From positions 418,759-473,887 of the forward strand of contig RDEW01000002.1 in NCBI GenBank assembly GCA_011109175.1: 55,129 nt of DNA, read 5' to 3'. A program made the translations under genes and the position numbers. Below the pieces are notes generated by a model. That model saw nothing but the letters and a program-made list of their open reading frames with translations, was not told where the DNA came from and did no database searches. The DNA comes from Dicyema japonicum (lineage: Eukaryota > Dicyemida > Rhombozoa > Dicyemidae). Shown in pieces: positions 1-55,129 of the stretch; within the stretch, counting starts at the first letter, position 1, and every line of letters begins with the position of its first letter.

Positions 1-470
1 ATTAATTATATCAAGAAAAAGAGGGAAAAGCTACGTCGATGTAGAAATCGTTTCTACGTTTTCAATTGAGTCCGGAAACTTTTCCTCACGTGTATGCAGC
101 TAGTATAGAACCATTCTTGATTTATGGCTTCCAAGGATGGTTTGAAAGTGATGCGAGAAGTACACTTGTAGAGCTTCTATATAAATTGAGGAGATATGCT
201 ATTTAACTGGCATATGGATTTGATTTAAAGTCTAAATTACTGCGTAGTGATGAAAGACGTGTATATCCATTAAGGAAATATTGTACCACATTAAAAAATA
301 ATTCCTGTCGGATGCAAGGGTCAATATTTGTCTCGTTATACCAGACACCATCAACCAGGACAAACTCGTTTGTTTCTTCCTTTTTAATTAGTGTTTAATT
401 AGTAACGAGTATGTTATGCTAATAAAATTATATATCTATCTAACCGGTGTATGTGTTGTGCAAAATAAAT
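1..470 (+). pseudogene. LINE RT C-terminal (thumb) fragment, block copy 1
   Basis: Decayed 3' part of a non-LTR retrotransposon ORF2. A frame includes YIKKKREKLRRCRNRF and, in another frame, IEPFLIYGFQGW and LVELLYKLRRYA. These resemble the region after the RT palm, where LINEs carry a YLG...-type strand followed by an IxPxLLYG motif. Frames shift and stops occur. The same block recurs at 43917-44460, where the upstream YLGGYVKSKGSF is also kept, and its first 60 bases recur at 27549-27605. It is followed directly by a LINE ORF1 fragment, so a 3' end abuts a 5' end. Family recognition is by motif only. Confidence 0.5.
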
Positions 471-1183
471 ACTGTTATTAAAGACTTTTACTATGACCTC
501 GTTAAAAATTAAAATAATAATTGTGAAATGATGATAATTGGAATAATAGTTATGGTAACGTCTTAATTCAAAGAGTTCTTTATAAAAAAAATTGAAAAAT
601 GTGGCAAAATATTACATATTGCTAAACTAAAACTAGAAAACCGTGGAGAAGCTCAGTCTTTAATTAGACTTGGTATTAATATTAGTTTCTCACAATTCAC
701 AGTGAATGGTTCAAAAAACCTGAAATCCAATGCTTTCACTGTCAGTTATTCGTCATATTGCGAGTTTCTACAAAAACGTTGAAAGATGTTTGGTTTGCTC
801 AAGAAACCACAGAAGGTCGGATTGTCAACTTGACTTAAAGAACGGTAAAAATTTCATAAATTGTGGATCAACTAGCCACATGGCTAACTGCGGAGGTTGC
901 TCTTGTGCAAAAGCAGCTAATAAACTCGAAATGATAAATTTTTACCTCATAGTAAACCTCGCAATGAAGGTGCTGCTAAAGGAAGTACTGTTGCCAGGAA
1001 GATAGGAAACAATAAAGATTTGGCAAAGCCAACTCGAACAGGATGGAAACGGATCACGCCTAAGAATACGACCTCGGATATTGGAATGTAGACGGATAGA
1101 CCACCAGTGTCTTCAGTTGACAATGGATCCCATTCAGTCACTAAGTCAATCAGCAAATCCAAAAAATCCGAATGGACAAGAAA
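471..1183 (+). pseudogene. LINE ORF1 (zinc-knuckle) fragment
   Basis: Remnant of a gag-like ORF1 protein of a non-LTR retrotransposon. Around 760-930 it encodes cysteine/histidine knuckles of CCHC type: CLVCSRNHRRSDC, then CINCG-like FINCGSTSHMANC followed by CSCAKAA. Such knuckles bind nucleic acid in ORF1 proteins. Upstream, KLKLENRGEAQSLI matches the ORF1 fragments at 44.5 kb and, on the other strand, at 26.4 and 42.9 kb. Frameshifts separate the pieces. Homology to the 44.5 kb copy stops near 1183, where the sequence switches to the flank of a SINE. Confidence 0.7.
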
Positions 1184-1190
1184 ATAGTCA

Positions 1191-1490
1191 CAGCCGGGTG
1201 GTATATTGGTTAGGTGTCGGGCTTAAGTGGCTTAGGCTACGGGTTCGAATCTCGCTACTGTTCACCTGGTGGAAGGTTCCACCCATCTACGATGCAGAAA
1301 TGGTTTGACGAGTGACGCCGGAACTGGATTGTCTATAAAGTACACTCACACAAGAAAAAAAAGAAGTGAAGTTCATTCCTTGGTTCTACGATTAGTTAAA
1401 ATTAACTGTTCTTTACTTAAATAAAGTGTATGTACTGCCTATGTGGAGCTATAAATACTATGGCTCTCGTGAAAAGGCTTTATTATTATT
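1191..1490 (+). mobile_element. tRNA-derived SINE, full length, copy 1
   Basis: A roughly 300-bp element. The head resembles a tRNA, with an A-box-like segment (TTGGTTAGGTGTCGG) and a good B box (GGGTTCGAATCTC), as in SINEs with an internal RNA polymerase III promoter. The body is unrelated to tRNA and the 3' end is a short TTA repeat. The element is flanked by AGTCACA on the left (from 1187) and AGTCACAATC on the right (from 1491), consistent with a target-site duplication. A second near-identical copy lies at 49393-49690 and a 5'-truncated one at 12900-13072. Confidence 0.85.
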
Positions 1491-1499
1491 AGTCACAAT

Positions 1500-2100
1500 C
1501 TTCAGCATTTTTAAGTTCCTTTCTTAAATCGTGGTGATATAATGATATATTATTTTTTTTAAGAAGCCCTTTTCTTGTTTTCATTTCTTAAGTAGTCACA
1601 ATCTTCCACATTTTTAAGTTCCTTTCTCTCTGTTTTAAATGCCTGATTCGACCTGGGGCATCCACTGATATCTTTTTGTAGTCAAAATATTCCGTGTTAA
1701 AATCTGGTGAGGCATCGCGAGCATTTGGGAACTCTAAATAACTAACTACAAAAACCTCTCATCATATTTAACGTGCAGTTCGTTGTTGCCGAGAAGAATG
1801 AAGTCTTAACCCCAGACGGTCTCTTTTGTATAATCGTTTTCTCAATGATATCGAAAATGAGCAAAAAGTTACTTTCTATATGAATTGTAACAATCGATAT
1901 TGCGGTTTAATTATTTTGAATTTTTCATATTTTTTTTGAAATCAGAAAGGTTAAATGCAAAAACTAACAGTTAACAATAACTGCCTGCTCTCATAATTTA
2001 GAACCCATTTCTCCGGACGATTGTAAGAAAATAAGCTCAATGGGCCAGCTCTTTCTCTCCTATTAGTTTCTTCGCAATGAGCGACCCGATTCTGGTTTCA
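1500..2100 (-). pseudogene. LINE ORF2 C-terminal debris (LINE-C type)
   Basis: On the minus strand, pieces such as LEFPNARDASPDFNTE recur with variations at 2550-2640, 32.75 kb, 38.97 kb, 39.48 kb, 49.8 kb and 50.68 kb. They resemble the C-terminal part of the LINE-C RT, whose palm fragments lie nearby on the same strand. The frame is broken and no catalytic residues are present, so the assignment is tentative. Confidence 0.35.
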
Positions 2101-2289
2101 GGATTAATGACATGCTTCATATGATTCCTGACGTTTCTTCTGCGACTGGTTCAAAAATTAACTGTCCACCAAGACATACTTATTACTTCATCTTTAGGGT
2201 CTCATCTTACTCGGATGCAGAGCCTGGATTAGTTTTTATTATACAAGGTTTGAGGGAGATATGCTATCCCACAGGTGGCATCCTGGTCA

Positions 2290-2425
2290 AGGTACCGATT
2301 ACATATATGCTGAATTTACAATTTCTTAGCGATGAATTGAATTTCCGTTCTATTGGAAACGGTATGAATTTTTATAACTTTAGTTGGAGTGTATTGAAAC
2401 AATTTTACCAAAAATGAGTAAATAT
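2290..2425 (+). pseudogene. Relic of micro-intron family, exon 5-6 junction
   Basis: A short stretch aligns with the end of exon 5 of the six-exon family. It has an ATATATGCTGAATTT core, a lost segment of about 14 nt, then sequence equivalent to the ...FRSIGN end. A 22-nt GT...TTTAG intron-like segment follows at 2362-2383 and an exon 6-like start after it. Stops and deletions disrupt the frame. The same relic occurs at about 33320-33430 and 50390-50520 within the duplicated block. Confidence 0.5.
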
Positions 2426-2479
2426 TAATTAAACATGTTTTTCCATTTTGGTAATAATGGGTTTATTTTATTGAAATCA

Positions 2480-3260
2480 GAATGATCACAGTTTTCCTTT
2501 TTTCTCAATGGATTGTTCGATTCGTTATGAGTCATGCACAGTCACCTTTTCGCACTTAAAATTATCAGATTCCGCATTGAAAGCTGGGGAAGCATTGCGA
2601 GCATCCAAGAACTCTAAAATAAAAAAATCACTAGATTTCATGTGCTTTTGGTTAGGGACGACTCTAAGCAGATCCAATCTTGCCGACTCATGTCCCCAAG
2701 CAATAACGCCGTTGATTGCGTTGTGTCTTAAACTCCTCCCAGCACTCCTCCGACAGAAAAACGTGAAGACCTTTAGTATTGACCAGAAGAAAAAGGAGTC
2801 TGAAGAAGAATAAAGACGTGTGAAGATCTAGGACTTTTAAGTTGGATGTGAATAGTTGAACGGATACATTTTTCTCTACCAGGAGAGTTGACATTTTCTG
2901 CCATATTGGGAAGAGTCAAGAAAAATTGGGTGACTGAAATAATTAGAAATTGTAGCCACTCACGGATAAAGTCGTCCTCTCCAAAAGCAACGTTAATGAT
3001 TTCACATTTATACGGAATCAGTTCCAACGCAAGCGCGGCAAATGCATAGATGGCGGACTCAACCAATGCCACTACAATTTCCCAATTTCCACTGATGGTC
3101 GCTTCACTCATAAGCTCACCTGATGCTGCACAATCGATGTCGAAGACAATGAGTAGGGAGCCAAGGGGTCGCCTTGTTGGACTTTAGTTTTGGATTCGAT
3201 GATTTGTTATTCAAAGGTCAGTGTGCATGTAGATTGTCCCCGACTATGACCTTTTTTATT
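2480..3260 (-). pseudogene. LINE-C RT palm fragment
   Basis: Minus-strand remnant of a LINE RT. Near 3180 it encodes QQGDPL, the glutamine-rich palm motif of this family. Downstream, a frame from 3111 reads ATISGNWEIVVALVE and then LELIPYKCEI. This matches the segment after the catalytic YLDDA motif in the LINE at 9.4 kb, which has LELNYLNCEI. The YLDD itself is altered, reading LMSE in the equivalent place. The duplicate at 50560-51350 keeps one 139-codon open stretch here but differs by several amino-acid changes, as expected for unconstrained sequence. Confidence 0.5.
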
Positions 3261-4010
3261 ATTTGTTTGCGTAGATCCTAAATGTGTTTTTTTATTCTGG
3301 ATGATGATACTAATTAACAGTTTCGTATTTAGAGGCAATTTTCCCGATGATTTATTTGAGGTTTACATTTATCCGTGGACAAGAGGTGCAAAGCAGAGAA
3401 TGCGCAAACATGAATCTTGAGTATTAACATCGACTGCCCTGGTAGATTTGAAGGATAGGAGATAGCTGTAAAAGGCGGCGACCTTTGGATCCTGTATGTA
3501 ATAAGCCTGTGGTAGTTGTTTAAACTGTGGGTTTCTTGTTTTGAAGTCCCCAGGTACCACAGTTGTGTGTCAGTATTGGTAATAAGAGGGAGGTGTTATT
3601 TTTCTTTCAAATTTTTTTTAAGTTCCAAATGTGTAATAACTTTTTAAATGATCCAGTAACCAGAATTCTTAGGCGGATAACATTTAATTTGAATACAGCT
3701 GTCCTCATATTATTATTTGTTATTATTTATTAACCCCAGATACACCGAGAAAGAAGTTAAAGTAATTAACTAATTAAGTGTATCCAGTTTCCACTTCTAC
3801 AGAAACAGAGTCCATCCGGAATTAGCATAAAGGTTAAGACGTCCATTACATGTAGTTGTCGAAACCCCTCCAGTGGAGTGGCGAAGAGCAAATGATCTTT
3901 TTTCATACCGGCCTGGCACTGGGCGTCACCTAGACAAATGGATCACATGACGCCACTCTATTAGGAAGAGAGAGGAGGAACAAACAAGCAAACTGATAAC
4001 TTCAACCAAT

Positions 4011-5314
4011 TAGCCACACAGCACCACATAGCGCCAAGCGGCAAAATATTAATAATATGAACTAATGAGGTTGGAGCTAACTAACTAAGAACGATTTGAA
4101 CATGTTGAAATACTCTCTATAGTTGTAGAGTTCTCTATTACAGTAAACTTTTTCTAATATGCAACTCTTAAATTTGCCATTTTTATTGATTTTTTTATTT
4201 TTCAATGATATTTGACAATTCTGAAATTTACCAACATTTTTAAAAATTATTTTTATTTTTTTTAAATATTTATAAAAAATAAATAATTTAAAGCAAGCAC
4301 GTTCCTGTTGGAGGCTGCACCAGACTTTCAATTGCTCAAAAGTGGATATATGGCAATATAAAGAAACTAATTAATCAGCTTCATCTCAGACGACATGCAA
4401 CAGATTTTTTTGTACTTTTAAAAAGAGAATCTCAAGAAAGAAAGTCAATGCAAATCAATGAATGCAGATTGCTTTTATTTAGTACAAGAACAGAAATCAT
4501 AAAACTAAAAACTTGTAATAGAAACTAAAATACTTGGAGCTAGATGAAAATTTGATTGGATGGATACATTGAAATCACAAGGTACACTTTTTAATCTAAC
4601 ATTTAAGGTGCTTTTTTGAACTATTCACTATTATCACATAAGGCAGAATTTTTGTAGAAATTTAAAAAAATAATGCGTGAATTACATTTCGGATTGCGCC
4701 CTTAAAAACACGTGGATTTTGATGGCTTTTTACAATAATTTGAAGAAGTTTCAAAAAGTTAATTGTCTGAAAATATTTTCAATTTGGATGAGACAGTAGT
4801 TTGTTTTTTAAAACACGTGGATTTTGATGGCTTTTTACAATAATTTGAAGAAGTTTCAAAAAGTTAATTGTCTGAAAATATTTTCAATTTGGATGAGACA
4901 GTAGTTTGTTTTTTTATATAAATTGATTCTTTTTCGAATTATTTGCAAATCATTTTCGGCGGATATAAAAATTTCAAGGATAGAGTTTGAGTAATGCTTT
5001 GCGCCACATGTTTTGCAATTGTGCCTAAAATTTCAAAGGTCTCTGAATTGCTTCTGATTATCAATGAAGCTGGGCAAACTAATTTCGTCGACCATTTATA
5101 CTTTGGTTATCAATTAGGTAATATAGAAAACTTTATTAACATAAAATCAGAGAGAATATTATTAAAACAGAAATAAGATGGATAATGATAAAAGTATATA
5201 AATCTAATAGTAAAGGATAACTAACACAAAGGGGATTCAAATATATAAAGGAATTACAACACAAAGAAACATAAAATACTTATACAAGTCATCTATACAA
5301 TTATTAAAACTTAA
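4011..5314. other. No recognised gene; one 105-bp tandem duplication
   Basis: Very AT-rich sequence. The only structure I can support is a two-copy tandem repeat at about 4704-4913, with a period of 105 bases. A 60-codon open frame at 4994-5176 has no recognisable motif. Confidence 0.5.
4704..4913. repeat. Two-copy tandem duplication, period 105 bp
   Basis: The segment beginning AAAACACGTGGATTTTGATG appears at about 4704 and again at about 4809. The two copies are nearly identical over their whole length. Confidence 0.9.
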
Positions 5315-5454
5315 ACGTGGCGTCATGTGGTCTACCAGTCATAATGTTTCTGGAGGCGCTCAGGATGCACCTAGGAAAAGAACCATTTGCTCACCCCCAT
5401 CCGAAGTTGGTTCTTTCGGACGGCTTCTTTCAACTCTTCTCCCATTAACTCTCA

Positions 5455-6417
5455 ATGGCATCCTTCTACTACTCTGGCAACATCGAGCTCAACCCAGGTC
5501 CTCAACTTTCTATTAACATCAACGGAATAAAGAGCAAAATTCTCGAATTACGATCCTTCACAAACAACCAAAACGTTGACGTGATCCTGCTTTAAGAAAG
5601 CAAGTTGACTCAGTCCGCAACTACTCCTCATTTCCAGGTTTCGACTGCATCCGCCTAGATCGCCCGAACCTCCTCGGTGGAGGCCTTCTTACCATCATCA
5701 GAAAAAACCTTCGTTATTCTGACATATCCGCTGAACTTAAGTCGCTAACTAACGATGGGACCACGGAAATCTCCGGAATTTCAATATCAAACGGATCGAG
5801 AACTCTCAAAATTGCTAACATATATGTCTGTCCTCTTGCCCGAAAGGATTCTTGTTGGACTTATCCAGACTAAACAACCTGAAAACCTAATACTTTGTGG
5901 AGATTTTAATGCAAAACACCCTGCCTGGTTGAAATCACAAACAATTGACTCAAGAAGACTATCCTCAATAAACCAACTCTCCTCCATGACAATGCTCAAC
6001 AGCCCCACTATGCACACGAGAACTCCATTCAAGGAAGGTGATTCATCTACATCCCCCGACATCACTTTCTGTTCATCAACTCTTGGACCCAACATTTCAT
6101 GGACAGTACATTACGGATTATTCTCCGATCATAATCCGATAATCATTCGATTCAAAAAACTTCTCTATCATCCAAAAACAACTGTTTCTTTCTTCAACTA
6201 CAAAACAGCAAATTGGGACGGCTACTCAAAACATGTTGACCAGGCTCTACTTTGCTTTGACTTGAACATATTCCGTTCTATTGATGAGGCCGTCCACCAT
6301 TTGAACAAAATATTTCTTGATCCTCGTAGTAGATTCATCCCTCGTGGAAGGTTCAAATACTACAACGAAATTTTGGATCAGAATACCAAATCACTAATCA
6401 GAAAAAAAACCGCTTGA
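5455..6417 (+). pseudogene. LINE endonuclease domain with 2A-like start
   Basis: From the ATG at 5455 the frame starts with YYSGNIELNPGP, close to the 2A consensus D-(V/I)-E-x-N-P-G-P but with Asn for the first Asp. It continues into LSININGIKSK, the usual start of the AP endonuclease. A TAA at 5594-5596 stands where the family has the Gln of the QE(T/S)K motif, so the catalytic glutamate is followed but not reached in frame. A frameshift follows, then GGGLLTIIRKNL, GDFNAKHP (metal-binding Asp/Asn), DITFCS and SDHNPI, all expected endonuclease motifs. This copy cannot make an intact protein. Confidence 0.8.
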
Positions 6418-7339
6418 AAAGACACGTACTTTTCTTCCCGGGACAGAAATCCCAGACAAAGTCTCTCAAAGATGAAATTTCAAGAAGGATCAGAAGGGCT
6501 GAAGCAAACAAGTGGGAAAAGCGAATCTGCTCTCTCCAATTTCAGAAATCTGCCCAGATGGTCTGGAAGGCAATAAAAAGACTTGGCCCTAAAGAAAAAT
6601 CCACCTCAAAACAAAAGAAAGAACAACACAGCTTAAATAAACTAATGAAGTATTATACCGGTATAAGTCACAAAACCTTCAAGAAAATGGATGTTCCCTC
6701 TTTGTTCTCGAGTCCTCCACATCCCTATTTACCTCAGACAAACGTATTAAAAGAATGACCGTTGATTTATTTATCAACCAAACTAAAATACCTTTTACGA
6801 TACTTTTTACGAAATTGAAAATCTTAGGAGTCGCCTTTGACACCCACATGACCTTCTCCCTTCATGTCGAATATATCTCCGGAACCTGCTCAAGAAAGCT
6901 TGGTTTGATCAAATTTATTTTTAGTTGCATCAGAACCCCTTTTCCAGCATTGAAACTACTACATAAACAATTCATTGAGCCATCTATCAGCTACGCCTGT
7001 GCGTCTTGGGGAATCAACCTATCCTGGACGAACAAACAGAAAATCAGTGACATTCAGTCCCTATCAGCTACAACTATCGGCAAGCTCGTGAGAACAGTCA
7101 GTCTCACACCCACCTCTCTGGAAGACCTTATCGGACAAAATGGGAAGGGATTCGCCGCTCTGTACCGAAAATCCAACTTCCTACAATGCTCTAATGGATT
7201 TGGTCTTACTAAAAGACTTTACATCACCCCTCTTGTATTCCTTTCAAAACCCTCCCGTCCTCAGAGAAGCTGTGTTGGATCTCGGAAGGTCCACCAGAAA
7301 AAGATGAGAAACCTGATGGAGGCGGCCGGGATCACCTAA
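6414..7339 (+). pseudogene. LINE linker and RT C-terminal region, palm deleted
   Basis: The first part (6414-6700) carries the basic linker and the segment before RT motif 1, including KLMKYYTGIS. It then jumps, through a frameshift near 6690, into SLFTSDKRIKR and KILGVAFDTHMTFS, which belong to the RT region after the catalytic YADD. The remainder reads IEPSISYACASWG and ends at 7339. Everything from RT motif 1 to the YADD is absent. The element at 29.3-31.1 kb has a similar but not identical deletion. Confidence 0.8.
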
Positions 7340-7395
7340 TTAGTTTAATAAATTAAATTAACTATTGCTGTTCTTGGGTTAAATAAAAAAAAATC

Positions 7396-8690
7396 AACAA
7401 ATATCCCCGTTTCTAATAAACGGGTTGTCTTACAATTAATCGCTCAGATAACTGATCCACAAAAACCTCCGACATCTCTCCTCCAACAAACACTTTATAC
7501 TCACCGATGAACTAAACTCACTCCATCCATTACCATATTAACAGTTCTTGCAAATCCATTACTTTCCTCAAAACATACTGCTTCACAAAACGTTTCAAAA
7601 CACCCCAACAGCACACGAGGTCTCACTATGAGAGCCAAAATTATTCCATTCAAAGCCTTTTCCTTCCTATGTATATCTGTCAACCCGCAGAGGAGCAAAC
7701 ACGTAAAAATAGCATCATCTACAACCATTGCTCCAATTACAACTCCACGTGCTCTGAAATCTCAACCGGGTAAACCATAGCAATCTGTCCCATCGTGGCA
7801 GCTGAATATCATATACCAATATCCGCGTTTTTCCGAATTAACTGACGTTCATAAGAGAAGTACAAAAGGCCAGCCAGACACGATGAAAAGTACTCTCCTC
7901 GAAATCCGCCTACATAACCACCAAACCAATTCACAACCAACAACCAGTCTTCCCATGGCTCACAAGCATTATTCCTCAATTTCAGTGACCCATTAACAAC
8001 TCTAGGCAACATAAACTACATAATTTTGTTTTTCTGAAGATTCAACCATAAAACTTTTAATTGTAATTATGGCTCATGAATTACGCACAGACAGCTCACC
8101 ATAAGGGATATTATTTAACTTAATAGACCATAAACTTTTTCCACGTTAAAGAAGTTGAAAAGTAGGTTAAATACCGAATATTCAACAAACAACTCACAAG
8201 GACTTTTCATGGATGAACCATAAATAGTTATGAGGTCCATTGGATTACATAGTAAATCCCAGTAACCTCCTCTTCAGCATAATGCACTTAATACTAGAAA
8301 TCCTTAAACCTCCAGTCTAGATATCGTATTTGGTAAACATAGAGGATGACTGAGCCGCAGTACGTCTCTGCCAGAAAACCAACACATCTAAGAACTCTAA
8401 TGGCAAACTACAAGCTAATAACCCAATAAACATCAAATAACGTAATAAACAATTTTTCCCTAAGGCTCGAATTACATCTACTAAGCAACAGTGTTTGAAT
8501 TTAATAAACCAAAGACCTGTTCGATTAAAGAGGCTAAAAATCCTTGGGAAAAATAAGAAAATCGGTGGAACGTAACGGTGACAGTCCACCAGGAGATTGA
8601 ACAATACCATAAAGAACAAACGTTATGTCCCTCAAGATGTGAGTTTGCCTCAACGCATTTGATCTGTCATATTAAAAAAAGACGTTCAAG
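7396..8690. other. Unassigned; C/A-rich on the plus strand
   Basis: No domain recognised. The plus strand is richer in C and A than the surroundings, which produces several hydrophobic open frames on the minus strand (for example 8317-8619) without known motifs. I see no tRNA or rRNA signature. It could be an old organellar insertion or an unrecognised element, but nothing supports either. Confidence 0.3.
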
Positions 8691-8699
8691 ATTGTGCCT

Positions 8700-9185
8700 T
8701 TTGCATTTGTTATATCCACACATTCAGAGAGATGTCGAGTCGAAGCCTTAAGGTTGAAGTCATTTTCTCTGACCAATTCAATTCAAGCAATGTTCCGACC
8801 TATGTTTCATAAATGAATCTATTCTTAGTTCTTCAGTCTTGAACATTCCCATGTTGACGATATGCACAATAAAACGGGTATAAAATTCGTTATATAACGA
8901 TATGCACAATAAACTTACTCGAAATAATATATTTGATCGCTAAGTGTCAATAAGTTATTTTTAACTTTGTTTTGGCGTAGTTGTAGCAAGAGTCTTTTTC
9001 ACTGTCTCCCAATTAAAACTCAAACTTGATTGTCTTCCTCTATGGCTCATACGAACTTTTTGACTAAACTCAGAAAAACATAACGTGTTCGAAACCAAGT
9101 CTTCTAGTTGATCTCCATTGTTATCGAGGAGCTATCGTTTAATTCTTGGCTATCCCTTCCTCAGTACTGTTTGACGCCTGATTAA
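8700..9185 (-). pseudogene. LINE-F 3' fragment
   Basis: Shares the sequence order of the LINE-F copies at 19.6, 35.2 and 53.2 kb: CTCTGACCAATTCAATTC, then TTCTTCAGTCTTGAACAT, then a cytosine-poor segment and TAACTTTGTTT near 8962-8972. In those copies the minus strand encodes the end of a LINE RT. Here the frame is decayed and a 17-base segment (ACGATATGCACAATAAA) is duplicated at about 8857 and 8899. Confidence 0.6.
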
Positions 9186-9429
9186 CCTATAATCTCTGAC
9201 ATGTTGTGACCAAACAAACCAGAGTACGAAAATAAAATTATCAGTATTTTTAATATTGAAAAGTATCAGTATTTTTTAATATAGGTCAATTACATTATCG
9301 GTTTTTTAATCAAAAACAGACCATAAAAACCTATACTATGGGTTCTATCGTGTTATCAAAAAACAATGTTTTAAATGAAAATTATTTTAATAAACTAGTA
9401 GCAGTGGTGGGATCGACGGAATGAGACCT

Positions 9430-10490
9430 GTCTACCTGAAGGATCTAACCTCTTTGTCAATAGGAGACCATGGACTTTGTTGTACAAATTCAATTACTTC
9501 ACTTATGAACCGGATCCTGTCAGGAGTTCTTCCCAAAGTTACCCGCCATGTCCTGTTCTCCGAAATTTGATAATTTTCGATAAGAAGGGCGGAGGAGTAC
9601 GACCAGTTGTGGTCGGGTTTGTCTTCAGAAGACTGGCTGATAAAATTGCCTCCAGACATTCTATTCCACTCGTCACAAAATTCTTGAACCACCTTCAAGT
9701 AGGCATCGGAATTCGCTTGAGATGCGAGGCCGATGTCCATTCAGTAAGGACATTTATAAACCGCAGTATAGAAGATTCACGAGGACATATCCTGATCAAA
9801 CTTGACATCAAGAACGCAACAGTCTTCAATAGTCTAAGGAACGACAATATCCTGGAGGCGTGTGTTTAGAGAAGACATAATATTTTCGAATTTGTGAATC
9901 AGTCATACAGCCTATCTTCATCCTTACTTTTCGGGGACTACCTAATCCATTTCTATTCTGGAGAGCAACAGGGAGATCCTCTGGAACCCCTATTGTTTTG
10001 TCTTGCAATAGAAAAGATAACCAATTTCCGTAATGGTATCTAGATGATGCGGTCCACAGAGGACCCCCGGATACTTTTTTCCTGGATTTGAAGTGATAAT
10101 TCCAGCACTGTTGAAAGCTGGACTGGAATTAAATTACCTCAATTGCGAAATCTAGAATTGCGGACTTTCAGAAGAGAAGTATTCAAAAGCTTTGTTATGT
10201 TTCTGAAATTTATTGCCTGGAAGTATTTCCATACTCGATGAAGAACTTATATCCCTTGGATCCCAATCACCTTAAATGCAATGGGAAGAGCTATACGTAA
10301 AAACGAATGTTACTCGGAGAAACTCTGAACCGCTTGTGTCTACTTTAAATGAATACAGCACTATTCCTCCTGAAAATCAGTCTCAACGTACGGAAGGTTG
10401 CATATGTCCTGAGGACTGCTCCCTATTTAACCCTGTTTGACAAACTGGCAAAGATTAACGAGATCTTCCTCAGGATCACTAAATCAAAAT
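9430..10490 (+). mobile_element. LINE-C RT fragment with YLDD
   Basis: Plus-strand reverse transcriptase remnant from a non-LTR element. Motifs in order are KKGGGVRPVVVG and FRRLADKIASR (motif 1-2 region), then FLNHLQVGIGIRL and LIKLDIKNA (motif A, catalytic Asp, about 9805). These are followed by GEQQGDPLEPLLF (motif B, about 9965), WYLDDAVHRGPPDT (catalytic double Asp, about 10040), LELNYLNCEI, and FLLKISLNVRKVAYVLRTAPYL (split here as FLLKISLNVRKV and AYVLRTAPYL). Frameshifts and stops separate them. The type with VRPxxVG...RRLA...GCEA is common in animal LINEs. The N-terminal part of the same family is at 28.5-27.6 kb and 47.4-46.1 kb. Confidence 0.85.
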
Positions 10491-10499
10491 AAAGAAATA

Positions 10500-10825
10500 A
10501 AATGTTGTCAACTAACTAAGTGATCACAGATCGACAAGGGAGAGGATGAATCTGGTGAGGTCGGGAATCCTGAACAGCTCTTTTAATAAGACATGGCATC
10601 GGTTCAAAATTTCTGAATGATTGTAGATATTTTGATAGTGTATGGAATAAAAGGCAGCTCTCCTCCTTTAAGAGTTTCCGTTATAATTCGATTAAGAGAA
10701 TATCAATGGGCTGGATATTGTGTTCTGGTCCAATTATCCTTATTGCGGTCTCCTCGATTGTGGATAGTTTCAATGAGGAGGATCGTGAAATCTGCATTGC
10801 TCACAAAGGACTTGCACACGTCATC
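10500..10825. other. Unassigned spacer between two LINE fragments
   Basis: No recognised motif. A 73-codon open frame at 10617-10838 has no domain signature. Confidence 0.3.
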
Positions 10826-11090
10826 TTGGGTCGGATGAATTGTTCATAAATCGTGGCAAAGCCTCGTTCTTTATAAAGATGTTAGGTTCGATACATAGCT
10901 GTCTTTTGTAAGTGGTGAACAGCGTGACAGAGGACTTTGTTGCTGATGTGTTGAGTCTTCGCTTCGAGAACCATAGTTCCAGCTTGTCAAGCATTTGAAA
11001 AGCGGACTGAGTCACAGATTGAATGCTTCTGTTCTCAGAAGATAAAATGATATCGTAGGGAAATACCTAATCCAGAATGCAACAAAGAAA
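10826..11090 (-). pseudogene. LINE RT fragment after the YADD motif
   Basis: The minus-strand frame reads YDIILSSENRSIQ, a shortened YADD-type motif with the two Asp lost or reduced, followed by LDKLELWFSKRRLN and KSSVTLFTTYKRQL. This is the typical run after RT motif C, with a helix, then the KxxxxLFT strand. It resembles the corresponding region of the 2A-bearing LINE (KTVTSMFTSDKR). It faces the LINE-C fragment tail to tail. Confidence 0.7.
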
Positions 11091-11099
11091 TCCCATCGA

Positions 11100-12400
11100 C
11101 TCCTGAGAATTTAAAATACAGTAAATCCTTTTTAAAAATGTCAATTTTTTGCCACAATTTTAAATTTTTATATCAAATTGTTTCTTAAATCAGTGGAAAT
11201 TTTTCATTCTGGATATGACGGTATTTTTTGGTTCAATAAATTTAAAATTAAGAAGCTTACACATTTGAAAAACAAATAAATAAATATTTCTTTCTAATTT
11301 TCCACATTTGGTGTTTTCTTTACTATAAAATTCAATATTACTTTTAATATGATAAAATCTCGACAAACAATGGTTATCAAGGAGATTGGATTTTTCACGA
11401 AACTAGGTGGATTGTGTAAATATAATGCAGTCTAGTACTCCAATAATAGTACTCTTCAGCTCTGAGGGATAATTATGTAAATTATAAAATACATTATGTA
11501 GAAAATCAAATATTAGTGGAATAAGTGAACAAATAGATCCGAGAAGTGATTTATATTATGATTTGCTAGTAAGACATCCTTTTGTACAATGAATTTACTA
11601 CAAATTATTGTTGCTTGTTAATTTATGTGTCATAACTTTATATTCTTCTAACACTTATATTTTCCACTAAAAGTGATATAATGTCAATTTTATAGTATAG
11701 AATTAATATAACACTAGTCAGCAGTTCATGTAACCAATTCAGATATCCTTAATAGCCTGAGTGTCAACTATTTAGACTAATAAAATAATTCTTTAGCGGT
11801 AATAGCACGAAAATATCCATCTAAACCTGTCAGAGATAACTTTTAATTGGCCAATCTCGAGAAGTGTAAATTCAATTTTTTGCTTTAAAATACAAATACA
11901 GTGTGTTAAAATTTATAAATAAGATATTTTGGAAATCCGATGTGTAAATAATAATTTAAGTTAAAAAAATAATTATTAGAATAAAAATCCCAAATTTTTT
12001 CAAATCTATTTTTTGTGACAGGCACTGTACATGTTAATGTCATAAAAATAATTAATAATTTTACTTCAGGGAGGGAGTATTAAGGAAACTACTTTTGGGT
12101 GTTAGACCTATGAATCCCTGTTGAATAACCGGATATTGAGGAGAGTCTACTAAATGCACAAATTTTAGATGAGGTAGGGATTTAGTTTTAACTATGGCAA
12201 GAATGAGCACGTAGATTATTTCGAATATTGATAAGTATATAAAACTCATAATTTCCTGATCTTAATAACAGATCTAATTCTGTTATGGCGATTATGGATG
12301 TCTCATGAACTCCGGATATGTCATTAATCTAACAACTGGAAGATTATATTTGAAGTACCTGTGAGATTACTCTCGTGGAACTGTGGGATATCCAACTGAA
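11100..12400. other. AT-rich stretch, no recognised gene
   Basis: Long A/T-rich sequence with no motif-bearing open frame on either strand. I saw no micro-intron family exon in it. Confidence 0.4.
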
Positions 12401-12424
12401 TTAATTATGTCTTCCAAGAAGCAA

Positions 12425-12658
12425 GAGATCCAACTTCTTAGCTCCACGGTATTGTCTCGGTTTTGACACATTGCAGGCCGTAATGCCAAACAGTGTAGGA
12501 TTTCTACTACAATTCCAGAAATACGCTACCGGGAACTGCTTGAGATCCAACTTCTTAGCTCCACGGTATTGTCTCGGTTTTGACACATTGCAGGCCGTAA
12601 TGCCAAACAGTGTAGGATTTCCACTACAATTCCAGAAATACGCTACCGGGAACTGCTT
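12425..12658. repeat. Two-copy tandem duplication, period 117 bp
   Basis: A 117-base unit beginning GAGATCCAACTTCTTAGCTC starts at 12425 and again at 12542, with only one or two differences. Open frames on both strands across it are by-products of the duplication. Confidence 0.92.
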
Positions 12659-12899
12659 CTGCCTTTTATGGTTGCGAATCTTAAAATACAATATCCAGAA
12701 GTAGTCTTGCACCAAATGTATGGCATAAAGTAGTTGGTTAGCACCGAGATTCTCTACTACAGATTGCACTTTATGAGTTCGCAACTTTCAGGTGTGGCAA
12801 ATGCCATACTTATTGCATAGTAGAAGACTCCTTACTACATCGTTATCATCTGAAGGATCAAATCTTCTCAAATATTTCCATTGACAAATCGAAAGGACC

Positions 12900-13072
12900 C
12901 ACACACAAGAAAAAGAAAAAAAGAAGTGAAGATCATTCCTTGGTTATACGATTAGTTAAAATTAACTGTCCTTTACTTAAATAAAGTGTGTGGCTGCCTA
13001 TGCGGAGCTATAAATACTATGGCTCTCGTGAAAAGGCTTTATTATTATTATTATTATAATTATTATTAAATC
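12900..13072 (+). mobile_element. SINE, 5'-truncated, copy 3
   Basis: Matches the 3' half of the SINE at 1191-1490, from CACACAAGAAAAAG through CTATGGCTCTCGTGAAAAGG. It ends in a longer, slightly impure TTA repeat. The tRNA-like head is missing, as expected from incomplete target-primed reverse transcription. Confidence 0.9.
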
Positions 13073-13084
13073 GACAACAATCTT

Positions 13085-13400
13085 TTTTGAAACTCGTAGA
13101 AAACGCTGTCCGAAGAATAGGCCCAATTCCACAGTTTTTTCCCAGTGCATATAGTTAGAAAAGAAAATCAGAAATATCACCGAAAGCATCTAGTTAACGA
13201 GAAGAATTCTCCCAAAGTATGTTCCAAGATATTTTAAAGTGTCGGTATCGAAATCATAATTTTGATTAGTAAAATTAATTTTTATATTGTATGACTTTAA
13301 TCACCAAGCTATTCACATTTCAAGATACGATCTCGAACCCATACAGTTTCTCGATATCATTGGTGACCCTAATGATCCAAAGCTTCATATATAAATTAAC
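13085..13400 (-). pseudogene. Possible LINE RT thumb remnant
   Basis: On the minus strand, frames read YDFDTDTLKYLGTYFG, resembling the KYLG strand that follows the RT palm in LINEs, with GFEIVS upstream. No other motif is preserved, so this is a weak assignment. Confidence 0.3.
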
Positions 13401-15240
13401 TTAATCCTAAACTGATGGATACAAATTTTTTGGAAAATATACTTTAACATGTTTAGCGTATCAAACCATGCTTCTACAATTAGCGAGAGGGAATATCATA
13501 TATTCATTTAGCACAAACTTTAAGGTTATGATAAAGCGAGACTGCCATTATCACTGCCTCATCGTCAGAAAGTTGCCAATTTCAGCACATAGATAAATAA
13601 AATTCAACCATGCGGATGATGACTGACTTCTAGCCCTGTTGAGGCAGGCCTTCTTGCATCCAAATTGCTCTCAAGGAACTCTCTCTTTTTCTAAAACATA
13701 TCTTAATTCGATTTCAGATTAGTTCAGTTATCCGGATCACTAAAGATTATTCATAATTCATAGATCCTGATGGTTACAAACAATAAGAGTACAGACAGTA
13801 TCCAACGATTGCATCCAAATTTGGTTCCGCAGAAAGTTAAGAGACCGATAGCATTTTAGTAATCAAATATATTTTTAAAATCACTTCAACGGTTGACCTA
13901 ATTTTACTTCAAGGAGAAAAATGAATTAACATGATCGTTTTTTCAGAGATATAAATTGGTGTTAATTAATCAAATTTTATAATGATTTAAAAAAATAATA
14001 TACTAGTTTGTCAAACTGAATCGTACTTCTGTACCCTTGTCTTAGATTGAATAATTTCATTTCAAAATAGAAACGATGAGGGGATAATTTCATTTCAAAT
14101 GAATTGAATTTGATAGATGTAGTCAAAGAACAGACATTAAGCCAATGATTCTAAATCTCCTGAACATTCAATAATGCGAAGAAATTATAATTAACTTCAC
14201 AGGCTTGTCCATTTCTTCCTCAAAGATTGCCCACTAATAAAGTTATCAATAAATGTCTTATAGAATTACTCACAATTCCATCCCAAGTCAACATAATTGG
14301 AATAATCCTAACTTTGCCGCTGTATATTTTAGACAACTCTCCATCGAGGGAGTCGAATTTGTTGAGTTTTTCCACCTCAACTACCTTCAACATCTCTTGT
14401 GAAGTAATTACTAAATGACTACTTAGCTTAAGATTGATGAAACATAGTTATTTATTTAGTGTAAGTCCTAATTGGCCCCCAGTTTATCCACCCAATATTA
14501 ACTCATCAATTGCATCATACTCAATGACCGGTTACCATTATTCCCCCCACATGTTGTCCTAAGTCCATAATTCCTCCTATAGAGTAATCGGTCCTAATCC
14601 ATAAGCACTTCTGATAAACGAATATGAAAATCCTAATTCCAATTAGTTTTCAAAACATTCCTATCGATAATAATTCCACTTTCCTGATCTAGTCATCTAA
14701 AGAGAACCAAATCTTTTCGAGTACTGTGAAGACGACAGATAATATAACTGGCTTCACATCCAATAAGAGGAGCAATGCAGGGTCCCCGTCCTTATTGGTA
14801 TAGACCTACCATTAGTCGTCCTTGATTACTAAGTGAGCTGAGAACATTTCATTTTTGTCTTTTAACCCAGTTATCCTGGGAGCAATAAAATAAAGCTAGG
14901 TTTCCGTGGCCCATGATTAATCATCTACAATACTAATTGTAATTATATTTCTGTTCTCAGTAGTAAATTGTGAAATTGACTGAGTTTTGAAAGTTTTTGT
15001 AGAAATCCTTTTGTAGAATTTGCTAATTTACCGTCGGTTTTTGACCAAAGAGATAAAATAGCCTCGAATGGATAAATGTTTTTCTCCCTCAAGATCTGGT
15101 TGAGAATGAGGGGATAAAAAACCATCATCGTTTAGATGACCTTCTGAATGAGGTTGCAATTCCATTATTCAATTTTATTGATGATTCTTTTAACATTATT
15201 TTTCGACCTCTTTAGAGGTTTAAGGGCGATTGGGACAAAA
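13400..15240. other. Unassigned
   Basis: No domain or RNA recognised. Short open frames at 14227-14418 (plus) and 14943-15128 (minus) lack motifs. Confidence 0.35.
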
Positions 15241-15244
15241 CGGA

Positions 15245-15541
15245 AGCTATCGACTCTATTAGAAGTTTATTAAAGAGTATAGTAGCTTTTTCTTACCACG
15301 TGGCTTGGACACCTCCTCAGTTTCCTTTTCTCTTACTTAGGTCTCACTGATATGTTAGAGTACTGGACTTTTGTTCCTACCATGAAACCATTTATACTTT
15401 CCTCAACCACACACTTGATCGGTTTAAGCAGTTAATCTTTTTCCTCTTCTAGCACAGTGTTTCTCAACGAGGGGCGAATCGCCCTTTTTGGGCGATTTTT
15501 TTGTCATGTCAGGTGGGGGGGGGCGATCCTCCTCGAAGAGC
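15245..15541 (+). mobile_element. hAT-type terminus and flank, copy 1
   Basis: The sequence CAGTGTTTCTCAACGAGGGG at about 15455 closely resembles the terminal inverted repeat of hAT transposons of the Charlie/ZBED group. It is followed by the GGCGAATCGCCC hairpin-like run. About 200 bases upstream and 90 bases downstream also match 23595-23885. A LINE 3' end abuts at 15542, within or next to this terminus. Confidence 0.6.
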
Positions 15542-16700
15542 TTATTATTATTAATAGCACTTTCGAAGAACCAAAAATGTAATTTATTTAATTAAGGTTC
15601 CGCTTGTGCCGTATTTTTCTTCAGGTTATTTTTTTCCACAATTCTCTTGACCAACTTCCTCCATGCTCCGCAGTTACAGGCAGTTATTCCGAGCGTATCC
15701 AGATCATCTCCAGTTTTCAGCTTTCGTCCTACATTGGTCAGGTCCTTGTGTAGAACCTCTTGCAAAGTTATGCGAGGTCTTCCACGGAACGAGGTATTCA
15801 CTTCTGGGCAGAAATAGTTATCCATTGCTATTTTAGCACGCGTCATCTTGCTCATTCGAAGGATGTGACCAAACAGACGCCATCTTGATTCCAGGATATC
15901 CAGACTCAATGGTCTTCTATTACATACTTTGTATAGATTCTTGTTTGTAATTTTTTTCGGCCAGTTGATGCCAAGCAACAGTCGGAGTTGCTTACGATGG
16001 AAGGCATCTAGTTTGTCCATTACCGCTTCTGAGACACCCCAGGTTGCAGCGTTGTACATTAGGACTAATTTCACAAAGGCATTATATAGTCTCACATGTA
16101 ATTGTGTGCTAATTTGTTTACGATGTTTCCAAACTACTCCCATTTTTCTAAAGGCCAGCCAACATCTTCCTGTTAGTGATATCCTCAGCGTCTCCGAGCA
16201 ACGACCCCAATTTTTTACAGTATCTCCATTTTTCATCAGTTCGGGTTAGTTCACGGCGTATGGTAGTTGTCTCCGTCTTTTCCGTATTGATTTTGATGAT
16301 CCATTTTTCTAGCACATCTGGCATCCTTGTCCGTATATAGTTAATGTTTTCTCGTCGCTGGATATATAGTCGATATCATCTTCATAAATCACTTCAGTTT
16401 GAGGGAAGTCGCCAATTAATATTATGAAGTCTCTGAGTGCCACCTCCAGATATGTCACAAAAAGTACCGGTGACAAGGAATCTCCCTGCGGTACACCGAA
16501 CATTGTCTCGAATGGGACAGACTCCAAATTTCCAAAACGTACACTTAGCTGCGTTGTTCCAAGTAATAGACGGATCATTCTGACACTGTCCTCGTCAATT
16601 AACTTCTCCAAGATTTCCAAAAGTCTCCCTCTGTGTATAGAGTTAAAGGCTTTGGACATGTCCATGCCAAGGATGCCAATAGCGACTTACAAAACTAAAG
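15542..16700 (-). mobile_element. LINE-G, 5'-truncated RT with TTA-repeat tail
   Basis: A 5'-truncated non-LTR retrotransposon. From 16665 downward it encodes MDMSKAFNSIHRGRLLE (motif A), FGVPQGDSLSPVLFVTY (motif B) and YEDDIDYIS (motif C, with Glu for the usual Ala before the Asp pair). After a frame break it encodes LYNAFVKLVLMYNAATWG, LDAFHRKQLRLLLGI and LESRWRLFGHILRM. It ends with SFRGRPRITLQEVLH and a short tail. The DNA 3' end is a TTA/TAA repeat at 15542-15554. Fragments of the same 3' region occur at 39262-39480 (minus) and at 24440-24640 and 41000-41195 (plus). Confidence 0.85.
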
Positions 16701-16869
16701 AATCACGCTGAAAAAATCAGTCCACTAGTTGGCTCATCGGGAAATCAGTAGTATGAAGATTCGACGAGAGAAGCTTTGTGTGCTTATGCATACAAGAAGT
16801 CAAAAAAGGAGATCTTGAGAGAGTATTGTGTACAATCAACAAAGAGACGAAGAGATTAGAATTGTTTAA

Positions 16870-17760
16870 AAAAAATTAGGATGCACAAGTCCAGAGAGAT
16901 CACGTGCATGTCTAACCTCTATAAATTGACAACAAAGTGGGTGAATAGCAAACTGAACGTGTATATTGAAGCATTCGATCTAATCGGTGATAACCAGTTT
17001 GGAACTCGTAGAATGTGCCAGGGCACAAAAAAACAAGCCTTGGTCAACCAATGCATTAACAAACAGTCAGCCAATTTATTCTCGACTTAAATCGATGTAA
17101 AGAAAGCGTTTGATTCTGTGGATCATGGCTTTTTGTACGAAGTTTTAGAAAACCTGGGTTACCTATATGGATTATTACGTTTATAAAAAAACTTATTAAA
17201 ATGTGGACACTCCAAATAAAGTTAATGGAAAATTGCTTGGTGTTGTGAATCTTAGAAGGGTAATATTACAAAAAGATTTCTTATCTCCACAGTTATTTGT
17301 ATTATCGATTGATCCGTTAAGTCGACTATTAAATGGTAAATACCCTAAAGTGACCATGTTTGCTGAGGGAAATATTCTAACGTATGACCACTTGTTGTTT
17401 ATGGATGATCTTAAATTGATATCCTATGAGGATCACACAATGCTAAGAATGATGAACGAAGTTGGAAAATTGTTTGATGCGGCTGAACTGTAGCATAATA
17501 TAGACAAATCATCCACAAATTTTGATTGTGTAGTTGAAAAAGCTATGTTACTTGACGGTGTTGGAGAATATCGATATCTTGGCGTATTAGAAAACAAATA
17601 TAGTAACGTCATGAAGACTAATGTGATGAAGTCTATGTATGCAGAAGTGGAGAATATGATCGTGAATCTAACGAAGACTAAACTGAATAGTGTTAACTTC
17701 TTCAAGGCAATCAATGAGCATGCGACTTCTCTATATAATTATTGTCATATGTGATAGCAT
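16870..17760 (+). mobile_element. R2-like LINE RT fragment
   Basis: Plus-strand RT remnant with EITCMSNLYKLTTKWVN and FDLIGDNQFGTRRMCQG, then IDVKKAFDSVDHGFLYEVLE (motif A, Asp present, about 17100). Next come ILQKDFLSPQLF (motif B, Gly changed) and LLFMDDLKLIS (motif C; MDD around 17405). It continues with GVGEYRYLGVLENKYS and TKTKLNSVNFFKAINEH. The order and wording match site-specific R2/NeSL-like RTs in which RPITCL...TLYK precedes the palm. A few stops interrupt it, including one before motif A. A second copy lies at 34260-33430. Confidence 0.85.
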
Positions 17761-17837
17761 CCGGGATGTTGATACTGTCCGGGTTGATAAGACGAATTTA
17801 TCACTTGAAAACATCAACAACCACTAAGTTTGCTTCG

Positions 17838-18465
17838 AAAGATATGTCCTTATTCCTTCAATAAACAAAAAAATTTTATTTTGAGTCAATAAAGAGATTG
17901 AGGGAGAAAAGAGAAGAAAATAGAAGAGGTCGAAGGATCGGTCCCTTGTTCCCTCAAAAAAAATTTATTCTGAGTCAATAAAGTGATTAAGCGTGAAAAG
18001 GAACAAAATTAGAAGAGGTCGAAGGATCGATCCCTTGTTTCCTCAAAAACAAAAAACTTTATTTTGAGTCAATAAAGCGATTGAGGGAGAAAATGGTCAA
18101 AATTTGAAGAGGTCGAGTATCGGTCCCTTGTTCCATCAAAAACAAAAAATTTTATTTTGAGTCAATAAGGGGATTAAGCTAGAAACGGGTCGAAAATAGA
18201 AGAGGTCGAAGGATCGATCCCTTGTTCCATCAAAAAACAAAAAATTTTAGTTTGAGTCAATAAAGCGATGAAGCGAGAAAAGGGTCGAAAATAGACGAGG
18301 ACGAATGATCGGTCCCTTTTTCCATCAAAAAAAAAATTTGAGTTTGAGTCAATAAAGCGATTAAGCGTGAAAAAGGTCGAAAATAGAAGAGGTCAAAAGA
18401 TCGGTCCCTTGTTCCTTCAAAAACAAATAATTTTATTTTGAGTCTATAAAGCGATTGACCCTCAA
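17838..18465. repeat. Minisatellite, about 7 units of 89-94 bp
   Basis: The phrase TGAGTCAATAA recurs at 17882, 17971, 18065, 18159, 18253 and 18345, with a variant at 18439, giving spacings of 89, 94, 94, 94, 92 and 94. Units share GAAGAGGTCGAAGGATCG and GTCCCTTGTTCC. Units have diverged, so this is not a recent artefact. It directly precedes an integrase remnant. Confidence 0.95.
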
Positions 18466-18469
18466 AATG

Positions 18470-18765
18470 ATTGAAAAAGAGTTTTGTAACACTGAAGTTT
18501 CAGCATTATTATGTGATCGTGGGATAACTGCGATTCATGGTAGGCAAAGACACCCTCAATCACAAGGGCAGGTGGAACGCTAAATTCATTCGCTAAAGCG
18601 TTGGTTAGCGAAAACTTTATTTCAATCCAATCTAATAATTGGATTAATTTGTGTGTTTTTTATTTTATAAACTTAAATAATGTTCCAGAGCATACGAGCT
18701 TTCTTTAGCTATTACAAAAGGATGGGTTTTTGATGACAATTTTTTATGATTTCTTTATATCATTT
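18470..18765 (+). pseudogene. Retroviral-type integrase remnant
   Basis: The frame reads LLCDRGITAIHGRQRHPQSQ (about 18510-18570) followed by GQVER, a stop in place of the usual Ala/Asn, and LKRWLAKTLF. The run HPQSQGxVER is diagnostic for the catalytic core of Ty3/gypsy-like and KRBA2/GIN-type integrases, and the final Glu is the third catalytic acid. The next piece, NNWINLCVFF and NNVPEHTSF, fits the conserved NW...N..H segment. No flanking repeats or other pol domains were found here. A C-terminal integrase piece is at 53925-54420. Confidence 0.75.
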
Positions 18766-19204
18766 TCGTCCCAAAACACCCTTCCATATCTCATCAATAA
18801 CCGTCTTAACTAAAGAGATCTTTTCAGACATAAACTATCTATCAATTCTGCTGATGATCGTCTCAACTTCGTTTTTAGACGGTTCCTTTCTCGGTATCTT
18901 ATCCATAAAGTAGTAGATATGTCTGAATGAGATCAGATACTTCGTTGTTAGCAATATTTATTTCCTCTCTTGTTGAAACATCTTTTATGTAATCACAAAT
19001 ACTCTTAGGTAGAAAATTCGATTATTGTTCCAATCCACGCCGAAGACGACGAATCTGAGTAATCGGAAGTTTACATTTACACATTGGAACTAACCCGGAA
19101 AAATTTAGTTTGGGATATATTTTGCTGTCACTGTTGTTAATTTGATTTGCTTTAAATCATGAGAGATGCCATTTAAATCACTCTAATTTGTTATTAGTTT
19201 TGTT
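18766..19204. other. Unassigned
   Basis: No recognised domain. A minus-strand segment near 19020-19100 reads CKLPITQIRRLRRGLEQ, possibly LINE debris. Confidence 0.25.
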
Positions 19205-19380
19205 TCAAATAAACATCAACCGCCGAGAAAGAAGTTAACTGTTAACAACTAATTAAGTATACTTGGTTTCCAATGTCGCATAAACAGAGTCCTTCCAACG
19301 TCACGCAAGTCCATCCAGAGCCAACATAAAGAAAACGTCAATTCATTGCAGTTGTAGGGGAGAGCAAATAACCTTAATTA
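19205..19380. repeat. Diverged copy of block E segment 3740-3900
   Basis: Shares CCGAGAAAGAAGTTAA, AACTAATTAAGT and AAACAGAGTCC in the same order as 3740-3900 and 51890-52050. No coding signal. Confidence 0.75.
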
Positions 19381-19389
19381 TTTTAATGT

Positions 19390-20300
19390 TCATAAATAAT
19401 AAATCAAATTTTCCTAAAAATTTTGTATCATTATTAATTCAATAAAATTAAATAATTTTTATGATAATTTTTAAGTTAAAAAATTTATCGATCTCTTTGA
19501 CGTCGTTTATTAAAAAATAAAAATTTTAATTATAAATTTGCCTTTCTGTAGTAAGTGGTTATATGTTTTTATTTTTAAAGACCACACATTATATAAAGCA
19601 TTCTCGTTTAAATTCTCTGACCAATTCAGTTCGAGCAATGTCAACTTCCCGACCTACGTTTCATAAAGTGAGTCTGTCCTAAGTTCTTCAGTCTTGACAT
19701 CGCCCACGTTGACGAATTTCACAATAAAACTGGATTAACAAGGCGTTGTATAGCCTTAGTCGAAATGATATATCACTTTTGTCTATCAGTTTTTTTAACT
19801 TTGTTTAACGCAGCAGTAGCACTGTCACTAAATAAGGACCCAAACTTACTTGTCTTCCTGACTATTCCAATTTTTTTTTCATTTTTCTGAGATTGACTAC
19901 TTTCCACTGGAAACATTAATTGTTAGAAACCATCCATCAAGTTCATTAAGAGACATCGTCTATCTCTCTGTATGAAGTCGACGTCGTCAGCATAAATGAA
20001 CTCAGCCATGCCAACTTCAAAAAATTTTCGAAGATCACGTAGTTCCTCCTCCGAATAGATGACAAACAACAAAAGAGGTATGGAGCCCCCTCGAGGAATA
20101 AAATATTACATGAAAATTCTCTTAAAATAATTCTGCTAATTCGAACTTGTAGCTTTATGTTGGATAATAAGACTTGTATTAGGAATCGATCTGCTGCTTT
20201 CGGCTTCTTTCAAGAATGAATTTCGACAAACAGTGTCGAAAGCCATCAAAAAGTCAGTGCAGAGAATTTTAGTTGCGTATCGTTATCGTTGGTTTTAACT
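19390..20300 (-). mobile_element. LINE-F RT 3' half, copy 1
   Basis: Minus-strand RT. From about 20095 it encodes IPRGGSIPLLLFVIYSEEE (motif B variant) and AEFIYADDVDFIQRD (motif C, both catalytic Asp present, near 19995). It continues into KFGSLFSDSATAALNKVK and LVNPVLLNSSTWAM-like sequence, the thumb region. The AT-rich 3' untranslated tail runs to about 19390 and includes a GCCTTTCTGTAGTAAGTG segment that recurs elsewhere. Other copies: 34980-35990, 52990-53760, 8700-9185. Tail-only copies: 28625-28690 and 47645-47900. Confidence 0.8.
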
Positions 20301-20479
20301 GCAACGCCATTTGTGACTTCAGACTATATGTGTCTTTGATCCCCCTGTCTTGAATCCAAAATAGTTGTTGCACACGTCGTATATAGAAGAGAATTTTGCT
20401 AAAAAGAGGTTTCACGATATTCGATCTAATTTAAATTAGTATAGGAAGTCAAAATTTACTAAGTCCAAGGAATTTCATA

Positions 20480-21265
20480 TTCTTCTTTAAGGCCAAGGAA
20501 TTTCATAATTAGAAGGCCAAGGAATTTCATATTCTTCTTTCGAGGTATGTCCTGTAACAAGCTCTTTAGGTTAGTCATCTCTGCATCCAGTCATCCTCAG
20601 CATACCAGACTTCTCATGTGCCACCGAAAGGAAGTTTTTATTGCAACACTATTTAATCTGGTTCATGTACATCTTCAATCGTATCTCAGATACCAAAGGA
20701 TTTAAAGAAACATAATAAATTATGATGTTTATCAAAATCTCTGTACGTGGGTTTTCTGGGGAAGGACATTCACTCATTAAAATGTTAGACATTAGAGGAC
20801 TGAGTAAGAACCCTAAGGTACACTTCTTCTCAACCAAATTTTACGAAATTCATAGTTTAAAAAAAATTAACAATTGACCGTCTATCTGATAACAAATTTT
20901 TTATCCAAAAATAGAGTTTTTTTTCAATGCCACAATTCGCAGACAAATAAATAGACCTGATGCCACACATTGTCAAAAGCTTTGAATATCTAAAGGCAGA
21001 CTGCGATCAAACACTTTTTAGTTCCAAAGTCCTCAAAATTGACGCCTTAACACTGTACAAGCATTCTCACTAAACCGATTTTATAGAAAATACCACTGAT
21101 GCTCCTTTAGTATATAATTTCTTTCAATATGTTCAGAAAGTCTGTTGAATACAATTCTTTCCAAAACTCTTGAGATCGTTGGTATAAGGCTTATGGGCCT
21201 ATAACTGGTTGCAAAGTAACCAAGTTTCCCATATTTACATATCATCCTGACCTTGGAGGAGGATA
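20480..21265 (-). mobile_element. LINE-B RT fragment, copy 1
   Basis: Minus-strand LINE remnant. Near 20960 the equivalent of the KAFDSVWHHG motif A is preserved as DNA (ATGCCACACATTGTCAAAAG). Next comes LGFLLSPLMSNILMSECPS, a decayed motif B (GSVLSPxxFNI). The 3' part near 20480 repeats AGGCCAAGGAATTTCAT three times. The paralogue at 39790-40590 is better preserved in places. Confidence 0.65.
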
Positions 21266-21323
21266 ATTAACGAAATTATTCGGAGTATTTAAAATAAAAA
21301 AACAACGAGAAAAGTAATAGTAG

Positions 21324-22498
21324 TTAAAGAATAGGTACATATGACATTGGTCCTATGCTAATTCGGCGTTTAATAACAAATGTGATGACTCCGATGATTG
21401 TAGGTGTTACAACAGTGAGTATAATTCCTATAATAATATACATTTTTGAATTATTAGAATTTGTATTTTTTCCAGGAATTCCTTTTTCAAAACACACCGA
21501 CTCTAAAATTCAGGAAAAATCAAACCGTTCCCAGTATAACGGAATTTAAAATCATCCCGAAGAATTTGTGCCTTAAATGATGAAAACTCACCATATATGT
21601 CATCAGCAAATTTAATGAGAGACAATTCGAAGTTACAGGAATTTCCAATATCAATCAATTTGGTATTATTAGGACTCCAAGACACTTTATAGATTTTATA
21701 GATGATTAACTGAATTTTGGACATATAATATTTTTTTTGATACAAAATAAATGTAAAAAGTATTTCAAAACGACTTCCCTTAAGAGTTAACTCAACACTA
21801 TTTTTATCAAAATTAATCTTCGTTTCCAAATTCTCAAAAAAAACTATTAAATCATTAATCTATTATTAAAATATACAATTTACTATATTAACAGTGTGAT
21901 TATAAAAATATATGATTTTAAAATGCCCACTTAATATTCCTTTCAGTTGATTTTTTTCCATAAAATACCAATATCGAACTTTTGGATCGTTAGATAGATC
22001 ACAGTCATGTGCTAAATTAAATTATATCAAACCTTTTCCAATAAAATTTGATCTTGATCGTTTAGTGTAATATTCTATCACCAAAGAATATATCGTGAGA
22101 GTATTACCATTTTCAAAATTTACGGACATATATCCGCATCTGTAATAATCTCCTTGTTTAATTTTTGGAATATTTGTTGTATTTGTATAGGTTTTATTAT
22201 CTTTGAGTGTTAAATATTAATTACTAGAATTTAAATCAATTTTTATTGTAATTTTGTAGAATTCCGCTGAGGATTTAAAATAAAATTGGTAGAACAAGTT
22301 ATTTATTCGCATTGTAATTGGCATTTTATCAAAATAAACCTGGTAAGTAATAATTTCAAATGAATAATTGTCTGTCTACCATTATTATTTATAAAAAACA
22401 TTTGTAAGTGTACTTTTCAATAAACTTTTTCCATATACTGACATTCGATGTTTTAATTCATAATTCTTGATTGTGGACAAAAACATTAACAATAACAT
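21324..22498 (-). CDS. Micro-intron membrane protein family, gene 1 (intact)
   Basis: Six exons on the minus strand: 22498-22400, 22375-22225, 22200-22033, 22011-21884, 21859-21526 and 21502-21324. The introns are 24, 24, 21, 24 and 23 nt, all GT...AG. Spliced, the frame is 352 codons with no internal stop. Unspliced, TAA stops block it in introns 2, 3, 4 and 5. The ATG (MLLLMFLSTI) opens a short hydrophobic leader. Exon 3 has YRCGYMSVNF, exon 4 begins HDCDLSNDP and has VRYWYF, exon 5 has SWSPNNTKL and ILRDDFKF. Exon 6 has a hydrophobic helix (about residues 310-335), then KRR and the final SYVPIL. I infer a type I surface or vacuolar membrane protein. I recognise no known domain. Confidence 0.85.
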
Positions 22499-22560
22499 AA
22501 ATATCTAAAATGACACGTCGATGTTAATAATTTAGGTCACTCGTTATATTCATGAATTTA
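22499..22560 (-). promoter_or_regulatory. Conserved 5' flank of family gene 1
   Basis: Immediately upstream of the ATG, the minus strand has AACGAGTGACCTAAATTAT, then ACATCGACGTGTCA, then a T-rich run to ATG. The same order is found ahead of the other three family starts (31.23, 37.43 and 48.03 kb), although the farther upstream sequence differs. It may be a core promoter or 5' untranslated region. Confidence 0.6.
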
Positions 22561-22770
22561 ATTTTTTTTAATTTTGAAACAAATGATATTTATATTAAAT
22601 TTATAATTATAATTTTTTTCCGAGCCTGTAGAGTTCTTATTTATATCCAAGACTTTTTCCTCATTGTCTTGTTTATTCCAGATGTTCTCACAGAATGCGA
22701 GGCACTCATTTTCATTAAAGCCAAACATGGCTTTTTCATGTTCCCAATTCAGATTCCCGTAAAGTAGCTC
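22558..22770 (-). CDS. Orphan polar open frame upstream of family gene 1
   Basis: A minus-strand open frame reads GNLNWEHEKAMFGFNENECL and continues as a charged, tryptophan-containing sequence. It stops at 22558, inside the conserved flank of gene 1. Its composition is more protein-like than neighbouring frames, but I find no homologue or motif. It has an internal ATG at 22738, and a stop codon lies just upstream of the segment. It may be an exon of a broken gene. Confidence 0.25.
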   Translation of the reverse strand, partial: ELLYGNLNWEHEKAMFGFNENECLAFCENIWNKQDNEEKVLDINKNSTGSEKNYNYKFNINIICFKIKKN

Positions 22771-23600
22771 ATATTAATTTCAAAACACCAATTCTGTCTT
22801 TTATGTTCGTTTTTTGACTGATAATTTTTTTGTTTCTTTTCTAAGATTTTGATTTCATTTTGGATACAAGATGAAATTCTTCTAATTATTCCCTTCTTTG
22901 ATTTTCAAAATCCATATCTACTCAGAATTTCTTTGATTTCTTCATCATAACTTTGATTTTATTTCTGTTCTCCAATTGTTTGGATTTGTACCATTATCTT
23001 CTATTAATTTCTGCTCTCCAAACCTTGTCCTCTATGCACATTGCCCTGTGACTGACGAAACAGTGTCAATTGAAAAACTCTTCAGGTTTTCGACTAAGCT
23101 CTTATCCACTTCCGTGGGTCGGATGATTTTGTAAAACGAGAGTATCCGTATCGGAATTGACTTGTGGTTGGTTCAAAATCTGTGAAACCCGATGTGGACC
23201 CATGGTTGGCAGAAATAAGATTCATTTTCTTTTCAGCAGAAGGAGTAATGGAAGTTTTTCCAACAAGGACATTATTAAAAGTAGATTAGAGTCAGCTGTT
23301 TTTATTCTCAAAATCTCAGTTCTCCATGCATACTGCCCTGTGACTGACGAGGCAGTGTCAATTGAAAAACTTTTCAGTTCTAAGAAGGAAAATTTCAAGA
23401 AACCCTTGGCCACAATTTTGACATATTTTGCCTGCGAGAACGCTGATTCAAAATACTTTTCACAAAATCCGAGATTCGGAAAAGGCCTTGTTGAATTAAG
23501 AGCTCTAAAACTTTCGCGATATCTCTGCAATGAAATTGTAACGTAAAACAACTAAGATAAATAAGGAGGAAGTGGAACATCCGTCTCAACAACGTATTAA
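22771..23600. other. Unassigned, with an imperfect internal duplication
   Basis: About 23018-23100 and 23316-23385 share CCCTGTGACTGACGA and AGTGTCAATTGAAAAACT. The second copy lies in a 129-codon open frame (23157-23546) with no recognised domain. Confidence 0.35.
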
Positions 23601-24295
23601 CTACTCTATTAGAAATTTATAAAGGAGTTTTGTAGCTTTTTCATACCATGTGGCTTGGACACCTCGTCAGTCACCATTTCTCTTAGTTAGGTCTCACTGA
23701 TTTGTAAGAGTAATGGACTTTGTTCCCACCATGAAACCAATTATACTTTCCTCCACCACACACTTGATCGGTTTAAGCAGTTTATATTTTTCCTCGTCTA
23801 GCTCAGTGTTTCTCAACGAGGGGCGAATCGCCCCTATTTGGGGATTTTTTTTGTCAGGGGGACGATGCTCTTCGAAGAGCTTATTGTCATGAAAATTTAA
23901 AGAATGATAAAAAAATCGAGTCTTATATTATTTATATATTTTTTTATTTTATATAACATTTATATTATATTTCATTTAAATTTATTAGCGTGATTTCCAA
24001 TACTTCGTGGTGAGTTTTGTTCAAAAAAAGTTAGAACCTATAAAGAGGAAAATATTTTGTATGGATTTATTATAAATCCTTAGGATCTTCATAAACCGCT
24101 TTGTTTTCAATGTGGTACAGATTGAAATTTTTTCGAGTAAACGAGAAGAACGAGTCCGTGGAGGTGGTGCCACTTGTGCTACTTTAATGTTCTCAAGTCG
24201 GACGAGTTACAAGGCGAGGATCCACATTAAAAGACGAATGAACCTATTGCACTGCAAGGGGATTTCCTCAACGTGAAGAAACGTATTACAAGTCT
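23600..24295 (+). mobile_element. hAT (ZBED-like) 5' terminus and BED-finger remnant, copy 2
   Basis: Matches the hAT terminus at 15245-15541, with CAGTGTTTCTCAACGAGGGG near 23810. Unlike that copy, it continues into coding debris at about 24030-24290. One frame gives ENILYGF and another KPLCFQCG, then LKSDELQ and DFLNVKKR. This order matches the BED-type zinc finger N-terminus of ZBED5/SCAND3-like hAT transposases (YxxYGF...PxCxxC...LKRHxxxKH). It is cut off at about 24300 by a different hAT. Confidence 0.5.
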
Positions 24296-24299
24296 TTTT

Positions 24300-25615
24300 T
24301 TGATTTAAATAGGATTTTTTTGAGATAAATCAGATTTTTTTGAATTAAATGATTTTTATTTAGAAATAAAGTAAAATAAAATTAAAAACAACAGAAATCG
24401 TTTTTATTTATTTAAAAGCTTGTAAACAAAGAACTATTTCGCACAACTGAAGGGATCATTCCGTGGCAGGCCTAGAGTGACGTTGCCTTCAGTACTAAAT
24501 GATGACCTAATCCGAATAAACAAAACTCTACGAAATGGTGAAGATCTTGACTCACTACGAGCAATGGCCCGGAACAGGAGAGCATGGAAGAGGATGTGTG
24601 GGAAAATACTGGACGTGTCACAAGGGGTAACTTAATTAATCTAATTAATTTTTGATTTCCCAGGAGTGCTTAAAAAAACAAAGACAAGTTTGGCAGCTTT
24701 TTCAAATCTGGGAATTGAAAATTAACTCAAGAGTCATGGCAATTCACTTTCAATTCCAGCCTTTTTCGTACATTTGAATGTAAGACTCCAAACGTCGAAA
24801 AAATTCGTTCTATTCCACCTGTGTAGGCAACTGCTCCAATAAATTTTTGGCAGAGTGAAATTACTTCAGAAGGTAAATGGTAAGAGATCGATATATAGTT
24901 TGAGTTGACTCCAAGGCGAGGTCAATCTCAGCAGTTGAATGAGATCTCACAAAACGTGTCGGATCCATTAGATTCGCAAGTAAGTGGAAAAGTGTTAATG
25001 CTTTATTTAAAATAGTCGTACATTCATACTCAACATAAGTCTGTTCAAGTTCTTTCCAAATTGCAGAGGCTAAACCAACAGATTGAAGATACTCCGCGGT
25101 GTGGCTATTTCCAGTGGTGTCCACAGTGTCAATTAGATAGCTTTTTCCATCCGATGTTACAACTGACACACAAATAACAGATTCATTATGAATGTTACTC
25201 CACCAGTCAACATCATAGACGCTGTCTTGTCCGGGAGTCTTTGCCACAGTCTTAATGTATTTGGTCGTACACACTATCGAGCAATAGACCACCAATTTGA
25301 TGACGAGAGGGTAACGATACCCAGAAAGAAGCATTTGGACAAATTTAACAAATTCCGGATGTTCTACAGCAGCAAAAAAAGTGTTGCTGGTATTGACCTT
25401 GTAACTCCTTCCCGCAATTACGGGATCTGGCTCGACTCTCGGTTTTACTACGAATAATACGTTTATCTAAGTGAACCCACAAGGCATCACGCTTTCTTCC
25501 AAACATTAAAAATATTTAAATGATTTTTTTGATTTTCAATGATTTAAATAATTGATTTTTTTGTTGATTAAAATCAAATGATTTAAATCTAACAAACCTA
25601 AATACGAAGATAATT
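24300..25615 (-). mobile_element. hAT transposon with internal deletion, copy 1
   Basis: Minus-strand hAT. From about 25470 it encodes KRDALWVHLDKRII and ESRARSRNCGKELQG, a BED zinc finger whose first Cys is replaced. Then 25215-25060 encode DWWSNIHNESVICVSVVTSD, SYLIDTVDTTGNSHTAEYL and LQSVGLASAI, the DUF659 part of hAT transposases. After a jump, 24850-24750 encode ISLCQKFIGAVAY and GGIERIFSTFGVLHSNVRKR, the C-terminal dimerisation motif. The catalytic centre is deleted. The right inverted repeat near 25600 is mutated and the left is lost. The better copy is at 40821-42156. Confidence 0.85.
24440..24640 (+). pseudogene. LINE-G 3' end nested in hAT, copy 1
   Basis: Plus strand reads SFRGRPRVTLPSVLNDDLI, then LRNGEDLDSLRAMARNRRAW and KRMCGKIL. 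This matches the C-terminus of LINE-G at 15.6 kb (SFRGRPRITLQEVLHKDL, LKTGDDLDTLGITAC). It lies inside the hAT copy and is duplicated with it at 41000-41195, so the insertion predates the duplication. Confidence 0.8.
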
Positions 25616-25619
25616 TTTA

Positions 25620-27150
25620 GAGTGCATTTTTCCAATTGTCATCCACATATTTTTCACTCGTTTTCCAGGGAAACAAAGTTACACAATTCTTGGGATATGA
25701 TCTTCAGGATACGAACCCTTATATCAAAGACTTACCCGTCCTGCAACCGAGCAAGACTTTTATTAAAAATAAAAAGAACAATATTTCTCAAGGTGAATAT
25801 TATCCTCACTTTTTAACTTCGTTTTATTAACAATTAATACATCAACGGGATTAGTGGATATCATATGCACAATCTCAGAACGCCTTCTCTTTAAGTATCG
25901 GGCGTTCACTGCAATGAAAGTATGAATAGATTTCATACTTGTAGAACCTCAGCCTCTCCAATAAATTCCTGACGTCAATTCATTTTTATAAACCAACTTG
26001 TCAACAACATTTTTCAATTCCAAGTCTGCAACTAGGCTTTCCACCTAATTAATAGTACCGACAGTATTCCCTTTGCTCATGTAATTGGTAACAATGTTTG
26101 TATTCTAAGAGGTTAGGTTAGTATCCACTGTCGATATTTTTGCCTCTATTTTGGTTGAAAAATTACAATTTATGGGGTGTTAGATGTTCTTCAAACACTT
26201 TCAACAGCCTTAGCTTTAACTCACTTAACGGGGAGAAACACCTTCTTCGTCATGTCATTTGTTTTTTTTTCTTCGAAGGCAGCCTTTGCTGAAGAACAAC
26301 TACCATAACAAACCAAATGATTAACTGTCCCTCAGTTAATGCATTTCCTTTCACTGTCCTTAGCCAAACGAGAGTTCAAAATGTGTTCTCCACCACAAAT
26401 TATGCACCATTCCTTTTCATTGCAGAATTTCGCAATGTCCCCAACTTTTGACATCTATAGCATTTAGTCACTGGTTTTTTGTACCATTCAAAACAAACTT
26501 TTTGGAACCCAAACACCATCTTCAGTCTCACTTTCGACGTGGTTTCGAATCTAGACTTCAAAGTTAATTTTCCAACAGGAAGACAGCGCCCATCCTTCAT
26601 AAAACGTTGGAAAGAAACCAGGTCGTAGAGTTTCAGTAAAATAAAGATTCAAGTCATCATCTGAGGCCCAAAAATGGATTCCCTTCACAACAACAGTTGA
26701 AGGATATAGGAAGGAAGTATAAAAACATGTCCATCAATACCTAATGAAGCTCTCAAGCCATAATCATCGACACAATCGTCGATATCCTCTATTGAGACAA
26801 ATTCAAGAGTAAATATGCCTGAATTCCTTAATGAAATTCGTTCCTTACTGGCAGTCGCTGTGTTTGTTAGTATGTTAAAACGTTTAATCCATCCCAAAGC
26901 CATATTTTTATTTTCCAGATTTACTACAAAAGACTCATAAGTCAAGTTAGACGAAACAGCTCGTCCTGATACAACAATGTATATTGTTCATCTGTGAGTA
27001 TTTCATTCCCATTTATTGATTTAGATTTCACTGTCGGTTTTCCTTCATTAACCAGTTTTTTTTCTTGGTCGTTGAATCTTTCTCAAATATTTTTTTGTTG
27101 AAATTTAACACACATAACGCAATTATTATCTACTATCAAAATCCATCACT
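25620..27150 (-). mobile_element. LINE-A ORF1 and start of ORF2, copy 1
   Basis: Minus strand. ORF1 pieces include KNMALGWIKRFNILTN and TLEFVSIEDIDDCVDDYG (26940-26690). CCHC knuckles begin at about 26490 with KCYRCQKLG and continue to about 26290. Then 25950-25625 hold the start of an AP endonuclease: VNARYLKRRRSEIVHM, NPVDVLIVN and KLKSEDNIHLEKYC. The endonuclease stops at 25620, where a hAT end follows. Frameshifts break both ORFs. The segment 26640-26820 is present here but absent from the copy at 42.2-43.6 kb. Confidence 0.75.
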
Positions 27151-27280
27151 TAATTTACAGTGCTTTTTCTTTTTAATAACTTACTTAATATTAAGTAGGC
27201 TGATAATATTCTTTTGCTCGATCTTAGTATTAATAGACCGAGTTTTGGAAACGAACTTCAACCCACATTGATAAAATTAA

Positions 27281-27485
27281 ATGTTGTTGCCGATATAAAG
27301 GTTTATCCTTATCTCTTGAAATATGTACTGCTTCATGGATTGTGAAATACAAGAATAAATGAAAGATTTGTATTAATACTGGAATGTTGTTGCCGATATA
27401 AAGTTTTATCCTTATCTCTTGAAATATGTACTGCTTCATGGATTGTGAATTACAAGAATAAATGAAAGATTTGTATTAATACTGG
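27281..27485. repeat. Two-copy tandem duplication, period 103 bp
   Basis: ATGTTGTTGCCGATATAAAG starts at 27281 and recurs at 27384. The equivalent place at 43751 has a single copy, so this duplication arose after the larger block was copied. Confidence 0.9.
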
Positions 27486-27499
27486 AGCAATCAAATGCC

Positions 27500-27610
27500 T
27501 GGTACAATTGCAATATCTTGGTGGTTGTGTAATATCGAAGGGTTCCTTCATTAATTATATCAAGAAAAAGAGGGAAAAGCTACGGCGATGTAGAAATCGC
27601 TTCTACGTTA
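27500..27610 (+). pseudogene. LINE RT thumb fragment
   Basis: Plus strand reads QYLGGCVISKGSF then YIKKKREKLRRCRNRF, the strand and helix after the RT palm. The match to 43860-43977 ends abruptly at about 27608. There the sequence jumps to LINE-C material equivalent to 46447, leaving out about 2.5 kb. Confidence 0.6.
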
Positions 27611-28560
27611 TGTACTGATCTCAATTGGGCGAACACCATCTCATTTTCTGAATGCCAATAGATGTCCACAAAAAAAGAAGATCTCTAGCAAATTTTAAAA
27701 TATCACTATTAACTAATCGAGTGAACATCAAGGTGATAAACGTTAACAAGGCACGGCCTACTTTAGCAGTAGTTCCGGATGTTAAGTTTTTTACATGGTT
27801 TGGGCGCAGTTTGTCCAGACCTCCGCAGCTACTGGGAGGAAAGACATTATTTTAATGCACTACATCAAATTCCGTGGAAGTAAATGCCGGGAGGTCTTCT
27901 GGCATTGTCAAGTTCCGTAGTTCGGTGGTGGAGTAGGGAGCTTCATTCTCAGTAACTCCAAGACTTCAATAGTGATTCGTCACAAGACACTACTCTAACA
28001 GCTGCGCGAACGCCCCCTTCCATCAGTTTTCGGTTCACTCTCTTGAAATGTTTTAGAATCTTTTTGTATACACCCAGCTTCTGTGGACAACTGTTTACGC
28101 CGAAGTACTTGATCAGGCTCGATTCCAGAGTCTTGCTGCGTTGATGTTGCCAAAATTGCAGAAATATTTTTAAATTTTGAGGCCAATGATCAGTTGCGAG
28201 CTTTCTCTGAGCCAGAAATTCCTAGGGTCATAGGTGCAAAGCTCAGTAGACGTATCCAAGAAACCTGGTCGCTGGTACTGATAGCTTTATAAATTAAAGA
28301 CGTGAGGTATTCAGCAGTGGGAATTCGAACGGCCTTTGGTGTCCTCAGAGGAATTCGTCTACCTTTCCGACTCTCCGATAGGCGTAACAAAAGGGTTCGA
28401 TTTGTCCAGAAATGACGTGATGAGTGAATTTTGCCGGATGACGGCATCGAGCGGGGTCGGTATCCATACAGTATGCGCAGTCCTATTAGTAAAGAGATCT
28501 CGCAGCCAAATTCGACATTCGGACTCACCCGAGGTGGTAAAATCTCTCGCAGATGTGCAA
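27611..28560 (-). mobile_element. LINE-C RT N-terminal part, copy 1
   Basis: Minus strand. From 28528 it encodes SPNVEFGCEISLLIGLRIL, then RIPTAEYLTSLIY and SWIRLLSFAPMTLGIS. It goes on with a basic segment and then VNGDILKFARDLLFLCGHLL and DGVRPIEIST near 27640. This order matches the region ahead of the RT core in elements like that at 9.4 kb, where a W..LL.FP segment precedes a VRPIAVG motif. Several frameshifts occur. A second copy of the extreme N-terminal segment (NIEIICEISLELGLP) lies at 28675-28745. Confidence 0.65.
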
Positions 28561-28624
28561 TTTAACACGTACTTCCTGCGTTGATATAATCACAAGACAC
28601 GCACTGCTCTTTCGATATCGCAGG

Positions 28625-28690
28625 TTTAAAAAAAAGTTAATTTTAATTATAAATTTGCCTCTCTGTAGTAAGTGAGGCAGTCCCAATTCT
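28625..28690 (-). repeat. LINE-F 3' tail fragment
   Basis: Short match to the LINE-F 3' untranslated tail (TTAATTTTAATTATAAATTTG, split here at position 20, followed by TCTGTAGTAAGTG). Confidence 0.7.
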
Positions 28691-28749
28691 AAAGAGATTT
28701 CACAGATAATTTCGATATTCGGACACACCCGAAGTGGATTCTTTTTACA

Positions 28750-29244
28750 AAAATCCATCGAAGATAATTCTCAAAAAGTGGTAAAACTCTTTAATATGAA
28801 ATACGTTTTTGAGATTTTATTCTCGCACAACAAGGTTATGGATACTCTTACATGAAAAATTAATTGAAAATATCATGTTCGGCTAAGAATCAGCCACCTT
28901 AACGAGGAGCTAATATGAAATTTCTGATAATGAAAAACTAATAAATTTTTAAATAAATAAAAATAACAATTTTTGGAAAAGCTGAGGGTTAACCCAAACT
29001 AGATAATTGATCCTGACATGTTCCAGCGATTCTAAAAGTCGTCTCGAGGTAAAAAAATTGTCTCCTTGGAGAAGAATAGTAAGATCCTTTTAAATAGCGG
29101 CGTCTCTTTAGTAAGTTGGATCATATGAAGTTATCATAGAGGAGTAAAATAAATTTTAACCAAATAGCAAATAGCATCACATGACAGAACGTGTCTTTAA
29201 AATAAATGACGCTTTACAGTTTGCAGTGTGTAGTAGGACTTTCT
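28750..29244. repeat. 5' flank shared by family copies
   Basis: Segments here match 36180-36310 and 37010-37345: GTTCCAGCGATTC, AGAATAGTAAGATCCT and AAATGACGCTTTA. Its last part also matches 47890-47955. It lies upstream of the family pseudogene at 31.3 kb, separated from it by an inserted LINE. Confidence 0.7.
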
Positions 29245-29252
29245 TGATTAAT

Positions 29253-31144
29253 TTAGTTATTTTATTTAACACCCAAGACTACGGTAAAACCAAAACTAAC
29301 TATCACGTGATCCCGATGCGCTCCGTCAAAATCCTCATTCTTTCCCGGTGCTCCTCCCTCGTACCTACACAAGCTCGTACAGGGCGGCTGACTGTATTTG
29401 CAGGGCCGGTATATTGTTTAATGAGGGCCTCTAGAGTAGTCGGTCCGGTTCTTTGTCTTCCATAGACCACCGATCCGTCATTCTGAAAGCTTTCTTTTGA
29501 ACGTCCTCGATTATCTTAATGTTCGTCCATGATAATGTAGGTCCCCACAAAGTACACGCGTACGAGAAGCATGGTTCGATGTCTTGCTTATAAATGTTCA
29601 TCAAGACCGAGTGGGTATCTTCTTCCATATTCCAGATAAACATTTCAATGCATTGATTTTCTTCTCGCACTTCAGAACAATGTTTGCCACGTGTGATGAC
29701 AAACATAAGTGTGTATCAAGTGTTACGCCCAAGATCTTCTGATGTTTGGTGAAGGGGATTTCAATGTTGTCCAATTTTAACTTGACAGTCATCTACCCAA
29801 CCTTTTGTCTGAAGTAAACATAGACGTGACCGTCTTTCTGGAATTTATCGTGAGTCGGTTCTTTATAAACAGGCGTTGAGTCTGTCCAGGTTAATTTGTA
29901 ATCTTTCTGTAGCATTTTGGATCATGCGAGACCAAAACAATGTCGTCCGCATATGTGAGTAGAAAATTTTGTGTAGAATTTTATCAAATTGTTAACGTCT
30001 CGTTGAGTATACTCATCCTCGGGAGAGGTTTTTTCTCCCTTTGCAACATTTCAGATGGCTTTCCACACTTCTCTGGTACTACGGTTGCGATTTACCTTTG
30101 TAAGAATCCGATTCCAATTCAATTTCTGGCCCTTGAAATCTCTGGCCTTTATTTCGTTGTTTAGAGCTCTGATCCAGAGTTTCGTTTTTAATGTAATCCA
30201 ATTAGATTTTTTAAGGTGGTTTCTTTCTTTGATCAATGCCGACTTCCCTCGACCATTAGAGGAGTGTAGACGATGCTTGGGAATAGCCAATGATCTTGCT
30301 TCTAGGATTGTGGAAGTAAAGTATTTGATCGCTTTTTCTAGCGATTTGAAGCTGACCAAGTAACAATTCTTCAGTCTATCATCAGAGATTGCGCGATTCA
30401 ATTCCCAATTAGCAGCTTTGTAGTTATAACTAGCAGGTGTTCTCCTCACTCTGACTTCTCTTATAACCTTCATCACAATTGGATTATGGTCGCATCTTTT
30501 TTCGTAGAGGACTGACCAATCAATTTTTGATGAAAGCGAAGATGAGCAGAGTGTTACATCCAGTGAGATAAGATGATCCGTCTCTCTGAGTGGGGTCTTT
30601 GTATTTTTCGCTGCATCGTTCAGTATCGTTAGGGAATCCGATTTCAATAACAATAGCTTCCATCTCGTGTCGGTCTGTTGGGTTGACAACCATAATGGGT
30701 GCTTTGCGTTTAAATCTCCACATATGATTATCTCATCGTAGATAGCCAATCTTGATAGGTTTGGAATAACATAGTCTTTTGGGCAGGAGTCGGGAGGAGG
30801 CAAGTAGATATTCACGAGGCGCATACTTCCTTTCGTTGTCCAATTGCCTCAGTAACCTCGTCATTTCCAACAAGTTTCCTCACTTCCGAAGTAATGTCTC
30901 TGCATTTCAGGTTCTTTTTGTATAGTGTAAGTAGACCAACCCCTCTTTTCTTTTTGCGGTCCATCCAGATTGCCTCGTATCCAGGGAATGAAGGAGTGGA
31001 ATCATGCATGCGGAGTTTAGTTTCTTGAATCATGGCCACGTCGATGTTCTGATTTGCCAGGATTGTGCGGAGTTCCCTGACTTTGCTTTTAATTCCGTTG
31101 ATATTTAATTGGAGAGCAGTAAATTTCTTTTCTCCACACTAGGC
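29253..31144 (-). mobile_element. LINE, 2A-type family, inserted with target duplication
   Basis: A 5'-truncated LINE of the same family as 5316-7395, minus strand. The endonuclease starts at about 31130 (LNINGIKSKVREL) with QETKLR, GDLNAKHP, DVTLCSSS and CDHNPIV; Cys replaces the usual Ser before DH. The linker ends in VWKAI near 30055. The frame then jumps to TYADDIVLVS (about 29955), so RT motifs from about 1 to B are missing. The rest includes KILGVTLDTHLCLSS, CFSYACTLWG and the C-terminal RIGIT. TGATTAAT flanks it at 29245-29252 and 31145-31152. The empty site is seen at 47940-47950. Confidence 0.88.
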
Positions 31145-31152
31145 TGATTAAT

Positions 31153-31290
31153 TAATGAAAATAAGATTATTACAATTATATAATTTATATAAGTTTTATT
31201 AGTTTCGAATTTATTATATTTTAAAAATTAATTCATCAATATAACAAGTGACCTAAATTATACACAACGAAGTGTTCATTTTTCATTTTT
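31153..31290 (+). promoter_or_regulatory. Conserved 5' flank of family pseudogene
   Basis: Contains AACAAGTGACCTAAATTATA and CACAACGAAGTGTTC ahead of the ATG at 31291, matching the flanks of the other family members. The LINE insertion ends only about 140 bases upstream of this ATG. Confidence 0.6.
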
Positions 31291-32470
31291 ATGTTATTGT
31301 TAATGTTTTTTCTCAATCACGAATATCAAATTCAGACCTCATATGTCATTATTTGGAAATTGTTTATTGACGAGCACTCGTAAAAATGTATTTTATAAAT
31401 AATTATAATGGTAGACAAAGAATTATTTATTTAAAATTCATTTTGGAATGAATTTTTATGATGGAATGAACACTAAATTCCAAATAACAAACTTAATTTT
31501 CAATTTTTTTGGTGGATTATCAGAGGAATTTTACAACCTCTCAATATAAATAGAATTAAATTCTAGTGATTATTATTTAACACACAAAGGGGATGAAACC
31601 TATACGAATACAATAAATCTTCCAAATATTAAATATGGAGAATATTACAGATGCGGGTATATCTCCGTAAATTTTGACAATACTTATTCTCTCACAATTT
31701 ATTCTATGACGGCAGAATTGTTCGATAAAGATATACGTACAAATTTAATTGGAAAGGGTTTGAATCTTGTTTAATTCAGCAAATGACTGTGATCCATCTA
31801 ACGATCCAAATGTTCGATATTGGTATTTTATTGCCGAAAATAGACTAAAAGCTATATTAAGTGGGAATTTTAAAATCATATTTTTTAATGATCACATTCA
31901 TAAAAACGTAAATTGTATATTTCTATAGTTGATTAATGAATTTTTATTTTCAGACCAAAATATGAATACTACAATTTATTTTGGAAACAATAGTGTGGCG
32001 TTGTCTCTTATAGGAATACATTTTGAATTATTTTTTACATTTATATTGTATCAGAACAAATATTATATCTCCAACATTCAGTTAATCATCGATAGCGTGT
32101 ATACTCTGTCTTGGAGACCTAATAAATCCAAATTGGTTGATGTTAGGAATTCATGTACCTCCGACTTGCTTATTGCTAAATTTACTGATGACATATATGC
32201 TGAATTTTCATTATTTAAGGCACAAATTCTTAGGGATGATTTGAAATTCCGTTATATTGGGAACGGTTTAATTTTTCTTGAATTTTAGAGTCGGGGTGTT
32301 TTGAAAAAATAACTTCTGGAAAAAATAAAAATTATAATCATTCAAAAATTTTTAAAATTATAGGAATTATACTCACTGTTCTAACACTTGCAATCATCGG
32401 AGTCATCGCATTTGTTAAGATTAAACGTCGAAATAGGATAAGACGGATGGAATATATTCCTCTTCTATAA
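31291..32470 (+). pseudogene. Micro-intron family, copy 2 (inactivated)
   Basis: The same six-exon structure as the intact genes: exons 31291-31387, 31415-31565, 31590-31757, 31780-31907, 31929-32265 and 32289-32470, with introns of 27, 24, 22, 21 and 23 nt. Two lesions are visible. Two bases are missing in the leader near 31307, and a TAA stands at 31547-31549 in exon 2 where the paralogue has AAA. Exons 3-6 remain open and end in MEYIPLL. It is closest to the gene at 48.1 kb. Its loss may be connected with the LINE inserted just upstream, but the order of events is unknown. Confidence 0.85.
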
Positions 32471-32549
32471 CGGCTTTTAATTTTCTTGTTATTTTTATTT
32501 TTTAATTTTACGTAATCCCAAGCACGTTCAAATAATTTCGTTAATTATC

Positions 32550-33430
32550 TTTTTTTAAGAAGCCCTTTTCTTGTTTTCTCTCTTAATAGTCACAATCTTC
32601 TGCATTTTCAAGTTTATTTTGATATCGTTGTGATATAAAACTCCCAGACAGGATCACACTCATTCTTTTTTTCTGTTTAAATGTCTGATTCGACCTGGTG
32701 CATTCACAGATACCTTTTTGTAGTCAAAATTAATCTGTGTTAATATCTGGTGAGGCATTGTGAGCATTTGAAAACTCTACATAACTAAATACAAAAACCT
32801 CTCATCATATTTTACGTACAGCACGTTGTCGCCGAGACGAGTGAAGTCTTAACCCCAGACGGTCTCTTTTAAAATTGTTTTCTCAATGATATCGAAAATG
32901 AGCAAAGAGTTACTTTCTATAGGAATTGTAACAATCGATATTGCGGTTTAATTATCTTGAATTTTTCATATTTTTTTTGAAATCAGAAAGGTTTAATGCA
33001 AAAACTAACAGTTAACAATAACTGCCTGCTCTCATAATTTAGAACTCATTTCTCCTGACTATTGTAAAGAACTAAGCTCAATTGGCCAGCTCTTTCTCTC
33101 CTTTTATTTTCTTCGCGATGAGCGATCCGATTCTGTTTTCAGGTTAAATGACATGCTTCTTATTATTACTGACGTTTCCTCTGCGACTGGTTCAATAATG
33201 AACTGTCTACCAAGACATACTTATTTCTTTATCTTTAGAGTCTCATCTTACTCGTGTTAGTTATTATTATAACCAGGAATGAGGAAGATAGGCTATCCAC
33301 ACTGGTGGCGTCCTGGTCAAGGTACAAATAACATATATTCTGAATTTACAAATTCTTAGCGATGAATAGAATTTTCGTTCAATTGGAAACGGTATGAATT
33401 TTTGTAACTTTAGTCGGAGTGTTTTACATG
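32550..33430. repeat. Block E partial copy
   Basis: Matches 1500-2420 and 49680-50520, without the SINE. At 32585 the sequence reads CTTAATAGTCACAATCTTC, which is the unoccupied SINE target. It ends with the exon 5-6 relic of the gene family at about 33320-33430. Confidence 0.85.
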
Positions 33431-34265
33431 TGTTTATATTAAAACATTTATTGCACGAAATAAGTTAACAGAATTTAACTTTGTTTTTGAAAGCATGCTT
33501 ATTCTCTTCTTAACATTTTCAAGGACGGACTCCAGAACTTTGTTTCTAAGGACATTACATCCTTCGTTTTCGAAAACACCCAAATATCGATATTCACTGA
33601 CTCCTTCCAGAGTCTCACAACATGACAACGATTTAAAATTAGAAAATGACTTTTTAGAATTCATCTCCAAGACGACAACATGAAAGAAATCGTGAACAAC
33701 TTTCATCAATTTATAAACAGTATCCTCTATTAGCCTAAAATTTTTTAGGTCATTAATGAAAAACAAATGAATGGTAGATTATGACACAGTATTAGGAACC
33801 TCCTGATTATTCGGAGTTTTCGAAGTACAAAGTTAAGAGTCCTGCTCAAGGGTTCCATTACCATAACAAATAGTTTAGGGATAATGAATCTCCTTGAAGA
33901 ATTCCGCGTCTCAGCTTTACAGAACCAATTCTTCTTCCATCTAAGTCGAGATTTACATTCCATGTTTAGTCTATGGTCTTTACAAAGTTAACAATTCAAC
34001 GGGGTATTCCTGAACAGTCCAATACATGAAATAAAAATTCATGGTAAAAAGAATCAAAGACCTTCATCACATCAACCCAAGCAGAATAACGGACGTTTCC
34101 ATACTCCTTATTAAAGTATTGATTAATAAAAGACTGTAGCTTAGCGCCCTGACAATGTTTCCTCGTTTTAGGTGATTGTCAGATAATAACTCAAACGAAT
34201 ACACAAATCTAAAAGTTTGGAATTAACACAATTGGTAATAAGTTTAATAATGTTGGCACACACGT
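33430..34265 (-). mobile_element. R2-like LINE RT fragment, copy 2
   Basis: Minus-strand homologue of 16870-17760. In order it encodes AKLQSFINQYFNKEYGNV and SAWVDVMKVFDSFYHEFLF (motif A, Asp retained). Next come VKLRRGILQGDSLS (motif B, well preserved), FFINDLKNF (motif C region, catalytic Asp pair lost to ND), GVSEYRYLGVFENEGCN and TKTKLNSVNLFRAIN. Frames are shifted between motifs A and B. Confidence 0.82.
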
Positions 34266-34319
34266 TATAAGAAGGAACAGTTTAGAAGTGTCACAGTCAT
34301 TCTTTTTTGTAATTAAATA

Positions 34320-34690
34320 GGTTATTCTAGTATAAATCCGACTTTCAGGCATATATTCCACATTAATAATTCGTTTAATCTCAGTACATAAAAGTCATGT
34401 GAAGATTCCACTTTTTTAATAAAAAAATTATATGACCCATCACAACCACACGCCTTACAATCGGAAAGTGGATTATATACAGCTTGATTTTGGTAGTTGT
34501 AGGTGTACATCTTACAACATCGCTATGTCGCCGCAATACGTACCGCTAAGTGTCCTGGTTCACTGTGTAGCCTAGTGATCCGAACTTTTTTATAGATTTC
34601 ATATCTTCAAAAAACAGATTCCGATCCAGTATTATGTAGTTCATTTCTCTTGACCTTGGACTATTGTTTCCTTCATTAAGCTATTCTGTT
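34320..34690 (-). pseudogene. Unidentified element, possible FLYWCH/MULE-type remnant, copy 1
   Basis: Minus strand homologue of 52430-52730. Conserved pieces include YIILDRNLFFE-like, KKFGS-like and RRHSDVVRC-like segments in shifted frames. The spacing of an aromatic and basic run before paired cysteines recalls FLYWCH fingers found in Mutator-like elements. The match is loose and no transposase core is seen. Confidence 0.3.
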
Positions 34691-34739
34691 GATACATTGA
34701 TATCGACATGGTGATTTCAAAACACTTAAATATAATTGA

Positions 34740-34964
34740 ATGAAGCAATTTCTGATCAGTCTTCTGCAATTAATTCTTCTATTGATTTTTCTTTATAATA
34801 TAGTGTTCAAATTAGAGAGGTCATCCACATTGAATTTAAGTGTAAATAATCTTGCGATAGTGGTCATATGTGTTTTCCGTTGTTTTAGGACCCGCAAAAT
34901 TCATGCTTTTCGAAGACACAAGGAAGATTTTTTCTCAAAGTCATCAAAAATTGAAATAACCTGA
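34740..34964 (+). CDS. Small open frame with hydrophobic N-terminus
   Basis: The 74-codon frame begins MKQFLISLLQLILLLIFLYN, a strong signal-anchor-like segment. It has a second hydrophobic run (NLAIVVICVF) and a basic tail. The paralogue at 52751-53000 has the same start but net indels in the middle, so the protein is not conserved as such. Either this is a decayed exon or a recent pseudogene. I do not recognise it. Confidence 0.3.
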   Translation: MKQFLISLLQLILLLIFLYNIVFKLERSSTLNLSVNNLAIVVICVFRCFRTRKIHAFRRHKEDFFSKSSKIEIT

Positions 34965-34979
34965 ATTCAGTCTTATCAA

Positions 34980-35990
34980 AATTGACTAAATTAATTTTCA
35001 AAATAATGTTTAAGATAAAAAATTTATCGACCTCGTTGACAACGTTTATTAAAAAATAAAAAAATTATTATAATTTAGCGTTTTTGTAGCAAGTGGGTTT
35101 AAGTTTAATTTTTTAAGAACCACACATTATTTAAAGCTATCTCTTCTAAATTCTCAGACCAATTCAGTTGAGCAATATCAATGTCGTGACCTACGTTTCA
35201 TGAGATGAGTCTATCCTGAGTTCTTCAGCCTTGGACATTGCCCACGTTGACGAATTTCACAATACCAGAATTAACAATGGCGTTGTAAAGAATTAGTCGA
35301 AATGATAAATCGCTTGCTGTCGATCAGTTCTTTATAACTTTGTTTAATGCAGCAGTAGCAAGTGTCTATCTTCGAAACATTTCCTCACTGTCTCTAAATA
35401 AGGACCCAAACTTGTTTGTTTTCCTGACTAATTCAATTATCTTTTCATTATTTGATATTGACTATTTTCAATTGAAAAACATTACTTGTTTGAAACCATT
35501 TATCAAGTTGATTAGTAGACATCGTCTATCCCTCTGTATGAAGTAGACGTAGTCTGCATATATGGACTCAGCTATGCTAACTTCATAAAATTTTTGAAGA
35601 TCACGTAGTGCCTCTTTCGAGCAAATGACAAACAAGACAAAAAAGAAGGGAGCCAACTTTGAGGAGTAAAACATTACATGAAAAATCTCTTATAATAATT
35701 CTGCCAATTCGAACTCGTGGTTTTATTTTGATAAAAGGAATCGTATTATGAATCCCTCCGCCGCTTTCGACTTCGTTCAAAAATAAATTTTGACAAACAG
35801 TATAAAAAAGGAATCAGCATCTCAGTGCAAAGAAAATTAGATTTGTATCGTTTACTTTGGTTTTAAACTGCAACGCCATTTGTGACCTCAAACAATATAT
35901 GTCTTTGATCTCCTTATCTTGAATCAAAAATAACTGTTCACGCGTCAGAAATAGAATAAAATACAGCAAAAAAAGAGTTTTCATGAGGTT
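34980..35990 (-). mobile_element. LINE-F RT 3' half, copy 2
   Basis: Minus strand reads FFFVLFVICSKEALRDLQKF and AESIYADYVYFIQRDRR; the second catalytic Asp is now Tyr (YADY). The thumb and AT-rich tail follow, as in the copy at 19.4-20.3 kb. Confidence 0.8.
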
Positions 35991-36309
35991 CGATATTATT
36001 AAAATTACTATAAGTAGTCAAAAATTCTCTGATGTTATACAATCCGTGTATAATTCACAAGGTACCCTGAATATGCTCAGAAATGAATTTGTCAAAATTT
36101 ACGTGTTTCATTGAAAACTAATGCAATAGTTTATCAAAACCCTAGGGCAGCAATACTTTTATAAAAAATTGATTCTTTCTACAAAGTTAAAAACAATCGA
36201 AAATAATCTTCAAAAAATGGTAAATCTTTTTAAAATGGATCACGTTTTTGAGATTTTATTCTCTCACAACTTCGTAATGGATACTTTTACGTGACGAATT
36301 ACTTGAAAA

Positions 36310-36611
36310 TATCATGTCCAACAAGAATGAATGCTGATGATTTATATGCTGAGTTTTCACAATTTGAGGCACAAATTCTTCGAGATGATTCTAATTCTAG
36401 TTATACTGGAAAAGGTTTAATTTTTTATGAATTTTAGAGTTGAAGTGTTGAAATAATAACTCTTGTTAAAAAACAAATTCTAATCATTCGAAAAATGTAT
36501 ATAATAATATGAATTATATCCCTGATCTAACATTTACAATTATCGAGTTATCGTATTTTTTATTAATCGCCAAAATATAATAAGATCAATGCCATATATT
36601 CCTGTTCTTTG
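36310..36611 (+). pseudogene. Micro-intron family, fragment (exon 5 end to exon 6)
   Basis: Starts inside exon 5 (ADDLYAEFSQFEAQILRDD-like) and runs through the 23-nt intron 5 (GTTTAA...TTTTAG at about 36416-36438). The rest is a decayed exon 6 that still ends with CCATATATTCCTGTTCTTTGA, the YIPVL tail. Frameshifts and stops are present in exon 6. The 5' part is missing. Confidence 0.75.
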
Positions 36612-37009
36612 ACTGCTATTAATTTTTTCGTTGTTTTTTTTATTTTAAATACTCCCAAGCACGATCATTATTATTTTGTTATTTATTCTCTTCCAAGTTT
36701 TCTTAAACATTCGCTATTACGTCTCACCTCATTAATTACTATCTGTTTCGGTGTTTCCTGGCATTATATAAACACATTCGCTATAAATGCGAGATGTTGC
36801 CATACATACGGTTTAAGGTTTTTTAATAGTACTCCTGTTATAATTAACGTGCCATCATGAAGTCGACTGTTCTATGTTTGCATAGATTCAGTAGTAAACA
36901 GCAGTTAGACAACATTATTAATTGTGATTTCGATAATATAACAAAATATTCGTCGTGCAAACTAATTGAAGTGTGTGGCAATTGAATTTTATAGCTGTTT
37001 GTTTCACAA

Positions 37010-37488
37010 TGTCATGATTACAAAAAACGAATAAATTCTTAAATAACAAAAATATGAAATTTTTATTAAAAGCCGAGGGTGAAACCAAACTAGATAATTT
37101 ATCCTGACACGTTCCAGCGATTCAAAAAGTCGTCTAGAGGTAACGAAATTGTTTCACGGGAAAAGAATAGTAAGATCCTTGTGAATGCCTTCCATACATT
37201 CGGCGTCTCTTTAGTAAGGTGTATTCAATGAAGCTATCAGAAGGAAAAAAGGTAAATTTTTAACCAATTAGCAAAAGCATCACATGGCAATACGTGGCAT
37301 CAATGTAAATGACGCTTTAGAGAGTGCATTATTGAATAGGACTTTTTTGATTAATGAATTAATGAAAATAAGATTATTATAATTATAAAAATAATTGAAA
37401 TATCATATTTTTATATTATTAAAAATAAATTCATCAATATAACAAGTGACCTAAATTATACACATCGACGTGTTCATTTTACATATTT
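37010..37488 (+). promoter_or_regulatory. Upstream region of family gene 2
   Basis: The distal part matches 28900-29244. The proximal part (37425-37488) carries the conserved block AACAAGTGACCTAAATTATA and CACATCGACGTGTTC. An inverted ACAC/GTGT pair brackets ATCGAC. The ATG follows about 20 bases later. Confidence 0.55.
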
Positions 37489-38660
37489 ATGTTATTGTTA
37501 ATGTTTTTGTTCTCAATCACGAATATCTACTTTAATCATAAATTGGCAATAAATTTTAAAAGTTTATTGAAAAATACAATTACAAATGTATTTTATAAAT
37601 AATATTAAAGACAAACGATAATTCAATAAAAAGAATTTCTTTTCGTACTTATGATGAAATGTCAGTAACAACCCAAGAGAATAACTTGATCTATCAATTT
37701 ATTATTGATTGCACAAGCGAATATTATAGCATCTCAATAAAAATAGAATTAAATTCTAGTATTTAATAGTTTACACTCAAAGATAATAAAACCTATACAA
37801 ATTCAACAAATCTTCAGAATATTAAACATGGATATTTTTACAGATGCGGATATATATCCGTAAATTTTGAGAATGGTAATACTCTCACATTATATTCTTT
37901 GGTGATAGAATTTTACATTAATCAATCGTATTTATATATTATTGGAAAAGGTTTGATATAATTAAATTCAGCACATGACTGTGATCCATCTAAAGATCCA
38001 AAAGTTCGATATTGGTATTTTTTTGCAAAAAACCGACTGAAAGCAATATTAAGTGGCCATTTAATGATCACATTTTTTTATAATCACACTGCTAATAATG
38101 TAAATTGTATATTTTAATATTAGATTAATGATTTCTCAATTTTTTTTGAAAATTTGGAAACGATGGTTAATTTTGATAAAAATAGTGTTGAGTTATCTCT
38201 TAAGGGGAAATATATTGAAATACTTTTTACATTTATTTTGTCTCAAGACAAATATCATATTTCTAAAATTCAGATAATCATCGTTGATTATTATAATGAG
38301 TCTTGGAGTCCTAATAATTCCAAATTGATTGATGTTGGTAATTCTTGTAAATTCGATTTGTCTCTCACTAAATTTTCTGATAACTTATATGCTGAATTTT
38401 CAATATTTAAGGTACATATTCTTCGAGATGATTCTAAATTCAGTTATACTGGAAAAGGTTTTATTTTTCCTAAATTTTTAGAGTCGAAGTGTTTCGAAAA
38501 AGTAACTCCTAGAAAAAATACAAATTCTAATCATTCAAAAATGTATATAATTATAGGATTTACACTCACTTTTCTAACATTTACAATCATCGGAGTCATC
38601 TCATTTGTTATTAAGCGCCGAAATATGACAAGACAAATGGTATATGTCCCTATTCTTTAA
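37489..38660 (+). CDS. Micro-intron membrane protein family, gene 2 (intact)
   Basis: Exons 37489-37587, 37611-37758, 37783-37950, 37972-38099, 38124-38457 and 38482-38660; introns 23, 24, 21, 24 and 24 nt, all GT...AG. The spliced frame is 351 codons. Intron 2 contains TAA and TAG in frame, so an unspliced reading looks like a pseudogene. Intron 5 is a multiple of three without a stop, so its retention would insert eight residues. The protein starts MLLLMFLFSITNIYF. It has YRCGYISVNFENG in exon 3 and HDCDPSKDPKVRYWYF in exon 4. Exon 5 has SWSPNNSKLIDVGNSC, and exon 6 a helix IIIGFTLTFLTFTIIGV. Its basic KRR tail ends in MVYVPIL. It groups with gene 1 by sequence. Confidence 0.88.
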
Positions 38661-39245
38661 CTGTCATTAATTTTCTTGTTGTTTCTTGTTTCAATTCTCC
38701 CAAACAAGTTACATAATAATTTTGTTAATTATCCTATTCCAAGTAGCTCTTTTCTTGTCATTAATTTTCTTGTTGTTTCTTGTTTCAATTCTCCCAAACA
38801 AGTTACATAATAATTTTGTTAATTATCCTATTCCAAGTAGCTCTTTTCTAGTATTATCACTTAAAAGGTCAAAATATTCTGCATTTTCAACTCTTTCATA
38901 TCTCGTTACAATGGGATACTTGCTGATTCGCAATTTGGCATCTGCAGACACCTTTTTGCAGTCAAAATTTTAAGATTCCTCATTGAATGCATATGAAGCA
39001 TCGATTGTATTCGAGATCTTTAAATAATCAAATACAACAGTCTGTGACCAGAATTTATAAGCAGACCGCTGTCGCAGATATGAGTGAAGTCATAGATGCT
39101 TAGAAAATCTATTTTTTTAGATCGCTTAGGTCAATGATATCTAAATTGAGCAACCTTTTATAATAATTGTAACAATCGATTTTTTGGAATAATAAGCTCA
39201 AATTTATCATATTTTTTCTAACTCCTTATCATTTTTATTCTTCGC
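38661..39245. repeat. Gene 3' flank with 94-bp tandem duplication and LINE-C debris
   Basis: A two-copy tandem repeat (TTAATTTTCTTGTTGTTTC at 38667 and 38761, period 94) lies directly after gene 2. From about 38870 the sequence is a diverged version of 1640-2080, including TTTTTGCAGTCAAAA and TAATTGTAACAATCGAT. Confidence 0.8.
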
Positions 39246-39261
39246 GATGAACACCAAGACA

Positions 39262-39480
39262 TTATTATTATTATTATTAAAGCACTTTCACGAAAGCCAA
39301 AATGATTATAGCCCCACATGTGCAACACTCAAAGAAACAATATTTATACTTAGTCTTTTCCATCTTCCTCTGTCGAATGCGAGTGATCTCAATTCGTCCA
39401 GGTCGTCTCCCGTTTTTAGATTTTTTCTAACACGATTTATGTTTTCTCACACGAGCACTGAGACATACGTATTTTTTCCC
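39262..39480 (-). pseudogene. LINE-G 3' end fragment
   Basis: On the minus strand the 3' region of LINE-G is recognisable: LKTGDDLDEL-like codons near 39400, then a TTTCGTGAAAGTGCTTTAA segment and a TAA/TTA repeat at 39262-39280. It matches the element at 15.5 kb. Confidence 0.7.
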
Positions 39481-39789
39481 TATTAAAGCTTAGGAAGCAT
39501 TGCAGTATTCGAAAACTTTAAATAAACAAATACAAGAGTCTTGACCAGATTTCATGAGCAACCGTTGTCTCCGAGACGATTGAAGTCAAAAAAATCCGTA
39601 AACACAGGGTCATCTCTGAAGAAATGTGCCAGATTTTTTAGTGTGATTTTTGAAACCTTGAAAAAGATTTTCGATAGATCCGCCAACCTTGCACATTTTA
39701 CTTTTAGCCATATGGGAATTGTTATACGAGGACTTATCGTAACAAGCTTCAGAACAAACTTCTCGTTTTCTCAAATTTCTTGATGATAG

Positions 39790-40590
39790 AGTCGATCTTT
39801 TATAAATCTTACCATCCTTCTAAACCATATAACATTGCAGGTAGTATCGCAGTGTTGAAGACATAAACAAATATCTCCGACTTAAGCTTTAATTTTCTAA
39901 CGCAGTAAAGAGCGTTCGTATTTTTTTTCTTTCGTATTTTAGTATGTTCATAAAATTATCTTCCTCGTCAATTAATAGGCCAAGGTATTTTATAGTCTTC
40001 TTTCGAGGTATGTCTTGTAACAAGCTATTTTGGTTAGCCATCCTCTGCTTCCAGTTATCCTCAGCATACCAGACTCATGTGCCACCGAAAGGAAGTTTTC
40101 ATTGCACCACACTTTAATCTGGTCCATGTACTTATCAATCGTATCTCAGAAAGAAACCTAATAAATTATGACGTCATTAGCGTTATCAAAATTACTGTAC
40201 GTCGGTTTTCTGTGGAAGGAAATTCACTCATTACAATGTTAGATAATATAAAACTGAGCACAGAATTCTGAGGTACACCTCAAATTTTACGAAATTCATA
40301 GTTAAAAAAATTAACAATTGACCGTCTATCCGATAGCAAACCTAGTATCCAAAAATAGAGTTCCTTTTTAATGGCACAATTCTCTGACGAATAAATAGAC
40401 CATGATGCCACACACTGTCAAAAGCTTTGGATATTTCAAGTCAGACTGCGGTCAAAAACCATTTAGTTTCCAAAGCCTTTACAATTGACGCGTTAACACT
40501 GTACAAAAAATCTCCACAAGACCGATTTTATAGAAAACCCCACTGATGCTCCTGATTTACATATCATCCTGACCTCCGTCAATTTACAAT
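39790..40590 (-). mobile_element. LINE-B RT fragment, copy 2
   Basis: Minus strand encodes DLKYPKLLTV and, in the proper frame, KAFDSVWHHGLFIRQ (motif A; about 40405). A decayed GVPQNSVLSFILSNIVMSE follows (motif B region), then KKTIKYLGLLIDEEDNF near 39985. Stops are frequent. It is a paralogue of 20480-21265. Confidence 0.75.
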
Positions 40591-40820
40591 GCGAAGGTAG
40601 ATGACCCAACCTGATACTGCACGAATAGAGACATCCCAGATATTCATAGAGTACCTTATGTTTGTCAGATCAGAGCGTAATAGAGCAGGCTTTAACTCTA
40701 ATAAAGCTAGGTTGAGTTTATATGGATTGGTAGATGAAACAACCAATGTCACCAAACGTAATCGGTCGTAACGGTGCATTTTTATCATGAAGAAAATTCT
40801 CGATAAGATAAGGATACTAA
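40591..40820. other. Unassigned flank left of hAT
   Basis: An 86-codon minus-strand frame (40579-40839) has no recognised domain. Confidence 0.25.
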
Positions 40821-42156
40821 CAGGGTTGTTAAAAATCATAATTTTTATGAAAAAATCGAAAAAAATCTGATTTTTTTGAATTAAATCGGATTTTTTTGAA
40901 TTAAATGATTTTTATTCAAAAATAAAGTAAAATAAAATTAAAAACAACAGAAATCGTTTTTATTTATTTAAAAGCTTGTAAACAAAGAACTATTTCGCAC
41001 AACTGAAGGGATCATTCCGTGGCAGGGCTAGAGTGACGTTGCCTTCAGTACTAAATGATGACCCAATCCGAATAAACAAAACTCTACGAAATGGTGAAGA
41101 TCTTGACTCACTACGAGCAATGGCCCGGAACAGGGGAGCATGAAAGAGGATGTGTGGGAGGATACTGGACGTGGCACAAGGGGAACTTAATTAATCTAAT
41201 TAATTTTTGATTTCCCGGGAGTGCTTAAAAAAACAAAGACAAGTTTGGCAGCTTGTTCAATTCTGGGAATTGAAAATTAACTCAAGAGTCATGGCAATTC
41301 ACTTTCAATTCCAGCCTTTTTCGTACATTTTAATGTAAGACTCTAAACGTCGAAAAAATTCGTTCTATTCCACCTGTGTAGGCAACTGCTCCAATAAATT
41401 TTTGGCAGAGTGAAATTACTTCAGAAGGTAAATGGTAAGAGATCGATATATAGTTTGAGTTGACTCCAAGGCGAGGTCAATCTCAACAGTTGAATGAGAT
41501 CTCACAAAACGTGTCGGATCCATTAGATTCGCAAGTAAGTGGAAAAGTGTTAATGCTTTATTTAAAATAGTCGTACATTCATACTCAACATAAGTCTGTT
41601 CAAGTTCTTTCCAAATTGCAGAGGCTAAACCAACAGATTGAAGATACTCCGCGGTGTGGCTATTTCCAGTGGTGTCCACAGTGTCAATTAGATAGCTTTT
41701 TCCATCCGATGTTACAACTGACACACAAATAACAGATTCATTATGAATGTTACTCCACCAGTACAACATCATAGACGCTGTCTTGTCCGGGAGTCTTTGC
41801 CGACAGTCTTAATGTATTTGGTCGTACACACTATCGAGCAATAGACCACCAATTTGATGACGAGAGGGTAACGATACCCAGAAAGAAGCATTTGGACAAA
41901 TTTAACAAATTCTGGATGTTCTACAGCAGCAAAAAAGTGTCGCTGGTATTGACCTTGTAACTCCTTCCCGCAATTACGGGATCTGGCTCGACTCTAGGTT
42001 TTACTACGAATGATACGTTTATCGAAGTGAACCCACAAAGCATCACGCTTTATTCCAAACATTAAAAATATTTAAATGATTTTTTTGATTTTTAATGATT
42101 TAAATAATTGATTTTTTTGTTGATTAAAATCAAATGATTTAAATCTAACAACCCTA
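40821..42156 (-). mobile_element. hAT transposon with both inverted repeats, copy 2
   Basis: The left end begins CAGGGTTGTTA (40821-40831) and the right end is TAACAACCCT (42146-42155), its inverted match. Inside, on the minus strand, are the BED finger remnant, the DUF659 segment (WWSNIHNESVICVSV and IDTVDTTGNSHTAEYL, about 41770-41600) and the C-terminal IERIFSTFGVLHS-type motif. The core domain is deleted. Flanking 8-bp sequences do not match, so the target duplication has been lost or one flank rearranged. A LINE-G 3' end is nested at 41000-41195. Confidence 0.88.
41000..41195 (+). pseudogene. LINE-G 3' end nested in hAT, copy 2
   Basis: Same content as 24440-24640 with a few base changes; one single-base deletion alters the GRPRV segment of the frame only slightly. 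Confidence 0.8.
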
Positions 42157-42174
42157 AATACAAAGATAATTTTT

Positions 42175-43620
42175 AGAGTGCATTCTTCCAATTGTCATCC
42201 ACATATTTTTCACTCGTATACAATTCTTGGGATTTGATCTTCAGGATACGAACCTTTATATCAAAGATGTACCCGTCCTGCAACCGAGCAAGACTTTTAT
42301 TAAAAATAAGAGAACAATATTTCTCAAGGTGAATATTATCCTCACTTTTTAACTTCCTTTTATTAACAATCAATACATCAACGGGATTAGTGGATAGCAT
42401 ATGCACAATCTCAGAACGCCTTCTCTTTAAGGATCGGGCGTTCACTGAAATGATAGCAAGAACAGACTTCATACTTGTAGAACCTCAGCCTCTCCAATAA
42501 AAGGGCCAACAAATTCCTGACGTCAAATCACTTTTTCGGCACAAATATAAACTAACTTTCAACAGCATTTATCAATTCCAAGTCTGCAATCCAATAAAAG
42601 AGCCAACAATTTCCTGACGTCAAATCACTTTTTCGGCACATATATAAACTAACTTTCAACAGCATTTATCAATTCCAAGTCTGCAACTAGACTTTCCACC
42701 TAATTAAAAGTACCGACAGTATTCCCTTTGCTCATGTAATTGGTAACAATGTTTGTATTTTAATAGGTTCGGTTAGTATCCACTGTCGATATTTTCGCCT
42801 CTAATTTAGTTAAAAAATCACATTTTATGGGGTGTTAGATTTTCCACTTTCACTTTCAACAGCCTTAGCTTTAACCAACTTAACGGGCGAATCACCTTCT
42901 TCGTCATGTCTTTTGTTTTTCTTTCTTCGAAGGCAGCCTTTCCTGAAGAACAACTACCATAACAAACCAAATGATTAACTGTCCCGCAGTTAATGCATTT
43001 CCTTTCACTGTCCTTAGACAAACAAGATTTCAAAATGTGTTCTCCACCACAAATTAAGCACCTTTCCTTTTCCTTGCAGAATTTCGCAATGTCCCCAACT
43101 TTTGACATCGATAGCACCTAGTCACTGGTATTTTGTACCATTCAAAACGAACTTTTTGGAACCCAAACACCATCTTCAGTCTCACTTTTGACGTGGTTTC
43201 GAATCTAGACTTTAAGTTAATTTTCCAACATGAAGACAGCGCCCATACTTCATAAAACGTTGGAAAAAGAAACCAGGTCGTAGAGTTTCAGTAAAATAAA
43301 GATTCAATTCGTTCCTTACTGGCAGTCGCTGTGTTTGTTAGTATGTTAAAACGTTTAATCCATCCCAAAGCCATATTTTTATTTTCCAGATTTACTACAA
43401 AAGACTCATAAGTCAAGTTAGACGAAACAGCTCGTCCTGATACAACAATGTATATTGTTCATCTGTGAGTATTTCATTCCCATTTATTGATTTAGATTTC
43501 ACTGTCGGTTTTCCTTCATTAACCAGTTTTTTTTTCTTGGTCGTTGAATCTTTCTCAAATATTCCTTTTGTTGAAATTTTGACACACATAACGCAATTAT
43601 TATCTACTATCAAAATCCAT
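42175..43620 (-). mobile_element. LINE-A ORF1 and start of ORF2, copy 2
   Basis: Minus strand. ORF1 starts at the ATG near 43613 (MIVDNNCVMCVKIST) with a lysine-rich stretch and NEILTDEQYTLLYQDELF. The zinc region is well kept: GDIAKFCKEKERCLICGG, CLSKDSERKCINCG and NHLVCYGSCSSGKAAF (43090-42920). ORF2 starts near 42472 with ISVNARSLKRRRSEIVHM and NPVDVLIVN, the first strand of an AP endonuclease, and is cut at 42175. Three CCHC-like knuckles and an RRM-like region identify it as a LINE ORF1. A 97-bp tandem duplication lies at 42494-42690. Confidence 0.8.
42494..42690. repeat. Two-copy tandem duplication, period 97 bp
   Basis: CCAATAAAAGGGCCAACAA at 42494 recurs as CCAATAAAAGAGCCAACAA at 42591. 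The corresponding place at 25.95 kb is single-copy. Confidence 0.9.
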
Positions 43621-43859
43621 CACTTAATTTACAGTGCTTTTTCTTTAAAATAACTTAATAATAAGTAAGCTGATAATATTCTTTTGCTTTATTTTAGTAT
43701 TAATAGATCGAGTTCTTGTAAACAAAATTCAACCCACATTGATAAAATTAAATGTTGTTGCCGATATAATGGTTTATTCTTATCTCTTAAAAAATGTACA
43801 GCTTCATGGATTGTGAATTACAAGAATAAATAAAAGATTTGTATTAATATTGCAGCACT

Positions 43860-44460
43860 CAAATGCCTGGTACAGTTGCAATATCTTGGTGGTTATGTAA
43901 AATCAAAGGGTTCCTTCATTAATTATATCAAGAAAAAGAGGGAAAAGCTACGGCGATGTAGAAATCGCTTCTACGTTTTCAATTGAGTCCGGAAACTTTT
44001 CCTCACGTGTATGCAGCTAGTATAGAACCATTCTTGATTTATGGCTTCCAAGGATGGTTTGAAAGTGATGCGAGAAGTACACTTGTAGAGCTTCTCGATA
44101 AATTGAGGAGATATGCTATTTAACGGGCATATGGATTTGATTTACAAGGATGGTTTGAAAGTGATGAGAGAAGTACACTTGTAGAGCTTCTCGATAAATT
44201 GAGGAGATATGCTATTTAACGGGCATATGGATTTGATTTAAAGTCTAAATTACTGCGTAGTGATGAAAGACGTGTATATCCATTAAGGAAATATTGTACC
44301 ACATTAAAAAATAATTCCTGTCGGATGCAAGGGTCAATATTTGTCTCGTTATACCAGACACCATCAACCAGGACAAACTCGTTTGCTTCTTCCTTTTTAT
44401 TTAGTTTTTAATTAGTAACGAGTATGTTATGCTAATAAAATTATATATCTATCTAACCGG
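43860..44460 (+). pseudogene. LINE RT thumb fragment with 96-bp duplication
   Basis: Plus strand reads QYLGGYVKSKGSF, YIKKKREKLRRCRNRF and then IEPFLIYGFQGW. A 96-bp tandem duplication (AAGGATGGTTTGAAAG at 44050 and 44146) repeats the LVELLDKLRRYA segment. The single-copy version is at 1-470. Confidence 0.65.
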
Positions 44461-44465
44461 TTTAT

Positions 44466-46060
44466 GTGTTGTGCAAAATAAATACTGTTATTAAAGACTT
44501 TTACTATGACCTCGTTAAAAATTCAAATAATAATTATGAAATGATGATAATTGGAATAATAGTTATGGTAACGTCTCAATTCAAAGAGTTCTCTATAAAA
44601 AAAATTGAAAAACGTGGCAAAAGATTACATATTGCAAAACTAAAACTAGAAAACCGTGGAGAAGCTCAGTCTTTAATTAGACTTGGTTTTAATAATAGTT
44701 TCTCACAATTCACAGTGAATGGTTCAAAAAACCTGAAATCCAATGCTTTCACTGTCAGTTATTCGTCATATTGCGCGTTTCTGCAAAAACGTTGAAAGAT
44801 GTTTGATTTGCTCAAAAACCACAGAAGGTCGGATTGTCAACTTGACTTAAAGAACGGTAAAAATTTCATAAATTGTGGATCAACTAGCCACATGGCTAAC
44901 TGCGGAGCTTGCTCTTGTGCAAAAGCAGCTAATAAACTCGAGATGATAAATTTTTACCTCAAAGTAAACCTCGCAATGAAGGTGTTGCTAAAGGAAGTAC
45001 TGTTGCCAGGAAGATCGGAGACAATAAAGATTTGGCCAAGCCAACTCGAACAAGATGGAATCGGATCACGCCTAAGAATACGACCTCGGATATTGGAATG
45101 TAGACGGATAGACCACCAGTGTCTTCAGTTGACAATGGATCCCAAACTCAGTCACTAAGTCAATCAGCGAATCCAAAAGACCCGAATGGACAGGAAGATC
45201 CCACAGTAAACAGATATATTCAGGAAGAGGAAAGTGTTCATAATATTGTTGATAAATTATCTAAAAATATTAAAAACATGTCAAGAAGGAAAAAAGATGC
45301 CAAGTTTTTTGGCTGGTGGAGCTCCTAAGAAGAAAAGACAGCCATCAAATAAGTCAGATATAAACAGGATTACCCTGGTTAATGCCCGACTCTTAAAAAG
45401 CGGGCTACGGAGCTGGTAGCCTGACCAGCGCTGTTGAGATGGGTGTATAAATTATTAATGAAACGAAGATAAACTTGGAATGATTAATATACATAATTCG
45501 ATTAATTTTTCCATGGCTAACAGTAACCTCTATTTTCTAAAAAGAGTATTAAAACGCGATTACCTAGAATTGTAGAAGAGAATGTCTGCGAATTATTATG
45601 CATTGATTTGTACACTTCTATTGGTTGGGTAACAATTGGTGGAATTTACTTAAAAAAATAAAGGAATTATCCAAGGATTATAAAAGATTTTTTTGATAAT
45701 AATTTAAACTCAATCCTTGTAGGAGATTGTATTGCAAAAAATTAGCATATGGTTGTGTGAAAACTAATTTTGACGGCAAATGTTTATTGGAAATAATGGA
45801 ATCAGAAAATTTAGTAGTTTCTACGTCTAAAGAACTTAATCATTTTTATCAGCGGAGTGCTGGTATTTGGGTATTTTTGTTATGCAAGAAAACCTCGTTT
45901 TATTGACGGGTAGCCCTATGTCAAAATGATGTAAGGAGTGATCACTCACTTCAAACTTTCAAGCTGTGAAACAAAGTTCGACAAAAATTCCAAGCCCAAC
46001 TCTCCACACAATTTGATAACTTTATCAAGCTCAGAGTCAAAGGTATCTCCAGTTGCGTAA
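44466..46060 (+). mobile_element. LINE-A ORF1 and endonuclease, copy 3 (plus strand)
   Basis: ORF1 is at 44466-45158: SIKKIEKRGKRLHIAKLK, then knuckles INCGSTSHMANCGACSC. ORF2 starts near 45350 with RITLVNARLLKS. The endonuclease continues as VEENVCELLCID, SIGWVTIGGIYLK, NLNSILVGDCIAKN (the GDFN-like metal site, Phe to Cys) and RSDHSLQTFKL (the SDH motif, about 45940). Stops and frameshifts occur throughout. It ends near 46060, facing a LINE-C fragment on the other strand. Confidence 0.78.
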
Positions 46061-46129
46061 CTTAAGACTACTTAGACAACGCGACTTCAGCTCGCAAGGG
46101 ATGAAAAGTGGGATTTAGAGAGTCTCATT

Positions 46130-47440
46130 GCTGAACTCCTATGAGTGAATAATCGATATCGCTTCCATAAACTAAAGCTGAGTTGTCTCATACGATAGGT
46201 TTACTAGTCAGCCAACCTTTGGAGCTCTTTTCCAACAGGTTTCTAAATAATTTCTCTTTTCAGCGAGTTGAAGGCATTTGATATTAAGCTTCAGGCCTAG
46301 CCTTTGGGTCAGGGAATTATTGTTGTTGAAGTAAATCCTCAAGGCTTAGACTGCGGCCTCGCAACCACGGATCACTCCCACCCCACAGCTCTTCAGCACT
46401 ATTGTGGGAGACTTTCCGGGCGGCGATTTTGCAGCAAGGCTTTGAAATTATGTACTGATCTCAATTGGGCGAACACCATCTCTTTTTGCTGAATGCCAAT
46501 AGAATCTTTTTTTCACAAAAAAAGAAGATCTCTAGCAAATTTTAAAATATCACCATTAACTAATCTAGTGAGCATCAAGGTGATAAACGTTAACAAGTCA
46601 CGGCCGACTTTAGCAGTAGTTCCGGATGTTACGTTTTTTACATGGCTTGGGCACAGTTTGTCCAGACCTCCGCAGCTACTGAGAGGAAAGACATTATTTC
46701 ACGCACTACATCAAATTCAGTGGAAGTAAATGCCGGGAGGTCTTCTGGCATTGTCAAGTTCCGTAGTTCGGTGGTGGAGTAGGGAGCTTCATTCTCAGTA
46801 ACTCCAAGACTTCAATAGTGATTCGTCACAAGACACTACTCTAACAGCTGCGCGAACGCCCCCTTCCATCAGTTTTCGGTTCACTCTTTTGAAATGTTTT
46901 AGAATTTTTCTGTATACATCCAGCTTCTGTAGACAACTGTTTAGGCCAAAGTACTTGATCAAGCTTGATTCCTGAGTCTTGCTGCGTTGAGGTTGCCAAA
47001 AATCCAAAAGTATTTTTAAATTTTGAGGCTAATGATCAGTTGCGAGCTTGCTCTGAGGGGGAAATTCCTAGGGTCATAGGTGCAAAGCTCAGTAGACGTA
47101 TCCAAGAGGCCTAGTCGCTGGTACTGATAGCTCTATAAATTAAAGACGTGAGGTATTCAGCAGTGGGAATTCGAACGGCCTTTGGTGTTCTCAGAGGAAT
47201 CCGTCTACCTTTCCGACTCTCCGATAGGCGTAACAAAAAGGGTGATGAGTGAATATTGCCGGATGACGGCACCGAGCGGGGTCGGTATCCATACAGTATG
47301 CGCAGTCCTATTAGTAAAGAGATCTCGCAGCCAAATTCGACATTCGGACTCACCCGAGGTGGTAAAATCTCTCGCAGATGTGCAATTTAACACGTACCTC
47401 CTGCGTTGATATAACCAGAAGACACGCACTGCTCTTTCGA
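46130..47440 (-). mobile_element. LINE-C RT N-terminal part and motif A, copy 2
   Basis: Minus strand. In order: SPNVEFGCEISLLIGLRIL (47353), SKTQESSLIKYFGLN, then NRKLMEGGVRAAVRVVSCD, a K(L/M)xxGDVxxAIRxL-type segment. Next come the S..CGGLDKLCPSHVKN segment (SxGGPDGxxPQHLK in relatives) near 46620, RDGVRPIEIST and RGCEAAV. Last is LKLNIK followed by AFNSLKRE in a shifted frame, which is motif A with Asn for the catalytic Asp (about 46250). It extends farther than the copy at 27.6-28.5 kb. Confidence 0.78.
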
Positions 47441-47644
47441 TCTCGCATGTAAAACTAGTACTTCTTCAAATGTAACGTGATCCAAGAAAGGTACGGTGAA
47501 CAGACTCAGAATTGGCTTGATTAGTTTTCTAATGTTCTTTTTTGATTTTTTTTTCTTTTTCTCTTTTTTCTTTTTTTTTCTTCGTACTACAACGATAATG
47601 CACCAGAGCTATAAAAAATGAGTCAAAGTCACACTAAAATAATT

Positions 47645-47900
47645 TGTATAATAATGTTTAAGTTAAAAAAAATTATCGATCTCGTTGACCACATTAATTT
47701 TTTTTTTTTTTTAGTGAAAATTTATTAACAATAAAATATTATTTATTAACTATGGGGGAGAGCGGCTGCTGACATCACGGAGTAAGCGTTTCCGCGAACA
47801 ACTACGATACCACATTAATTAAAAAAATTTTAATTTTAATTATAATTTTGCCTTTCTGTAGTAAGTGAGTCAGTTTCAATTGTAAAGGGATCTTAAAATA
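47645..47900 (-). repeat. LINE-F 3' tail, interrupted by a retrocopy
   Basis: AGTTAAAAAAAATTATCGAT and CTCGTTGACCACATTAATT match the LINE-F tail (19460-19550, 34990-35090, 52995-53090). The tail resumes at 47809 with AATTTTAATTATAATTTTG and TTCTGTAGTAAGTG. Between lies a 109-bp insertion with a 12-bp duplication. Confidence 0.85.
47700..47808 (-). pseudogene. 5'-truncated poly(A) retrocopy, possibly an Sm/LSm mRNA
   Basis: A 109-bp insertion flanked by ACCACATTAATT at 47688-47699 and 47809-47820. On the minus strand it reads as the last 20 codons of a protein, IVVVRGNAYSVMSAAALPHS, ending in TAA (47748-47746). A short 3' untranslated region with AATAAA (47726-47721) and a run of A follow. 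The segment is markedly more GC-rich than its surroundings. VVVRGN fits the Sm2 motif of Sm/LSm proteins (SmG ends ...MVVIRGNSIIM...), but 20 residues are too few to be sure. The structure is that of an mRNA end copied by LINE machinery. Confidence 0.75.
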
Positions 47901-48019
47901 AATGACGCTTTACAGTGTGCAGTGTGAAGTAAAACTTTCTTGATTAATGAATTAATGAATATGAAATTATTACAATTATAAAATCAATATTAGTTTTATT
48001 TTTTCGAAATTATTATAAT

Positions 48020-48089
48020 TTAAAAATAAATTCATCAATATAACAAGTGACCTAAATTATACACATCGAAGTGTTGATTATACATTTTT
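48020..48089 (+). promoter_or_regulatory. Conserved 5' flank of family gene 3
   Basis: TTCATCAATATAACAAGTGA then CCTAAATTATACACATCG, then AAGTGTTGATTATAC and a T run before the ATG at 48090. Matches the other three flanks at nearly every position, whereas sequence between genes is unrelated or degraded. Confidence 0.6.
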
Positions 48090-49268
48090 ATGTTATTGTT
48101 AATGATTTTGTCCTCAATCACGAATATCAAATTCAGACATAAAATGTCATTATATGGAAATTGTTTATTGACAAGTACTCGTAAAAATGTATTTTATATA
48201 TAATAATAATGGTAGACTAAAAATTATTCATTTGACATTCATCATGGAATAACTTTTAATGATGGAATGAATTATAAAATCCAAAGAAAAAACTTAATTT
48301 TCAATTTTTTTGGTGGATTCTCAGAGGAATTCTACAACCTCTCAATAAAAATAGAATTAAATTCTAGTGATTATTATTTAACACTTAAAGGTGATGAAAT
48401 TTATACGAATACAATAAATCTTCCAAATATTAAATATGGAGAATATTACAGATGTGGGTATATCTCCGTAAATTTTGACAATACTTATTCTCTCACAATA
48501 TATTCTATGACGGCAGAATTGTTCACTACAGATTTACGTCAATATTTAATTGGAAGGGGTTTGAATTTTGTTTAATTCAGCAAATGACTGTGATCCATCT
48601 AACGATCCAAATGTTCGATATTGGTATTTTATTGCCGAAAATAGACTAAAAGCTATATTAAGTGTGAATTTTAAAATCATATATTCTAATAATCAAATTC
48701 ATAAAAACGTAAATTGTGTATTTCTATAGTTGATCAATGAATTCTTATTTTCAGACCAATATATGAATACTACGATTTATTTTAGAAACAATAGTGTCGT
48801 GTTGTCTATCATAGGGATACATTTTGAAATATTTTTTACATTTATATTGTATCAGAACAAATATTATATCTCCAACATTCAGTTAATCATAGATAGCATG
48901 TATACTCTGTCTTGGAGACCTAATAAATCCATATTGGTTGATGCTAGGAATTCATGTACCTCCGACTTGCTTATTGCTAAATTTACTGATGACATATATG
49001 CTGAATTTTCATTATTTAAGGCACAAATTCTTCGGGATGATTTGAAATTCCGTTATATTGGGAACGGTTTAATTTTTCTTGAATTTTAGAGTCGGGGTGT
49101 TTTGAAAAAATAACTTCTGGAAAAAATAAAAATTATATTCATTCAAAAATTTTTAAAATTATAGGAATTATATTCACTGTTCGAACACTTGCAATCATCG
49201 GAGTCATCGCATTTGTTATGATTAAACGTCGAAATAGGATAAGACCAATGGAATATATTTTTCTTTAA
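48090..49268 (+). CDS. Micro-intron membrane protein family, gene 3 (intact)
   Basis: Exons 48090-48188, 48216-48366, 48391-48558, 48581-48708, 48730-49066 and 49090-49268; introns 27, 24, 22, 21 and 23 nt, all GT...AG. The spliced frame is 353 codons. Intron 2 is a multiple of three with no stop; introns 1, 3, 4 and 5 contain in-frame stops. The leader is MLLLMILSSITNI. Exon 2 holds NFFGGFSEEFYNLSIKIEL, exon 3 YYRCGYISVNFDN, exon 4 NDCDPSNDPNVRYWYF. Exon 5 holds SWRPNKSILVDARNSC and AQILRDDLKFRYIGN, exon 6 SGCFEK, a helix near IIGIIFTVRTLAIIGVIAF, then KRR and the tail EYIFL. No known domain is recognised. The predicted location is a secretory or surface membrane. Confidence 0.88.
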
Positions 49269-49392
49269 CGGCTATTAATTTTTTTGTTATTTTTATTTTT
49301 TAATTTTTTGTAATCCCAAGCACGTTCAAAATAATTTGTTAATTATCCTTTTTTAAGAACCCCTTTTCTTGTTTTATTTCTTAAATAGTCAC

Positions 49393-49690
49393 AGCCGGGT
49401 GGTTTAGTAGTTAGGTGTCGGGCTTAAGTGGCTTAGGCTACGGGTTCGAATCTCGCTGCTGTTCACCTGGTGGAAGGTTCCACGCATCTAAGATGCAGAA
49501 ATGGTTTGACGAGTGACGCCAGAACTGGATTGTCTATAAAGTACACTCACACAAGAAAAAAAAGAAGTGAAGATCATTCCTTGGTTCTACGATTAGTTAA
49601 ATTAACTGTTCTTTACTTAAATAAAGTGTATGTACTGCCTATGCGGAGCTATAAATACTATGGCTCTCGTGAAAAGGCTATATTATTATT
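49393..49690 (+). mobile_element. tRNA-derived SINE, full length, copy 2
   Basis: Near-identical to 1191-1490. A box around TTTAGTAGTTAGGTG and B box GGGTTCGAATCTC are intact. The flanks are TAGTCACA on both sides. The paralogous unoccupied site at 32585 shows the insertion is clean. Confidence 0.9.
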
Positions 49691-52140
49691 AGTCACAATC
49701 TTCCGCATTTTTATGTTCCTTTCTCTCTGTTTTAAATGCCTGATTCGACCTGGGGCATCCACTAATACCTTTTTGTAGTCAAAATTATTCCGTGTTAAAA
49801 TCTGGTGAGGCATCGCGAGCATTTGGGAACTCTAAATAACTAACTACAAAAACCTCTCATCATATTTAACGTGCAGTTCGTTGTTGCCGAGTAGAATGAA
49901 GTCTTTACCCCAGACGGTCTCTTTTTTAAAATCGTTTTCTCAATGATATCGAAAATGAGCAAAAAGTTACTTTCTATATGAATTGTAACAATCGATATTG
50001 CGGTTTAATTATTTTGAATTTTTTATATTTTTTTTGAAATTAGAAAGGTTAAATGCAAAAACTAACAGTTAACAATAACTGCCTGCTCTCATAATTTAGA
50101 ACCCATTTCTCCGGACGATTGTAAGAAAATAAGCTCAATGGGCCAGCTCTTTCTCTCCTATTAGTTTCTTCGCAATGAGCGACCCGATTCTGTTTTCAGG
50201 ATTAATGACATGCTTCATATGATTCCTGACGTTTCCTCTGCGACTGGTTCAAAAATTAACTGTCAACCAAGACATACTTATTTCTTTATCTTTAGGGTCT
50301 CATCTTACTCGGATGCAGAGCCTGGATTAGTTATTATTATACAAGGTTTGAGGGAGATAGGCTATCCCACAGGTGGCGTCCTGGTCAAGGTACCGATTAC
50401 ATATATGCTGAATTTACAATTTCTTAGCGATTAATTGAATTTCCGTTCTATTGGAAACGGTATGAATTTTTATAACTTTAGTTGGAGTGTATTGAAACAA
50501 TTCCACCAAAAATGAGTAAATATTAATTAAGCATGTTTTTCCATTTTGGTAATAATGGGTTTATTTTATTGAAATCAGAATGATCACAGTTTTCCTTTTT
50601 TCTCAATGGATTGTTCGATTCGTTATGAGTCATGCACAGTCACCTTTTCGCACTTAAAATTATCAGATTCCGCATTGAATGCTGGGGAATCATTGCGAGC
50701 ATCCAAGAACTCTAAAATAAAAAAATCACTAGATTTCACGTGCCTTTGGTTAGGAGCGACTCTAAGCAGATCTAATTAGACAGGAAATCTTGCCGACTCA
50801 TGTCCCCAAGCAATAACGCCGTTGATTGCGTTGTGTCTTAAACTCCTCCCAGCACTCCTCCGACAGAAAAACGTGAAGACCTTTAGTATTGACAGAAAAA
50901 GGAGTCTGAAGAAGAATAAAGACGTGTGAAGATCTAGGACTTTTAAGTTGGATGTGAATAGTTAAACGGATACATTTTTCTCTACCAGGAGAGTAGACAT
51001 TTTCTGCCATATTGGGAAGAGTCAAGAAAAATTGGGTGACTGAAATAATTAGAAATTGTAGCCACTCACGGATAAAGTCGTCCTCTCCAAAAGCAACGTT
51101 AATGATTTCACATTTATACGGAATCAGTTCCAACGCAAGCGCGGCAAGTGCATAGATGGCGGACTCAACCAATGCCACTACAATTTCCCGATTTCCACTG
51201 ATGGTCGCTTCACTCATAAGCTCACCTGATGCTGCACAATCGATGTCGAAGACAATGATTAGGGAGCCAAGGGGTCGCCTTTTTGGACTTTAGTTTTAGA
51301 TTCGATGATTTGTTATTCAAAGGTCAGTGTGCATGTAGATTGTCCCCGACTATGACCTTTTTTATTATTTGTTTGCGTAGATCCTAAATGTGTTTTTTTA
51401 TTCTGGATGATGAAGGTGAATAGTCAGCGATTGAAAGACTTCCCAGTGACCTAATTAACAGTTTCGTATTTAGAGGCAATTCTCCTGATGATTTATTTGA
51501 GGTTTACATTTTTCCGTGGACAAGAGGTGCAAAGCAGAGAATGCGCAACCATGAATCTTGAGTAATAACATTGACTGCCCTGGTGATTAACTTTGAAGGA
51601 TAGGAGATAGCTGTCAAAGACGCCGACCTTGGGATCTTGTATAGGATAGGCCTGTGGTAGTTGTTTAAACTGTGGGTTTCTTGTTTTGAAGTCCCCAGGT
51701 ACCACAGTTGTGTGTCAGTATTGGTAATAAGAGCGAGGTGTTATTTTTCTTTCAAATTTTTTTTAAGTTCCAAATGTGTAATAACTTTTTAAATGATCCA
51801 GTAACCAGAATTCTTAGGCGGATAACATTTAATTTGAATACAGCTGTCCTCATATTATTATTTGTTATTATTTATTAACCCCAGATACACCGAGAAAGAA
51901 GTTAAAGTAATCAACTAATTAAGTGTATCCAGTTTCCACTTCTATAGAAACAGAGTCCATCCGGAATTAGCATAAAGGGTAAGACGTCCATTACATGTAG
52001 TTGTCGAAACCCCTCCAGTGGAGTGGCGAAGAGCAAATGATATTTTTTCATACCGGCCTGGCACTGGGCGTCACCTAGACAGGTGGATCACATGACGCCA
52101 CTCTATTAAGAAAAGAGATGAGGAACAGACAAGCAAACTG
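49691..52140. repeat. Segmental duplication block E, copy 2
   Basis: Second copy of 1491-4010. Contains the exon 5-6 relic of the gene family (50390-50520) and a LINE-C RT fragment on the minus strand. From 51217 down to 50798 one 139-codon frame stays open (ATISGNREIVVALVE, LELIPYKCEI). The extra length compared with copy 1 comes from small indels, not from constraint. Confidence 0.85.
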
Positions 52141-52429
52141 TTAACTTGATGTTCCTTGCCTTATTTGTTCCATGAAGCAACAAACTCGTAGCATTCGAGG
52201 CTTTTCATGGGAGAGCATTGACCCTATTATGATACAATTATATTCGATAATGTTCATATTTTATTTAGGTCGTATTTTGAGAGTTTTTTAGCAAATATTG
52301 AGAAGTGATGCTACTTCCATTAGTATTATTTCGTTTTTGGATTTATCGTGTACGAAAATGTCAGGTTTGTTATTTTAATTTATGTATCCGTTTGTACTGT
52401 TGTATCGACTCGTATTTAAACTTTACTGT

Positions 52430-52735
52430 TTGACAAAATCTATTGGACTGTATGCGTCTTTACTCTCATAGTTCTTTTTATTCCAAATTGACGACATAGT
52501 TGCAGGTGTACATCTTACAACATCGTTATGTCGGCGCATATACGTACCGCATATATAATCATCCTGGTTCACCGTGTAGCCTGGTGATCCAAACTTTTTA
52601 TAGATTTTCATATTTTCAAAGAAAAGATTGCGATCCAGAATCATGTAGTACATTGTTTCCGACCTAGGATTATTGTTTCCTCCAGTAAGCCATACTGTTG
52701 ATCCATTGATATTGACATGGTGATTTCAAAACACT
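52430..52735 (-). pseudogene. Unidentified element, possible FLYWCH/MULE-type remnant, copy 2
   Basis: From 52653 the minus strand reads YMILDRNLFFENMKIYKKFG, then PGYTVNQDDYICGTYMRRHN and DVVRCTPATMSS. Upstream, NNNPRSE precedes it. The layout (an IxDRxxF strand, a basic loop, then C...C and an ATxx end) is reminiscent of FLYWCH fingers. The evidence is weak. Confidence 0.35.
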
Positions 52736-52750
52736 TGAATATAATTGAAT

Positions 52751-53000
52751 GAAGCAATTTCTAATTAGTCTTCTCCAATTAATTCTTCTATTGATATTCC
52801 TTTATAATGTCAGTGTTCAGATTGGTCATCCACATTGTATTTGAGTACAATAAATCATGCGATACTGGTCATATTTGTTTTCCGTTGTTTTAGGACTCGT
52901 AAAATTCCTGCTTTTCGAAAACACATGGAAGATTTTCTCTCGAGGTCATCAAAAATTGAAATAACATGCATTCAGTCTTATCAGAAATTGACTAAATTAA
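52751..53000 (+). pseudogene. Paralogue of the small hydrophobic open frame
   Basis: Starts MKQFLISLLQLILLLIFLYN as at 34740, then differs by small indels that shift the frame. The downstream part is open in another frame (FVFRCFRTRKIPAFRKH). Confidence 0.35.
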
Positions 53001-53760
53001 TTTTTATGATAATGTTTAAGTTAAAAATTTTATCGACCTCGAAGAACACATTTATTAAAAAATAAAAAATTTATTATAATTTTGCCTTTTTGTATCAGTT
53101 TGGATTAAGTTTTAATTTTTAAAGAACCACACATTATTTAAAGCTATCTCGTTTAAATTCTCTGACCAATTCAGTGTGATCAATGTCAATATCGTGACCT
53201 ACGTGTCATGAAGTGAGTCTATCCTGAGTTCTTCAGTCTTGGACATCGCCCATGTTGACGAATTTCACAATAAACTGGATTAACAATGGCGTTGTATAGC
53301 CTAAATCGAAATGATAAATCGTTTGCTGTCGATCAGATATTTATAACTTTGTTAAACGCAACAGTAGCAAGGGTTTATCTTCGAAATATTTCGTCACTGT
53401 CACTAAACAAGAACCCAGACTTGTTTGTCTTCCTGACTCATCCAATTTTCTTTTCATTTTCTATTATTGACTACATCATTTGAAAAATATTAATTGTTAG
53501 AAACCATTTATCAAGTTGATTAGTAGACATCGTCTATCCCTCTGTATGAAGTCGACGTAGTCTGCATATATGGACTCAGCTATGCCAACTTCATAAAATT
53601 TTTGAAGATCACGTAGTGACTCTTCCGAGTAAATGACAAACAACAAAGAAGGGAGCCAACTTTAAGGAGTAAAACATTACATAAAAAATCTCTCATAATA
53701 ATTCTGCCAATTCGATTGCTGGCTTTATGTTGGAAAAAAAAGATCGTGACAAATTCAAAT
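52990..53760 (-). mobile_element. LINE-F RT 3' half, copy 3
   Basis: Same order as the copies at 19.4 and 35.0 kb: a YADYVDFIQRD-like motif C near 53560, the LRDLQKF helix and the AT-rich tail. Confidence 0.75.
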
Positions 53761-53920
53761 CTTTTTCCTAAAAATAGCGCTAAGTCACTATCTAACATAA
53801 TCAATACATAACATCAACTCTAATCAATTTTTTATCTCATTCCTAATTAACAAAGTAATCTAATCTTCAAATTAAGACAAAAAGATTAAAAAATATTTCT
53901 TGAATGGAAAGTCATTTAAA
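53761..53920. other. Unassigned AT-rich
   Basis: Nothing recognised. Confidence 0.3.
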
Positions 53921-53924
53921 ATAA

Positions 53925-54420
53925 TCTTCTAACTCGGCTTTGGTGGACTATCATTATTTCCGAGTTGCCACCATCTATGTGGACCATAGTTCATTGTATA
54001 TCCACTACTAGATAAAGTGTAGTGTCCAAGTGCTCATATAATTGACCTTTTTTCGTTGTTTGATTGTAGTCACAGTCCATTCGTAGAATGACTCTGTCTC
54101 CTACATTTAACGATTCTTTATTTTTCCATTTTTTTTCTTTCGTATTTTTTCTGCAGCTACCAAAGTATGCTTTCGTGCAGAATCCCGTGACAAAAATAGG
54201 TCTTCATTTTCCTTATACTGTAGTAATCTTTTTAAGCGTTCATCAGATAATTCGGGCGGATAATCCACTCCATTGAATATCAGGAGCATGTTTGGTGGTC
54301 TCGTGATTGGTAATATTGTAGCTGAATACAATATCTCCCAGACTTGATTGATATTTTCCCAGAGTTCCATCAGTAAAAAAACGGATGATAACCATTTTTA
54401 AAAGATTGATTTAACCTATA
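53925..54420 (-). pseudogene. Integrase C-terminal remnant of an LTR-type or KRBA2/GIN-like element
   Basis: From 54370 the minus strand reads WEILYSATILPITRPPNML, then ELSDERLKRLLQYKENEDLF, ARKHTLVAAEKIRKKKNGK and, after a short break, LNVGDRVILRMDCDYNQTTK. It ends near 53930 with VVDIQ, a stop, and MVHIDGGNS. The VGDxVxxR...V...I.G segment is the usual small beta-barrel C-terminal domain of retroviral-type integrases, and the A(K/R)KxxxxxxxK helix precedes it. No long terminal repeats were seen. The catalytic-core piece at 18.5 kb is probably from a related element. Confidence 0.65.
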
Positions 54421-54769
54421 CATTATAATATAAATGATCAAGATATCCATTTTCTATATATTCGATTATCTGACGAAACTCATCCATGTTCAACCTGAAG
54501 CTTAAAACCATGTGCAGAAATAAACAATTTTTTTTTATTTTTAAATCTTAATAACGTTTTTTGTTAATTAAAAATAATAAATTATCATTAAAATGACACT
54601 CTATTCATATTGAATGATTTTTTTGATACTTTATGTTTTTAAATATTAACGATTTTAACTAAAAATTACACCGTTCAACTAAGAAATTTCTGAATTATCC
54701 AGAGAACTAATTTTTGTTTTGATTGGTTCTTGTGGGGTTCCACGTATGGCGGAGTTCCACATCCTGACG
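54421..54769. other. Unassigned AT-rich
   Basis: No gene recognised. Confidence 0.3.
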
Positions 54770-55129
54770 GTGACATTAAATATGATGAATATTACAGATG
54801 CGGATTTATTTCCGTAAATTTCGAGAATGGAATACTCTTACAATACATTCTTTGATAATAGAATATTTCACTAAACAATCATATTCAAAATTTATTAGAA
54901 AAAGATTTGATGTTATTTATTTTAGCAAATGACTGTGAACGATCTACGATCCAAATGTTCGATATTGGTAGTTTATTTCTGAAAATTGACTGAATGCTAT
55001 ATTAACTGGGCATTTTAAAACAACGTTTCTTCATAATCATACTTTTAAAATGGTAAATTGTATATTCTAATATTAGATCAATGATTTGTCAGTTTTTTTC
55101 GAGAATATAAAAACGATGATTAATTTTGA
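54770..55129 (+). pseudogene. Micro-intron family, 5'-truncated copy running off the window
   Basis: Begins inside exon 3 (YYRCGFISVNFENG) and continues through exon 4 to the start of exon 5. The intron 3 donor is mutated from GT to GA near 54903. Exon 4 carries two stops (WYF becomes W-stop-F, and a TGA later), and a base is lost after GAGAATGG. Intron 4 (24 nt, GTAAAT...TATTAG) is preserved near 55053-55076. It is clearly a pseudogene even after splicing. Confidence 0.8.

Follow-up and report, generated by a model that had tools for sequence, protein, structure and literature searches.

Gene models and introns at the locus

The window analysed here, a 55,129-nucleotide stretch of Dicyema japonicum DNA, contains three intact genes, a fourth copy and a fragment of a further copy (Table 1). 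Genes 1–3 each consist of six exons (99, 148/151, 168, 128, 334/337 and 179 nt) separated by five GT..AG introns of 21-27 nt in phases 0, 1, 1, 0 and 1, with predicted proteins of 351-353 residues. A constrained search, in which the exon lengths of a first-pass annotation were fixed and introns of 19-29 nt allowed, returned a single open GT..AG model for each of the three genes. Identical models came out best when exon lengths were left free by 18-90 nt and introns of 18-40 nt were admitted, and the coordinates, exon and intron lengths, phases and protein lengths given earlier for the three genes proved exact on re-modelling. The fourth copy, absent from that annotation, retains all six exon pieces with one nonsense codon in exon 2. 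A conserved element lies upstream of gene 2 and has counterparts at genes 1 and 3 and the fourth copy.

Table 1 Features of the LAMP-like loci (window coordinates; introns and exons in gene order)
Feature	Position	Strand	Remarks
Gene 1 (locus L007)	21324..22498	-	introns 24, 24, 21, 24, 23 nt
Gene 1 exons	22498-22400, 22375-22225, 22200-22033, 22011-21884, 21859-21526, 21502-21324	-	
Gene 1 upstream element counterpart	22542-22514	-	
Fourth copy upstream element counterpart	31246-31274	+	
Fourth copy (locus L029)	~31290..32470	+	ends approximate
Fragment, exon 5-6 region	36297..36515	+	3 stops; C87:455055-455273
Gene 2 upstream element	37444..37472	+	AAGTGACCTAAATTATACACATCGACGTG; 16 nt before start codon
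Gene 2 (locus L001)	37489..38660	+	introns 23, 24, 21, 24, 24 nt
Gene 2 exons	37489-37587, 37611-37758, 37783-37950, 37972-38099, 38124-38457, 38482-38660	+	
Gene 2 exon 3	37783..37950	+	second half of LAMP-like domain 1; YRCG motif
Gene 2 exon 5	38124..38457	+	most of LAMP-like luminal domain 2; used for structure models
Gene 2 exon 6	38482..38660	+	last domain-2 cysteine, transmembrane helix, tail with YVPIL end
Gene 3 upstream element counterpart	48045-48073	+	
Gene 3 (locus L033)	48090..49268	+	introns 27, 24, 22, 21, 23 nt
Gene 3 exons	48090-48188, 48216-48366, 48391-48558, 48581-48708, 48730-49066, 49090-49268	+	

The first-pass annotation judged the restored frames hard to explain by chance. 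This is upheld by a distant paralogue, L050 (35% amino-acid identity), whose introns of 24, 25, 22, 24 and 22 nt share all five places and phases with those of genes 1–3. All 10 splice sites are kept in 28 of the 35 near-full-length close copies and 8 or 9 in the other seven; this tally, made by position against one reference copy, errs low, since gene 3 is among the seven lower scorers and its own model has every site. Across 16 complete models 78 of 80 introns measure 21-25 nt (the remaining two 27 and 35 nt), leaving little weight to the suggestion that intron length varies independently of phase.

Tiny introns are ordinary in this genome, as conserved genes carry them too: the beta-tubulin loci L074, L075, L076 and L081 have GT..AG introns of 24, 26, 24 and 28 nt at one place, with second-place introns of 25 and 26 nt in L076 and L081 and a further one of 49 nt in L076 (lengths from the 4 resolved loci among 12, some overlapping). 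Short-intron dicyemid genes were reportedly described by Ogino in 2010, the likeness to the present genes being introns of about 20-30 nt. A median intron of 27 nt is given for Dicyema sp. (PMC6543705), and a mean of 26.2 nt for 16 introns of D. acuticephalum, obtained by comparing genomic with cDNA clones (PMC2222250). The short-intron accounts in these sources concern conserved genes or genome averages, unlike the LAMP-like family described here. The five-intron structure is confirmed from the sequence, but the earlier view of a family hidden by such introns was overstated: such introns are a published dicyemid norm, and the gene modelling described in PMC6736024 relied on transcript hints. 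Tiny introns are already known for dicyemids and are not what is new here. Intron length, GC content and LINEs all point to a dicyemid mesozoan.

Protein architecture and relationship to LAMP

In the predicted protein a hydrophobic leader is followed by two homologous luminal domains in tandem, a single transmembrane helix and a short tail of basic character, which bears out the earlier description of a leader, a conserved-cysteine ectodomain, one helix and a short tail. Two cysteines are conserved per domain (gene 2 residues 104, 142, 256 and 296, present in 16, 16, 15 and 16 of 16 complete copies). The two domains are homologous to each other (HHalign probability 91%), and introns 3 and 5 occupy an equivalent place and phase in domains 1 and 2, respectively. 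The gap between the domains as cut is six residues, so there is no Pro/Ser/Thr-rich hinge. A YxxPhi motif lies at the tail end or one residue before it in 15/15 close complete copies, with N replacing Y in the distant L050; a Gly before the tail Tyr is absent. N-glycosylation sequons number 7.0 per copy vs 4.8 in shuffles.

No known domain had been recognised in the first-pass annotation. This is not supported by profile and structure searches, in which the ectodomain resembles a pair of LAMP-like luminal domains. LAMP (PF01299) was matched by 17 of 29 members in a Pfam search at E up to 10 (best 1.8e-4); the curated cut-off of 27.2 bits was never reached in the bit-score tables (best 20.4 bits, L050), and full-length genes 1–3 gave no LAMP match in Pfam. 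Other weak Pfam names were Oxysterol_BP (5/29), MbnP (3/29) and eleven families once each, and DUF7075 outscored LAMP for L010; all were set aside for want of support from the structure searches. LAMP came first or most frequently when whole family or structure collections were searched, and LAMP-only tests singled out the family within the genome. Domain 2 scored against LAMP above 100/100 controls, and the score of domain 1 (exons 1-4) against LAMP itself was not separable from shuffles.

An initial AF2 model of gene 2 exon 5 (pLDDT 48) was kept as a weak first look. With a domain 2 model of pLDDT 64, again covering gene 2 exon 5 only, structure searches ranked LAMP 1-3 and 1-4, the model matching LAMP-1, -2 and -3 structures. 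On this predicted model, the membrane-proximal luminal domain is assigned to the LAMP beta-prism fold. PDB sequence searches gave no match, or matches taken as chance. Nothing was found among about 5.8 billion protein sequences with the gene 2 exon 5-6 frame, under length limits that excluded full-length relatives, or among about 5.8 billion proteins with a 7-row full-length alignment, in a set that may not contain dicyemids.

LAMPs are usually regarded as conserved lysosomal coat proteins, encoded in other animals by one to a few genes. Their luminal domains each carry four cysteines paired as two disulfides; in LAMP-1/2 a Pro/Ser/Thr-rich hinge joins the two domains, and LAMP-3/DC-LAMP has a single such domain with a mucin-like stretch. 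The dicyemid family shares with LAMP-1/LAMP-2 (PF01299; PDB 8fy5, 5gv0, 5gv3, 8ath) the leader, two tandem luminal domains, one transmembrane helix, a short basic tail with a YxxPhi end and several N-glycosylation sequons. In alignment, the domain-1 YRC falls opposite YKC of LAMP and the final domain-2 cysteine opposite the final LAMP cysteine. In contrast, it has one cysteine pair per domain rather than two, and neither the LAMP-1/LAMP-2 hinge nor their Gly before the tail Tyr. The first domain-2 cysteine of the window copies stands two residues before that of LAMP (GNSC vs GNSYKC), whereas by eye that of L050 is at the LAMP position. The two domains also set the family apart from LAMP-3/DC-LAMP (PDB 4akm).

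Family size and divergence

With exon 3 as query, 106 distinct places were found genome-wide, compared to the low LAMP gene number elsewhere. The earlier picture of several gene copies for type I membrane proteins, interrupted by introns of 21-27 nt, is upheld, the copy number having been understated. Against the 5,012 predicted genes of the published D. japonicum genome this is a large share, even if many places are broken or fragments. Complete models were kept for 16 copies; 68 loci had been fetched, some of them overlapping a single gene. L031, whose last exon the strict gene finder had mis-set, was left out, as was L062, whose last exon by eye has no transmembrane helix. A retrocopy or transposon-borne origin was rejected, as introns are retained and homology edges differ between copies; retention of introns in the copies examined indicates amplification as DNA. 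Homology extends past the copy edges by medians of 124 nt on the upstream and 106 nt on the downstream side (16 complete copies, 120 pairs, several of them cut by fetched-locus ends). In an incomplete search of the dicyemid literature the family was unreported: LAMP as a word does not occur in the main text of either PMC6736024 or PMC6543705, the multicopy-cluster list of the former being in a supplementary file.

The median dN/dS between copies is 0.97 (105 pairs, 15 copies), and the three codon positions diverge to a similar extent (0.173, 0.143 and 0.157). A ratio near 1 is half of what the first-pass annotation had named as evidence against its genes, but the reading frames are kept open: 24/35 near-full-length copies have no in-frame stop, while each of 300 neutral simulations gave 0/35, with about 12 stops expected per copy. 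Furthermore, introns of equal length show lower divergence than exons (0.105 vs 0.158), and the 35 bases leading up to the start codon differ by 9.6%, compared to 15-16% at -105 to -36 and 28.3% at -140 to -106. A dN/dS near 1 combined with open frames argues for diversification rather than decay, and from sequence comparison the family appears to be diversifying fast. A sites model favours positive selection, with omega 4.1 for roughly 15% of codons; exons 1, 2 and 5 contain 11 of the 14 sites over 0.95.

Interpretation and possible roles

The copies are, with good confidence, best read from sequence and predicted structure as spliceosomal genes from a dicyemid mesozoan, members of a LAMP-like glycoprotein family that expanded in this lineage. 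Mostly pseudogenised passengers of segmental or LINE-driven duplication, drifting without function, could also account for the neutral-like dN/dS, the recovery of only 16 complete models from 68 loci, the frameshifts or stops in many others and the LINE endonuclease ORFs nearby. We consider such decay unlikely given the stop-free copies, the retained splice sites and the lower divergence of introns and start-proximal sequence; if some frameshifts are assembly errors, it would weaken further. Still less probable is a fold unrelated to LAMP, i.e. beta-rich receptors peculiar to the lineage that resemble LAMP through convergence or noise. Sequence matches below the Pfam cut-off, the lack of LAMP in PDB sequence searches and the modest confidence of a model covering domain 2 alone would fit this, but the unrestricted searches, the LAMP-only tests and the control-beating domain 2 score all point to LAMP, as do topology and tail. 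Germline and soma DNA are known to differ in dicyemids, and the excised segments might be removed from somatic chromosomes. No support for this was found in our analysis, and it is exceedingly improbable: the segments are GT..AG, phased and similar to the tubulin introns, and it was by comparing genomic with cDNA clones that the D. acuticephalum introns were identified (PMC2222250).

A further reading concerns the job of the same proteins: instead of a lysosomal or nutritive coat, they could make up a repertoire of variable recognition molecules on the cell surface, directed at the host or at other dicyemids, in which case the tail would serve for internalisation. The large copy number, the candidate selected sites concentrated in exons 1, 2 and 5 and the clustering of copies in both orientations are consistent with this, but the shared upstream element would fit joint rather than one-at-a-time expression, and the tail motif is LAMP-like; we regard it as possible, if rather doubtful.

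Under the LAMP-like reading, the proteins would be glycosylated in the secretory pathway, as LAMPs are, and sorted by their tail via AP adaptors to endosomes/lysosomes and partly to the plasma membrane. Dicyemids are tiny parasites of octopus and squid kidneys, and the proteins may build a glycan-rich coat on membranes taking up host urine. Less certainly, the outer faces might diversify through exposure to something variable from outside, candidate partners being host lectins or haemocytes, microbes or other dicyemids.

The copies diverge at a neutral rate yet keep frames, splice sites and upstream element. The 35 close copies offer many 21-27 nt introns at fixed places, useful for studying animal splicing, and the family is a large natural collection of LAMP variants in which to test what parts of fold and tail matter. 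It is also a handle on dicyemid life on host urine, or on encounters with the host and each other. Only tentatively can it be proposed that a LAMP-derived family of over 100 loci has turned into a fast-diversifying recognition repertoire, with positively selected outer faces and a common upstream control element; if true, a lysosomal coat protein would have become a recognition repertoire in one of the simplest animals, the published D. japonicum genome having only about 5,000 predicted genes.

Gene models and short introns

The first-pass annotation had proposed three six-exon genes (genes 1 to 3), each interrupted by five introns of 21-27 nt. With exon lengths fixed and GT..AG introns restricted to 19-29 nt, a single all-open model was obtained per locus, identical to the one proposed, and the same three models were again best when lengths were left freer. 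Exon and intron lengths, phases and coordinates of genes 1 to 3 agreed to the base.

As far as DNA can tell, the short segments are indeed introns, a reading supported by a distant paralogue (L050), beta-tubulin and published dicyemid intron sizes. L050, with 35% amino-acid identity, has the same five intron places, of 24, 25, 22, 24 and 22 nt. Beta-tubulin introns in the same genome were resolved at 4 of 12 loci, some of which overlap. One place, which follows the lysine codon in GQCGNQIG[SA]K/FWE, is common to L074, L075, L076 and L081 (24, 26, 24 and 28 nt, respectively), a second is shared by L076 (25 nt) and L081 (26 nt), and L076 has one further intron of 49 nt. The two inner L076 introns were confirmed by script and the rest read from the sequence by eye; a script run on two stretches of L081 gave no intron, probably owing to the reading start set. 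Tiny introns are already known in dicyemids: 16 published introns of Dicyema acuticephalum average 26.2 nt (PMC2222250), and the median reported for Dicyema sp. is 27 nt (PMC6543705).

Features located in the window
Feature	Position	Strand	Basis or remark
Gene 1 (L007)	21324-22498	-	six-exon model
Gene 2 (L001)	37489-38660	+	six-exon model
Gene 3 (L033)	48090-49268	+	six-exon model
Fourth family copy (L029)	about 31290-32470	+	between genes 1 and 2; six exon pieces all present
Family fragment	36297-36515	+	match of gene 2 exon 5-6 frame
Conserved upstream element	22514-22542	-	sequence comparison among copies
Conserved upstream element	31246-31274	+	sequence comparison among copies
Conserved upstream element	37444-37472	+	sequence comparison among copies
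Conserved upstream element	48045-48073	+	sequence comparison among copies
LINE-type endonuclease ORF	5755-6417	+	Pfam match, PF14529
LINE-type endonuclease ORF	30051-30824	-	Pfam match, PF14529

The fourth copy is near-complete and most similar to gene 3, with one nonsense codon in exon 2. Near the window end, a short exon-3-like match at 54772-54846 on the plus strand (C87:473530-473604 in the contig's own coordinates) is probably a fragment of another copy. A tandem duplication of ~90-100 nt lies directly 3' of the gene 2 stop codon (about 38662-38850, plus strand).

ORFs at 6755-7339 and 15592-16236, near the LINE ORFs, appear reverse-transcriptase-like by eye and have no Pfam match. A stretch resembling a tRNA and carrying a GGTTCGAATC box was also seen by eye at about 49394-49465 (plus strand); since ARAGORN called no tRNA over the window, it is perhaps a tRNA-derived SINE. 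Window GC content ranges over 27-40% by 2-kb steps. The D. japonicum genome is reported (PMC6736024) to span 67.5 Mb in the assembly against an estimate of 65 Mb, with a GC content of 36.7%, repeats making up 48.9%, multiple LINE ORFs and 5,012 genes.

Family spread and upstream sequence

The genome search covered 64,672,829 bases in 191 contigs. Counting fragments, and as lower bounds since only the best candidates were scored, the gene 2 exon 5-6 frame gave at least 119 matches and gene 2 exon 3 at least 108. The latter fall at a minimum of 106 distinct places and involve 43 contigs, a single contig carrying as many as 15 of those listed. Exon 3 of L088, from a second subfamily, gave at least 128 matches, overlapping the gene 2 exon 3 set. 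From 68 fetched loci, covering some genes twice, 19 complete models were obtained, and 16 once the repeats L012 and L047, and also L062, were taken out; the remaining loci are disrupted or incomplete, or have diverged too far to fit the gene model. The second subfamily (L086, L087 and L088) has its own leader (MNRTI...) and tail, and 37-41% identity to gene 2 in exon 3. L087 and L088 have the common tail type KSHxEIQESIPL, while the L086 end is ambiguous.

Across 15 close complete copies, the last 35 bases 5' of the start codon differ by 9.6%, the 70 bases preceding these by 15-16%, and those from -140 to -106 by 28.3%. It was found that the 23-mer core of the conserved upstream element, GTGACCTAAATTATACACATCGA, occurs 43 times genome-wide with two or fewer mismatches (reversed control, 0), and 41 of these 43 lie within 1,200 nt upstream of an exon 3 match on the same strand. 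A longer form (three or fewer mismatches) precedes genes 1 to 3 and the fourth copy and occurs nowhere else in the window; parts of the element are kept before the L050 start. The element contains TGACCT and is adjoined by a near-palindrome, ACACATCGACGTGT. On sequence grounds, it is a candidate shared promoter element.

LAMP-like anatomy and rapid change

Protein anatomy was compared among the 16 complete models (the 15 close copies and L050). In gene 2 numbering, cysteines 104, 142 and 296 are each present in 16/16 and cysteine 256 in 15/16. We interpret them as corresponding, in both domains, to cysteines three and four of a LAMP domain, with the first pair missing; the first domain 2 cysteine of the window copies lies two residues before that of LAMP. 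The family shares the LAMP layout and, in the model of domain 2, the LAMP fold, yet lacks the hinge and the four cysteines per domain of LAMP-1/2 and does not reach the Pfam LAMP family cut-off, and is therefore named 'LAMP-like'. The transmembrane peak lies at about 309-347 in the complete models, and luminal N-glycosylation sequons average 7.0 per copy compared to 4.8 in shuffles. A tail YxxPhi motif stands at the end, or one residue before it, in all 15 close copies; L050 has N in place of Y. No report of a LAMP expansion was found in the literature covered, where the main text of neither PMC6736024 nor PMC6543705 contains the word LAMP.

Over the 105 pairs of close complete copies, median dN is 0.188 and dS 0.190 (ratio 0.97), with dN/dS ranging from 0.55 to 1.54 and reaching 1 or more in 50 pairs. 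The comparison proposed in the first-pass annotation gave 1.15 for genes 1-2, 1.24 for 1-3 and 0.86 for 2-3. Among the 15 copies, introns of equal length show differences at 10.5% of sites, compared to 15.8% for exons. A set of 35 close copies of near full length, both complete and incomplete, contains 24 that are free of in-frame stops; the mean is 0.49 stops per copy, against 12.0 per copy in a neutral simulation on the tree of these 35, which yielded 0 stop-free copies in 300 runs. A custom-written codon model, with relative branch lengths fixed and recombination left out, gave a single omega of 0.99; two-class and three-class versions differed by 103.9 in 2 lnL, the latter assigning omega 4.1 to 15% of codons, with 14/348 sites >0.95. 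Exon 6 of a further copy, L004, is identical to that of gene 1 across the matched part, while similarity to the best window copy is 71-78% in L004 exons 2 and 4, which makes gene conversion between family copies likely.

Sequence and models show the structure of the genes, the layout of the domains, the tail motif, the number of copies and the frames kept open under rapid change; for the function of the family, LAMP biology offers a basis for proposing secretory entry, glycosylation, sorting and a coat. By analogy, the proteins would enter the secretory pathway and be N-glycosylated, AP adaptors would sort them via the tail to endolysosomes and partly to the surface, and, where host urine is taken up by dicyemid cells, they may form a protective coat of glycans. 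Furthermore, fast change in sequence while the fold is kept suggests that the family is in contact with a variable partner.
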